The notes under the pieces were generated by a model. It was not told the DNA's origin. It worked only from the letters and a program-made list of their open reading frames with translations, and ran no database searches. The translations under genes and the position numbers were made by a program. Below, piece after piece: positions 1 through 64,000 of a stretch of DNA of 64,000 nucleotides (its first letter is position 1; the number at the start of each line of letters is the position of its first letter). This DNA is from Zygnema cylindricum (lineage: Eukaryota > Streptophyta > Zygnematophyceae > Zygnematales > Zygnemataceae). Location of the stretch: NCBI GenBank assembly GCA_037447655.1, contig JBBHKE010000190.1, positions 82,985 through 146,984 on the forward strand, given 5' to 3'.

Positions 1-199
1 CACGCGGAATCCATTTAAATATTTGTTTCAGAAGTATACAACGCAATCCGTATTCTAATTAATAGGCACATCGCAGTACACGGTTGACACTTGGCTAGAC
101 ACGTGGAAGTCTAGCTCCACTCCGAAGCCGACACTACAGTACAGTATGGGTTCGTACCCTTTGTTTGCACTCACGACAGCCTGGTGAATCCACGTTTAG

Positions 200-465
200 G
201 TTGAGATTTGAAGAACATAATTTAAGATTATTCCTGTCTCGAAAGAAACCAACTTTATTTCAAAAAGTGCGATGGAAAAATCCATCAAAGTACAAAGGGG
301 CTCAAAAAGAAGAAATAGACGCTTGTTGCTAAAGAATAGCCAAAGGAAAAGAAGGTAAACAAAACATGTGAAGACACCAACTCTATCTAAAAAAAACTGC
401 CAAAACTAAGCAAATATAATAAAGATGACACTAAACAAAAGAAAAAACTACACAACCCTAACAAG
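200..465 (-). other. 3' end of the non-LTR element, probable 3' UTR
   Basis: No coding signal is seen. On the minus strand this lies just downstream of the endonuclease region of the LINE-like element and includes an AATAAA-type sequence (plus-strand positions about 251-257), so it is probably its 3' untranslated region. Bases 1-200 hold nothing I recognise. Confidence 0.35.
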
Positions 466-1330
466 CTAAACTCCACACCCCCGAAGATCGTGGATGTGGA
501 TTGGATCCCTTGGTGGAAGATGTGGGAGGCCCCGCCGGTCATCCGCCACCGTACTCCGCCGTAGAAGGGCCGCGGCCTGCGCTCGTTGAAGAGCCACTGA
601 TACTCGTTGACGGTAAAACGCGACGAGAAGGCTCGGGGGAGGGCTTCCTGGACCCCGGGTCTCAAATGTTTTCTTCGCACAGTCGCGGAGGAAATCATCA
701 AAGGACTTGTCCAAAGTACCAAAAATTTCTGCGGCAAATGGCACAAATTGGTCCGCCGGGTCTCGGTGAGCATAATCTCTTTCCTTAGAAGTTGCTGCGT
801 CCCGAGCCGCCACCCCTGTGTGTACCGCCGCGCAAGAAGAAACGTTGGTCCCAGTCGGATCCGTGAGGACCACATCACCCAAAGTCCTCCCAGCCCCATG
901 AAGGAAAACCAAGACAACTCGAGGACTTCTAAGGTCGTTAGACTGGGAGCGAGGAGGTAGTACATGAGAAACTTCACAACTCACGGTGTAGCCTGCATCA
1001 GTACCAATTGCAGCAATTGAGTCACGAACCAAATCATGCGCAACCGTACGTTCACCGCCCCTAGAGCAACGGAGTAGATGAATCCCGTCCGAGTCGATAG
1101 GTTGATTACAAACACAATGGGGTCGCCCAAGAAGTGCAGGGTGGGGCAAACCCAAACGAAGACGTAAGGCATATGTGAACTGGTCGGACGTCGGACGAAG
1201 GGTTGAAAAAATGGGTGTGGCTTGCAGCCATGCACCAGCCCCTGGCCCAGAACACGAACGCAGTCAAGCACGTGATTGAGCAGAAGGAAGCCCGTTTAAA
1301 AGGTTATGGAATTCAGCGGCTGCCAATTGC
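466..1330 (-). pseudogene. LINE C-terminal zinc knuckle and restriction-like endonuclease (broken)
   Basis: The frame ending at 466 reads CVCNQPIDSDGIHLLRC, a CxC...HxxxC zinc knuckle, followed by GGERTVAHDLVRD and then DVVLTDPTG. The last resembles the catalytic aspartate strand of a PD-(D/E)XK nuclease. This nuclease would nick target DNA for target-primed reverse transcription. An overlapping frame (981-1271) carries the segment just upstream, showing a frameshift near 1150. The nuclease fold is inferred from motif order; the knuckle is seen directly. Confidence 0.65.
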
Positions 1331-1599
1331 TCAGTTAACCGTTGTTAGAGATGAATGTTGTTGTCGGAAATAAAAGTTTGAAAGGGTGGAACCTGGTTAC
1401 TTGCATCAGGTGGGAGGAGCGCACGCGCGGAGAGAAGAGTCTCATGAAAAGGAAAAAGGTTTTCCTCCACCTTAGGGACGACTTGGGCCAGAATTAGAAC
1501 GTCGTCAACGATAAAACGAGTGGTGATGGTAGGTGCCACCAAAGACCAACTACCCAAATATGCCGCCGGTGCAACTCAACCGTCATTCGAAATAGGGAG

Positions 1600-3043
1600 A
1601 CTAGCTTGTTGGCGCGCAAACGAACTCTCCGGCCGATCAAAAATCACATGCCCAACAAGGTGGTGGAGTACGCTAAAGAGTTTGTCGTCAAAGTCTTTAA
1701 GAGAAGACAAAAACAGAATCGTTGGTGGACAGTCCGGGCAAGATAAAGAGGACGTTGAGCAAAACAACGGGTGAGGATTGCAAAAGCCACTTGGGAGTCG
1801 GAGAGCTTAAGAAGGTCATCAGAGTGCGAGAGATCCTCCAACAACGCATCTGTAACAACTTGATTCACAAAGGATAGGGTTCCAATAGGGGATCCTAAAG
1901 CTTTAATTCCCTTTGTTGAAGACGCAATTCGAAAACCCATAGGGACGGGGTAGTCAAAAGGTAAGCCTCGGGGGCACCACGCTACATACTTAGATGGGTT
2001 AACCGATAAACCGATCTTAGAAAGTTGTTCTGCAAAATGGGCGAAGGCAAACAAAACTTGATCTCGGGGCCCGACAATATGCGTATCATCCGCAATCGAA
2101 GGGAATAAACAACCAGGAAAAGTCGAAGCAGAGTCTCGTAGTGCTTGAAGGTGACCTAATGCAAAAAGGGTGCCCCCAGACGATCACCCTGGCAAGTGCC
2201 AGTCGCAGATTCTATCGTGGCACCATCACCAAAAGGACCACCAAGAGGAAAAATGAGAGGGCTTGGACGAGAATAAAAGGCACGCACAAAAGGAAAAATC
2301 TGGTTGATCGGTGATGGAGCATGCCTTAACTCGCGAAAGATATCATTTCGGCTAATTGTGTTAAATGTGTTGGCAACATCCACTTGAAGGATCACCCAAT
2401 CCGGATGGAGGTCTAGAAGAGCCCGAAGGCCATGAACAACTGCCTCACAACCCCCCCTGGTAGCAACTCCAAACAGGTGCGGTGTAAAGTGGTCATGGAA
2501 AGCCCCTTGAAGTTGGATACACATTGCACGAGCCACTAATCGATACAGAACTTCTCCAATAGCAATGGTGCGAATGCTACCGGCTGGTTTGGAAACAACG
2601 ACAAGAGGTGCCGCAGAGACAAGCGGTATAACTTGGTGAGGGACGTTCCCCCGAGCCACCCCAGAAGCCACTTTAAAAAGGATGTCAAAACCTTGAGAGG
2701 GGATTTCAGGAGGAAATATGTCTCGCAAGAGTTCATAAACCATGCCAGATGGGCGTCCCGCCGAAAGATGAGGAGACCAAATCAAAGCTTTTGTAAATGC
2801 TTCTCGCTCTAAGTCGAAAGACTCGAGTGGATCATGCACCTCGACGAAAGAATGGAGCTCGTCACGGGCAGGAGGATGGAGCAAACGCAGAGCTTTAACT
2901 GTTGCCTCTAAAGACGGAGACGGGGTGAAAGGTCGAAGCGCACGAGCAGCTCGAGGAAACTCTCCAGAACGACCAAGATGGACCGCCCGATGTAATCTCG
3001 CGGTGGACGTTACAAGTGGGGCATGGCGTTTGGGAGGGGACAT
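1600..3043 (-). pseudogene. LINE reverse transcriptase (broken)
   Basis: The long frame 3043-2156 holds RT palm motifs: a region around SIRTIAIGEVLYRLVARAM, motif A as WVILQVDVANTFNTISR with the catalytic Asp, and motif B as TGTCQGDRLGAPFLH. The catalytic ADD box (SIADDTHIVG) is present in another frame at about 2080-2110, and the thumb continues at 2054-1644. A frameshift therefore lies near 2156. All palm catalytic residues survive, so decay looks recent or partial. The product would copy the element RNA at a nicked target. Confidence 0.8.
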
Positions 3044-3088
3044 AGAAAGACTGATGACCCGATCCGGGTGCTCCTATTGCAATGACTC

Positions 3089-3457
3089 CTAATCCCCCCT
3101 CAAAAATCGTTGGGAACGAGCCTTCGTCTCACGAGCCCCGCTCGCACCTCCTCTTGTTGGCAAAACCAAAACACAAAGAGGAAATAAGAGGAGTAAGTGC
3201 CATGCCGCGTCGTTGGCGATGTCCTCAGCGAATAAAGCTAAAGGAAATCGAAGAGTCGCTTGGACAGAATCACGAAGATTACTCGGGATTCGAGAATACA
3301 ATCGAGGGCGTGGGTAGCCCAAGTGATAACACCCCGAAACGTCGTGACGACGAACATATTGCCAATCAGTAGGAGATGGTTGTTGGCGATTAGTTGGTGG
3401 AGAAGGCTGGCCTTTGTCTAAAGGAAAAGCACACATGAAGAGAACCAATTCAGACAT
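3089..3457 (-). pseudogene. LINE N-terminal region (fragment)
   Basis: A 122-residue frame directly upstream of the RT frame. It includes an LLLLFPLCVL hydrophobic stretch followed by a TRGGASGARETKARSQRFLRGD region, a pattern I associate with the segment just before RT in this kind of element. A frameshift separates it from the RT. Assignment rests mostly on position. Confidence 0.45.
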
Positions 3458-3805
3458 TTTTGTTTCCTATGTCGTACACGCAGGAACGTGTTTTATAGTT
3501 TTTTGTATCGGTATCCATTTTCCGATATCCAATATGTACCTTCTTTAGAGGTCGCAAACGGTCAACCGAAACCGTGACCGACCATTAACCGACTGCCCGC
3601 GTCGGATCCGAAACGGATTCGGTTGCCAAATTTTGGGGGTCGCGCGGTTACGGTCGGTTGATTCACCAGGAAAAAAAAAAGGGTCGGTCACGGTCCGTCA
3701 ACCAAAAAACAAAAAAAAATGAAAATTTTGTACTGTCCCTAAAATCCAACATTCTTGTACTTTGTACTCTTTAGCATCGTGGAAGTACGTGACATCATGA
3801 TTAAC

Positions 3806-3990
3806 GTCGCAAATCTGACACGGTACTGTAGTAAGCTATTTTATTTCGCAAATCAAAGGGAACGCAACAAAGCGTCGCAAATCTGACACGGTAGTACACT
3901 ATTCATTTCGAAAATCTTAGGGAACGCGACAAAGCGTCGCAAATTTGACACGGTAGTACACTCTTCATTTCGCAAATCTTAGGGTAACAT
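3806..3990. repeat. About 65-bp tandem repeat inside hAT-like element 1
   Basis: Three consecutive units begin with GTCGCAAATCTGACACGG-type sequence at about 3806, 3874 and 3936 (spacings 68 and 62 bp). A further unit lies at about 4717-4780. The repeats are subterminal, as in many hAT elements where they bind transposase; that role is inference. Confidence 0.7.
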
Positions 3991-4464
3991 TCTAGTTGGC
4001 GGTCCCAGTGAATATATGGACAATTCTACTAACAGCGTTTGAAGTCCGCTCCATTGTGTCGGGCCAGTAACCAACCTTACTCAATTATGATTAGCGCCAC
4101 ATAAGGTTACATTACAGAGTCAAAAAATCTTTAAAAAATATACAAACGGAAAGTCAGAATAAAATATCTGTATGACCAGAGGTAGTTAATGATTCGTACG
4201 TAAAGTTTGCGGACAAATTTTGATTTTGAAAATGGAAATCAAAATTTCGAAACAGAATGGCAAAAAGACGCGGCAAACTTTGAAGGTCGCGGCAAACTTT
4301 GAATGTCGGTGGATGTCAGACGCAACGTGCGAGGATATTTTCGAACTCACCTACATCCAGCATGGCAGGCGGCATATGGCCTGCACGACGTGCACGCCTG
4401 TGATCGCTTGTTCAAAGTAGATATGTATTTCCTTTTTGACGTGTACCAATAGAAATCATCTTAT

Positions 4465-4500
4465 GGGCCCCAACTCTCCTCGCGAGGAGAGTTGGGGCCC
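4465..4500. repeat. Perfect 36-bp palindrome
   Basis: The sequence from GGGCCCCAACTCTCCTCG to its exact reverse complement has no spacer (18 + 18 bases). It lies inside hAT-like element 1 and would form a strong cruciform or RNA hairpin. It could be the trace of a smaller inserted foldback sequence. No function can be read from it. Confidence 0.9.
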
Positions 4501-5029
4501 ACTACATGATGTGCCCGATTGCTTCGCGGATTTCAAAAAATGAAATATCCAACGCCTACATCATTGGAGCTTCCCGACAGCTTTCTAGTAACTATGTTTC
4601 GTCTGACAAAAAAAAAATAATGGTACAGCTCTGTACGGTACTGTACGAAAACGTACGGGATCCAGTAACGAACCCCACTTTTCGTCTAATGGAATGTAAC
4701 CCTTAGGGAACGCGACAAAGCGTCGCAAATCTGACACGGTAGTAACACTATTCATTTCGCAAATCTTAGGGAACGCGACAAATCGTAATTATTGGCTTAT
4801 TTCGTCGTACATTGATTAATTTTGTACTTTTTCGGTTACGGGCGGGCACGGTAGTCGCGAAAAATCAAGATTCGGTTAAATTTTTTTTTCGTAAACGACG
4901 GTCGGTTAACGGTTAACAATTTTGGAGCGTGACAAAACTCGGTCGGGCGTCGGTTACTCAGATTTTGAAAAAAAAAACGGTCGGTTTCGGGTATGATTTT
5001 TTTTTACTTTTGCGACCTCTGACCTTCTT

Positions 5030-5395
5030 TTTACTAATAGTTGATATATAGATGTGGTATATTGGTAAAGATATAATCGGGGTCGATTTCTGATAAATCG
5101 TAATGATTTACCGATAATTATCGGGCCGATAATTATTGACGATAACTCCGTATTGTGGTACGGCAATGGATTGTGCAAAATTTTCAAAAAGCCTCCACCC
5201 TCCCGCGGTCGCGATACCTACGTACTCAATTTGTAATTTATTTCTGTACTATTACTTCGTCCTTTTCGTATGGACCACCCTCCCAACCGATGATTATCGC
5301 GATTATGGTTGTTGCCTTGTTGGTTCACGACCGTTAAATCGGGACCCCTCGCCGTTCAATAACCGATAATTATCGTTATCGCCTTTAGCCCTTTA
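5030..5395. other. TATCG-rich AT-rich sequence between the two hAT-like elements
   Basis: This 365-bp stretch has repeated ATTATCGG/CCGATAAT motifs and no credible coding frame. Similar TATCGGT motifs flank the hAT pair and dominate the element at 32369-33193. It may therefore be the interior of an older element into which both hAT copies inserted. Confidence 0.35.
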
Positions 5396-6019
5396 CAGAG
5401 GTCGCAAAAGTCAAAAAAAATCATACCCGAAACTGACCGTTTTTTTTTTCAAAATCTAAGTAACCGACGCCCGACCGAGTTTTGTCACGCTCCAAAATTG
5501 TTAACCGTTAAGCGACCGTCGTTTACGAAAAAAAAAAAAACCGAATCTTGATTTTTCGCGACTAACCGTGCCCGCCCGTAACCGAAAAAGTACAAAATTA
5601 ATCAATGTACGACGGAATAAACCAATAATTACGATTTGTCGGGTTCCCTAAGATTTGCGAAATGAATAGTGTACTACCGTGTCAGATTTGCGACGCTTTG
5701 TCGCGTTGCCTAAGATTTTCGAAATGAATAGCTTACTAGAGTACCGTGTCAAATTTGCGACGCTAATCATGATGCCACTTACTTCCACGAAACCAAAAAT
5801 TACAAATAACAATAATGTTGGAAAAAAAAAGTACAAAATGTTCATTTTTTTTTGGTTTTTTGTTTGACCGACCGTAACTGACCGTATTTTTTTTCCTGGT
5901 GAGTCAACCGACCGTAACCGCCCGACCCCCAAAATTTGGCAACCGAATCCGTTCCGGATCCGGCGCGGGCGGTCGGTTAACGGTCGGTCACAGTTTCGGT
6001 TGACCGTTTGTGACCTCTG
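5396..6019. mobile_element. hAT-like non-autonomous DNA transposon 2, TSD GCCCTTTA
   Basis: Termini CAGAGGTCGCAAA and the complement of CAGAGGTCACAAA face each other. Perfect 8-bp duplications GCCCTTTA lie at 5388-5395 and 6020-6027. The sequence is an inverted, internally deleted relative of element 1: about 850 bp, including the palindrome and most tandem units, are missing. It has no coding capacity. Independent TSDs show two separate insertions rather than one inverted duplication. Confidence 0.85.
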
Positions 6020-6027
6020 GCCCTTTA

Positions 6028-8245
6028 TCGTAACAAGTTTTCTCCCGGTACACAGTACTACAATACATTGCTGTACTAGTGTATTGTACTGTTTCAGCAA
6101 GTGTTTTGTATAATCCGATATCGATAACATCAGTTATGGAACGATGAGGGGACCTAATATGGGGTTTTCACAATCCAGTCTGTGAAAAAAACAGTAGGGG
6201 TGTACAATTATACCGTATATTTACAACGATAAATCTATCATACAGTTATCGTTATAATTGTCTCCGCTATAAATAAATAGTTATTTTTTGGATAAATATT
6301 TGTAATTTATCGCTATAATTTCTTGGACAATATATAAAAACAACATATCAATTATCAATAGGTCAAAAAAATGAACATATTAGCTACATAACACTAGTTT
6401 CAACGACATAAAACTGCTTTGATATGAAACGTTTTCCTTGAGCTTTACTAAGCATTATTTTTTACTCCACACACTTTCAAATTTTGACAGTTATTATTTT
6501 AAAATTCTCCATCAATTTGTAGAACATGGTAAATCTGACAATCGAGAAGCACCACTAACACGTAGGCAAGTGTTTATCCATATTCTTTCATGGTTATCGA
6601 CTTGCGCCCAACGAACACCCTAACGCCATCTCTTAGCAAACAAGTTAGGCTTTAATATCACCTATCATCAATTTGAAGTTTGTAATGGGTTATCCTCTTA
6701 TTTAAGTCCACATGTTGTATACAATTAATAAGGGCTTATTACAACTTTAACAATCGTTATTGTCTCCTCGTTCATTTTGCAGTTCGAGGCTCGTGACCTG
6801 GTTCCCACCAATTTTCTCCCTTACCATGGTCATGTTATCGACAAGTTAGTCGCCAAGTTTAAGAACCTACAAGAGGTCATCCCTATGGAAAAACAGAAGG
6901 TCCACTTCAGTCTTGCTCAAAGACGGGGTTGAAGCGTAACTTGGTGCCACACCAATTTGGGCCTTGCTCTGGTTTTGTTATCCGCAAGTTTCATCTACGT
7001 TTCGCGTACACCTTTTTCCTGCCACACATTTCACTAGACAAGCCCCATTATATTTGTGGAAAAACTTCATATTAGCAAGGTTTTTGTTTTTTTAACTATT
7101 TGCACAAGGGTACCAAAAACCAACGCATGAAATGGTTTAAGATACAATCATTGTCGTAAAAAACAAAGCAAGTTACAAATTCAAACGTAAAATATTGGAT
7201 GTACCGTTGCAAACTTCTCCAATTATGGGTATAGATGGCTTCCGCATGGACTATGTGGTCTTTCACCCAGGGAAAATGACATTGGTTGACGTAATCCACG
7301 TGAACATTTAATATCATTTATTTCCTTGCTCATAAAATTGCGTATCCGTGTCGCAACCAAGGAAACAAAGACCTATAAATAGTACGACTACGGGCACTAT
7401 AACCCAACCTATCGCGCCACACGATTTGCTTTTATATTTAGCACGTTTTTCACTTACGTAAAATCATTGACAAATTTAGACCCCAATCACATTTTTTATT
7501 TTGATGGTTTCGGCATCGCGCTTTTGGATTTTGTTTTCTTTATTATGGATTAGCGGTGTAAAAAAAAAAGAATGATATCCAAAATTTAATACCCGGTTGC
7601 TTCAGTAAAGGTATAAGAAAGTTTAAAGATGTTATTTTAAAAAAGACATTAAATATTATTTATAAGTTATGTTTGTACTTGGGACGTAAATAAAGTTGTT
7701 GTAAGCTTAATGATGTATGAAATTAGTACATGTAAGTTTTCAACAAATATTTAGTGAAGCGGAAACTCATAAAATTAAAAATGGAATTCCTACTAGTTAA
7801 TTTTATTTTACTCTTGTTAGAAAGAAATGATATTAATATTACTTTTGGCTGTTTTTTTTTTGCATGGTATTTTTCTCTTGTGATCTTACTGAAAATCATA
7901 ATAATTACTATGCACAAACAAACTATATGACGAGATGTACATACAAGATGTCACTGTATGACAAGATGTAATGATGACGCAATTTGTACTATAGTTTTCA
8001 TATTTTTTTTTTGAAAAAAGAAAGAAAGAGAGAAGAAAGATTTCCTCGCTGCTGACTCTGTTTTGGACGACAAAGAAAAGAAAAAACCCTTACTTTAACG
8101 CATGGGAATACACCCTCACTTTTGGTTTTCCAATTGCAGCCTTTAATGGTAGTGAACAAATTTCCATTTCAATCAAGTTTTGTACTTAATGGTTTAACCA
8201 TCGCGGTTTTCATATTAAAATCTTCTTCCAACAAAGTGATATTAA
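6028..8245. other. AT-rich intergenic DNA
   Basis: Apart from one possible exon (6783-6932) I see no gene, RNA gene or well-formed repeat here. Short frames are in low-complexity AT-rich DNA and lack recognisable motifs. Confidence 0.5.
6783..6932 (+). pseudogene. Possible isolated exon or gene fragment, unknown
   Basis: A pyrimidine-rich tract ending in TTTTGCAG (to 6782) is followed by 49 open codons. The translation includes EARDLVPTNFLPYHGHVID and KLVAKFKNLQEVIPMEKQK, with normal amino-acid composition unlike the surrounding AT-rich frames. It ends at TGA 6930-6932. I do not recognise the protein and found no neighbouring exon. It could be a relic exon, a captured fragment or chance. Confidence 0.25.
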
Positions 8246-8465
8246 ACATTACATCGCGAATCGTTGTTAGCGTTAATCACGCTAATTTGGCGCCCCTAAA
8301 TTTTTACCCAAATTCTTAAATAGAGTGATTAAAAAAACCCTAAAAAACAAATTAGAGTGACTGATTTCCTTGAAAATCCCATAATTCCCAGTTAGCGTTA
8401 ATCACACTAGTTGTTCTTTAACACTAAATGTTTGTTAACGCTAATAGCGATTCGCGGTGTAGTGT
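8246..8465. mobile_element. Small MITE-like element with about 30-bp inverted ends
   Basis: The left end (8246-8280) and the complement of the right end (8436-8465) share CGCGAATCG and TTAGCGTTAA blocks in the same order, giving imperfect inverted repeats around a 150-bp non-coding core. A similar terminus, with the block GATTGGCGGTGCAGTGA, occurs near 19911-19936, suggesting a small family. Superfamily is uncertain; a short Harbinger-like MITE is possible. Confidence 0.45.
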
Positions 8466-9239
8466 ATCGAGGAGGGTGTTCATTTTCAGTATTATATCGT
8501 ATCCAATGCCGAAGCTTGTTATAAAAATCGGCTGACTCAGCTGTACCTTGGTAAAAATGTCGCTATCAAGATAGTCACCCGGACATAAAGTCCGTACAAC
8601 TTTTGCGGTACGCTTCGCAATTTGCCCGTTAGAAATAAGATTTGTAACGCACGGCAGAATAACGATCGGACGGTCAGGAGCGTCTCCAAGCACCAGGTCG
8701 TCCAGGAATTCTAGTGTTTTGCCGTACAGTGGCGTATGTAGCGTATCGCGTAGTTTACAATTTACATTTACCGCTGATAATTATTTTCTCCGCACGTGTA
8801 AATTTGATCGTAGATACGGAATTTTTCCAGGCCTGTGGTTGGTCCTCGCGACCATGCAATCCCGGGCGTCGTGCATCGCAAGCTGGATGTCGTACGACTG
8901 GTTTGTTTCCGTCGCAGGCGTCGCAACGTGGTTTTCCAGTTTCTGATGACTGATAACAAACACACTGTGGCAACATCAAAGAGAGGAGGTCTGAGATTTG
9001 CTCGTTTGAGACACGTGTCGGCCTCAGAATACTCGAGACGAGAAAACCCTTGTTGACATGCCATGTGTACAGACACTATTTGTCTACGGAGAAGCAGGTG
9101 CACTAATGGCTGCGGGATTCTTATGATCCGTTAGTAGACGGAATAGGACAAATCCAGGAGAGAAGTGTACCAGTTTATTTAATTAATTAAAGAGATTTCT
9201 AGGGTTTTCTTGTGAGAAATACGGGGGGTGGGGACAGCC
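8466..9239 (+). other. Upstream region of the LysM/lysozyme-like gene
   Basis: No certain gene. An open frame on the minus strand (8693-8424) has plausible composition, but it overlaps the MITE and has no recognisable motif. The last 60 bp before the start codon at 9240 form an AT-rich leader containing TTAATTAATTAA, which may belong to the promoter or 5' UTR. Confidence 0.35.
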
Positions 9240-11840
9240 ATGGCTAGCTCCATCTGCCCTAAAGAAATTCTGGTAGAGGAGGGTGACACGCTCTGGACTT
9301 TAGGGCAAAAGCTGAACGTTGATTGGTTAGAGCTTCAGGCTTGTAATGGTTTAAAAGATGACCTAATCTTCACTGGTGAGGTGCTGAAAGTTCCACAGAT
9401 ATCACGTGTTGCCACCTCCAAGCCGCACGTGCCAAGAACAACGCCTGCACTTTCCGTATCCAAAGCGCCGAAGCCAAAGAAGACAAAACCTATAGTGGTA
9501 CAACCAGGAGATACAGCATGGGATATTGCGATAAAGTTTGGTTTAACCCTAGAAGAGTTGGAAGCCGTGAATGATTCCATCCCAGACCTAATTTATCCCG
9601 GAGACATCCTTTATTTGCCCGAAGATGCAGTGAAACGGCATCGAGCCTTCTCGTCACTCAAAGCTGTGAAGGCTAAGATAAAGGGCGTGTCTCCCAATGC
9701 ACATTTCTTTGATGTGTTTCCTCCCGAGAAAAGTGAGTGAGCATCTTCGTTACAAATGTAATTTTGAATTAAAGATAACATTCTTCAAATAGCTGAATCT
9801 GTAAGCTAACATTCTGCATGTTTTCACTGAGAAATCTGATTTTCGTTCCTGTGCGTGACCTAGAGTTGTTCGAGGAAATTTGTCAAACTCGACTGCATAA
9901 ATGTGTGTTGTTAAATTGCTGCATTGCGTGATAGGTTGCCGTTTATTTCTGTCCATGATATGTTCACGAAAAGCAGTGATTTTAACTATGTGAGTTTTTT
10001 TTTGCAGATTTGGATGATTATCGTGACAAGCATCGCGGTCTCCTTGACGCTATGCGTTTGGTTGAGACGAGCTTTATAATGCCAGCTCCTGTCGGGGATG
10101 ATGGGTTAAGCATAGGGCCATTGCAAATTAGGTGAATTTCCTGGAATATGCCTCTTTTTTTTTGAATCTTGGCTCTGTGAGCTTGGCGTGTTATGAATTT
10201 ATCCTAGTTCTTGCTTTTTGATTCCTGACTGGAAATGCTGTGGATGGCGGTTCTAGGATACCAGGCATGTTCTTGTTTTTGGCGAACGTTGGAAGGTTCT
10301 ATCAATGTCGTTTTAATGCCGGCTGTGGTATGGAGAATGTAATCATGTTTCATTGCGGATGTTGATATTCATTTGAAGTCAGAAATGCTCAATTAATGCA
10401 GGTTCGGCTTTTTGTGTTTTCCTGTTTAACCCCATTGAGAAATCTTTGCTTTCTTGGAGCGTTCTGTAGTCACGACTATCACACAGATGCCTGGTGGCTG
10501 GCGAACACTCCAGCCATGTATGAGGATTGCGAGGATGTTGAATATTCGGAACGTACTGTCATCAATTACTGGCTCCGTTACTGTCCTTGGGCATTGGAGT
10601 TTGATGACTTGGAGACTTTAGCGCGTATCCACAATGGAGGACCACGCTTTTGGCGGCACATAAAGACTGCTCGTTATTGGTAAGCTATATGCATTACACG
10701 TGGGCAAGTTTCCCGTCATACCCATGGGTTCGTCCGCTTAGATGATGTTTATGCATATTATCTGCAGTCACAAGAGAAAGCAAGGCATGGAGATCATTGC
10801 TAGGAAACCATCTCTTCCCATTGTGCTCCTATCGGTCGTCAATCTTGTCAATCGATTGCATATTTCTAACTCCCTCAAAGTTTTTGTCTGCGTTTCTTTT
10901 TTTTTTAATATTGCACTTCTCTTGTCAATTAATAGCAATTTACACAGTTTGCCTTGCAGGTCACTTGTATAGTATTGTCTTGATGCCAATTTATCTTTTC
11001 CTTGCTGATGTTTGTGTGTATCGTATCGCCAGGAATCACATTTCATTGCTTTTATTAATCATGACTGAAGTGAGTTGATGAACGAGCATGCAACGAGGAT
11101 TCTCAGAATGCTCACAACATCTAGCGAAGGATGGTAGATTTTCGCTTGCCTCAGCAATACTTCCAACACAAATTACTTTATATGGACATTTACTGTTCTA
11201 ACGAATGGACTCGTGACAGCCACACGGAGGATGTTCTTGCTATGTCAATGAGTTTAATCGTTAACCTTGTAGAGGACATGTATACTGCAATGTGGTAAAC
11301 GAGTATGAAAATACCAGGGGAAAGATCTGCAATGCGTATTCATATTTGAGTCTGGTTGATGGGCTTATGGGCGAATGGGCTCAAAGGAATTTTTTTTCCT
11401 TTTCTCTCACTTTAATGGTGGGTTGCCTTATCGTACTATTCCGCGGATTGCTACTAGCGTTAGCAACACTAATTCGGTGGCGGTCCTTTTTTTTTGGCCA
11501 CTTGGCATAAAATAACATAACTAATATTAATTGTTTGTTCTTTATATATATTTTTAAGCTAGTAGAGATTCACTGTGTAGCTTACACATGTTGTTTTGTG
11601 GTGCTCAGGAAGAAAGTGAGGAGCGCTATGAGGCAGTTTGGGTACTACAAGGGCATTCCAGAATTGAACCCGAATTTGTCGACAAACCGGCTTTCGTCCA
11701 ATGGAATGTTCCCCATACTGCAGAAACACTTGACTTTAAGCCTCCCGTGGGTCGATCCTCAAGGTTGGAACTACGATGCCATTGATTATAACGCACTTCT
11801 GGAGTCGCTCGAGTCGCAGCCTTTACGCAAGAGAAGGTGA
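9240..11840 (+). CDS. LysM (x2) plus i-type lysozyme-like protein, four exons
   Basis: Exons 9240-9732, 10008-10131, 10470-10679 and 11609-11840 join in frame (1059 nt, 352 aa) with GT-AG introns. The ATG sits in GCCATGG. Two LysM domains, which bind chitin or peptidoglycan sugars, lie at about residues 8-52 and 83-128; each has a GDT...GL.PGD/TGE pattern. Residues 165-285 match the invertebrate-type (destabilase) lysozyme pattern: Glu184 in RLVETS, Asp195/Asp196 in GDDGLSIGPLQIS, ARIHNGGP at 257-264 and YWKKV at 275-279. Glu184 and Asp196 have the 12-residue spacing of the family's catalytic pair. Most disulfide cysteines of animal relatives are absent, and I see no signal peptide. It probably cleaves peptidoglycan or chitin-like glycans. 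Domain identity rests on motifs; localisation and substrate are unknown. Confidence 0.82.
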
Positions 11841-11923
11841 GACCAGAGTCTTCGGGGTACTATTCGGGTTAATAGCGAAGGAAAGTCTTCCACTGTTATT
11901 TTTTTTTGCTGAAACTTGGGCAG

Positions 11924-12101
11924 GCAAAGAGAATACTTTAGTCTAAAGAATGTAATGAAGTGGAGCAAGTTAGTTTCCTGTTATTTAGGGTTTTATATGT
12001 CGGGCATTTCCCTGCTGTACAAGGAGAGACTGCTGATGTGTTTAAATACGCGTGATTGCTCTCGAGTTGCGGATGGGAATACAAATCGTAGGGGTTTTTA
12101 G
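11924..12101 (+). other. Possible alternative last exon of the LysM/lysozyme-like gene
   Basis: The stop codon of exon 4 overlaps a strong donor (AAG|GTGAGA at 11836/11837), and a good acceptor (TTGGGCAG) ends at 11923. Splicing there removes the TGA and stays open for about 59 codons to TAG at 12099-12101. The added tail has no recognisable motif. It may be an alternative C-terminus or simply 3' UTR; transcript data would decide. Confidence 0.3.
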
Positions 12102-14540
12102 GGTTTTCCTCCTCCCAAACTAGGGGACAGGGCATAGGTTGTTAAAGGTGACAGACAAATACTGCACTTTGTAAAGATCCAGGGCAGAAAAGTTGAAGGA
12201 AAACCGAACTTTCATCTGGCTTCTGTTGTTTTTTATTTTCGGCAAGAAATATCTCTGTATGGTTGCTCAGTTAGAGCCGGTGATTGGTGGACCCGGTTTG
12301 GGATGGACGGCTAGGATCGTCACAGGCTAGACTATCTATTTTGGGCCCACATCACTTTTGTTCATTTTCCCAGTATTGTTTTCCCGGTATTGGGCCTTTG
12401 TCAAATCTGTGAATGATTGGTATTTGGTTGGCTCTGAAATAGGTGTATATCTTTGACTAATTTTTCAGTATTTGTGTTTCAATTTTGTTCATTTGTTGTA
12501 TTATTGTTGTTGTCAACTACAAATTGATAGGCGGTGGTCTCGTTAGAGAGTCGTTGCTTTTTCATGCAAATGAGAAAAAAAATTGCAGGAAATTTTCGAA
12601 AAGTTTTTTTTTTTGATGTGGCGTTGTATTGCTAGAGGGAACCATTATTGCACTGGATACTGGAATGTTGGAGTTGTTGATGTTCTATCGGTTTTTTTTT
12701 CCTTGGTTCTGATTTTGTTGTTGTTGTTGTTTTCTTATTGAGTTGTTTGTTTTTTGTGTCCTGCACTACACCGTGAATCGATGTTAGGGTCATTAACATC
12801 AAATGGTGACGGCTTTTTTTGCCCTCTGTTTTTATATCACAAAATAGCGTTAATACCATTGCTGGTTTTCTTTCTGAATGCTAAATGTTTAACCGGTTGA
12901 AACCTGTTTAACCGGTTAAAAACAGCCACGTCCCTCGTAGCTGAATTAGAATAATTAACACTAATACAAACCCAACGTGAAGTTTCCATTTACTCTGAGA
13001 AAGGTTATGGTGCAAACCTCGTGATGTTGTTACCGTTAATGTCGATTTTTGACACTCGGATCCACTTTTTTCTGTGCACGTTAGATATTAAATGTGACGG
13101 TTACTACAGCTAATAGGGTTGCGAGAAAAGGTAATATTATTTTCTTCTTTTTCTTTTCTTCTTCCTTAAACGGAAGTCAGAAACTTGCTTTTGAGGTGCA
13201 TGTGCATTATTCCTTCCCCCCGTTCCAGACTATTTCTTGTGTCATCGCAGCCTAACTATAAAACCCTGCCCCTCGTCAGTAGAGTGGTGAATTATTATAT
13301 TAGTAATTATTATATTAGCTTAACACTCGATTAAAGTTAAAGATACAGTATTATGTTTCACAATGTGGCTCATCGACCCCCACTAAGTTAAATATCGTTG
13401 TTAATTCGAATTACTGTTTTTCAGTTTCAAAAGATTGGATCTATTAAAAGTGATTAACCCTATTAGTGATAGGAAGTGTGTTTCTTGTTTTCATTAGTTG
13501 CTCGTCTATTATTGAGTTGCTTGACTTCTTCACAGGGTTGTTTTACAGGTGTCTCACGAAAAAAAAACAGCTAAAGAATAAAACAGAAAAACCAAAATCA
13601 AACCAAATTTTTTAGTACAAAATTCTTTAAACTAATGAAGGGAATATAACCCCCTCCAGTGCGAATATGAACGTAATAGAATCATTTTGTGAAAATTGTC
13701 CCCATCTTTGAATGGGAGTCTACGTGGCACACTGTATTAGTTGTTTCATGTTTTTTTGTTGTTTCTGAAATGGGGTGCACAGATTTGTTTGCTTTTCCAA
13801 GTCCATTTTTATTGTCAGTGAAGATTTAGTTACTATTCACAGTTATCGCTATTCGAAAGAGTGTATTATTGTCGTTAACACTTTGTTAGAATTAGGTACA
13901 CTAAACCGTTTTGAGCAACGTGGCTCATTTTGGGGCATTTAACAGTGCTATTAACACCACTATGTATGGTTTGAGCTCAACATAACACTCCTTCAACGGG
14001 AGTTAGAAACTCTTTCTTCGGTTTGGACTCCTACATCCGCCCTCACTTGACTTCGTGTAATTGTGCGACTGTTTCCTCGAGCACAAGAACGTGATTTGCG
14101 ATGTTGTCCCTTGTCTTACTTTCCATATATGACCACTTGTAGGGCCATCTCTCCCTATTCCCCTACGGGGTCTTCCACTTTCTTAATGGTGGCAAAATGA
14201 TTGAAGAAATGATATCGAGCTTTGTTACAAACACGCAGTAGTAAACCGTTACAGTACATAGGAATAATGGAAAGGAAAAGACAAAACGAAATTGGACTAA
14301 CTCACCCATATTCACACAAACAATTTGGGCGCATGATGCAATTTATGGTGCTATTACGTCCGTTGTTTTAGAGGCAGGGCTCTCTACCTCCAGCATGAGC
14401 TCACATTTTATCCCATGGGGTTGTCAATCCTACATAACTCGATAGTTCTCATCATAGAACAACTACAAGAGCATACAACGGCAGCATAGTTCACAATATA
14501 ATAGATTAATAAGTCCATGTCCCATAGTCGCACGCCCAGC
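12102..14540. other. Intergenic DNA, no gene seen
   Basis: AT-rich sequence with poly-T runs and short non-coding repeats. No splice-linked coding frame, tRNA, rRNA or transposon terminus could be supported. Confidence 0.5.
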
Positions 14541-15110
14541 GTTCGCCTTGAGTTGTCCCAAGTTTGGACTTTTGAGACATCGTTGTGGTGAATCCCACCT
14601 TTTGGATAGTATTGGGGATACATAGGAGTGACGACATAGGACACAGCTATCGGCGAAGTTCAATTTTGGGTGTTTTTTTAGGCAAAGTTAGTCAGGAGAT
14701 GCTTTCGATGCTGTGATGGGGGTCGCGATACTTGGTTGTTTGGACTTTGGACCATATGGTTAATGCGTCAAATCAACTGGGTTCGATACATATCGTTCCC
14801 CTAGAAAGTGTGGGTACTGTACGAATGAGGTCAACGTAGTCTTATGTCCTATAGGCGTACATCCCATGCCTGTCTCGAATAATCTCACTTTTTGGACTTT
14901 TAAGAAATTGTTGTGGTGGACGCTGCCTTTTCGATAGTAGTGAGGGCACAAAGGAGTCGCAACAAAGGATACGGCCCTGGGCGAGGAGCGATTTTGGGCT
15001 TTTTTTTGGGTAACGTGAGCAAGGAGATGCTTTAGATGCTATTATGGTAGTCGAGATACTTTGCTCGTCTGGACGTTGGACCATATGGTTAATGTGCGAA
15101 AACAATGGAA
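14541..15110. repeat. Diverged tandem duplication, unit about 329 bp
   Basis: Two units are offset by 328-329 bp. TTTGGACTTTT recurs at 14563 and 14891, and GGACCATATGGTTAATG at 14749 and 15078, with matching sequence between. The units are clearly diverged. No coding capacity is recognised; they may be an old satellite-like duplication or parts of a transposon. Confidence 0.7.
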
Positions 15111-16689
15111 ACACTATATAATGCTACCCTTAAAGAGTATGCACATTATATGAGCATTTCACGCATAGTAAGCGACTGTAGGGAAAACAATGCGTCGTTT
15201 CCATTTGTTTTTACACATTAAACCTATGCTTGGACTAGTTCCGCATTACTTGAGGTCGAGACTCTTTTGAGTAGAGACCAGGGAGATCTACTCAAAATCT
15301 TTTATCATGGGAGTTTGTCTTTCGTGGCTTTGCATGTATATTATAACAAAGTTATTTAACCGTTCCATGGTTAACCATGTGCGTACATGGAAAGAAACGA
15401 AAAGTAAAACCATGTTGCGCCGGCTTCCATCACGCCCATCCATTGTTGTAGTAGTGGATCATCAACTTTTCCAAACGTCCCCAATGGGGACCGCTATGTT
15501 ATGGAGTAGCTTAGGAAGTTGTATCCCGTTTGGGGGAACATCGTTTGCTTCAGATTGTCTGGTTCAAGCAGTTACGGGTCTGATAAGAGTTTGGTGGTTT
15601 TGTCTTTGTTTTGTTTCTCTCGTGTTGCAACTGCTACACCGTATATCACCATTAGTGTTCATAATTTTTTCGCCACTTCAATCCTCTTTTCTCTGTACAA
15701 ACTTGTCCGACTTTCACATGGAGACCACCAATCGGAAGGTGGGAATCTTGGCTTTCACTAAACTTGACTGTGTTACAAACATTGTCGAGAAACATCTTTC
15801 GTAGGAATCTAAAAGGTGATAATATGCTTTATAAAATCCGAGATATGGAAAACCATCTGAGAATTTGAATTAAAAATCTGAATGCATCATGACCACTATT
15901 TCAGGAGTGCGATAAAAAAAAAAGAGGCAAAAAAATCCAATCCATCAATTTTGGTTTTTCTGCCCTCTTGCATCGGAGCAACTTCTTTCCTGTATTCGCA
16001 TTTCTGTCCACAGTTCATAAGTGCCAAAACAATAGAAAACATTATATGTGGTGAACTCCTACTATAAGCTCATTATACTAAAAAAAACCATTTATAATAT
16101 ATATATACAATACACCTGTGGAGTACGAGGTTAACACACACAAGCCTTTTGAGGTGATTTTGAAAAATTGAACAATCGTTCACTTGTCACGTTCCATCAC
16201 CTCAACACCGAGAAATAACTTCTACTCTCATGCATTTTTTTGATTGGTCAGTTAAAAAAAAAGCTCATTTTCATTATAGACTTCCAAGCCGAAGGGAGTA
16301 AAAGTATTCCCCAAAGACCACTATGTACGGAACATTCCAAAAAGTACAACATACTTCGAAGAAGTTAAATACTAGAAGATGGTCTCAAAGGGGTATAACG
16401 GAATTGACCAGATAGTAATAATGAAGGTGGACAAATGTCCACACATGACTGGCAGGTTCTCAGCCAATCCCAGTTAAACAAAATACATTGAGATTACTTT
16501 CCTAAACCATTTTGCTCAACCTGTTTTAATGAGGTGTTGCATATACCGATGACCTTTTAACTCAGTCCAAAAACCTAATATAAAGTCCCCGACTGGATAA
16601 TGTTGAAAAACCATACAACAGAGAGACATTCCTAAGCTGACCCTTACATGTATATTTTGCTCACTGACGCAGTTTATCCAAATCTAGCT
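15111..16689. other. Intergenic DNA, probably including the bL32 3' UTR
   Basis: No supported gene. A 165-codon open frame at 15307-15804 is hydrophobic and composition-driven, so I do not accept it. The part nearest 16690 is the likely 3' UTR of the minus-strand bL32 gene. Confidence 0.45.
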
Positions 16690-18228
16690 TCATTCTTCTT
16701 CACTCTTTTTCTCCTCCTCTTCTTCCTCCACTTTAAAAATAAAGCTCGTAGATCTCTTAGACAGGACAGCCTTAGCAAGAGAATATGCTTTTTCAGCGGC
16801 CACCGTTCCCTGAGCTAGCCATATAGCCTTTCGAATCTTAGTTTTTGTCCTAGAGGTTTTTTTCTTTGGCACTGCATCACAAACAGGTTTAACAATTTGA
16901 GTACCAAAACCATCAGAGCATCCCTTGTGGTGTCATTCCCTTTACCTCACCACAAACCATTGCATAACGAGAAGTCAAGAAAATAACCTCTAAACTGGAA
17001 AAAATTCAAACAAACCAGAATACATAATGAGCCTGTAACACCATATGGCATTGTAACATTAAAAGCGCATTCCTTAGAATATTAACAGGTGTCCTTGTAA
17101 TTTTTTTTGAGCAAATGAAAGGAAAATGCACTGGTTTCTAACGCCCATACAAAAGCACGCTCAGTCAAAGAGCAAAAAATGTGAAGACTAGGAAGGCTAG
17201 AACATCCAGAAAGGCCCCGTTTTGCTGGTAACTATTTAAAGTTGACCATACTGAAAACCAGCAAACCTCAGTTAGAGAAAGATAAATAAAGAAAAACATC
17301 GTGATTACCAACTTGCTAAAAAAAATGAGACCGTGACAAAGACAATGACAATATAGGAAGAGGACCAAGTTCATGTGAAACTGTTAACAGGAGTCGACGG
17401 TAAAAACCAGTTGCTGAAACATTTAACAAATGCATATGCATTGGATTAATAATTCACGAATAAATTGACTTTGACGATCTGAAAATAGGGTATAAGAGGC
17501 AAAATGGGCATTGCGTGAATTAATCGACCCAGAGCAGCTGGTAAACCCATTTTTTTTTCACAAATCATAATTAACCTGCAGTTTCCTGGACGCAGGGTGA
17601 GAGTTCTATAAAAATAAAATTGGTTACGGTAACCTAAACCTTCAAAGATATTTGAATCAATGCTTTTTTGAAGGTATATACCTATCATACCAGCTGTTAT
17701 TTGCAGTAATCTTAAACTGACGAGGCTGATTCTATGCAACACCTCTGCGTGTTAATTTAAGGTATTTTCGATTTTCAGATTAATAACATGTGAGCCTGTT
17801 GGCATTTTCATTACTGCTTGTTCCATGACAGACAAAATATGAAAAAATCAAGCAAGAATTTTGTATATGCTGGAATTATTTGCTTATAATAAAACACCAA
17901 GTTGAAAAACCTCCATTACAGAACCGGTAGGTATTAACCAACAGTCAAGCTCTTGAAATTCTTTCAATAAAAAAATTTTCAAATGTGAATCCTCACCAGC
18001 CATAAATAGCCTTCCAGGAACGGCAACTTCCAAGGAAGATAAATTCAAAAGGTCAGCGGAACCGCTCAGAAACGAACTCGATCCGGACACGTGGCAAGCT
18101 CCTGCGGAAAGTCGAACACATTCTAACTGCTGTAAAACAGACACGTGGCTAAGGCGAGAAGAATTGGTGAGGACAACACAAGAAGCGGACGAAGGGCATG
18201 CTAAACTGCATGCGGCCATGGCAGCCAT
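16690..18228 (-). CDS. RPL32: Nuclear-encoded plastid ribosomal protein bL32 (RPL32), two exons
   Basis: Exon 1 (18228-17997) starts at GCCGCCATGG and encodes a 77-residue Ser/Ala-rich leader with few acidic residues, typical of a plastid transit peptide. Exon 2 (16871-16690) encodes the ribosomal part. The junction (GCTG|GTGAG donor; GATGCAG|TG acceptor) creates MAVPKKKTS, exactly the bacterial/plastid bL32 N-terminus, followed by RTKTKIRKA, a KAYSLAKAVL segment and an acidic tail as in cyanobacterial L32. Total 414 nt, 137 aa. The protein is a component of the plastid 50S subunit. The ancestral initiator Met is retained at the end of the leader. Most green lineages keep rpl32 in the plastid, so this implies transfer to the nucleus. 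A mitochondrial bL32 is the alternative, though the sequence and leader favour plastid. The 1125-bp intron holds nothing recognisable. Confidence 0.83.
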
Positions 18229-18710
18229 GGCGGCAAAGGTGCTTTCGCCTTCTCCTTGACTTGCTGTCTTGAGAATTGGAATGACAAATAGAATCAAAGT
18301 GAATCGCGCGGAGACCCAATTCTCAACCCTGCTCCCCTATTGCGCACGGCTTTGAGGTTGTACGGTTGTAAAGCTACAGTGGCGATTCTGCGGTCACTGG
18401 ATCGGACGATCAGAGATGAAACACATTTTCAGCCCCTGGCCGGCTCCGTGTTCTCTGCTTATATCTACGCCGTTCTATTAGGATAAGTGCAAATGAGCGC
18501 CTAGGTACGGTAGAGGCGCAGAGGGGAACACGAGTATTATCCATAGTTCAAATGTGTGCAAAACTGAAAATAATTGGAAACACTGTGTGCGGTTTTCCCG
18601 TACTATACGCTTGCTATCTTTGATAAATTAAGTAGGTCGGAGTTATTTTCGCCTTTTTTTTTTGCAATTGTATGTACAGTACTCTATATACGTAGCTGGG
18701 TGTAAATTTC
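18229..18710. other. Upstream region of bL32
   Basis: The first approximately 250 bp upstream of the bL32 start are relatively GC-rich and probably hold its promoter. No specific element can be named. No other gene is seen. Confidence 0.35.
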
Positions 18711-18992
18711 ATTACCAAACAATTTAAATTGTCGGTGTTCGTACGCAGAGCCGTTCGATAGAGCCGATACACACTCACTGAATGTACGACCTATGCAACA
18801 AAAACGTCCGGACGATAAAAAATGTGTCTAAATGATCATGTGTCACGATTACAAACAAAATGCGGCATAATCTGCAGGCTGCCAGACAGTTTACACAGAC
18901 GAAAAGTTATCGAATCTTAAAGCTTTGTCCTTTAGGGGATCGTACCCTGAATCTGCGTACGGGCATCGACAATTATAAATTGTTTGGTAATG
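18711..18992. repeat. Inverted repeat with arms of about 40 bp
   Basis: TTACCAAACAATTTAAATTG at 18711-18730 continues into GTCGGTGTTCGTACGCAG. Its complement, allowing small changes, is at about 18953-18992, where GTACGGGCATCGACAATTAT leads into AAATTGTTTGGTAA. The right arm overlaps the start of a dispersed repeat unit. It may be a foldback terminus of a small element. Confidence 0.65.
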
Positions 18993-19415
18993 AAATAATA
19001 CCTCTTGTACTTTTGTGATTGATGCATAAACACGAAATGAGTACGGTTAAGTATACAAGATTCAAGAAGGCGAAAAATAGCAAAACAAATGAGGCGAAAA
19101 TAGCTCCCACCTTCACGTATGACACGTGTAAAGTACGAAAACCGCACGTATTGCTGTCAGTTGTTTCTGCACGTTTGACGTTTCGAACAGAATCTGTAGT
19201 TTACGGTAAGGGACTTGTACGGTGTCTATTGACGGTTCTATGATTCATAGAACAAGTACTATAATGTGATTCATACTTTGTGCGACATGTACGAATTGGT
19301 GACGTACATATCGACAGTGGTACAGAAATAACAAACCTGCTGTGGCACAACCGTACTGTATTGTCATAAAGTGTATAGTTTTTTATAGTGTTATGTATCG
19401 CTAAACTTACAATCG
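18889..19415 (+). repeat. Dispersed repeat, copy 1
   Basis: The first part (about 18889-19085) matches 20341-20545 closely, including GGGGATCGTACCCTGAATC. The second part (about 19090-19415) matches about 31945-32260, including GACACGTGTAAAGTACGAAA. The unit is non-coding and rich in GTAC motifs. Family unknown; possibly a non-autonomous element or long LTR. Confidence 0.7.
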
Positions 19416-19633
19416 CAAATAGTTGCGATAAACACTAATTTAGACATCAACACTAATTTGGATCTAATTTGGATACACATTCCCATACCATAAGTCCACA
19501 AATCTCGGAGGAGCACAGGGAGAGAGTTGCGGAACACGCGGACGATCTATAACTTTAATAGATGACCGAAGGAGGATAGAAGCTTGCACTCGTTGTAAAG
19601 CCATAGATAAAATAAGTTATATGTCTCTAAAAA

Positions 19634-19770
19634 ACAGAACATCCTCCCGGTAACCATGTACCTCCGGATCTAGCCTATTTCGTCTTTTCCTCCTACATTT
19701 TTGTCTTTTCCTCCTACATTACGCGACAGAACATCCTCCCGGTAACCATGTACCTCCGGACGTACATCAC
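19634..19770 (+). repeat. Short direct repeats in intergenic DNA
   Basis: A unit of about 34 bp beginning CAGAACATCCTCCCGG and continuing through CCATGTACCTCCGGA occurs twice, about 98 bp apart. Between the copies GTCTTTTCCTCCTACATT also occurs twice. No function evident. Confidence 0.65.
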
Positions 19771-20340
19771 TATATTTAAGAGACAACGTACTTTCATTTT
19801 TCACGGTACTTGGAAAAAATCCCTAATTAGAGTAATGCAAAATATATAATAAACTACGCTATTTGAGAATTAAAAAAAAAACCGGGACGGAATTAGCGTA
19901 CACTACGCTAATAGAGATTGGCGGTGCAGTGAACTAGAGAACTGCATATAGTGTTTCCTTACATTTTATGCAATGTTGGGATGTTGCCTTAACTGTATTC
20001 CTTTCTTTGGCAGTTTTTAGTTTGTGGCCGGTTTGCTGGATCTGTAATCTACTTTTTTTTTTTTTTTTTTCCGTGGTTCATTCACGGTAGAAATTTTGTT
20101 TGGTTGCCCGTCCGCGTTTTTTTTTTTCCCGGTTTTTTTTCCCGGAATGTCATCTACACCGTGTCGGTTCGCTAAAAAATGGTCGATGGCGTCGTTTGTA
20201 CTTTGATCTTACGTAAGATTAGGACGTTAGTACATGAGTGTGCAACGAACACACATACAGTATGCCTACGTTGCGGGGTTTTGTGCAAAGTTTTGTGTGC
20301 CTACCAAAGGCCTACCATAAAAAAACCTACTTTTCAACTA

Positions 20341-20906
20341 TGGTTTACACAAACAAAAAGTTATCAAATCTTAAAGCTTTGTCTTTTTGGGGATCGTACC
20401 CTGAATCTGCGTACGGGCATCGACAATTATAAACTGTTCGGTAATGAAATAATACCTCTTGTACTTTTGTAAATGATGCATTACACGAAATGAGTACGGT
20501 TACGTACACATGATTCAAAAAGGCGAAAAATAACAAAACAAAGGAGGCGTAAAATAGGAAAACAAATGAGGAGAAAATCATAGATGTCATGTGAGCATAA
20601 AACACACGGAGTAAACTAACGAAAACAAAGTACAGTGCGCATACAACAGTTTCAAAATTTTAAAATTTGTAGGTAAAATTCGTACTTTTTTTGGACTATC
20701 AAATTTCAATTTTTTTCAATATTGAATACCCTAAAAAACTGAAACGTGCAATTATCCAGCGACCAGACTGCCTCGTACAATTTCCGTACAATATGAGACG
20801 TACGAAATTTACGAAATTTACGAAACACACGAATACTACGTAGTTTTCAGGAGAAGGTCCAAATCCGTATAAATTGGACATCTATGCATAGATGTCCCGT
20901 GCGCAT
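20341..20906 (+). repeat. Dispersed repeat, copy 2, cut by copia element F
   Basis: Sequence from 20341 matches copy 1 from 18889. Its later part (about 20826-20890, AATACTACGTAGTTTTC) resembles about 31868-31930 beyond element F. Element F inserted at 20906/20907 and separates it from the related sequence at 31443-32280. Confidence 0.6.
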
Positions 20907-21931
20907 TGAAACTCTGAGACCTCCATAAGTCCTCAGAGTGGACAGCTTCCAAGAAGCCTATAGGATAACCCTGACCCCTTTGTGTTTTAGCAAAGACAAC
21001 TGCCACCCTGGCAGACAATACCTCTGACCACCTTCACCCCTATAAAGGCAAGACTCCCTTGAGTCGATAGCAAAAAGAATCTCTGCATTTGTTCCCCTGA
21101 GCAAGAAGTTATGGAGGGTCAAAGTTGACCTTTTGTACAGAAGCTCTCTGGGAGAGAGGGTCCTATCTTCTAATTTTTCTAAGTCGTATCTCTCTCACAG
21201 ACTCTATCTCCTGATGTACGGAGCGAATCAAATTACAGTTCCATACACAAAAGTACACCTACCGGTGTACTTTCTGTACGGACACTATACGACATGGCAT
21301 AAATGTCGACACGTGGTATGTCCGGATTCACTCCCTTAATCCTCGGAGATGCCGCGATCCAATGTCGTTCCGCCACGTGTCATTCGATGTGCCGATGACC
21401 ATAAACCGCCGAAATCCTCTTCCGCGATCTCGGCGTTAATTTCGGCCGTATGATTAAGTTCACATTTAATCGTAGCCGCAATAAATACATGCGCGGTATT
21501 GGTTTCTTATCCGTACCGTAATCCGTACTTTTACATTACTGGATCTATGTCTTCTGTAAACAGTTTCAATTAAATGAACTATCCTACGTATAAATGTTTA
21601 ATTAAGTATCAATCCATATAATACGTAACACTAGTTAAAGACTTAACGGCTAAGGCTACCGGATACCGGCTGCCTGCCATCCGGTAGGTACCAGGATCAA
21701 ATTTTGTGACCAGCACATATCCTTTTAGTAAAAAAACCCCTAACTAATATATATTTCTTGTAAACCTCTGGATAGCCTAGGTAGCCCTGGCTCTAGCTCC
21801 CTCTCCAATTTCTCAGTGACTGCGACAAGTTTGAGAGTTGGAGAGAGAAGTTAGAGGTAGACTACCTTGGCTTCTTTCTATATTTCTATTTAGACCTAGA
21901 AAATACTTTAAATGGACCATTAATTTCTACA
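20907..21931 (-). repeat. 3' LTR of copia F
   Basis: A 1025-bp LTR with TG...CA ends on the minus strand. It contains the TTTTCTAGGTCT motif near its start, the antisense tRNA-like module, and the terminal start-codon hairpin (20911-20939), intact in this copy. The inverted repeat CTAGAAAATA (21896-21905) and TATTTTCTAG (21939-21948) brackets the junction with the polypurine tract. Confidence 0.88.
21636..21726 (+). other. tRNA-like Pol III-type module in LTR F (3' copy)
   Basis: Plus strand, antisense to the element. The D-arm-like sequence TTAACGGCTAAGGC serves as an A-box. GGATCAAAT at about 21692 forms the B-box/T-arm and is followed by TTTT at 21723-21726. The acceptor stem does not pair, so this is not a functional tRNA. 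The T-arm is better preserved in the 5' LTR copy at 31147. Confidence 0.65.
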
Positions 21932-21980
21932 CTCCCCTTATTTTCTAGTCAATCTTTAATTTCACACCACACTTCTCCTA

Positions 21981-22283
21981 TCACAAAAATAGCTTAGGGG
22001 AAGGCACAAGTTTGGTCATCATATCTGCTACCATCTCACTATCTGGTCGGTACTCTAAACTGATTATTTTGTTTTCTACTTTCTCTCTAACAAAGCTGAG
22101 TCTGATGTCCATGTGTTTGGCTTTAAAATGATGTGTAGGATTGGCAAAAATAGCGATTGCTGCTAGATTATCACAAAAAAAAAATTGCAAACCACTCTTA
22201 AGGTGACCTTGCTCACCAAGCAAAGACATGACCCACATCAATTCTTTTACAGCAGAGCAAGAGGCCATATATTCCGCCTCCAT
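21981..22283 (-). pseudogene. Copia F RNase H, C-terminal part
   Basis: The frame begins MEAEYMASCSAVKELMWV, with the catalytic Glu region. It continues FFCDNLAAIAI with a catalytic Asp and FKAKHMDIRL, and ends in the VADMMTKL motif typical of copia RNase H. It would degrade the RNA template during reverse transcription. It is separated from the RT frame by a stop or frameshift near 22300. Confidence 0.85.
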
Positions 22284-22319
22284 GGTGGACGGAGCAATAA
22301 CTTTTTGCTGTTTGCTACT

Positions 22320-23310
22320 TCAACAGGAAGCCCTATCACCCTCATATAATACATATCCAGAAGTGCATCTCCTCATCGGAGCATCACTATAACTGGCATC
22401 ACTCCAAGTAGTGATGTAAGTATTCTCCCCACCCAAATGCAACCATAGATCCCTAGTTCCTATCAAATATCTAAGGACTCTCTTAGCTGGCTTCTTATCC
22501 ATCTTAGTAAGAGCATTTAGACTTCTACTCAACACTCCTACAGCTGCAGCTAAATCCGACCGGGTACAATTCATAAAATAGATAAGACTTCCCACTACTT
22601 GCCTGTAAGGAATAGTCTGCATGAACTTCTGTTCTTCAAGAGATACTTCCTCGTCTAAGACTATGACTCCTTCTTCCTCACTCCCCTCACTTCCCTTCTT
22701 CAACTCCATTGGAGTTGTACAGCTATTAGCTTTATCCATTTGAAAATTTTCAAGCATGTTCCCTATTCTTTCCTTTTGAGTCAATCTTATAATCTTTCTT
22801 TTTCGGTCTCTCTCTACTTGAATTCCCAAAATATATTTTGCTTCCCACATATCCTTCATTTCAAATCTCCCCTTAAGATCGGTTTTCAGTTTATTAATTT
22901 TTTCCATTGATTTACTTAAAACAAGCAAATCATCAACATAAATTGCAATAAATATAAAACCTTCCCCATCTTCGAAAACATAGATTGAGTGATCTGAGCT
23001 GATCCAAATATATCCCAGACCGGTAAGAAACTCATCAAGCTTCTTATTCCAATGTCGAGGCGCCTGTTTCAAACCATAAAGAGATTTAATCAGCCGGCAT
23101 ACCTTACTCTCCTCTCCATCCTCCACAAACCCTACGGGTTGTCGCATAAAGATCTCCTATTCCAATTCTCCATGCAAAAAGGTTGTCTTGATGTCCACCT
23201 TCTACTGCTGCCAGGCTGAGAAGTATGCGGACGGAGGGAAATCTGACCACCGGGGCAAAGGTTTCCTCGTAGTCAATTCCCTCCTTTTGTGTAAATCCCT
23301 TTCCCACTAA
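22320..23310 (-). pseudogene. Copia F reverse transcriptase (RVT_2)
   Basis: Two overlapping frames (23307-23104 and 23147-22320) give the N-terminal [19 protein letters not shown] block, then CRLIKSLYGLKQAPRHWNKK, and the catalytic FIAIYVDDLLVLSKS with YVDD intact. The connection and early RNase H follow (TTWSDASY...CTSGYVLY). A frameshift at about 23104-23147 breaks continuity. Belongs to the copia-type RVT_2 family. Confidence 0.88.
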
Positions 23311-23616
23311 TCAGGCCTTGTAGCGCTTGATTGTGTTATATGGGTTCAGTTTTAATTTGAAAACCCGCTTACAACCGATTGGTTTTCGGTTAGGTGGACA
23401 ATCCACCAGCTCCCAAGTATCGGCTGCCATAATTGAGGCCATCTCCTCATTGATGGCTGTCTTCCACCGGTTTCATTCTGGACAAGTCATCGCCTCTCCA
23501 TAAGTTTGAGGTTCATCTTGATGAGATAGTTTAGTTACCTTGTTATTAACCTGTTTTTCTTGCAGTCTTTTGCTACTTCTCCTCCCCCCCTCAAAATCTG
23601 GGGCATGAATAGATGG

Positions 23617-24615
23617 TTATCCTGGATTCTTTCGCACAAACTCGGCTTCTCCCCTATCCCTTGATTCCGAATCAATTTCTACCACGTCTTCCGCTTCGGG
23701 TAGAGTTGTCACTAGAGTTTCCACAGCCGAGTCCTTTTTAGTCTGATTTGTACCTGCAAGAATGTCATCTTCTCTAAAACGTGGATAGTTAGGAAGCTCA
23801 AAGTCATCGGAATTTTCTGACTCAAATCTGATTTTAACTGACTTTGTATACTTGAAGGGATCCACAGACTTTCCTTCATCAATAACTACTAGATGCTTTA
23901 CTAAGATTATATCTTCCCTTTTTAGATCATAAACTCTATATCCTTTAACATCCTCATAATATCCTAATAAGTATCCCGGTTTTCCTTTAGGATCTAGCTT
24001 CCAATTCGAGCGATCAGTATCTAGACTGAATACTTGACTTGTGAAAACCTTTAAGTGAGATATGTCTGGTTTCCGACTTGTCCATCTCTCATAAGGTGTT
24101 TGATCTTTTATAGCTGAAGTAAGAACTCTATTTTTGAGGTAATTAGCACAGTTCATTGCTTCTGCCCAAAACCTTTTTCCTATCTTTTTATATGACAACA
24201 TACTTCTAGCACTATCACTTAGTGTTCTATTTAACCTTTCAGCTACCCCATTCTGTCCCGAGTTTCTTGGAATTGTCTTTTGGTGTTGGACCCCATCTTC
24301 CCTCAAAAAATCCTCAAATTTGGTAGAAGTATACTCTCCACCATTGTCAATCCGTATTCTCTTGATTGGAGTTTCATAGATTTTTTCGCTCCATGCTTTA
24401 TATTGTCTAAAACAATCCTGAGCTTCGGACTTGTTTTTCAAAAAATACACTCGGGAATACCGAGACCAATCATCAGTGATAGTCATCATAAATCTCTTCC
24501 CCCCCGGTGAGGGCACTTTAGCCGCTCCCCAAATATCTGTGTGTACTAGATCTAGAAATTTATCTCCCTTATAGGTGGCTGTTTTAGGAAAGGGTAATCT
24601 GTGTGTTTTACCTAG
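23617..24615 (-). pseudogene. Copia F integrase core and C-terminal region, interrupted by element A
   Basis: The frame 24516-23617 has ITDDWSRYSRVYFLKNKSEA, the second catalytic Asp in IDNGGEYTS, and the catalytic Glu in NGVAERLNRTLSDSARS. The first catalytic Asp (HTDIWG) lies just upstream near 24545. Downstream comes the CP-like region DPKGKPGYLLGYYEDVKGY. The N-terminal HHCC part is on the far side of element A (28773 onward), so the insertion cuts between CSGCA and GKTHR. Confidence 0.85.
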
Positions 24616-24814
24616 AGCACTGTTGAAATTTATGTATTTTCTAGGTCTGTATTGGAAAAATAAATAGAGTGTTGAAAAGAGATGACTAATAGTTCACTTC
24701 TATATTTCAGTTAGAATGTAAAGAGAGAGAAAGAGAGGACCAAAGGCACGCCATGGTTGCCGCATCATTTAGAAGGAGATAGAATGAATTAGAAAGTATT
24801 TTACTAGTTTTAGC

Positions 24815-24895
24815 AAAATACTGCCGCCGGCCGGATTTGAACCGGGGTCTGTAGGCAACTAAATAGACCAACGCCTTATCCATTAAGTTTCTATC
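24815..24895 (-). other. tRNA-like Pol III-type module in LTR A (5' copy)
   Basis: Minus strand, antisense to the element. The A-box-like TTAATGGATAAGGC (24886-24873) resembles the D arm of plant tRNA-Arg. The B-box GGTTCAAATCC is at 24843-24833, T-arm pairs CCGG/CCGG are kept, and TTTT follows at 24818-24815. The anticodon arm is abnormal and the acceptor stem does not pair. Confidence 0.7.
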
Positions 24896-25372
24896 GAAAC
24901 AATTCACGTAAGTCGTTTTACGCACATTTACCTATTGATTCAAAGGACTAATTCGCAGCAGACTAACGAAAACGCGCATTAATCAATTGATGCATGAAAG
25001 CGAATCGAAGCAGTATAAATACAATTGATCGGACAACCACCATTACAGCCGCCACCCACAATAAGCTTTCGGCGGCCTTTGGGGATAGCGTCACGCGGTG
25101 CCACGTGGCGCCACATTATTTGACACCGGAGAAGATGGGAGGAGGAACCATGGCTCCCGATTTGGCACATGTCACCTTGTAGACCATGTCGTACAATGGC
25201 CGTACAATAAGTACATCGCCCATCGTACCTTCTTGTACTATATAGTGTTCCTATTGGACTAGGGTTTAGTAGTAGGTAGTCATGAGTAGGCAAACTAAGA
25301 CTTAGTGATATTTCGGTTCTCTCTAAGAGAGCTTGTAACTATAAAGGTCATCTTTGACCAACCATAACTTAA

Positions 25373-25476
25373 TGCTCGGGTGAGCAAATTCAGTGATTCT
25401 CTTTGCTGCCGACTCAGGGGAGTCTAGGCTACACAAGGGTGTAGTCGGTCAGAGTCTTTTCGTGCCAGGGTGGCAC
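25373..25476 (+). promoter_or_regulatory. Series of hairpins, mostly AGGG-type loops, in LTR A
   Basis: Four perfect short inverted repeats lie within 104 bp: TGCTC-GGGT-GAGCA, GACTC-AGGG-GAGTC, CTACAC-AAGG-GTGTAG and GTGCC-AGGGT-GGCAC. The same series with paired substitutions occurs in LTRs B, C, D and F, arguing for an RNA structure in the leader. A packaging or dimerisation signal is my inference. Confidence 0.7.
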
Positions 25477-25685
25477 TTATTCAGTGGGAAAGTCAAAGTG
25501 GGGAATATTGTCCAAAACACATATTCAAACTTTGCATTCTGTGGTGGAACTGAGCACACGGAAGGTCTTCTCTTCACAGAGGTGAAGGTGTATTAAGGTT
25601 CTAATTGTCAAGGGATCATTCATTTGGGTTTATATCAACTTGGAGTCGGCACTATCTAGATTAGCTTCTTTTGGATCTACGAGTC

Positions 25686-25707
25686 CTATGGGCAATGGAG
25701 CCCATAG
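25686..25707 (+). promoter_or_regulatory. Start-codon hairpin at the end of 5' LTR A
   Basis: Arms CTATGGGC and GCCCATAG pair perfectly around loop AATGGA, which contains the gag ATG (25695-25697). In the 3' LTR copy the stem extends to 12 bp. Confidence 0.75.
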
Positions 25708-27631
25708 AATTTTAGGTTATGGGCCCACCATCTAGGGTGCCTATGTTTGATGGAACAGACTTCACTTATTGGGAGTTTATTATAGAGGGATTGCTTTTCG
25801 AGAAGCACTTATGGGGAATTGTTTCGGGACAAGTGAGATGTCCGCCACCTGACTTTGGAGGAGGTTATTATGGAACCGGAGTTTAGATGAATCAAAAGGT
25901 GAAGGGAAAAACCATTCCGTGGATGGGGAAATAGGGGAGAAGGATAAAGGGACACTTATGGTGAGGGGAGCAATGCTCTACGTCTCATCTTCACTTAGAG
26001 GGGTTACAATTAAAACTGAAGAAAATGATGGTAAAATTTGGGAGTATAAAATCACTATAGCAAAACATCTTGTACTTAGATATGTGTCTCAGTCCATAGC
26101 TATCACTCTTTTAAGTCTTACCAAGTCTTCAGAAATATGGGAAACTCTAAGGCAGATTTATAAGAGTGAGACTATTCAGAGGCAACAGTTAGTAAAACAG
26201 GAAATAGAGGCCTATGTTTATAAAGGCGGTAGCATGATAGAGTTTTGCAATGATATTGTTGCGTTATATGTTGAGCTAGCTAGTGCGGGATATGTAGAAT
26301 ATGAGGAGAGTAAGATTAATACACTACTCATGAAACTCCGAGATGAGTACGAAAATATCATTTATCGTATGCAGGCAATGGATGGCTCCTCATGGACTTG
26401 GAGGTTTACCATGGGGATAATTCTTGTGAGGGAAAGCACTTTGGAGCTTCGTAGGGGAAGTGAGAGGGTAACTGCCTTTACAGCTGGTGGTGATTGGCGG
26501 AAGCGTGATGAGAGGAACGGTGGTGACGAGCGGAAGCTTGATGAGAGGAAGAAAGACGAAGGTAAACCTTATCGAAACTTTGGTGGAAAGAGAGGGAGAG
26601 GAAAAGTAAGGGGAGCTTTGGAAAAGGGTGTTTGCTTCTTTTGTAGAGAACCGGGTCACTATATGGAGGAGTGTCCTTGTTTGGAAGAACTTAGAAGTTG
26701 GAATATGAAAGAGGAGGAAGAAGGGGAAGAGGATGAAGAGGATGAAGAAATATTGGAGCTTCTTCACATCGGTAGAATGGAGAAGAGAGAGAAGTACACA
26801 GAAATTACACGAAAGCAACGATGTGCTTTTGGAGGTATAAGGGAAGTAATAGGAAGGGAGGTACTTGAGGGAGTTAGAAATGATGAGGATGTGAAAGAGT
26901 GTAAAACGTATGACTTAGAAATGAGAAAGTCAAATCTAGGATACATAAATGAAAAAGGGAAAAATAAAAATAATGAGGATAATTTTATAAATATTTTGGA
27001 AACAGAAAACTGGTTGGAAAGGGAGACTTCAACGAATTTTGAGGAAAGGGGAGAAGTAAAACTAGAGGGGGTTTTAAAGGATAGGGGAGAAATGAAATAT
27101 TTAATGAAAAGTTTAGGGGAGGAGAAATACTTTTTGGGAATCATTATTGAAAGTGATAGTGGAAAGTACTCCATGGGAGAGAGTGAGGAAAGTTCAGAAA
27201 ATGGGGTGAGTATCATGGATAAAAATATGAGCTCGGAAGATGTAGATTTTATGAGGAACTTATTGGGGACTCTTGATATAACGATAAATATGGGGGTTAA
27301 TGGTTTTCACATCACTAATGGGAGTGATAGCATTTATGAAGGTGTGCTTGTAAAAGGGTTAGCATCTGGGTGTTTGTCGTTGATTGGGGATGGGGCTGGT
27401 TTTTTGAATTGCAAGAGGGAAATCGGATTCTGTGTGGATGGAAAAGAGATGAGTGAGATAAAATCTTTTCTCGGATTTATGAAAAATGGCATGCAAAATA
27501 AAATTTGTGATGTAATTATTATTTGGGTTCATCGAATACACTTCTTTAAATACAAGGGTATTCACTTAGAGTTTTATGAGGAGAAAAGAAAGAAGAAAAG
27601 GGAAAATGAAGAAAAAAAAGTTTGTGTTTAG
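25695..27631 (+). pseudogene. Element A Gag fused to a decayed RT/RNase H remnant
   Basis: Translation from the ATG in the LTR loop (25695) starts MEPIEF, then meets TAG at 25713-25715, created by the LTR CA-to-TA change. A frameshift follows at about 25880. The long frame 25919-27631 (570 codons) is open. It contains UBN2-type gag sequence, the CCHC knuckle CFFCREPGHYMEEC, and acidic segments. The C-terminal half aligns with the copia RT thumb (LGEEKYFLGI versus LGEAKYILGI) and RNase H (GLASGC...IGDGAGF) but lacks catalytic residues. Element D carries an intact relative, so the fusion is a family trait rather than decay of this copy. Confidence 0.8.
25715..25729 (+). other. Primer-binding site of element A (initiator tRNA anticodon arm)
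   Basis: GGTTATGGGCCCACC directly follows the LTR. It is the exact complement of GGTGGGCCCATAACC, the anticodon stem-loop of plant initiator tRNA-Met as I know it. This is the half-tRNA priming mode of Drosophila copia and yeast Ty5, not the usual 3'-end (TGGTATCAGAGC-type) site of plant copia elements. Confidence 0.85.
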
Positions 27632-27653
27632 TGGGAGTTGAAAAGAAATTAGA

Positions 27654-27694
27654 CTAGAAAATAAGGGGAGTGTTGAAATTTATGTATTTTCTAG
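27654..27694 (+). promoter_or_regulatory. Inverted repeat bracketing the polypurine tract/3' LTR junction, element A
   Basis: CTAGAAAATA (27654-27663) and TATTTTCTAG (27685-27694) are exact complements. The AGGGGAG tract and the LTR start (27671) lie in the loop. The same arrangement occurs at 56471-56511 (D), 40665-40715 (B), 53954-54005 (C) and 21896-21948 (F). Confidence 0.75.
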
Positions 27695-28767
27695 GTCTGT
27701 ATTAGAAAAATAAATAGAGTGTTGAAAAGAGGTGACTAATAGTTCACTTCTATATTTTAGTTAGAATGTAAAGAGAGAGAAAGAGAGGACCAAAGGCACG
27801 CCATAGTTGCCGCATCATTTAGAAGGAGGCAGAATGAATTAGAAAGTATTTTACTAGTTTTAGCAAAATACTGCCGCCGGCCGGATTTGAACCGAGGTCT
27901 GTAGGAAACTAAATAGACCAACGCCTTATCCATTAAGTTACTATCGAAACTATACACGTGAGACATTTTACGCATATTTACCTATTGATTCAAAGGACTA
28001 ATTCGCAGCAGACTAACGAAAACACGCATTAATCAATTGATGCATGGAAGCGAATCGAAGCCGTATAAATACAATTGATCGGACAACCACCATTACAGCC
28101 GCCACCCACAATAAGCTTTCGGCGGCCTTTGGGGATAGCGTCACGCGGTGCCAGGTGGCGCCACATTATTTGACACCGGAGAAGATGGGAGGAGGAACCA
28201 TGGCTCCCGATTTGGCACATGTCACCTTGTAGACCATGTCGTACAATGGCCGTACAATAAGTACATCGCCCATCGTACCTTCTTGTACTATATAGTGTTC
28301 CTATTGGACTAGGGTTTAGTAGTAGGTAGTCATGAGTAGGCAGACTAAGACTTAGTGATATTTCGGTAACTCTCTCTAAGAGAGCTTGTAACTATAAAGG
28401 TCATCTTTGACCAGCCATAACTTAATGCTCGGGTGAGCAAATTCAGTGATTCTCTTTGCTGCCGACTCAGGGGAGTCTAGGCTACACAAGGGTGTAGTCG
28501 GTCAGAGTCTTTTCGTGCCAGGGTGGCACTTATTCAGTGGGAAAGTCAAAGTGGGGAATATTGTCCAAAACACATATTCAAACTTTGCATTCTGTGGTGG
28601 AACTGAGCACACGGAAGGTCTTCTCTTCATAGGGGTGAAGGTGTATTAGGGTTCTAACTATCAAGGGATCATTCATTTGGGTTTATATCAACTTGGAGTC
28701 GGCACTACCTAGATTAGCTTCTTTTGGATATGCGAATTCTATGGGCAATGGAGCCCATAGAATTTCA
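27671..28767 (+). repeat. 3' LTR of element A
   Basis: 1097 bp with intact TG...CA ends. It matches the 5' LTR with scattered substitutions. The tRNA-like module is at 27872-27945 (minus), with the A-box at 27936-27923. The start-codon hairpin near 28738-28765 has a 12-bp perfect stem. Confidence 0.9.
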
Positions 28768-28772
28768 AGCAC

Positions 28773-30418
28773 ATCCACTACAATCACTTATATTATCATT
28801 CTCACTGAACTTAATCCCTTCCAACACTCCCATTTTTTTCATCGATCTTAACTTGTCTAGATTCACATGCCCAAGCCTCTTATGCCACATCATAATATCA
28901 TGAACACCAGCATAATAAAGTTTCTTCTTTTCATTACTTAAAACCAGCCTTAACATCCCATGGCTACCTTTCTCAGCAATGAAATAGACATCCTCCTCAA
29001 AACTAGCAGTAAAGACTCCTTCCCTAGTGCTAGTAAAAATACCCTTATCATCTAATACGGATGTAGAGATGAGGTTTTTGTTTAGCTCCGTAATAAACAA
29101 TACATCGAAGAATGTTATTATGGATGTCTTTCCTTCTACTAACACTTTCAGATCTACCGATCCTACAAGAGTAGTGGTGACTATCATCCCATCCCCGTAC
29201 TCTATCTCTACGGTGGGAATCTTTCTTATCTTATTGAACAGGTGCCTATCCTTACACATGTGCATGGAGGCACCTGAATCTACAATCCAGCCTGCTTCAC
29301 CTTTAAATCCCTCGTAACCACAATTCTGCCTTCGTGGAATTTCGACCTCGTTTTTTGCCTCCAACTCCTCATCTAAAACGAGCTCATCGTCCTCGCCCTC
29401 GGATTCCGCCTCATGTACCTGTGTCACAAGTGCTTTTTTCTTTCCTTTTCGAGTACCACCGGTCTGCCCCTCCTTTAACCGAAGCTCGGTTAGTTTAGTG
29501 CACTCGGCCATATAGTGCCTAGGTTTCTTACAAAAATGATATAAACATTTGGGAGCCCTTGGTCCGAACTCGTCGGTCTGATTTTTCTGCTCCCTCCCCC
29601 CATAGTTTCCGACCGATTTCCGCAAATCCTTGTTCCTCCAATCGGTCGCAGTTGCCAAGGCCTGGCCACTCTTTCCTCCCCTTCGGATCTCAATCGTATT
29701 CTCCCGAACGAGAATCATCCCTACCACTGAGTTCCATATCCACCTTGAGTCCGGCAAGTCCTGCACATAGTTGACTATGTTCTCAAACTCATCGGGTAAT
29801 TTCATCAGTAAACAGTTAACCTTTTCTTTTTCACTAAAATCTTTTCCCGCACTCTCTAGCTCCATGAATAGTGTAGCAAGTTCATTGCAAAAATCCAACA
29901 TTTTCCCCCCTTTGTATACATACTCCTTAACTTTCAGATCTGCCGACTGTTGTTGCTGAATCGTACCACTTCGGTACATCTCTATGAGAGCCATCCTAAG
30001 ATCGGATGCCCTTTCTTCCTGCAAATGAAGACATGCAAGTCCTTGAGTGACATGGCGTAGGATGAAGTGCGTTGCCGCCATATTGTTGAAGTCCCTGGTT
30101 TCAGTATCATTCTCCTCGTTCCTCGGAATAGGTGACATGAATGCCGAACCAGTTGCTATTGGTGTGGTCGTCTCCTTCTCCTTTCCTTTGTCCACCACCT
30201 CTCCTTCCTTTGTTTCCTCCGTTGAAGGTGGATCCTCTTTCCTGGTGAATCTGCTTCCTCCAAACCCTGGAGGGATTCCAAGACTTGATGGACGCCCCAA
30301 CCGTCCACTCACTATCCCCTAAAACCTTTTTTTGCATAGAGCTCCTATCATCATACTTTCCTAGTATATGAAGCCAGTTACATTAAAGATTGCTACCCTA
30401 TAGGGTGAACTAATAACC
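28773..30418 (-). pseudogene. Copia F gag, protease and integrase N-terminus
   Basis: The frame 30312-28765 (about 515 codons) carries UBN2-like gag sequence (FILRHVTQGLACLHL, EYVYKGGKMLDFCNELA). Next come a zinc knuckle with its first Cys changed (YHFCKKPRHYMAEC), the aspartic protease motif WIVDSGASMHMC with the catalytic D-S-G intact, and the integrase HHCC start (MWHKRLGHVNLDKL and CSGC). Element A follows immediately. Gag should begin in the 5' LTR, but the segment from there to 30312 is disrupted. One polyprotein is expected, as in copia. Confidence 0.85.
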
Positions 30419-31442
30419 TGAAACTATGAGACCTCCATAAGTCCTCAGAGTAGACAGCTTCCAAGAAGCCTCTAAGAAAACCCTGACCCCTTTGTGTTTC
30501 AGCAAAGACAACTGCCACCCTGGCAAACAATAACTTTGACAACCTTCTTACTTGTAAAGGCAAGACTCCCTTGAGTGGATAGCAAAAATAATCTCTGAAT
30601 TTACTTCCCTGAGCAGTAAGTTATGGAGGGTCAAAGTTGACCTTTTGTATAGAAGCTCTCTGGGAGAGAGGGTCCTATCTTCTAATTTTTCGAAGTCCTA
30701 TCTCTCTCACAGACTCTATCTACTGATGTACGGAGTCAATCAGATTACAGTTCCGTATGCAAAAGTACAGTTGTCGGTGTACTTTCTGTACGGATACTGT
30801 ACGACATGGCCTAAATGTCGACACGTGGTATGTCCGGATTCTCTCCCTTAATCCTCGGAGATGCCGCGATCCAATGTCATTCCGCCACGTGTCATTCGAT
30901 GCGGCGATGACCATAAACCGGCGAAATCCTCTTCCGCGATCTCGGCGTTAAATCCGGTCGTTCGATTAAATTCACATTTAATCGTAGCCGTAATAAATAC
31001 ATGCGCGGTATTGGTTTCTTATCCGTACCGTAATCCGTACTTTTACATTACTGGATCTATGTCTCCTGTAAATAGTTTCAGTTAAATGAACTATCCTACG
31101 TATAAATGTTTAATTAAATATCAATCCATATACTACGTAACACTAGTTAAAGACTTAACGGCTAAGGCTACCGGATACCGGCTGCTTGCCGTCCGGTAGG
31201 TACCAGGATCAAATCCTGTGACCGACACATATCCTTTTAGTAAATAAACCGCTAACTAATATATATTTCCTGTAAACCTCTGGATAGCCTAGGAAGCCAT
31301 GGCTCTAGCTCCCTCTCCAATTTCTCAGTGACTGCGACAAGTTTGAGAGTTGGAGAGAGAAGTTAGAGGTAGACTGCCTCAGCTTCTTTCTATATTTCTA
31401 TTTAGACCTAGAAATACTTTAAATGGACCATTAATTTCTACA
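30419..31442 (-). repeat. 5' LTR of copia F
   Basis: 1024 bp, paired with 20907-21931. The terminal start-codon hairpin has one mismatch here (CTCATAGT instead of CTCAGAGT). The tRNA-like module is at 31147-31227 (plus strand), with a clean GGATCAAATCC B-box and TTTT at 31235-31238. Confidence 0.88.
31147..31238 (+). other. tRNA-like Pol III-type module in LTR F (5' copy)
   Basis: Antisense to the element, 215-295 bp from the LTR start. It has an A-box-like TTAACGGCTAAGGC, a T-arm CAGG/CCTG around ATCAAAT, and a TTTT terminator. It lacks a pairing acceptor stem. Confidence 0.7.
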
Positions 31443-32368
31443 CGCAAATCACGCACGATATAAACTAACAAATACTACGTACGGTACGCATCAAACGATG
31501 TTGAAAAGTTAATAAATTGCGTACCTTACTTTGTACCCGTACAATATTTTTACACTGACGTAGAGTGTCCGTCTATGTTCGTACATTTTAGGAATATTTT
31601 AGGGGATTTTTAGGGTTTTCAAGGTACATTGCCGTACACTCCATTATATTTCAGTACGGGCGCCATAGATATTCCGTACAATTAAAATTTTTTAGGGTAC
31701 ACTTTCATACAATTTCGTACATTTATGTTAGATTTTTGTACTGTTAAAGATTTATAAGGATTTTCAAAGATTATTTATAAGGATTTTCAAAGATTATGCT
31801 TTCTGTACTTTTTTGTACATGGCCGTACAGTGAATTCTACACAAATTCTACGAAAAGTATATAATCAACAAATACTACGTAGTTTTCGTAAAAAAGTTGA
31901 AATCCGTACGAATTGGACATCAACGCATCTATGGAGAAAATAACTCCTACCTTCACGCACGACACGTGTAAAGTACGAAAACCGCACGTATTGCTGTCAG
32001 CTGTCTTTGCACGTTTGGCGTTTCAAACAGAATCTGTAGTTTACGGTTAGGGACTTGTACGGTATCTATTTACGGTTTTATGATTCATAGAACAAGTACA
32101 CTACTGTAATGTGACTCATACTTTGTGCGACATGTACGAATTGGTGACCTACATCGACAGTTGTACAGAAATAACAAACTTGCTTTGGCACAACCGTACA
32201 GTATTGTCATAAACTCATAAAGTGTATAGTATTTTATGGTGTTTTGTATCGATAAACTTAGGGCACTTTCCCATGTAACTGAAACTTTAATCTTGTAACT
32301 TTATTTCTAGCGAAGATTCTCTTCACAACTTTCAGAGCATTCCGATGTAAGCGCAAATAACTTGTTAC
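31443..32368 (+). repeat. Dispersed repeat, continuation and copy 3
   Basis: From about 31945 to 32260 this matches 19090-19415 with few changes, including GACACGTGTAAAGTACGAAA. The earlier part is GTAC-rich, AT-rich and non-coding. It lies on the far side of the copia F insertion from copy 2. Confidence 0.65.
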
Positions 32369-33193
32369 TAGTGTTGTGTATCGGTAAAAAACTTATCGCG
32401 ATAACACCGATACCGATAGTTATCGGTTATAGAACGGTTAGAGGTCCCGATATATCGGTCTGAGACCAACAAATTCCATATCGGCGATAACTTTAAAAAT
32501 ATATAGTACGCATTAGTACCTTATTATATACTGTATTATACTTTTGAATTATACAACGTGGCATGCCACGTACATGAATTTGTTCTGTAACTATTTAACT
32601 GTAATTATTATGGACAACGCAACACAGAAAACGTTGGCTAGTTAAATGAACAGTAATTTTACGGCAACGTACAGAACTGTACCAGAAAACTGGTGAACAT
32701 GGAACGGAAAAAGGACGATGGACACAAAGTACAACAAACGCAAAATAACATTCTATGCGCCGCCGGAGTCGAACAGACGACTTGGAATGAGAGATTACGA
32801 GCGGACGGCCAGCGTGAGCACCTGCATCCCGGAATGGCTCTTTTGGCGGCTTATGCCAAAAAAGCCGACAGATTGACACGTGGCGGGTCTCCAGTGGATC
32901 CAAAGGAAGAAAGGGACAAACCAATGGGATCGGATGTGAAAGGGACACCGTTATTCGGATCCGTACCAAAATCGTACTGTTGAGTGTACTTGTCGTACAT
33001 TTATATGTACGGTCCGTACTTTTATTGCGATAGTTATCGATATCGGTGTTATCCCAGATAATTATCAATAAATATCGGTTATTTATCGGCGATAACACCG
33101 ATAGCGATATATCGTACCAATATATTGATTATCGAGTACCCTAAAAAAGGACCATATCGGTTATCGATAAATGCTTACTGATACACAACACTA
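32369..33193. mobile_element. hAT-like element 3 with TATCGGT-rich ends
   Basis: Left terminus TAGTGTTGTGTATCGGTAA is complementary to the right end, whose complement reads TAGTGTTGTGTATCAGTAA. Subterminal ATCGGT/ACCGAT motifs fill both flanks. Flanking 8-mers CTTGTTAC and CTTGTTTT agree at six of eight positions, a decayed TSD. No transposase is encoded; a 96-codon frame inside has no known motif. Confidence 0.7.
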
Positions 33194-33970
33194 CTTGTTT
33201 TTTCAAAAAGTGACAAGAGTAGACATGTGTGAAACGTGTGACACGCAAACGGTACACAAAATGTCGCGAAACTTCCACTCGGCTTGAATTCCTGTCGAGC
33301 GTGCCAAAACACCGTGGTGTTTTGGCGAGATGTCCAAGGAGGTGTGCATGAGAAACTTGCAATTACCCCAAATGCTGAAGCCGCCGCCCGGATCTATGAC
33401 AATGCCCTTCTCTGTCCCTTCCCCCCCCAAGGGTAGGCATAAGTATAATGAGGAATGGAGTAAAGAAAAAAAAGGACAGTACTGAAAAAGTACTCTGTAC
33501 CCCCTGTCGAGCGTGCCCGAGAATCCCAAGGGAAAGGCCCACAGCCTGGAGTGGTTGGCCTCAGATTCCTGCAAAGAGCCCCCCCAAAATGCGAAAGGCT
33601 TCCAGAATAATGATCATGCCCACCGCTGACCCCCCATCCTTCCCATAGATATGCATGCAAAGATAGGAGAGACACCTAAACCAGGAGTAAGAGTAAGTGC
33701 ATGGGAAGGCGAAAAGAGCTCCCCTCCCCCTTCCTTTCCCATTTGGCTGAGGAAAGGGATTTGGGTTCTTGGTAATCAGGTCGGTGCCCTTATTTCCCCC
33801 CCTCTTAGTCAGCCTTGACTAAGAAAAAGAAATAATTACCCGCCCAATTCACAGTTCCCGCAGAACCATGGACTAGGGGATGGAGAGCGTGATTCCCACG
33901 AGGAGGGGAGACATGCTGGATGCCAACACTGACCGCACTGATTGCAAACAAAGATGTCGTGCTGCGGGGA
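33194..33970 (-). other. Sequence downstream of gypsy G1 integrase, unassigned
   Basis: This probably includes the 3' end of G1, but no LTR pair or polypurine tract could be matched. TGTCGAGCGTGCC occurs twice, at about 33293 and 33509. Short frames here are pyrimidine- or glycine-rich and not convincing. Confidence 0.35.
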
Positions 33971-33973
33971 GGA

Positions 33974-35363
33974 CTAGTTGCATAATGAAGAACAGGAAAG
34001 AGGATCTACAAAGTAAGTCAAGTGGAAAGTGGGTACGTCTTCCAATCCTCGGAGATGGCAAGGGGCCACATTGATCTGATTCTCTTTAATTCTTCGACCA
34101 TCTTTCCCTTCCAAAGTCAGAACTACCTTGTTTGAGACTTCCACCACTTTCAAAATCACCCGCCCGGCAGAAATGTCAAGCGTGTCCTTTTTCTGTTGCA
34201 TTCGATATACAAAGTCTCCTGGCATAAATCATCACTGTCTGGGCACATAATCCCCGTTCCGGCGCTGGGAATACCACAATTGATCCCTGTGTAGTGCCAC
34301 CTATAAATTCTCCATGGCGAGAGGCATTTCTTGGTGGAAGATTTTGGCACGATCGGAGATCAGTTTTTCGACAGTCCCCTTGTTATCCATTTCCGAAAGA
34401 CCACTACTTCGGCCGAGGCAGCCCCGGGCAGAATGGGATGTCGTTCGAATAAAATGAAGTAAGGCCTATACGAGTGGAGGGAAGCCTGTCTGCTGAATCT
34501 GTATCCCATGGCAATCCAAGGCACCATTTTTTCCTCCCAAGTCCTCTTCCACGGCATATTTCCGTAGTTAACGATTCACTGTCTGTACGCACCTTTCGGC
34601 CAAACCGTCGGCTTGAGGGTGGTCGCGACTGGTAAGTCGGCAATCCAAGGCACCATTTTGTCCCATTCTCCCAAGTCCTCTTCCACGACATATTTGCGTA
34701 CTGATCGCTTCACTGTTTGTACGCACCTTTCGGCCAAACCGTCAGCTTGAGGGTGGTCCAGACTGGTAAGTCGATGGTCGATGAGGCATTTCTTCAAAAT
34801 ATTTGTAAATTCTTCAGCGAATTCTGATCCTGGTCTGTCAGAACCTCTGTCGGCGCTCCAAATTATGATTGGACCCTCTGCAAGAAAGCGTCAGCGATGG
34901 ACTTGGACTTCTTTCGGGGCAGAACCACAAGCTCTATCCATTTTGAGAAATGTACAATCATGACCAAGATGAAACGATTCCCACGTTTGCTGGTCGGAAG
35001 AGGTCACAAAAGATACAAAGACCACCGATAAAACATCCCCTGGATAGGAAGAGAATGCAGCTCATCCCCACCTTTTTTGACAAAGGAGGCCTTAACTCGA
35101 TCGCAGGATGAGCAAGTCTGTACAATTCGGTTGACTTGGGCCCGGAACCCGTGCCACCAGTAAGAGCCTGTAACTAGGGAAGTGGTCCGCTTTTGCCCGA
35201 AGTGTCCACATTGCTTGTGGAGATTAGTAATCAGAGTTTCTCGATCTGATGGAGGAGGAACCACTTTCCTCGTACCGTCTAACCCTTTCCGTAGGAGAAC
35301 ACCTTGGTCCCATTCATACGCCGCCATCTGGGTCTGAACTCGAGACAATTGAACTCCAGCCAA
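33974..35363 (-). pseudogene. Gypsy G1 integrase (broken)
   Basis: The HHCC zinc region is seen in 35363-35004 (HKQCGHFG and CSSCDRVKA). The catalytic core is scattered over frames at 34970-34360. The C-terminal domain is in 34225-33974. A 130-bp tandem duplication (34510-34772) disrupts the core. It would insert cDNA into the host genome; this copy cannot. Confidence 0.75.
34510..34772. repeat. Tandem duplication of about 130 bp in G1 integrase
   Basis: Two adjacent units share GGCAATCCAAGGCACCATTT and GCACCTTTCGGCCAAACCGT, with scattered differences. The duplication lies within integrase coding sequence and shows post-insertion decay or slippage. Confidence 0.8.
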
Positions 35364-35447
35364 ATGGGGAAGAGGCGATCCCTGCTAGATGGATTGGAGA
35401 GCCTCGGAGTTGTTCCAGATGTCTTTCCGCCCAGCTCCTATGGGTGC

Positions 35448-36065
35448 CTACCCCTCAACATCTACTGCAAAAGTGGACAATGCCCCCCCAGATGGAGGAA
35501 GCCAAATTAAGGCGAAGGATGCTCGAATGAGTCCCAAACTGATTTCCTGGTCTTTGTCATGCCGAGCCCCGGTGGAATCCAGTGTGGAAGGATCAGGGTT
35601 TCGGCTAAGTCCGTCGGCATTCCCATGGATTTCCCTTGCCCTGTGAACAATGTTGAAATCATATTCCTGCAGGATATGCACCCATCTGGCGAGTTTGCCG
35701 GTCAACTTACTATTCTCCATGATCCATTTCAAGGGTTGGTGGTCAATGATCAGTGTGAAATGGACCCCGTACAAATAAGGCCTGAAATGCTGGATGGCCC
35801 ACACAGCTGCCAAAAGCTCCCCATGGTAATTGCTATAATTCCCCTCAGCTCGGTTGTTGCTCCGGCTGGCGTAAGCCACCACATACTCGGCTCCGGCGTC
35901 GTCAACTTGAGCCTAAACCGCTCCCAATCCAAACCTACTCCAATCAGTGTAAAGAAGGAAAGGTCTCTGGTGATCACGCATCCGGAGCACTGGGTGCTAC
36001 TTCAGGGCATCTTTCAAAAGCTGGAAAGCATTCTGCTGTTCCTCGGCCCACAACAATTCTTGATC
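35448..36065 (-). pseudogene. Gypsy G1 RNase H (broken)
   Basis: Frame 35882-35448 has VAYASRSNNRAEGNYSNYHG, then ELLAAVWAIQHFRPYLYG and FTLIIDHQPLKWIM, the typical gypsy RNase H with catalytic Glu and Asp. It ends with NIVHRAREIHGNADGLSR. The preceding part of the domain is in an overlapping frame, so a frameshift separates them. Confidence 0.82.
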
Positions 36066-36189
36066 TTTCCACAATAGCTTTTTTAGGGGCTGGGCATGAC
36101 TACTAAACTCAGGAATAAACCTGGGATAGTACTTGGCCTGGCCGAGAAAGGTTTGCAAGGCGGAAATGTTCTACGGGGGAGGAAGAGCG

Positions 36190-37076
36190 TCAAAGGGCTG
36201 CAACCTTAACCATATGGGGACCCACTGTCCCGGGAGTCACCTCATGTCCGAGGTAAATATTTTTTTGCACCCCATAAATACCCTTACTCGGGTGACATTT
36301 CAAGCCCGCTGCTTGAAGGGCCCGGAGAACGATTTGGATATGCTCCAGGTGTTCTTCAAAGGTCTTAGAGATATTATCACATTGTCGATGTAACACCGGG
36401 CACAATCGATTCCTCAGAGCGCTTCGTCCATGGCCCGTTGGAACTTGGCAGGTGCATTCTTCAGTCTGATGGGCATATAAATCCACTCATAAAGTCTGGA
36501 TTCGGTCCAGAATGTCGTTCTCTCCCGTTGTTTTGGTTCCATGGCAATATGGTGGAATCTATTCTTCATATCCAGTGTGGAGAAGATGGTGGCTCTGGCA
36601 AGAGAGTCGAAAATCTCTTCCGGAGTTGGCATTGGATAATGGTCATGAATGGTGGCCGTGTTCAGCATGCGGTAATCCCCATACATTTGGAAATCTACAG
36701 TTTTCCCAGATGAATCCTTCTTAGGAGGGAGAACTGTGGGGTAAGCCAACCCATGGAGTCCTGTGCTTTCCTGAACCAACACGGCGTCTACCAAAGTTTA
36801 GACCTTTGCGGTGATAAACTCCTTCTCCTTAAAGCTGAGAGGATATTGTTTTTGCCAAACAGTTGCGGTTTTGTCAATCAAGGCAACACGAAAGGTGATT
36901 CCTTTGTATATTCCGACATCTGTTTCTGACCAGGAGAAAACCTGATTGTTCTTCGCCAAGAGTTCTGTTAGCTGTTCTTTCTGCTGAGGGTACAGCTGCT
37001 CCCCTAGAGTCGAGTCCATCTTTCCCGGCTCAACTACGTTCAGGCTTGCAGTAGTCTCCCCCACAGATGATGTCAA
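36190..37076 (-). pseudogene. Gypsy G1 reverse transcriptase (broken, YIDN)
   Basis: The N-terminal part (37076-36798) includes VWQKQYPLSFKEKEFI. Next come LPPKKDSSGKTVDFQMYGDYR, TIFSTLDMKNRFHHIAM and FQRAMDEAL (36794-36414). The catalytic box reads CYIDN in one frame at about 36380-36400, so the usual YxDD has lost its second Asp. The thumb (YLGHEVTPGTVGPH) follows to 36190. G2 retains YIDD. Confidence 0.85.
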
Positions 37077-38206
37077 ATTTTAGCCTAACCTGTGGATCCG
37101 CCTTTACTCCTCCAGATAATACTTTACTGCTGACAACTTCCGCTAAGCTGTCCCTTTTTGAACTACCGTTCCCCTCCACTGAAAGAACTCTTGGGTGTAT
37201 TTTTCTCCTTTGTCTCCCCCCCTCAAGCTGCAAAGTGGCTCGCATGGACAACAATTTTGGAGCTTGAAGGTAACTTCTGCGGGAATCTGGAGAATGGAGA
37301 CTAGAATATGCAAACGCGTGTTTTGTAACCCATGTAATGGCATTCAAATCCATGCTTTGCCCGATTAAGCTACACCTTTGCAGGTCTAAAATACCTGGTG
37401 CGGCCGTGGTTCCCGGATGGAATTCCATGGCTTGTTCTCGTTCCGAAATTGATGGTGTCGTCCAAATTCCTGCCTTGCTGTCAAAAATCATCCCAGCTGC
37501 TCCTTTTCTGTAGGCGTGACTTTGAGGAAAAGAGACCAACGTGGGGAGGGCTCGGCGAGGAGATCCGAGTGTGTTGCATTTGAAGAAAGGAGGACGATCC
37601 GGTTTGGCTACAGGTGTGGCTATTCTCCCTTTCCCGAGTATTTGGTGTACTGATGTTTGGGGTTCGGGGTCTGTTTCTCCAACAGAGACCGGTGAAGCGG
37701 GATCATATTGGTCCAATATGCCCGGAGTCTGTGTGCTCGAGATCCCATCTAAGTAGCGTCAAAAACCAAAGGAGCTCCTAAAGTCCGCGTTACTTGTTTC
37801 CAACTGTCTGCAACCTGTTTTCGTTTATCATCCTCGGGTGGATGTTCTCCAGGATGTACCCCACATGTGTGTTCTAGAGCTGCTGTATCCACGATATTAA
37901 TTTAATGATTTGGTAGAAGGTGCCACTCCTGCGGTCTTGATGCCCTTTTCCTTGTCCTGCGAAGGAGTATCCCTGAGAAGGCCATCCTACCACAACCAGA
38001 TCTATTCTACCCAGATTTGCTAAATGGGGTGCCATAATGTTATCCACGTTCTTGGGAAGACTCCGGTGAGCTTTGGAAATAGAAGACACTGGAAACTGCT
38101 GAGGATATAGGCGGTGCAGCTGATAAAGGCGATGTTGGCTGACAGCTCGTGCTTCTGGTGAAATCTCTGCTGCTGTATATGACTCCACCCGATATCCTGC
38201 TTTCAA
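37030..38206 (-). pseudogene. G1 C5-cytosine DNA methyltransferase-like domain (broken)
   Basis: Between protease and RT. Motif I/II-like KAGYRVESYTAAEI, then IDLVVVGWPSQGYSFAG with the catalytic PCQ changed to PSQ, so this copy is catalytically dead. Further on, ITWV after SLIGQSMDLNA resembles motif X, preceded by PTLVSFPQSHAYR and SISEREQAMEF. Motif order is that of a DNMT3/DRM-like enzyme that methylates cytosine. Frameshifts break the ENV motif region. G2 carries a second copy with PCQ intact. Confidence 0.78.
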
Positions 38207-38420
38207 AACTGCTTCCTAATCGGAACTCAATCCTAGAAATAAAGATTAAATCCGAAGTCGGGTGTCGGGGATTGTTAATGACACCAATTGTCGATTGAAG
38301 TCCTTGTTACCAGTCTTGGTTGGGAAAACATTTGACCGGGTTGTCGAATCTATTTTCGGTGATAATAAGGCTGAGAAAGCCTGATCTACTCCCAGCCGGA
38401 GTTTTGCCACATGCAATAAT

Positions 38421-39658
38421 CTATTCATGTATTCCCCTTCCCATCGCTTGGAAATCGGAAATTGCTAGATGTCTCCTGCAATATCTGTTGAACTGTGGAA
38501 CAACTCCGCCGGAGAGGTTGTAAAATACACTATGTAACAACGAGACACAGGAACATTGGTCTTCCCCCGGTTCCATAAATCCAAAGGAACCACAAGTTTG
38601 GTTCCTTCGAGATTTCCAGGGTCCTGAACTGTACATTGCTCTTTCCAAACACTTAAACTTATATTCACCCGGGTCCAAGTAGCCATCCCCAACAAGATTT
38701 CAAACTGATTCCCTATACCACTAAGAAAGGAAGTTCAATTTTTACCTTCTGTTCAGCATCATCGGAGAATTCAATGTTCATGGCTTTGATGATTCCATGG
38801 ACTAGTTGATTGCCGCTGCTTAGTGTGCTTAAGCAGATGTTACTCGGGCAAATTTGAGGTCTGAGTTCCTCCGGCATTTTCTGCAATGCTGAAGTGGTGA
38901 TAAGGTTTGGAAGTGCTCCGGTGTTGACCACAGCGTCTTCGTACCCACCCTTCCCATCAAGTTTGAAGTTGCTCGTCCGGTTCAGAATGAGCGCTATGGA
39001 CAAGGTTTTGTAGTCCCTATCCACCATAGGGGTTTTAGGCTCTGCAAACAAATATACCGCCATGGGTGGTGTCGCCCGGTCGACTTTGTCCTTTCCAGAA
39101 TGAATTTCTTCTCCCAAGGCCTGAATGAGGATATATTCGGGGAGATTATGGGAGGAAGCGAGGGTTTTGACATGAGTCAAGGCATATGGCATAAGGTGCC
39201 TGACTAGCATGACAGCAGGCTTTGAGGAAGGGAGTGGGGCTCTCGGGGATGAAGCCGGCGAATCTGGTTCTCGATCCTGTTCGTTCCCCTCCTTGTAATC
39301 ACTTTCAGAGCCGAAATCGGGCATTGGTGGAGTTTTGGGTGCCTCCTCGTCCGGACGTTCGGCCATGAACCGCTCAAACCAATCCTGAGTACTCTGTTTG
39401 CCCTCTTCCAGTGATTTCTTCTCCTGCGGTAGTGTCTCGCTCTTGTTATTTTCAAAACCGTGAGGCAATTTAGGTTTAGAAGGAAGAGGAGGAGGTTGAG
39501 TGGGCTTGATCTCAAGCCTTGTGTCACTATTCAATAGTACTGCATAGAGCATGAAAGATAAAGGCCCGGTGGCCTTCCGGTTGTGGTCCTTCTTATTCAT
39601 TTTTTGCTTGTCTCTCCTCTGATCAGAGGTTGAGGAGCGGAGTTGTCTATGACCATCT
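38421..39658 (-). pseudogene. Gypsy G1 gag C-terminus and aspartic protease
   Basis: From 39658 the frame reads RQLRSSTSDQRRDKQK and a charged Pro-rich gag region. A retropepsin-like domain follows: AVVNTGALPNLITTSA (the catalytic D-T-G reads N-T-G here, D-I-G in G2) and the flap/ILG region ILLGMATWTRVNISLSVWKE. A frameshift separates the two parts near 38700. The upstream seven residues of the open frame belong to copia B's LTR, not to G1. Confidence 0.75.
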
Positions 39659-40698
39659 TGTAATTCTGTGTCCTCCATTGGACTACAGAATACGTAAGCC
39701 TCTAGATAGTGGTTAACTAACCCACTTTAAGCCACGACCACTTCTGCCCAAGAAGGCAAACTGACAATTTGACTGCACCCCTGTACAGCCTGGACTCCCC
39801 TGAGTCCGTAGCAAAAAGAATCACTGAAAACGGCCAACCAGCCGATAAGTTATAGGGTGGCAAAGATGCCAATTTATACAAACTCTCAGAGAGAGGACTA
39901 TCTACCTAAATTTTCCTAAGTCCTAGTTTTTCCTACTTCCCTCTCACAGCTCCTATCTACTGCCTGTACGAACCAATCACAAAACTGTATAGTACAAGAA
40001 ATTACTACTGCCGATGTACTTTCTGTACGGCCTCTGTACGACACGGCCATTAAGTGGACGCGTGTCCACTTTCCACTCGTCCGTACGTTCCTCGGAATTC
40101 CCGCGACCGAATGATGTCTTCCCACGTGGCGCCAGGTCATGCCACGTCACTAAATGCCAAAATGACCATTCCGGGATTTCGGCGATGATGTGCGCCGTTA
40201 GATTTGACGTGAAATTCAATCTCGGCCATAATAAATACTTGCGCGATATTTGTTTCGCTTTCGAAACAAAATGCGCGATATCCATTTCAAACAAGTACAG
40301 TACTTCGTATTTCGTAGAACTGTATCTATGTGTGGCGTTAAGGGTTTCAGTTAAATGAATCTAGTACATTACAATAGTTTAAATAGTAATGAAACCCTAT
40401 ATCTCCTAACGGACTTCTACGACAGACTGGTTAGAGCTAACGGCTACGCCGCGCTTTGCCGGTCGGGGGTTCGAGTCCTGCCGGACTCAACCTTTTGTTG
40501 AGAGTGGCTTAACCCACTCTTTAGTCCTTCCTATGGAGTTGAGGTAGCCATGGCTCCATTGCTCTCTCTCTCTCTCTTTCAGTGACTACAACAAGTATGG
40601 GGGCGAGAGAGAGAGAAGAGATAGAGGCAGGCTGCCTACATTTTCTTTTCTAATAAATTTAGACCTAGAAAATATATTAAAAACTACTTATTTCAACA
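39659..40698 (-). repeat. 3' LTR of copia B
   Basis: 1040 bp, ending at the polypurine tract (complement of CTCCCCTTATTTT). The tRNA-like module is at 40411-40489. The GGACTC-AGGG-GAGTCC hairpin is intact here (39793-39808 region) but degraded in the 5' copy. Confidence 0.9.
40411..40496 (+). other. tRNA-like Pol III-type module in LTR B (3' copy)
   Basis: Antisense to the element. D-arm-like CTGGTTAGAGCTAACGGC, perfect B-box GGTTCGAGTCC (40468-40478), then TTTT at 40493-40496. It resembles an elongator tRNA over the D and T arms, but the acceptor and T stems do not pair fully. Confidence 0.72.
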
Positions 40699-40699
40699 C

Positions 40700-41270
40700 T
40701 CCCCTTATTTTCTAGTCAAATATTAATTTTTCTTTTAACCAGCATTTCTCTCGACAATATTTTAATTTAGGAGAAGGCACAGGTTTGGTCATCATGTCAG
40801 CCACCATTTCTTCATCAGGTCTATACACAAGATTTAAAATTTTATTTTCAACTTTTTCTCTTACGAAGCTTAATCTTATGTCCATATGTTTTGCTTTGAA
40901 ATGATGTTTTGGATTGGCTGCGATTGCGATGCAGCTTGATTATCGCATAAGATTTCATGCACTCCTTCCTTCATATATCCCAGTTCTTGCAACAATGACT
41001 TCACCCACATTAGTTCTTTTACTGCAGAACAAGACGCCATATACTCAGCCTCCATAGTAGACAGCAACTACCTTTTGTTGCTTACTGCTCCAACAACAAG
41101 CTCCTTCCCCCACATACAAAACATATCCAGAAGTGCATCTTCTCATAGGTGCATCCCCATAATTGGCATCAATCCAAGTGGTGATATCAGTGTGCTCCCC
41201 TCCCAAATGCAACTATAATTCTCTGGTTCTAACCAGATATCTCATGACTCTCTTGGCTGCCTCCCAGTCT
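40700..41270 (-). pseudogene. Copia B RNase H (broken)
   Basis: Frame 41067-40876 has MEAEYMASCSAVKELMWV and CDNQAA. The N-terminal RNase H part and the C-terminal MTK motif lie in other frames around it. Frameshifts occur near 40930 and 41070. Confidence 0.8.
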
Positions 41271-41272
41271 CT

Positions 41273-42130
41273 CTACCTAGGATCATTAAGACTCCTACTG
41301 AGTACTCCAACTGTTGCCGCTATGTCCGGCCTGGTACAGTTCATAAAATAAATTAAACTTCCTACGACCTGTCTATAAGGGATATACTTCATAAACTCTC
41401 TCTCCTCTGGACTCATCTGATCATCTAAGATCATCACTCCTCTTTCTACACTCCCATCAATTATTTTTTTCAAGTCCATGGGAGTGGTACAACTGTTACC
41501 ATTTTCCATATGGCATTTTTCAAGCATATTACCTATTGTTTCTTTCTGAGTAAGTCTGATAATCTTCTTCCCCCTATCTCTCTCCATTTGGATCCCCAAA
41601 ATATATTTTGCCTCCCCTAAATCCTTCATATCAAATCTGTCCCTAAGATCTTTCTTTAGCCTATTGATATTCTCCAAAGACTTACTTAACACAAGCAGAT
41701 CATCCACATATATTGCAATAAAAATGACATCATTCTCATCTTCAAACATTTAGATAGAATGGTCAGAGCTGATCCGGATGTATCCCAGATCGGTGAGAAA
41801 CTCATCTAGTTTCTTATTCGACTGTCGAGGAGCCTGTTTCAGTCCATATAAGGACTTTATGAGCCTGCAGATTTTGCTCACTTCTCCTTCTTCCACAAAC
41901 CCCTCGGGTTGCCTCATAAAAATTTCTTCCTCTAACACACCATTAAAAAATGCAGTCTTAATGTCCATCTGGTATATTTCCATGTCTTCCGCTGCGGCCA
42001 GACTGAGGAGAATCCTTACCGATGGGAACCAAACAACTGGAGCAAAGGTCACCTCATAGTCAATCCCCTCTTTTTGGGTGAACCCCTTCGCTCCCAATCG
42101 AGCCTTATACCTCTCAATTGTTATTTTCTG
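41273..42130 (-). pseudogene. Copia B reverse transcriptase, one nonsense codon
   Basis: Frames 42097-41750 and 41749-41273 are in the same register, separated by a single stop. Motifs: [44 protein letters not shown] and FIAIYVDDLLVLSKS with YVDD intact. The connection domain follows with TPMDLKK and YRQVVGSLIYFMNCTRPD. Confidence 0.88.
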
Positions 42131-42304
42131 GGTTCAGTTTTAGTTTAAATACCCATTAACATCCAATAAGTTTTCGGTCTGGAGGGCAATCCGCTAGTTC
42201 CCAAGTATTTGCTTCCATGATAGAATCCATCTCATCATTTATGGCTCTAATCCATCTTTCTTTCTCTAGACTATTCACTGCCTCTAAGTAAGACTGAGGC
42301 TCAT

Positions 42305-43773
42305 CTAATGAGATAGCTTAGTTACCTTATGGGCAGCTTGTTTTTCATGTATCCTTTTGCTGCTCCTCCTTGCTTTCTCGAACTCCGAAGCTGGAATGGA
42401 TGGAAGTCTTGGATTTCTTCTCACTGTCTCATCGGCTCCCCTGTCCATGGAAACCGGTTCTTGTCCCGCTTCTTCTATCTCCTCGAAGTCCATAGGAGTA
42501 TGTGAGGTTTCTGGTGAGTCTCCTGTATCTTGGATCTCCCCTGAATCTGTAATCACGGTTTCATTCATGTCCCTTTCGGGAACGACCGAATTCTCATCAC
42601 TTTCGGACTCAAATCTGATCCTTATCTTCTTTGTATATTTGAAGGGGTCAAATGACTTCCCTTCATCCATGACAACTAAGTGTTTGACCAGAATGATATC
42701 TTTCTTTGCTAAGTCATAGACTCTATATCCCTTAACATCCTCATCATATCCCACAAAGTATCCAGGTTTTCCCTTAGCATCTAGTTTCCAGTTTTTCCTA
42801 TCCGTGTCAAGACTGTAAACTTGGCTACCAAATACTTTAAGGTGTGAGATATCTGGTTTCCTTCCAACCCATATCTTTTAAGGTGTCACTCCCTTTACAG
42901 CTGAGGTAAGGACTCTATTCTTGATGTAGTTGGCACAGTTCATTGCTTCTGCCCAAAATCTCTTTCTTATTTTCTTGTCAGCCAACATACTGCGTACACT
43001 ATCTCCTAGTGTTCGATTCAGCCTCTCAGCTATCCATTTTGTTCTGGGTTATATGGTACAGTTTTCTGGTGCTGCACTCCCTCATCTCTCAAATATTCCT
43101 CAAACTCGTTAGAGGTATATTCCCCCCCATTATCACTCCTTATCCTTTTAATGGGGGTTTCATGCAACTTCTCACTCCAAGCTTTATATTCTTTGAAGTA
43201 AGTTGATGCTTCAGACTTTGTTTTCAGAAAGTAGACTCTAGAGTATCTAGACCAGTCATCAGTTATTGTCATCATAAACCTCTTTCCTCCAACCGAAGGT
43301 ACTTTTGCAGGCCCCCAAATATCTGTGTGGACTAAATCTAATACTTTCTCACCTCTATATGTGGCGGCTTTGGGAAAGGGAAGTCTGTGAGCCTTACCTT
43401 GAGCACAACCACTACAATCATCCATCATTTCATTATCCCCAAACTCAATGCCATCTACTACCCCAAGTTTTTTCATTTCCCTTAACCTATCAAAATGTAC
43501 ATGCCCCAACCGCTTATGCCAAATCATCACCTTAGGAACACCAACATAGTAAGCATTCTTCTTTTCATTACTCAAGTTAAGCCTAAACATTCCTTGGCTA
43601 TCCTTATTTGCTCTGAAGTAAACTTCATCCCCATACTTAGCTGTAAAGACTCCCTTTCTAGGGAAGGTATCAAACTCTTTGTCATCTAACACAGACGTAG
43701 AGACAAGATTTTTACTCAGCTGAGGAATGTAAAGTATATCTGAGAATGTAAGTATAGAAGTCTTACCCTCCAC
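42305..43773 (-). pseudogene. Copia B integrase
   Basis: Frame 43773-43030 has the HHCC region (MIWHKRLGHVHFDRLREM and CSGCAQGKAHRLPFPK). The first catalytic Asp is in LVHTDIWGP and the second in SDNGGEYTS. A frameshift after NPEQNG moves the catalytic Glu (AERLNRT) to another frame. The C-terminal region with GYDEDVKGYRVYDL is at 42754-42305. Confidence 0.88.
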
Positions 43774-45056
43774 TTAGACTTTCAGATCTACTGATCCCAC
43801 TAGATTTGTAGTAACCACTCTCCCATCCCCAAACTCTATCTCTACAGTAGGAATCTTTCTTAGCTTTGTGAAGAGTTCTTTATCACGACACATATGCATG
43901 GATGCACCTGAGTCGATGATCCATTGTTCCTGTGGAGCTTCCCGAATTGCTCCAAGGGCACACTTCTGCCTCCGAAGGATCTCATTCTCCTCCAGATTCT
44001 CGTCAAGAAGAAGCTCCCCATCCTCCTCAGATGACTCATCCTCGGTTTCTCCTGACACTTTTGTAACCACAAGTGCCTTTTTCTTCCCTCCGGAAGAACC
44101 CCCTCCAGGGTTTTCTTCGAGCCTCAGCTCCGATAGCTTGACACAATCTGCAATAAAGTGTCCCGACTTTTTGCAATAATGACAAAGACCCTTTGGGGGC
44201 CTCTGTCCCCCAGAATTATCTCTTTCCCCTCTATAAGGTATCTTCGGGTCCTTCCCCCATCGGTCCCCTCCTGTTGCTAGAGCTTGAATGCTCTTTCCTC
44301 CTCTCCTAATCTTCATTGTGTTTTCCTGCACAAGTATCATCCTGACTACTGTAATCCATTTCCATGAACTATCAGGCATTCTCGTACTCGGTACACTATG
44401 TTTTCGAACTCATCTGGTAATTTCATGATATGGGTGTTAACTTTCATTTTCATTGTACCTGTCCACCCGGCACTTTCCATTTCCATATACAAACAAAAAA
44501 GATCCTTACAGTAATCTAACATCTTTCCTCCTTTGTAAGTGTAACTCAATAGCTTTTGCTCAGCCAACTGGAGCTCCTGAATAGTTCCAGCTCTATAAAT
44601 CTCCACCACACTCTCCCACAACTCCTCGGCCTTGTAAATGTGAAGATGAGGAGTGGCCAAACCTTGAGTGAGGTGCCTTAGAATGAAGTTCTTTGCAGCC
44701 ATGTTTACATCCTCCCACATTTGAGTATCGTTCTCCACGGTCTTCACGGTCGCCGCTCCCGATACTGTGGCAATAGGAGTGAGGGGTGTCTCCTTCCCTT
44801 TCTCCTTTTCGGACACACTACTGTCCCCATCATCTGCCTCCTTCGCTGAGGCAGCCGTTGTTGCAGAAAACCTTACTCCCCCAAATCCTGGTGGAGTTCG
44901 CGAAGGTGGACGTTTCACTTGTCCACTGACGATACCCCAGTATCGTTTTTCACACAAAGCTCCCATCATCATGGCTTCCCAATAGATGAACCCAAATCCA
45001 TTGAAGGTGGGCACCCTAGAGGGTGGGCCCATAACCTGCAATTCTGTGTCCTCCAT
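43774..45056 (-). pseudogene. Copia B gag and protease
   Basis: Gag starts at the ATG in the LTR hairpin loop (45056) and reads MEDTELQVMGPPSRVP through the LTR end and primer-binding site. It continues to 44346; a frameshift near 44370 leads into 44379-43774. That frame contains the intact CCHC knuckle CHYCKKSGHFIADC and the protease WIIDSGASMHMC with D-S-G. A nonsense codon at 43774-43776 separates it from the integrase part. Confidence 0.88.
45022..45036 (-). other. Primer-binding site of copia B
   Basis: The minus strand reads GGTTATGGGCCCACC immediately after the LTR, identical to elements A and D and complementary to the initiator tRNA-Met anticodon arm. Confidence 0.85.
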
Positions 45057-46077
45057 TGGACTACAGAATACAGGAAGCCTCTAGATAGTGGTTAACTAAC
45101 CCACTTTAAGCCACGACCACTTCTGCCCAAGAAGGCAAACTGACAATTTGACTGCACCCCTGTACAGCCTGTACTCCCCTAAGTCCGTAGCAAAAAGAAT
45201 CACTGAAAACGGCCAACCAGCCGATAAGTTATAGGGTGGCAAAGATGCCAATTTATACAAACTCTCAGAGAGAGGACTATCTACCTAAATTTTCCTAAGT
45301 CCTAGTTTTTCCTACTTCCCTCTCACAGCTCCTATCTACTGCCTGTACGAACCAATCACAAAACTGTATAGTACAAGAAAGTACTACTGCCAATGTACTT
45401 TCTGTACGGCCTCTGTACGACACGGCCATTAAGTGGACGCGTGTCCACTTTCCACTCGTTCGTACGTTCCTCGGAATTCCCGCGACCGAATGATGTTTTC
45501 CCACGTGGCGCCAGGTCATGCCACGTCACTAAATGCCAAAATGACCATTCCGGGATTTCGGCGATGATGTGCGCCGTTAGATTTGACGTGAAATTCAATC
45601 TCGGCCGTAATAAATACTTGCGCGATATTTGTTTCGCTTTCGAAACAAAATGCGCGATATCCATTTCAAACAAGTACAGTACTTCGTATTTTGTAGAACT
45701 GTATCTATGTGTGGCGTTAAGGGTTTCAGTTAAATGAATCTAGTACATTACAATAGTTTAAATAGTAATGAAACCCTATATCTCCTAACGGACTTCTACG
45801 ACAGACTGGTTAGAGCTAACGGCTACGCCGCGCTTTGCCGGTCGGGGGTTCGAGTCTTGCCGGACTCAACCTTTTGTTGAGAGTGGCTTAACCCACTCTT
45901 TAGTCCTTCCTATGGAGTTGAGGCAGCCATGGCTCCATTGCTCTCTCTCTCTCTCCTTCAGTGACTACAACAAGTAGGGGGGCGAGAGAGAGAGAAGAGA
46001 TAGAGGCAGGCTGCCTACATTTTCTTTTCTAATAAATTTAGACCTAGAAAATATATTAAAAACTACTTATTTCAACA
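45037..46077 (-). repeat. 5' LTR of copia B
   Basis: 1041 bp. It carries the tRNA-like module (45790-45868, TTTT at 45872-45875). The terminal start-codon hairpin (45041-45069) has outer arms ATTCTGT/ACAGAAT, a bulged A, inner arms GTCC/GGAC and loop AATGGA. Confidence 0.9.
45790..45875 (+). other. tRNA-like Pol III-type module in LTR B (5' copy)
   Basis: Near-identical to the 3' copy. It has A-box and B-box (one change, TCGAGTCTT) and a TTTT run, 209-287 bp from the LTR start, antisense. Confidence 0.7.
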
Positions 46078-46109
46078 CATCTCCCACTCCCACATTCCAC
46101 GCTCCGTGA

Positions 46110-46440
46110 AGAAAAATGCTTGCATAGTGAAAAAAGTAAAGTGTACTCCATAAAGGTAAGGCCGGAAATGCTGTATGGCCCACACCTCGGCGAGTAATTC
46201 CCCATGGTAACTGCTGTAATTCCCCTCAGCTCTATAATTACTCCAGCTTGCGTAGGCCACTACATACTCAGCCTTTGCATCATCCAATTGCGCTAAAACT
46301 GCTCCCAATCCGAACCTGCTCCAATCTGTATAAAGGAGAAAAGGCCGCTGGTGATCGGGCATCCGGAGCACAGGATGCTGCTTAAGGGAATCTTTCAGGA
46401 ATTGGAAAGCAATCTGCTGTTCTTCCTTCCACTACCATTC
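46110..46440 (-). pseudogene. Gypsy G2 RNase H N-terminal part
   Basis: Frame 46371-46072 reads RPFLLYTDWSRFGLGAVLAQL and NYSSYHGELLAEVWAIQHF with the catalytic Asp and Glu. It is truncated at the G1/G2 junction, losing the rest of RNase H and all integrase. Confidence 0.8.
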
Positions 46441-46523
46441 CTGGTCCTTTCGTAATAATAGATTCAATGGCTGAGCGTGGCTACTGAATTGAGGAACAAA
46501 CCTTCGGTAATAATTTGCAAGGC

Positions 46524-47341
46524 CTAGGAAAGTACAAAGAGCAGAAATGTCCTGCGAGGAGGAAGAGCGTCAAGGGCTGCCACCTTAACCATGTGGGGAC
46601 CCACTGTCCCAGGAGTCACCTCATGACCCAAATAAGTGATTTTCTGCACCCAAAAGATGCCCTTCCCCGGGTGACACTTCAAGCCCGCTCCTTGGAGCGC
46701 CCGGAGAACAATCTGTATATGCTCCAAGTGTTATTCAAATGTCTTCGAGAAGATGATCACATCGTCGATGTAGCATCGCGCGAAGTCAATTCCCTCAAGA
46801 GCCTCGTCCATGGCCCGTTGGAATTTGGCAGGTGCATTTTTGAGGCCAAAGGGCATGTATAGCCATTCATACAGCCTGGATCTTGCCCAAAAAACCATCC
46901 TCTCCTAGTGCATCGGCTCCATTGCAATCTGGTGAAATCCATTCTTCATATCCAACGTGGAGTAGATGGTGGCCCCAGCAAGAGAGTCAAAGATCTCTTC
47001 AGGGGTAGGCATAGGATACCAGTCGGAGATAGTTGCCGCGTTGAGCATCCGGTAGTCCCCACACATCTGGAAATCTACCGTTTTTCCGGAGGAGTCTTTC
47101 TTTGGCGGGAGCACGGTTGGTGAGGCAAACCCATGTAGCCCTGTACTCTTCGCACCAGCCCTGCGTCCACCAAAGTTTCCACCTTTGTGGTATTGAACTC
47201 CTTCTCCTTGAAAATGAGAGGATATTGTTTTTGCCAAACAGTTGCTGTCTCGTCGATCAGGTCTATCCGGAAAGGGGTCCCCTTATAGATTCCTACATCT
47301 GTGTCAAACCAAGCGAACACCTGCCCGTTCTCCTCTAACAC
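46524..47341 (-). pseudogene. Gypsy G2 reverse transcriptase (YIDD intact, frameshifted)
   Basis: Frames 47341-47075, 47237-46905 and 46727-46524 together give the palm domain: PTVLPPKKDSSGKTVDFQMC, GATIYSTLDMKNGFHQIAM, and ARCYIDDVI (about 46760-46785) with both catalytic Asp. The thumb is YLGHEVTPGTVGPHMVK. At least three frame changes. Confidence 0.85.
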
Positions 47342-47469
47342 CTTCGAGAGCCGGGCCTTCTGCTGTGGGTCTAGCTGTTCCCCTAGAGTCTAGTCCATCT
47401 TTCGGGTTCCACTGCCGCCAATGCTTCTGGTGGTCGACCCCATAGGGAAATGTCGAATTTCAGCTCGAC

Positions 47470-47540
47470 TTGTGGGTCTCTCCCTTTCTCGGTTGTTAAA
47501 ACGCTGTGGGTCTCTCCCTTTCTCGGTTGTTAAAACGCTG
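47470..47540. repeat. 34-bp tandem duplication in G2
   Basis: GTGGGTCTCTCCCTTTCTCG with the following bases through AAAACGCT is repeated back to back, in the linker between RT and methyltransferase regions. A replication-slippage product. Confidence 0.85.
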
Positions 47541-47632
47541 CTGCTGACAACTTCCCTTGAGCTGCCCTGATCTGAGCCTTTGCTCCCCCCCACTGAGGAA
47601 ACTCCTGGGTTTAGTGTGTTATCTGAATGAAA

Positions 47633-48578
47633 TTATGTGATTTTTTCCCTTCTTTCCTCTCTCCCCCCCTCAAGCTGCAGAGTAGCTTGATTGGCCAACA
47701 ACTGTGGAGCTTGAAGGTATGCTCCCCGTGACTTTGGAGACTGGAGGCAAGAGAATGCTAGAGAATGTCGCAGCACCCAAGAAATTGCATTCGAATCCAT
47801 ACTTTGCCCGATTAAACTGCACCTTTTTGAGGTTGAGACCCCTTGTGTTGTTGTGGTTGCTTGTCGGAATCCCATTGCTTCTTCCCGTTCCTCAATGCTT
47901 GGTGCTGTCCAAGTATTTGCTGTACTATCAAATATCATCCTGGGTGCGCCTCTCCAGTAAGCATGGCTATTAGGAAAAGATACCAGGGTTGGTATGGCCT
48001 TTCGTGGGTATCCGGGTTTATTGCAACAGAAAAAGGGTGCTTGGTCGACTTTGGTCAATGGAGTGGCCATACGCCCTCGTCGAGAAAATGTTGAACTGTG
48101 ATGTTGGATCCGGAACCTAGATTCTCAACAGCTTTAGGAGGATGTGAAGAGGAACGAAGTTGGTCCAATAAGCCAGAACTTTGTGGGCTCTTGATCCGAC
48201 CTGAACGCATCAAAAACTATTGGAGTCCCCAAAACCTTAGTCACTTGGTTCCAGCTGTTGACCACCTGTTTTCTTTTATCATCTGTGGGGTGAACATTTT
48301 CCAAGACGTACCCCACTGGGTGTCCTTGCATTCCTGTACCTTTATTATTAATCGCGTCATCTGGAAGAATGTTCTACTGCGTACATCTTGGTGTCCCCTG
48401 CCATGTCCTGCTAGAGAATACCCTTGGCATGGCCATCCAGCGATTACCAGATCCACCCTTCCAAGCTTTTCCAAATGCGAATTGGTGATATTGTCCACAT
48501 TCTGGGGAACCCTGCGGTGAGAATTAGACATGGCGGACACCAACAGTTGCTGTGGGTAAAGTTGGTGCAGCTGTTGCA
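47633..48578 (-). pseudogene. G2 C5-cytosine methyltransferase-like domain, main part (PCQ intact)
   Basis: Reading down from copia C: a QQLHQLYPQQLLV region, then RVDLVIAGWPCQGYSLAGHG with the catalytic Cys of motif IV. GHQDVRSRTFFQMTRLI follows as in DNMT3-type enzymes, then YVLENVHP (motif VI), LGTPIVFDAFRS with KFWLIG (motif VIII-like), SIEEREEAMGF and CSLIGQSMDSNAISWV (motif X). Several frameshifts are present. The domain would methylate cytosine, perhaps on the element's own DNA. The N-terminal AdoMet-binding motif lies beyond copia C at 60686. Confidence 0.82.
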
Positions 48579-49632
48579 TGTAGAAATTAATGGTCCATTT
48601 TAAGTATTTTCTAGGTCTAAATAGAAATTTAGAAAGAAGCCGAGGCAGTCTACCTCTAACTTCTCTCTCCAACTCTCAAACTTGTCGCAGTCACTGAGAA
48701 ATTGGAGAGGGAGCTAGAGCCATGGCTACCTAGGCTATCCAGAGGTTTACGGGACACTTATACTAGTTAGAGGTTTATTTACTAAAAGGTATGTGCCGGC
48801 CACAGGATTTTATCCTGGTACCTACAGGCCGGCAGACAGCAGGTAGCCGGTAGCCTTAGCCGTTAAGTCTAGAACAAGTGATACGTACTACATGGTTTGA
48901 TATATAATTAAACATCAATACGTAGGATAATTCATTTAACTGCAATTGTTTACGGGATACATAGATCCGGTAATGTATAAGTACGGATAACGATACGGAC
49001 AAGAAATCAATACCGCGCATTCATTTCTTAAGTGAAACGAATGCCGCGCATGTATTTATTACGGCTACGATTAAATCCGACGTTAATCGGACGGCCGGAA
49101 TTAGCGCCGAGATCGCGGAAGAAGATTTTGGCGGTTTGTGGCTATCGCCACATCGGATGACACGTGGCGAAATTACATTGGATCGTGGAATCTCCGGAGA
49201 TTATGACACCGAATCCGGATATGACATGTGTCGACATTTATGCCATGTCGTACAATGGCCGTACATAAAGTACACCGGCAGCTGTACTTTTGCGTACGGA
49301 ACTGTATTCTGATTGGTTCCGTACATCAGTAGATAGAGTCTGTGAGAGAGATAGGATTTAGAAAAATTAGGAGATAGGACCCTCTCTCCCAGAGAGCTTC
49401 TGTACAAAAGGTAAACTTTGACCCTCTATAACTTACTGCTCAGGGGAGCAAATTCAGAGATTCTTTTTGCTATAAACTCAGAGGATTCTTCCTTTTAAAG
49501 GGGTGCAGCTGGTCAGTGTTTTTGTGTGCCAGGGAGGCAGTTGTTTTCGCTGAAACACAAAGGGGTCAGATTATCCTTGAGGCTTCTTGGAAGATGTCCA
49601 CTCTGAGGACTTATGGAGGTCTCAGAGTTTCA
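48579..49632 (+). repeat. 5' LTR of copia C
   Basis: 1054 bp beginning TGTAGAAATTAATGG and ending TCAGAGTTTCA. The hairpin TGCTC-AGGG-GAGCA is at 49437-49450. The start-codon hairpin is at 49600-49628: outer arms ACTCTGA/TCAGAGT, bulged G, inner arms GACT/GGTC, loop TATGGA. Confidence 0.9.
48784..48873 (-). other. tRNA-like Pol III-type module in LTR C (5' copy)
   Basis: Antisense. A-box-like TTAACGGCTAAGGC (48866-48853), decayed B-box GGATAAAATCC (48815-48805) and TTTT (48787-48784). A second copy lies in the 3' LTR at 54172-54252. Confidence 0.65.
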
Positions 49633-51158
49633 TGTTATGGGCCCACCCTCTAGGGTACTAATCTTAAATGGAATTGGCTTCATATACTAAGAAAGTATGA
49701 TAATAGGAGCTCTATGCGAAAAAAGGTTTTGGGGGGTAGTGAGTGGACGGTTGAGGCGTCCATCAAGTCTTGGAAGACCTCCAGGGTTTGGAGGAAGCAG
49801 ATTCACTAGAAAAGAGGATCCACCTTCAACGGAGGAAACAAAAGAAGGAGAGGTGGTGGACAAAGGAAAGGAGAAGGAGGCGACCACACCAATAGCAACT
49901 GGTTTGGCATTCATGTCACCTATTCCCAGGAAGGAGGAGGATGATACTAAAACCTGGGACTTCAACAATATTGCGGCAAAGCACTTCATCCTACGCCATC
50001 TCACTCAAGGACTTGCATGTCTTCATTTGCAGGTAGAAAGGGCATCCGATCTGAGGATTGCTCTCATAGAGATGTACCGAAGTGGTACGATTCAGCAACA
50101 ACAGATGGCTGATCAGAAAGTTAAGGAGTATGTATACAAAGGGGGAAATATGTTGGATTTTTGCAATGAGCTTGCTACACTCTTCATGGAGCTAGAGAGT
50201 GCGGGAAAAGATTTTAGTGAAAAAGAAAAGGTTAACTGTTTACTGATGAAGTTACCCGATGATTTTGAGAACATAGTCAACCGTGTGCAGGAATTGCCAG
50301 ACTCAAGGTGGATATGGAACTCATTAGTAGGGATGATTCTCGTTCGGGAGAATACGATTGAGATCCAAAGTGGAGGAAAGAGTTGCCAGGCCTTGGCAAC
50401 TTTGACCGATTGGAGGAACAAGGATTTGCGGAAACCTGTCGGAAACTATGGGGGGAGGGAGCAGAAAAATCAGAACGACGAGTTCGGACCAAGGGCTCCC
50501 AAAGGTTTATGTCATTTTTGTAAGAAACCTAGGTACTATATGGCCAAGTGCACTAAACTAACCGAGCTCTGGTTAAAGGAGGGGCAGACCGGTGGTACCT
50601 CAAGAGGAAAGAAAAAAGCCCTTGTGACACAGGTACATGAGGCGAATCCGAGGGCAAGAACGATGAGCTCCTTTTAGATGAGGAGTTGGAGGCGAAAAAC
50701 GAGGTCAAAATTCCACGAAAGCAGAAATGTGTTTACGGGGGATTCAAAGGTGAAGCAGGCTGGATTGTAGATTCGGTGCCTCCATGCACATGTGTAAGGA
50801 TAGGCACCTGTTCACTAAGATAAGAAAGATTCTCACCGTAGAGATAGAGTACGGGGATGGGAGGATAGTCACCACCACTCTTGTAGGATCAGTAGATCTG
50901 AAAGTGTTAGTAGAAGGAAAGACATCCATAGTAACATTCTTCGATGTATTGTTTATTCCGGAGCTGAACAAAAACCTCATCTCTACATCCGTATTAGATG
51001 ATAAGGGTTTTTTTACTAGCACTAGGGAAGGAGTCTTTACTGCTAGTTTTGAGGAGGATGTCTATTTCATTGTTGAGAAAGGTAGCCATGGGATGTTTAG
51101 GTTGGTTTTAAGTAATGAAAAGAAGAAACTTTATTATGCTGAGTTCATGATATTATGA
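49613..51158 (+). pseudogene. Copia C gag and protease
   Basis: The gag ATG is in the LTR loop (49613). The frame crosses the primer-binding site and has a stop soon after (TAC TAA near 49688). The main open part is 49697-50677. The zinc knuckle is damaged (CHFCKKPRYYMAKC, His to Tyr). A frameshift near 50660 and another within the protease D-S-G region (about 50775) break it. Integrase N-terminal sequences follow. Confidence 0.85.
49633..49647 (+). other. Primer-binding site of copia C
   Basis: TGTTATGGGCCCACC, one base different (first G to T) from the initiator tRNA-Met anticodon-arm complement seen in A, B and D. Confidence 0.78.
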
Positions 51159-52384
51159 TGTGGCATAAGAGGCTTGGGCATGTGAATCTAGACAAATTAA
51201 TAGAGATGAAAAAGATGGGAGTGGTGGAAGGGATTAAGTTTAGTGAGAATGATAATATAAGTGATTGTAGTGGATGTGCTCAAGGTAAAACACATAGATT
51301 ACCCTTTCCTAAAACAACCACCTATAAGGAAGAAAAAAATCTAGATCTAGTACACACAGATATTTGGGGACCGGCTAAAGTGCCCTCACCGGGGGGGAAG
51401 AGATTTATGATGACAATCACTGATGATTGGTCTCGGTATTCCCGAGTGTATTTTTTGAAAAACAAGTCCGAAGCTCAGGATTGTTTTAGACAATATAAAG
51501 CATGGAGCAAAAAACTCCATGAAACTACAATCAAAAGAATACGGAGTGACAATGGTGGAGAGTATACTTCTAACCAGTTTGAGGATTTTCTGAGGGAAGA
51601 TGGGGTCCAACACCAAAAGACAGTTTTAGAAAACCCGGAACTGAATGGGGTAGCTGAAAGGTTAAATAGAACACTAAGCGATAGTGCTAGAAGTATGTTG
51701 TCATATAAAAAGATAGGAAAAGGGTTTTGGGCAGAAGCAATGAACTGTGCTAATTACCTCAAAAATAGAGTTCTTACTTCAGCTATAAAAGATCAAACAC
51801 CTTATGAGAGATGGACAAGTCGGAAACCAGACATATCTCACTTAAAGGTTTTCACAAGTCAAGTATTCAGTCTAGATACTGATCGGTCGAATTGGAAGCT
51901 AGATCCTAAAGGAAAACCGGGATACTTATTAGGATATTATGAGGATGTTAAAGGATATAGAGTTTTTGATCTAAAAAGGGAAGATATAATCTTAGTAAAG
52001 CATCTAGTAGTTATGGATGAAGGAAAGTCTGTGGATCCCTTCAAGTATACAAAGTCAGTAAAAATCAGATTTGAGTCAGAAAATTCCGATGACTTTGAGC
52101 TTCCTAACTATCCACGTTTTAGAGAAGATGACATTCTTGCAGGTACAATACAGACTGAAAAGGACTCGGCTGTGGAAACTCTAGTGACAACTCTACCCGA
52201 AGCGGAAGACGTGGTGGAAATTGATTCGGAATCAAGGGATAGGGGAGAAGCCGAGTTTGTTCGAAAGAATCCACCAGAACCATCTATTTCGGCCTCAGAT
52301 TTTGAGGGGGGGAGAAGAAGTAGCAAAAGACTGCAAGAAAAACAGGTTAATAACAAGGTAACTAAACTATCTCATTATGATTAA
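51155..52384 (+). pseudogene. Copia C integrase, long open frame
   Basis: A 409-codon frame: HHCC region (MMWHKRLGHVNLDKL, CSGCAQGKTHRLPFPK), catalytic Asp in LVHTDIWGPA, Asp in SDNGGEYTS and Glu in NGVAERLNRTLSD. The C-terminal region follows with GYYEDVKGYRVFDLKRED. All three catalytic residues survive, although the polyprotein around it is broken. It would insert cDNA into target DNA. Confidence 0.88.
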
Positions 52385-52439
52385 CCTCAAACTTATGGAG
52401 AGGCGATGACTTGTCCAGAAAGAAACCGGTGGAAGACAA

Positions 52440-53435
52440 CAATCAATGAGGAGATGGCCTCAATTATGGCAGCCGATACTTGGGAGCTGGTGGATTGTCC
52501 ACCTAACCGAAAACCAATCGGTTGTAAGCGGGTTTTCAAATTAAAACTGAACCCACATAACACAATCGAGCGCTACAAGGCCTGATTAGTGGAAAAGGGA
52601 TTTACACAAAAGGAGGGAATTGACTACGAGGAAACCTTTGCCCCGGTGGTCAGATTTCCCTTCGTCCGCATACTTCTCAGCCTGGCAGCAGCAGAAGACA
52701 TGGAAGTGCACCAGATGGACATCAAGACATTCTTTTTGCATGGAGAATTGGAAGAGGAGATCTTCATGCGACAACCCGAAGGGTTTGTGGAGGAAAGAGA
52801 GGAGAGTAATTTATGCCGGCTGATTAATTCTTTTTATGGTTTGAAACAGGCGCCTCGACATTGAAATAAGAGGCTTGATGAGTTTCTTACCGGTCTGGGA
52901 TATATCCGAATCAGCTCAGATCACTCAATCTATGTTTTCGAAGATGAGGAAGGTTTTATTATTTATTGCAATTTATGTTGATGATTTGCTTGTTTCAATG
53001 GAAAAAATTAATAAACTGAAAACCGATCTTAAGGGGAGATTTGAAATGAAGGATAGGGGGGAAGCAAAATATATTTTGGGAATTCAAGTAGAGAGAGACT
53101 GAAAAGGAAAAATTATAAGATTGACCCAAAAAGAAGCAATAGGGAACATGCTTGAAAAATTTCAAATGGATAAATCTCATAGTTGTACTACTCCAATGGA
53201 GTTGAAAAAAGGGAAATGAGGGGAGTGAGGAAAAAGGAATGATAGTCTTAGACGAGGAATTATCTTCGAAGAACAGAAGTTCATGTAGACTATTCCTTAC
53301 AGGCAAGTAGTGGGAAGTCTAATCTATTTTATGAATTGTACCCGACTGGATTTAGCTGTAGCTGTAGGAGTGCTGAGTAGAAGTAAATGCTCCCACTAAG
53401 AGGGATTGGGAGGCAGCTAAAAAGTCTTTAGATAT
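52440..53435 (+). pseudogene. Copia C reverse transcriptase (broken)
   Basis: Frames 52589-52864 and 52875-53102 with the intervening stop cover [39 protein letters not shown] and FIAIYVDDLLV (YVDD intact). A stop after QAPRH, a frameshift near 52950 and stops near 53100 and 53217 disable it. Confidence 0.85.
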
Positions 53436-53970
53436 TTGATAGGAACTAGGGATCTATGGTTGCATTTGGGTGGGGAGAATACTGACATCACTACTTGGAG
53501 TGATGCTGATTATGGTGATGCTCCGATGAGGAGTTGCACTTCTGGATATGTATTATATGTGGGTGATGGGGCTTGCTGTTGGAGTAGCAAACAGCAAATA
53601 GTTATTGCTCAGTCCACCATGGAGGCTGAGTATATGGCCTCTTGCTCTGCTGTAAAAGAATTGATGTGGGTCAAGTCTTTGCTTGGTGAGCTTGGTCATC
53701 TTAAGAGTGGTGTGTAGAAAATATTTTGTGATAATCAGGCAGCAATCGCTATTTCTGCCAATCCTAAACATCATTTTAAAGCCAAACACATGGACATCAG
53801 ACTTTGCTTTGTTAGAGAGAAAGTAGAAAACAAAATAATCAGTTTAGAGTACAGACCAGATAGTGAGATGGTAGCAGATATGATGACCAAACTTGTGCCT
53901 TCCCCTAAACTAATTTTCAGCAGGGAGAAGTGTGGTCTGAAATTAAAGATTCACTAGAAAATAGAGGGAG
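53436..53970 (+). pseudogene. Copia C RNase H (broken) and polypurine tract
   Basis: TTWSDADYGDAPMRSCTSGY, STMEAEYMASCSAVKELMWV and CDNQAA are present. A stop at 53716 splits the domain, and VADMMTKL follows. The polypurine tract reads AGAGGGAG before the LTR at 53971. CTAGAAAATA (53954-53963) pairs with TATTTTCTAG (53996-54005). Confidence 0.83.
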
Positions 53971-54367
53971 TGTAAGAAATCGATGGTTATTTTATTATTT
54001 TCTAGGTCTGAATTGGAATATAGAGTGAAGTCGAGGAAGTTTGCTTCTAACTTCTCTCTCTTGTCGCAGTCACTGAGAAATTGGAGAGAGAGCTAGAGCC
54101 ATGGCTACCTAGGCTATCCAGAGGTTTACGGGAAACGTATATTAGTTAGGGGTTTATTTACTAAAAGGTATGTGCCGGTCACAAGATTTGATCCTAGTAC
54201 CTACCAGCCGGCAGACCGCAGGTAGCCGGTAGCCTTAGCCGTTAAGTCTTAAACTAGTGATACATACTACATGGTTTGATATTTAATTAAACATCAATAC
54301 ATAGGATAATTCATTTAAATGTAACTGTTAACGGGATACATAGATCCGGTAATATATAAGTACGGAT
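53971..54367 (+). repeat. 3' LTR of copia C, first segment
   Basis: Begins TGTAAGAAATCG and follows the 5' LTR (with more divergence than other pairs) to TACGGAT. It includes the antisense tRNA-like module at 54172-54252. It is cut by solo LTR S. Further LTR segments lie at 55094-55258 and 60331-60680. Confidence 0.85.
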
Positions 54368-55093
54368 TGTTGTTTTTAGAAAGCTTTAGTCCTCTTTATG
54401 CCTCAGCTGTGAGAGAGAGCTGTTCAGGACTTAAGCTATTTTTGGTTGAGTTCGGTTCAGTACTTACCGAAATTAGTGTGACAGTGAAGTTGGGAGTTCA
54501 CGGTTCATTCACACTTGGGACACGTGTCGTCACTTGGGAGAATGCGTGAGTATGTCCTCCGTGGACGTACGGAAATTCGGCAGGACCACTGGACTTCGTA
54601 AAGTCAATTCTACGGTGCCAAATCCTCTAATCGGACCGCTGACAGCCGCCGCCAACAAATAGTGACGAGGCGTGACTAGATCATTATCACTTTACGTTGT
54701 CTTAACTTCGGTGTAAATATTTGTGATAGAATGTTAGATGTACGGCTGGAATGCCTCCGTACAGCTTAGTGTAGTTTCGGTGTATAAAAGTAGGACTTAG
54801 CGAATTTGATTTTTAGGAACAAATGATATGAAAACTGTACACTCAGTTTTATGTAATTTCATTTCTACATATCTCACAGATTTGTGAGCGGAATTGACTG
54901 AAATTTTGTGTGTGTGTTCCTTTGTATGTTAGCTACATTGTGGCAAATATTCAGGACGTTTGGAGCGTTTTTCTGAAAGTTATAGTCTGTCAAGCCATCG
55001 GTATTTGTGGAAGCTTCCTCTCTTGATTTGTTCTACGATGACTACTGCTGCATCTTCTTCATCTTCAGTGCCAGTAATTGTGTCAGAACAACA
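54368..55093 (+). mobile_element. Solo LTR S, TSD CGGAT
   Basis: 726 bp with TGTTGTTTTTAG...GAACAACA ends and perfect CGGAT duplications (54363-54367, 55094-55098), inserted in the copia C 3' LTR. It contains a TATAAAAG box near 54784. Its end holds ATGACTACTGCTGCATC, so this family also seems to start gag within the LTR. The start and end resemble solo LTR E in the opposite orientation. Confidence 0.8.
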
Positions 55094-55258
55094 CGGATTA
55101 CGGTACGGACAAGAAATCAATACCGCGCATTTATTTCTTTAGTTAAACGAAAACCGCGCATGTTCTTATTACGGCTACAATTAAATACGAATTTAATCGG
55201 ACGGTCGGAATTAGCGCCGAGATCGCGGAAGAAGATATCAGCGGTTTGTGGCCTTCGC
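55094..55258 (+). repeat. 3' LTR of copia C, second segment
   Basis: Matches 5' LTR about 48990-49150, including GAAATCAATACCGCGCAT and AGCGCCGAGATCGCGGAAGA. It is broken by solo LTR E after GCGGTTTGTGG. Confidence 0.85.
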
Positions 55259-55301
55259 TGTTGTTTTACAGCCACCGGTGTAGGTGGAGGAGCAGCAGTA
55301 G

Positions 55302-56494
55302 TGAAACTCTGAGACCTCCATTGGCCCTCAGAGTATGCAGATCCAAAAGAAGCTAATCTAGATAGTGCCGACTCCAAGTTAATATAAACCCAAGTGACTG
55401 ACCCCTTGACAGTCAGAACCCCAATATTGATTCACCCCTGTGAAATAACACTTTCTGTGTGCTCAGTTCCACCATAGAATGCAAAGTTATAATATGAGAT
55501 TTGGACACATTCACCCACTTTGACTTTCCCTTAGAAATACAGCCACCCTGGCAGACAAAAACTCTGACCGACTACACCCCTGTGTAGCCTGGACTCCCCT
55601 GAGTCCGCAGCAAAAAGAATCACTGAAAATGGTCAAGTAAATTGATAGTTATGGCTGATCAAAGTTTGCCATTTATACAAGGTGCTCTCTGGGAGAGGCA
55701 GCTGCCTACCCAAAATTTTCTAAGTCCTAAACCCTCTCTAAAACTCTATCTACTGAAGTACGGCACCAATCAAATTACTGTGTCGTACAGAAAAGTACAG
55801 GTGCCGGTGTACTTTCTGTACGGCCATTGTACAACATGGCCAAATTCTCGACACGTGTCATAGCCGGATTTGTTTCCGCAATCTCCGGAGTCGCCGCAAT
55901 CCAACATTGTCGCGCCACGTGTCACATTACGTGGCGATGGCTGAAAAACGCCAAAAGTACATGTTCCGTGATCGCGGCACCAATCGTGGCCGTCCGATCA
56001 AACCGGATACAATTTTAGTCGTTGAAAATACGCGCGCGATATTTGTTTCGCGTTCGAAACAAATGCGCGGTATCCGTTTCATAAAATACATTAAATCGTA
56101 CTCCGTACTATACAAAACTGTATCTATGTATTGCGTATCTATTTCCCGTTATACGAACTAGTCTACGTGTACAAATATAAATATTTATCAAACCTATCGT
56201 ACTATAGCACTGGCTCTAGTCATATTGGTTAAAGCTAACGGCTAGTACGACGGAAGAAAGGTTCCAGGATCGAATCCTGGGTCCGTCAATCTTTTTAGAT
56301 AACTCTATCAAGATTGGCCTTCCTGTCCTCTTTGGACAGCTTAGCCATCCATGGATCCAACTCCTCCTCAAGTCTTCAGTGACTGCGACAAGTGTGGGGA
56401 CTTGAGTGAAGAGTTAGAGGCAGGCTGTCACTGTCCCCTTTTTACCTTTTTATATTTACAAACTCTAGACCTAGAAAATACTTAAATTTCAACA
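55302..56494 (-). repeat. 3' LTR of element D
   Basis: 1193 bp. The inverted repeat CTAGAAAATA (56471-56480)/TATTTTCTAG (56502-56511) brackets its junction with the polypurine tract. The tRNA-like module is at 56211-56288. Confidence 0.92.
56211..56296 (+). other. tRNA-like Pol III-type module in LTR D (3' copy)
   Basis: Antisense. The D-arm region TAGTCATATTGGTTAAAGC aligns with TAGCTCAGTTGGTTAGAGC of ordinary tRNAs. The T-arm is perfect, CCAGG/CCTGG around ATCGAAT, followed by GTCCGTCA and TTTTT at 56292-56296. The 5' acceptor strand does not pair with GTCCGTC. This is the best-preserved T arm of the set. Confidence 0.75.
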
Positions 56495-56522
56495 CTCCCC
56501 TTATTTTCTAGTCTACTTACTT

Positions 56523-58373
56523 TCAACTCCCATCAAAAACAACAAATACATATATATATATTTTTCTTTCCTTTTTCCTCTTTCCTTCATGAAGCTTCAA
56601 GCGAATATTTTTATATTTAAGAAAGTGTATTAGATGACCAAAAATAATTTCATCTTGTCGATCATACATTTTATTTAACATCCCATTTTTCATAAATTCG
56701 AGCAAAGATTTTATCCACTTCATCACTCTTTTATCCACACACAAACAGATTTCCCTCTTGCGATCCAAACAGCCAGCCCCATCTCCAATCTGCAACATAC
56801 ACCCAGATGCTAACCCTTTTACAGGCACATCTTCACAAGTGACATCACACCAAGTAGTAACGTCAAATCCATCCACCCCCAAATATTCCCAACAAACACT
56901 AGTCCCCACTAAGTTCCTTATAAGATCTACATCTTTCGTACTCATATTTTTATCTATGATAGTTACCCCATTTTCTGAACTTCCCTCACTCTCTCCCATG
57001 GAATTCTTTCCACTATTACTTTCTATTCCCAATAAACATTTCTCTTCTCCCCTATCCTTTAAAACCCCCTCTAGAATTAATTCTCCCCTTTCCTCGGAAT
57101 CCGTTGAAGTCTCCCTTGCCGACCAGTTTTCTGTTTCCAAAATATCTATGAAACTATCCTCAATATTTTGAACTTCTTCAAGTATCTCCTCTCTCTTTAC
57201 TTCCCTTATACCTCCAAAAGCACACTGTTGCCTTCGTCCAATTTCTGTGTACTTTTCTCTCTTCCCCATTCTACCGATGTGAAGAAGCTCCAATTTTTCT
57301 TCATCCTCTTTCTCCTCTTCCTCTTCGTCCTCCTCATCCACATTCCAACTTCTAAGTTTTTCCAAACAAGGGCATTCCTCCATATAATGACCCGGTTCCC
57401 TACAAAAGAAGCAAACCGCTTTTTTCAAAGCTCCCGTGTCTCTTCTTCTCCCTCTTTTTCCACCAAAGTTCCGATAAGGTTTACCTTTGTCTTTCTTCCT
57501 CTCATCACGCTTCCACTCGTCACCACCGTTCCTCTCATCACGCTTCCGCCAATCACCACCAGCTGAAAAAGCATTGACCCTGTCCTTTCCCCTTCGAAGC
57601 TCCAAAGTGCTTTCCCTCACAAGAATTATCCCCATGGTAAAGCTCCAAGTCCATGAGGAGCCATCCCTTGCCTGCATACGATAAATAATGCTTTCGTACT
57701 CACTTGGGAGTTTCATAAGTAGTGTATTAATCTTACCCTCCTCAGATTCTACACATCCCGCACTAGCTAGGTCAACATATAACGCAGCAATATCATTGCA
57801 AAACTCTATCATGCTACCGCCTTTATAAACATAGGCATCTATTTCCTGTTTTACTAATTGCTGCCTCTGAATAGTCTCACTCTTATAAATCTGAATTAGT
57901 ACTTCCCATATCTCTGAAGACTTGGTTAGACTTAAAAGAGTGATAGCTATCGACTTACACACATATCTAAGTATGAGATGTTTTGCTATAGTGTTTTTGT
58001 ATTCCCATATTTTTCTGTCATTTTCCTCAGTTTTAATCCCTACATGTGGTACCATAGCTGAGAGCCTAGCTCCCCTCACCATAGGTGTCCCTTTTTCATT
58101 CTCCCCTATTTCCCCATCCACGGAAAGATTCTTCCCTTCACCTTCCGTTGCATCTGAGCTCCGGATGATATTCTGGGCAGCCTCAGATGAATCTCCATAG
58201 TAAGCTCCTCCAAAGCCAGGTGGCGGACATCTCACTTGTCCCGAAACGATTCCCCATAAGTGCTTCTCAAAAAGCAATCCCGCCATTGTAAACTCCCAAT
58301 AAGTGAAGTCTGTTCCATCGAACATAGGCACCCTAGATGGTGGGCCCATAACCTGAAACTCTGAGACCTCCAT
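56523..58373 (-). CDS. Element D Gag fused to pseudo-RT/RNase H, intact 616 aa
   Basis: The ATG (58373-58371) is in the loop of the LTR hairpin. The frame MEVSEFQVMGPPSRVP reads through the LTR end and primer-binding site. Residues 1-330 are UBN2-type Gag with the CCHC knuckle CFFCREPGHYMEEC at about 337-350, after a basic Lys/Arg/Asp-rich stretch. An acidic segment follows. The C-terminal third aligns with the copia RT thumb and RNase H: SEGSSENGVTIIDKNMS with GSEGSEEEGVIVLDEEVS, DVTTWCDVTCEDVPVKG with DITTWSDADYGDAPMRS, and WIKSLLEFMKNG with WVKSLLGELGHL. The catalytic MEAEY segment is missing. The protein presumably coats element RNA; the fused remnant's role is unknown. The open frame suggests selection or youth. 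Confidence 0.88.
   Translation of the reverse strand: MEVSEFQVMGPPSRVPMFDGTDFTYWEFTMAGLLFEKHLWGIVSGQVRCPPPGFGGAYYGDSSEAAQNIIRSSDATEGEGKNLSVDGEIGENEKGTPMVRGARLSAMVPHVGIKTEENDRKIWEYKNTIAKHLILRYVCKSIAITLLSLTKSSEIWEVLIQIYKSETIQRQQLVKQEIDAYVYKGGSMIEFCNDIAALYVDLASAGCVESEEGKINTLLMKLPSEYESIIYRMQARDGSSWTWSFTMGIILVRESTLELRRGKDRVNAFSAGGDWRKRDERNGGDEWKRDERKKDKGKPYRNFGGKRGRRRDTGALKKAVCFFCREPGHYMEECPCLEKLRSWNVDEEDEEEEEKEDEEKLELLHIGRMGKREKYTEIGRRQQCAFGGIREVKREEILEEVQNIEDSFIDILETENWSARETSTDSEERGELILEGVLKDRGEEKCLLGIESNSGKNSMGESEGSSENGVTIIDKNMSTKDVDLIRNLVGTSVCWEYLGVDGFDVTTWCDVTCEDVPVKGLASGCMLQIGDGAGCLDRKREICLCVDKRVMKWIKSLLEFMKNGMLNKMYDRQDEIIFGHLIHFLKYKNIRLKLHEGKRKKERKIYIYVFVVFDGS
58339..58353 (-). other. Primer-binding site of element D
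   Basis: The minus strand reads GGTTATGGGCCCACC directly after the LTR, an exact complement of the initiator tRNA-Met anticodon arm. Confidence 0.85.
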
Positions 58374-59546
58374 TGGCCCTCAGAGTATGCAGATCCAAAA
58401 GAAGCTAATCTAGATAGTGCCGACTCCAAGTTAATATAAACCCAAGTGACTGACCCCTTGACAGTCAGAACCCCAATATTGATTCACCCCTGTGAAATAA
58501 CACTTTCTGTGTGCTCAGTTCCACCACAGAATGCAAAGTTATAATATGAGATTTGGACACATTCACCCACTTTGACTTTCCCTTAGAAATACAGCCACCC
58601 TGGCAGACAAAAACTCTGACCGACTACACCCCTGTGTAGCCTGGACTCCCCTGAGTCCGCAGCAAAAAGAATCACTGAAAATGGTCAAGTAAATTGATAG
58701 TTATGGCTGATCAAAGTTTGCCATTTATACAAGGTGCTCTCTGGGAGAGGCAGCTGCCTACCCAAAATTTTCTAAGTCCTAAACCCTCTCTAAAACTCTA
58801 TCTACTGAAGTACGGCACCAATCAAATTACTGTGTCGTACAGAAAAGTACAGGTGCCGGTGTACTTTCTGTACGGCCATTGTACAACATGGCCAAATTCT
58901 CGACACGTGTCATAGCCGGATTTGTTTCCGCAATCTCCGGAGTCGCCGCAATCCAACATTGTCGCGCCACGTGTCACATTACGTGGCGATGGCTGAAAAA
59001 CGCCAAAAGTACATGTTCCGTGATCGCGGCACCAATCGTGGCCGTCCGATCAAACCGGATACAATTTTAGTCGTTGAAAATACGCGCGCGATATTTGTTT
59101 CGCGTTCGAAACAAATGCGCGGTATCCGTTTCATAAAATACATTAAATCGTACTCCGTACTATACAAAACTGTATCTATGTATTGCGTATCTATTTCCCG
59201 TTATACGAACTAGTCTACGTGTACAAATATAAATATTTATCAAACCTATCGTACTATAGCACTGGCTCTAGTCATATTGGTTAAAGCTAACGGCTAGTAC
59301 GACGGAAGAAAGGTTCCAGGATCGAATCCTGGGTCCGTCAATCTTTTTAGATAACTCTATCAAGATTGGCCTTCCTGTCCTCTTTGGACAGCTTAGCCAT
59401 CCATGGATCCAACTCCTCCTCAAGTCTTCAGTGACTGCGACAAGTGTGGGGACTTGAGTGAAGAGTTAGAGGCAGGCTGTCACTGTCCCCTTTTTACCTT
59501 TTTATATTTACAAACTCTAGACCTAGAAAATACTTAAATTTCAACA
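58354..59546 (-). repeat. 5' LTR of element D
   Basis: Contains hairpins GGACTC-AGGG-GAGTCC (58643-58658), CTACAC-AGGG-GTGTAG (58624-58639) and GCC-AGGGT-GGC (58594-58604), given in minus-strand sense. The start-codon hairpin near 58357-58385 has outer arms ACTCTGA/TCAGAGT, bulged G, inner arms GGCC/GGTC and loop AATGGA. The tRNA-like module is at 59263-59340 with TTTTT at 59344-59348. Confidence 0.92.
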
Positions 59547-60089
59547 AGTAGTAGTAGAATAGACATGATACACTCTCAGAAGCTATTAAGAATCCTACCA
59601 AACAGCTGTTCTTAAGTGCTCACCAATTCTTATACAAGCATCCAAACTTCACAAAACTATATCACAATATAGAGTAGCATAAACAATTATAACTCCCAAA
59701 GTTTCAGCACAATTGACCCGACAACACTCAAGATATAATACTCAAAAGTTTCCCAAAAGCTGTCTGCATTTTTACTACTTGGAAGTCTGGATGCATAATA
59801 TGTTATGGGTCCTAAGTCTTATACTTGTGTTGAACTGGCAACACCAGTGTACTTGAGAGGTACATCAAACCACCAAGCTACCACTAATCTGTCAAGCTAC
59901 CATTGAGCTATCACTCAGCTACCATTGAGCTATCACTAAGCTACCACTGAGTTATCACTAAGCTACTTAGAATCGTATCTATCGCAGTGCTCTATCCTGT
60001 ACAGAATCACATTAACAATATCAGACGATGCGTTGTCCGTACGGAGCATATCAAATATAATCGTGGTTGCGTTGTCCTGTCTCTGTTGC

Positions 60090-60300
60090 AACTTCGCTGC
60101 TGCGTTGCTCTGCTGCTGCGTTGCTCTGCAATATAGCAGTTGCTCTGCTGTATAGCAGCTGCTCTACTGTATAGCAGCTGCTCTGCTGTACAGCAGCTGC
60201 TCTACTGTATAGCAGCTGCGTTGCTCTGTTGTATAGCAGCTGCGCTACTCTGTCTATATAGCAGCTGCGCTGCTTTGTCTGTAAAGCAGCTGCACTGCTC
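60090..60300. repeat. CAGCTGC-rich minisatellite in solo LTR E
   Basis: Roughly ten imperfect units of about 20 bp built on GCTGTATAGCAGCTGCTCT. Each unit contains AGCAGCTGCT, so the array is strongly self-complementary. It lies inside LTR E and is non-coding. Confidence 0.8.
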
Positions 60301-60330
60301 TGAGACTGAAAGCTTTCCAAAAAGACAACA

Positions 60331-60680
60331 AGCTGTACTTTTGCGTACGGAACCGTAATCTGATTGGTTCCGTACATGAGTAGATAGAGTCTCTGAGAGA
60401 GATAGGACTTAGGAAAATTAGGAGATAGGACCCTCTCTCCCAAAGAGCGTCTATACAAAAGGTCAACTTTGACCCTCCATAACTTACTGCTCAAGGGAGC
60501 AAATTCAGTGATTCTTTTTGCTATCTACTCACAAGAGTCTTAACTTCACAGACAAGTGGTCAGAGTTTTTGTTTGCCAGGGTGGCAGTTGTTTTTGCTGA
60601 AACACAAAGGGGTCGGGGTTATCCTAGAGGCTTCTTGGAAGCTGTCCACTCTGAGGACTTATGGAGGTCTCAGAGTTTCA
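60331..60680 (+). repeat. 3' LTR of copia C, last segment
   Basis: Matches 49280-49632, with TGCTC-AAGG-GAGCA near 60487 and the intact start-codon hairpin before the final TTTCA (60680). TSD TTGCA follows. Confidence 0.88.
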
Positions 60681-60685
60681 TTGCA

Positions 60686-61015
60686 GTCGGTACTCACTGA
60701 CAGCACGGGCGTCCAGATCAATTTCAACTGCTGAGTAAGCTTCTACTTGGTATCCAGCTTTTAGGACGACCTCCAGATCAGAGCTAATGAAGGAAAATAG
60801 TGATAGAACCTTGAGTCATGAGGGGAGGACCTCTAGTGACACCACCTGTCGATTGAAGTCTTCCCCTTTGTTAGGAGCCGTTAGAAGTTCTGACCGGGGA
60901 ACCTTTGCTGTTCCGCATAATATTGCGGCAAAGCTCTTGTCCAATTCCCGCCAAAGTGTGGCCATCTGTCTTAATCGGTTTTGGTACTCCTTTTCCCACC
61001 GGTTGGAAATAGTGA
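60686..61015 (-). pseudogene. G2 methyltransferase N-terminus (motif I/II) and upstream linker
   Basis: The minus-strand frame ending at the copia C insertion reads SDLEVVLKAGYQVEAYSAVEI then DLDARAVSEYRLQ, parallel to G1's KAGYRVESYTAAEISPEARA. This is the AdoMet-binding start of the methyltransferase. The continuation is at 48578 and below. Upstream linker sequence links to the protease region. Confidence 0.75.
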
Positions 61016-61019
61016 ATTG

Positions 61020-61500
61020 CTAGATGGAATTGGCGATATCGGTGGAGTAGTCAAACAACTCCGAAGGGGTTGAGGTAGAGTATACGGGATAGCATCCAGA
61101 CACCGGAACAACTATTTTTCCTCGGTTCCATAAATCCAAGGTGACCACCACTACTGTGGTGCTCTCCGGATCCTCCGAGTCTGAGACTGTAATTAGTTCT
61201 TTCCATACGCTCAATTTAATGTTCAATCTCGTCCATGTTGCCATTCCCAGCAAAATTTCGAATTGTTTGCCTTCCACCACTAGGAATGGGAGCTGAATTT
61301 GAACGTGCTGGCCTGCGTCATCCGCAAATTCTATTTCCATGGCTTTTATTATACCATATATTGATTAGCTCCCACTGTTGACCGTGCTCAGACATATGTC
61401 ACTTGGGCTGATTTTTGGTCGGAGTTCCTCGGGCATTTGTTGTTATGCTGAGGTGGTGATTAGATTAGGGAGAGCTCCGATATCCACCACTGCATCCTAG
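61020..61500 (-). pseudogene. Gypsy G2 aspartic protease (broken)
   Basis: Frame 61340-61020 covers KAMEIEFADDAGQHVQIQLP, EILLGMATWTRLNIKLSVWK and DLWNRGKIVVPVSG. The catalytic region just upstream (about 61440-61500) reads VVDIGALPNLITTSA with stops nearby. It would process the polyprotein. Confidence 0.72.
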
Positions 61501-63859
61501 TACCCACCGTATCCATTAAGTTTAAAATTTCCCGTTCTGTTTAGAATAACAGCCACTGACACGACCTTATAATCTCTATCCGCCATAGAAGTTTTTGGTT
61601 TCGTCGACATGAAGACGATCTTGGGTGGTTCAGCCAATGCGACCCTTTCCCTCCTGGTGTGAATCTCTTCCCCTAGTTCCTGAATGAGGGTTTTTTCAGG
61701 CAGATTGTGGGAGGAAGCTTGCATCTTGACGTGCGTCAGGGCGTAGGGCATCAAGTGCCGTACTAGCATGACTACCGGTTTGGAGGAAGAAGGGTGAGCT
61801 TTGGGCGATGAAATTGGTGAGTCCTCGTCCTCCAATTTCTCTTGTCTCCCCCCCCCTTCTTCCTCACTTTCTGCGTCAGAATTTGCTGTCAGAGGTGTCA
61901 TTGGCGGATCCGTGGGTGGTCTCTCGGCCAAGTATCTCTCGAACCATTCCTGATCTGTTTCAGTGGTTACAGTATTTTGTTTTAGTTGTGATTTCTTGTA
62001 ATCTTCGAAACCGGGAGGAAGTTTCTTTCGAGCCGGGGAGGCGGATGAGTCGATTTCAGGCCCAGCCCAATGTCATTGTTAAGAAGGACTGCTCGCGGTG
62101 TAAAGGATAAGGGACCGATGGCTTTGCGGCTGTGGTCCTTTTGTTCCATCGGATGTTTGTCTTTTCTCTGGGAGGACGTTATCGAGCGGAGTTGCCTCCT
62201 ACTATCCCCTACACCAACGTTCCAGGCCCCGGACATAAATGTCCGGGCATGATGAGCCTTCGGCGGCTCCATATCCCAACCCATTAGTTCATCAACATCT
62301 TCACCCATCGTAGTCTGCTCCAGCTCCAGCTCCGCTAGCCTATGTAACAGTTCTTGTTTTTGTTTTCTGCAGTTTTTGAGCAAGCTTAAGAGGATGAGGT
62401 GTGCGGGCAGGTGATCCCAAGTAGAGAGCAGCTAGCTCTACGGCCAAGGCAGCCAATTGACTGCTCTGCTGCTGAATGATATGTTCCGAAGTCAGTCTGT
62501 TGGGTCTTGGTTCATTTGGAGATCGACGTCCCCAAGGATACAAAAGTTGTAATGGAAGAGGATTAATGGCTGTTTCCCCTTCTCCCGTGAACAAGGCATA
62601 TTGCATCATTTCCGGAAACAATGTCGTTCTTTATGGCCCATGAACCCACATGCCTCCCATTTTGACCCCTCGGTAGTATACTTTCCCCTTATCTCATTTG
62701 ACAACTGAGCATCATCAAATTTAGGAAGTCTAATTTGTCTCAACTGGGATTGAGACATCTTAGCAGTTTCAGACCGTGGAGTAGGTTTATAGGTGTTCTT
62801 GTTGATTGGCGTGCGGTCTCCTCCTCCTCCTCCTTGTTTTCATTCCTATTGCTTTCGGGTACGTTCTGCACGTTCTTTCTCAAACTCCTTTTGCTTGATA
62901 GCGAGTTCTGGGTTGAGCTTCGTTGGACATCGTTTCCAACCATGACCGGTTTGGTTGCAGTTTAGGCAATTGTAAAGGTAAACTCTTTCGTCCGCGCCCA
63001 TTGCAGGTTCAGGTTTGCTGTCAGATTCTTGTTTCCCCTTAAGCTTCCGCAAAGCTTGAAAGTCAATCTGTTCCTCTTGGCTGAGAGATAATTCCCCGGC
63101 GAAACTTGCAAAGTTGGCTCTCGATTTCCCAATAACAACCTTTTCCCTTGCTTCGCTGTGCACAAAATGATCATACAATTTCATGACGACCAATGAGATT
63201 TCCTGAGCCGTGGGATTCTGGTCGTGAATGGCCTGACTGGCACTTCAATTGTCGAGAGCTGCCTGTCTTGTTGGCCCGAACGAATTTTGAACAGCGACAT
63301 AATACTTAGTGGCCATAGCCGGGGTATCAATGGTGGACAATTTGGTCTTCTGGCAGAGGCTGGAGAGGCGATTGAACAGCGTCTGAGGGGTTTCATTCTT
63401 CAAACAGCGGAAGTTTGTAAACTCCTTAATTGCAGTTTCGTTCCTTTCTGTGTAAAGGATTCTCCATGCGTCTAGAAGAGTGCTGCAGGGATTCGGGTTG
63501 GCGACCATCCGGGTGGCTACCTCAGCGGCCTATACAGCCTGCAACTGGTTGATATAGGCCCTGCCCTGGGCCTGCAATTTCATGTCCATGGTGAAAGTGA
63601 GGGTAAGAGGAGCTGCGGCGGCAGCAGCTGGGTCGGCCTCTGCCTGAAGAGCCTCGACGTCCAGAACAGGATCTTATATTTTGATGATTGGAGCCATCAA
63701 CAAAGGCTGACGTTCTTTATAGTCAGCCAAAGCTCCTGCGACTAGATAATTGACCATCATTGGGAAGAGCGTGGTTTCAAAGTCTGCTAGGATGCCCCCC
63801 CCCTCTATTTCTTGATTTCAGACTGCGAAAAGGATTTCCACAGCAGTTCGAAATCAAAG
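61497..63859 (-). pseudogene. Gypsy G2 gag (broken)
   Basis: The capsid-like part is in 63508-63245 (ACTLLDAWRIL-like region, FRCLKNETPQTLFNRLSSLC). The CCHC knuckle CLNCNQTGHGWKRC is in 63193-62846. A charged linker (62383-61982) contains GAWNVGVGDSRRQLRS, the counterpart of G1's gag. The C-terminal region (61931-61497) has VMLVRHLMPYALTHVK, also in G1. Stops at several points. The 5' end is cut by the LTR at 63860. Confidence 0.78.
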
Positions 63860-64000
63860 TGTTGAAATTTATGTATTTTCTAGGTCTGTGTTGGAAAAAT
63901 AAATAGAGTGTTGAAAAGAGGTGACTAATAGTTCACTTCTATATTTTAGTTAGAATGTGAAGAGAGAGTAAGAGAGGACCAAATATATCTTCACTTGATA
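63860..64000 (+). repeat. Start of a third A-type LTR, cut by window end
   Basis: TGTTGAAATTTATGTATTTT onward matches the first 140 bp of element A's LTRs with few differences. It interrupts G2 gag. Whether a full element follows is not visible. Confidence 0.85.

Follow-up and report, generated by a model that had tools for sequence, protein, structure and literature searches.

LTR elements with tRNA-like or 5S promoters

The closest described systems are the Helenus TRIMs, in which a tRNA-like sequence with A and B boxes is located inside the LTRs (Kojima 2024, PMC10886601). These elements are 311-1263 bp in length, the longest named LTR being 323 bp, and show 5 bp TSDs in fungi and plants. 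The fungal families are linked there with Copia dependence and anticodon-loop primers, and the single plant family, found in Selaginella, has a 120-bp LTR. A function as tRNA was judged unlikely, and the tRNA part was proposed to drive the element's own template RNA; it was also argued that autonomous counterparts have to depend on Pol II, and that a long stretch of LTR in common between them and TRIMp3 is improbable. The word 'antisense' is absent from the main text of the same paper, where a partial resemblance to tRNA is also noted for 'not a few' LTRs of Repbase, and where the size of the Cassandra TRIMs is given as 565-860 bp (PMC10886601). An earlier sequence-only reading of the DNA analyzed here knew of no tRNA equivalent of Cassandra; Helenus, with its tRNA-like LTRs, is one. 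In a search of the titles and abstract openings of open-licence PMC papers, no antisense tRNA-like unit in autonomous copia LTRs was detected among the matches listed.

Copia elements in the 64-kb window

The data consist of one stretch of 64 kb, hereafter the window, and one copia lineage. The five elements, A, B, C, D and F, are members of this single lineage, and thus were not counted as five independent events. Each element has two LTRs, ten in all, as in the list of the sequence-only reading, the text of which gave nine. The LTRs are as follows.

24621..25712, + strand, element A 5' LTR; BLAST self-match with 27671-28765 (96.9%); TSD AGCAC; PBS read
27671..28765, + strand, element A 3' LTR; BLAST self-match with the 5' LTR
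30419..31443, - strand, element B 5' LTR; 93.0% to 20907-21932
20907..21932, - strand, element B 3' LTR; self-match
45037..46078, - strand, element C 5' LTR; 98.6% to 39659-40699; TSD AGATG
39659..40699, - strand, element C 3' LTR; self-match
48579..49632, + strand, element D 5' LTR; self-match; TSD TTGCA
53970..54369, + strand, element D 3' LTR, first piece; 87.1% to 48579-48988
55093-55252 and 60331-60684, element D 3' LTR, further pieces, separated by later insertions
58354..59546, - strand, element F 5' LTR; 99.9% to 55302-56494; TSD CTACT
55302..56494, - strand, element F 3' LTR; self-match

The TSDs are exact for A, C, D and F, and match at 4/5 bases for B. Profile matches indicated a copia gag domain in the ORFs of A, B, C and F. 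The B ORFs matched PF14223, PF22936, PF13976 and PF07727, the C ORF PF14223, and the D ORF PF00665, PF25597 and PF13976; the gag ORF of D was recognized by DNA only (91.8% identity to B). Element A, nested in the internal part of B, and element F, which is very young with its LTRs 99.9% alike, carry gag only. Judging from its DNA similarity to B and D, C probably includes pol, and three of the five elements appear to carry gag-pol. The assignment to the Copia superfamily is based on gag, integrase and RVT_2 reverse transcriptase, the TG..CA LTRs and the 5 bp TSD. TRIMs are by definition short (screened under 1000 bp) and without proteins, whereas the elements in this window have gag domain ORFs and LTRs of 1025-1193 bp (nine complete LTRs, the D 3' LTR being split by later insertions).

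Antisense Pol III-type units at a fixed position

Consensus patterns for the A box and the B box are general knowledge. The joint pattern used here consists of GGNTARRGC (D-arm/A-box motif), GWTCRANNC (B box) and TTTT; its box patterns were picked once the units had been seen, and its A-box requirement covers the 3' part only (GGNTARRGC). The units are located as follows, each named after its element and LTR.

24815..24881, - strand, A5 unit; A-box motif 24873-24881, B box 24834-24842, T run 24815-24818; exact match
27865..27931, - strand, A3 unit; A-box motif 27923-27931, B box 27884-27892, T run 27865-27868; exact match
31160..31238, + strand, B5 unit; A-box motif 31160-31168, B box 31207-31215, T run 31235-31238; exact match
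21648..21726, + strand, B3 unit; one B-box mismatch
45808..45875, + strand, C5 unit; exact match
40429..40496, + strand, C3 unit; A-box motif 40429-40437, B box 40469-40477, T run 40493-40496; exact match
48784..48861, - strand, D5 unit; one B-box mismatch (GATAAAATC)
54163..54240, - strand, D3 unit; A-box motif 54232-54240, B box 54185-54193, T run 54163-54166; exact match
59279..59347, + strand, F5 unit; exact match; T stem 5/5 pairs by reading; T5 run
56227..56295, + strand, F3 unit; A-box motif 56227-56235, B box 56268-56276; exact match

All ten segments listed in the sequence-only reading exist, with the strands correctly given: every unit (10/10) is antisense to its own element. Counted from the LTR start, the first A-box base lies at 261 in A, at 268 in F, at 271 in both C and D3, and at 283-285 in B5, B3 and D5; the T run is located at +194 to +207. 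The T run follows the A of the discriminator position after 3 bases in A, C and F and after 6-7 bases in D and B. A run of T4-T5 was found at the right distance in 10/10 LTRs; on the antisense strand of A5, F5, C5 and B5, a six-base window contains T4 by chance in about 3% of cases. No TTTT was detected from 15 bases before the A box to the B box in any of the ten. Both units of the youngest element, F, are intact.

The D-arm/A-box motif is GGTTARAGC in C and F, GGCTAAGGC in B and D, and GGATAAGGC in A. The two D-arm types distinguished in the sequence-only reading carried swapped labels, and all forms occupy the same alignment columns, indicating that they represent one motif. The gap between the A-box and B-box motifs is 30-38 in the units, longer than the 26 of an intron-less tRNA. 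The 5' part of the A box is TRGY, of which four of the four bases are matched in F, three in A3, and two in A5, B, C and D.

The exact joint pattern gave 8 matches in 64 kb, all inside these LTRs, and appeared in none of the 60 dinucleotide shuffles used as background. When one B-box mismatch was allowed, all ten LTRs matched (11 rows, including one B5 duplicate) against 0.2 expected, while a tolerance of one mismatch per box removed the specificity, with 14 rows as compared with 4.2 expected and 3 of the rows falling outside the LTRs. The signals of a Pol III type 2 promoter are thus present in order and spacing in 8/10 LTRs exactly and in 10/10 with one B-box mismatch, in agreement with the proposed fixed place in the LTR, and the check set in advance on other full-length copies found the unit in all ten LTRs of the window. 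Zero relatives were found in viral contigs (protein and DNA pattern) and in prokaryotic genome contigs (DNA pattern), a negative of little weight given the contents of these two sets.

Conservation of the boxes within U3

Between the family representatives A5, F5, C3 and B5, identity was 0.78 in the boxes, 0.41 between them and 0.49 in the rest of U3, with the reservation that C3 and B5 were preferred to C5 and B3, which have altered B boxes, a choice favouring the boxes. The 100-column flanks of the unit showed identities of 0.37 and 0.48. For A, the most diverged LTR, the rest of its U3 being just 38-45% alike to F, C and B, box identity was 0.77 versus 0.41. The unit as a whole (0.53) differs little from the rest of U3 (0.49). 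Only 3/443 shape-matched windows of U3 reached the level of the boxes, and of these three one was the box window and another lay next to it, whereas 30/757 did so in the whole LTR; the excess conservation asked for beforehand holds over the rest of U3, but not over R/U5 and the core promoter. In the same four representatives, 13/20 box columns were invariant. The proportion was 31% for ungapped columns of U3 (binomial P 0.0017, assuming independent columns) and 5/30 for ungapped columns between the boxes. After masking of the boxes and T run and realignment, in which the N blocks may attract one another, the A box stayed in a single column in all nine LTRs aligned, and the B box and T run were off register by up to 9 and 17 columns, respectively.

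Relationship of the units to tRNA

The units are not true tRNA genes, as the sequence-only reading had also held, the cloverleaf not being recognized by tRNA models. ARAGORN at default gave 0 genes in the 64-kb window, and Rfam scans of the 64 kb gave no tRNA match. Three of the ten units were scanned singly: F5 matched the Rfam tRNA at 10.9 bits (cut-off 29) in the T arm only, and A3 and C3 showed no tRNA match at E up to 10. Lowering the ARAGORN score threshold to 40% gave an uninformative list of 380 'genes' across the window. Weak mascRNA-like matches in A3 (E 9.5) and C3 (E 0.9) were taken as chance.

A SINE with a tRNA head and a tRNA-unrelated body was rejected as the source because the T run is located at tRNA-gene distance, 3-7 bases past the discriminator position in 10/10 units; an old, trimmed SINE could still be the origin. 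A mature tRNA or primer was rejected by the lack of CCA after the acceptor-like bases in the ten units, and a conserved RNA fold by the lack of a consistent fold across six units. A tRNA gene is the predicted source. The D arm of A resembles that of human tRNA-Arg (PMC9889914), and the T loop of F starts with A, as in human initiator tRNA (PMC8216282), both stretches being too short to settle the parent tRNA. The T arm is near-palindromic, and its hairpin can be read on either strand.

Proposed role and alternative explanations

We propose that the LTRs of these autonomous copia elements and their gag-only relatives may be dual-polymerase LTRs, in which, besides a Pol II promoter, an antisense Pol III unit would be active in vivo, general to the lineage genome-wide and under selection (probability roughly 0.45). 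In one copia lineage, the distal U3 would contain, in antisense orientation, a Pol III promoter derived from a tRNA gene and consisting of the D-arm A-box part, B box and terminator. Selection at the DNA level would keep the promoter signals, and not the tRNA fold, the acceptor-stem pairing or the inter-box sequence; TFIIIC/Pol III would bind the unit, yielding at most a short antisense RNA (about 90 nt) that ends at the T run. We infer that Pol III uses the unit, and that selection acts through that use. Acting as a boundary, the bound complex could then separate flanking chromatin or read-through from the element's Pol II promoter, the TATA-like motif of which (+720 to +893 in the LTRs) lies about 460-610 bp further in than the unit. 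That a Pol III-type unit has been selected, whatever its role, is likely on these sequence data; that a boundary is its main role is put forward at somewhat less than even odds. Points that speak against the proposal are the incomplete 5' part of the A box, the long gap between the motifs, a whole-unit identity barely above that of U3, and the loss of register of the B box and T run in the masked realignment. The better conservation of the boxes than of their surroundings suggests the recruitment of a second promoter type by a mobile element.

Instead of a boundary, the unit might limit the element's own expression, either by obstructing Pol II or through a short antisense Pol III transcript able to pair with the U3 portion in the 3' terminal region of the element RNA. 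The antisense orientation in 10/10 units with a conserved terminator is consistent with such self-interference, for which the MIR in Polr3e, an antisense Pol III unit interfering with Pol II, provides a precedent (PMC5358760). We nevertheless consider it unlikely, since the unit of the 5' LTR is upstream of the likely Pol II promoter and hence outside the main transcript. The sequence separating the boxes also shows little conservation (0.41), which would not, however, be required of an antisense RNA. The observations made here fit a boundary and transcriptional interference alike. Equally low is the likelihood of a functionless passenger, left by a single insertion of a tRNA gene or SINE fragment into an ancestral LTR. 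Its occurrence in only one lineage, the persistence of T-stem pairs in 37/45 cells, the tRNA-like T arm of F5 (10.9 bits in Rfam) and a whole-unit conservation barely above U3 are all in agreement with a fossil, but the boxes and the T run were retained while the sequence between and around them diverged, the rest of U3 in A being no more than 38-45% alike to its counterparts in the other three families.

A Pol II regulatory site or a sense RNA hairpin, merely resembling tRNA boxes, is still less probable. T-stem pairs form in 82% of the cells, as in only 8/500 shuffles, two of the five pairs changed on both sides (165/500 shuffles do as well), and F5, C3 and B5 fold more stably than their shuffles (z -2.3, -3.2 and -2.6). 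The folds of A5, A3 and D5, however, are ordinary (z -0.3, 0.4 and -0.9), the outermost T-stem pair is broken in 6/9 sequences, and the A box, B box and terminator would have to agree by chance in their order, spacing and strand (0/60 shuffles). Integrase of Ty1 or Ty3 targets Pol III complexes, and by analogy the LTR unit could steer new copies into old ones, away from genes. The window is indeed nested, and later insertions split the D 3' LTR twice, each time on the upstream side of its unit. Such a landing pad is nonetheless very improbable: the interruptions number just two, F is seemingly located in intervening DNA and not directly in the LTR, and A was inserted into the internal part of B.

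Comparison with known systems

Pol III promoters in LTRs have been described in tiny non-autonomous elements, where they are thought to make template RNA. If the dual-polymerase reading is correct, the antisense unit in full-size LTRs would represent another use, as boundary or self-regulator. Every new copy would then bring a Pol III boundary or an antisense transcript to its insertion site, TFIIIC sites would spread through the genome, and counts of tRNA fragments and pseudogenes could be inflated. With this unit it can also be tested in a simple way whether a mobile element brings along a chromatin boundary of its own.

As in Helenus and TRIMp3, a sequence probably derived from a tRNA gene, judging from the tRNA-like signals and T arm, is located in the LTR. 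In contrast to Helenus, the units here are antisense and lie in distal U3, the LTRs, where complete (nine), measure 1025-1193 bp, and three of the five elements appear to carry gag-pol. The Cassandra TRIMs likewise carry in their LTRs a Pol III promoter of small-RNA origin, which is, however, 5S rRNA rather than tRNA, in non-autonomous elements. Possible chromatin boundaries of Pol III type are shared with tRNA-derived SINEs and TFIIIC boundaries, such as the B2 SINE (PMC8136502); SINEs are free-standing, whereas the T run of the LTR unit, 3-7 bases past the tRNA-like 3' end, is tRNA-gene-like. Pol III transcription within a reverse-transcribing element is also the theme of the bovine leukemia virus miRNA cluster (PMC4992882), with a miRNA cluster there in contrast to a tRNA-like unit in the copia LTR here.

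Copia-type elements and their LTRs

Self-comparison revealed a nest of copia-type elements of one lineage (A, B, C, D and F) within the window. Their 5-base target duplications, read from the alignment output, were exact in A, C, D and F and agreed at four of five bases in B.

LTRs of the copia-type elements (5′ LTR / 3′ LTR, strand, self-match)
24621-25712 / 27671-28765, +, A LTR pair, 96.9%
30419-31443 / 20907-21932, −, B LTR pair, 93.0%
45037-46078 / 39659-40699, −, C LTR pair, 98.6%
48579-49632 / broken into pieces, +, D LTRs, 87.1% over the first piece
58354-59546 / 55302-56494, −, F LTR pair, 99.9%

Among the scanned ORFs, those of B carry gag and RVT_2 domains, that of D an integrase domain and that of C a gag domain; along gag-pol, B, C and D resemble one another in DNA by self-comparison. 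A and F each have a single long ORF, in which copia gag was the sole domain detected by the domain scan. These gag-only regions (A, 25853-27631; F, 56523-58379) are accompanied by full-length LTRs, and A and F are probably mobilised by B/C/D-like elements. Judging from LTRs 99.9% alike, the insertion of F is very recent. A (LTR 24621-25712) and F have internal DNA and R/U5 in common (86.4% over 1.5 kb), and most of the U3 of A is strongly diverged from F despite this likeness, as if exchanged or fast-evolving.

The primer-binding site GGTTATGGGCCCACC is present in A, C and F, differs by one base in D and is decayed in B.

Primer-binding sites
25715-25729, +, A
45022-45036, −, C
49633-49647, +, D, one base off
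58339-58353, −, F

Set against the human initiator tRNA sequence in PMC8216282, 14 of its 15 bases complement the anticodon arm; complementarity of this kind is of the half-tRNA priming type. Anticodon-loop priming has precedent in Drosophila copia and Ty5, according to passages of PMC10886601.

Elsewhere in the window, pieces of a non-LTR retrotransposon lie at 466-3073, with RT at 2159-3073. Of the 23 listed matches of this RT, 17 were proteins of Riccia fluitans, a liverwort, with 45-58% identity, and no other organism was named. These matches would tentatively point to a bryophyte-like plant as host, but the listed matches of the copia ORFs (120 of 593 in one search and 8 of 8 in another), most of them without an organism name, included no liverwort. 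A perfect 32-base palindrome at 4457-4508 and large inverted repeats within 3547-6018 (3547-3937/6018-5631 and 4702-5021/5714-5396) perhaps represent a fold-back type element. A CAGCTGCTCTACTGTATAG-like minisatellite (60100-60300) adjoins F, in DNA between the pieces of the D 3′ LTR.

Antisense Pol III-type unit

GGNTARRGC (D-arm/A-box motif) was found on the antisense strand of all 10 LTRs, separated from the B box (GWTCRANNC) by 30 bases in A, 31 in C, 32 in F and 38 in B and D; we take both patterns to be those of the general tRNA consensus. On the 3′ side of the B box come a stem resembling a T arm and seven bases like those of an acceptor strand; the discriminator position is A, and 3-7 trailer bases separate it from a run of four or five T. 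The joint pattern (GGNTARRGC, GWTCRANNC, then TTTT), picked after the units were seen, gave 8 exact matches in the 64-kb window, each inside one of these LTRs, and none in 60 dinucleotide shuffles. With one B-box mismatch permitted, D5 and B3 (the 5′ LTR of D and the 3′ LTR of B) were added (11 rows, one duplicate; 0.2 expected). The antisense Pol III-type modules claimed by the sequence-only reading are therefore present in 10/10 of these copia LTRs with at most one B-box mismatch, and in 8/10 exactly. At both settings the 64-kb window contained no match outside these LTRs. One mismatch per box gave 14 rows where 4.2 were expected, and three of the 14 fell outside the LTRs; only the strict forms are therefore informative. 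A solo-LTR-like insert within the D 3′ LTR (54368-55093, TGTTGTT..AACAACA, with a CGGAT 5-bp duplication) gave no match to the unit.

Conservation of the boxes

After alignment of the LTRs with MAFFT, the A motif occupied identical columns in 10/10 LTRs and the B core in 8/10, all except B3 and D5 with their B-box mismatches. Among the representatives A5, F5, C3 and B5, identity was 0.78 in the boxes, 0.41 between them, 0.37 and 0.48 in the flanks, 0.53 over the whole unit and 0.49 in the remaining U3; in these figures and in the invariant-column counts below, C3 and B5 stand for their families, a choice favouring the boxes because C5 and B3 carry B-box changes, and D, close to B, is omitted. 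Of 443 shape-matched windows in U3, 3 equalled the boxes, and two of these were the box window and the one next to it. When the whole LTR was considered, 30 of 757 did so, and therefore R/U5 and the core promoter are conserved as much or more. The proposed excess conservation of the boxes thus holds against the rest of U3 but not against the whole LTR. In a sliding 40-column profile, for which C5 was used, the unit is a rise from a local trough and not a peak. In the boxes 13 of 20 columns are invariant, against 31% of ungapped U3 columns (P 0.0017 for the boxes if columns are independent); in the interval separating the boxes the count is 5 of 30 ungapped columns. A realignment in which the boxes and the T run were masked again placed the A box in one column in 9/9 LTRs (D3 piece omitted), the B box shifting by up to 9 columns and the T run by up to 17; masked blocks may attract one another in such a realignment. 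The A family is the most instructive: outside the boxes its U3 has a likeness of only 38-45% to that of F, C and B, in some stretches near shuffled background (z between 0.4 and 10.1, depending on stretch and partner), yet its boxes are 70-85% alike. Signals, strand, place and geometry are common to these LTRs, and within U3 the conservation is specific to the boxes.

Rejection of tRNA identity

The units as tRNA genes were ruled out, in agreement with the earlier statement that they are not tRNAs: neither ARAGORN nor two Rfam scans of the whole window detected a tRNA, and the acceptor strands, by reading, fail to pair with the 5′ end. Three of the 10 units were scanned singly in Rfam; F5 gave 10.9 bits for the T arm only, and A3 and C3 gave no tRNA match. 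RNA folds of six units are not consistent from family to family. T-stem pairs are present in 37 of 45 cells, and this count and the covariation score were each equalled by 8 of 500 shuffles; two pairs are altered on both sides (equalled by 165/500), and the outermost is broken in 6 of 9 sequences. This modest signal is compatible with descent from a tRNA T arm, and we infer a tRNA-gene origin of the unit.

Possible role of the unit

Within the LTR the unit occupies the outer end, and TATA-like motifs were found further in, except in B3, where none was detected.

TATA-like motifs (from LTR start)
+720 or +723, another at +619, A
+818, F
+822, C
+793, variant, B5
+893, D5

In the 5′ LTR the unit therefore has flanking DNA on one side and, on the other, the likely Pol II promoter, from which it points away. 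The unit is presumably occupied by TFIIIC/Pol III; Pol III would transcribe it and stop at the T run, as the conservation of this run suggests.

We consider a selected Pol III-type unit, whether serving as boundary, interference or landing pad, to be probable (about 0.7). A boundary is the role we tentatively favour, at somewhat below even odds, since it agrees better than a functional RNA does with the anatomy and with the fact that DNA boxes, not an RNA, are conserved. The main rival, in which the unit interferes with the RNA of its own element or controls it in antisense, is unlikely, and a landing pad guiding new insertions is highly improbable.

Relation to known elements

The sequence-only reading knew of no tRNA equivalent of Cassandra, a view that has to be withdrawn: TRIMs with tRNA-like LTRs (Helenus) were published in 2024, as passages of PMC10886601 describe. 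According to the same passages, "not a few" LTRs in Repbase bear a likeness to part of a tRNA, and the survey was confined to TRIMs < 1000 bp; related cases may for these reasons exist unremarked. In Cassandra and Ajax the sequence carried is 5S. None of the elements described here is a TRIM, and hence they are not Helenus, but the tRNA-like part may work alike in both.
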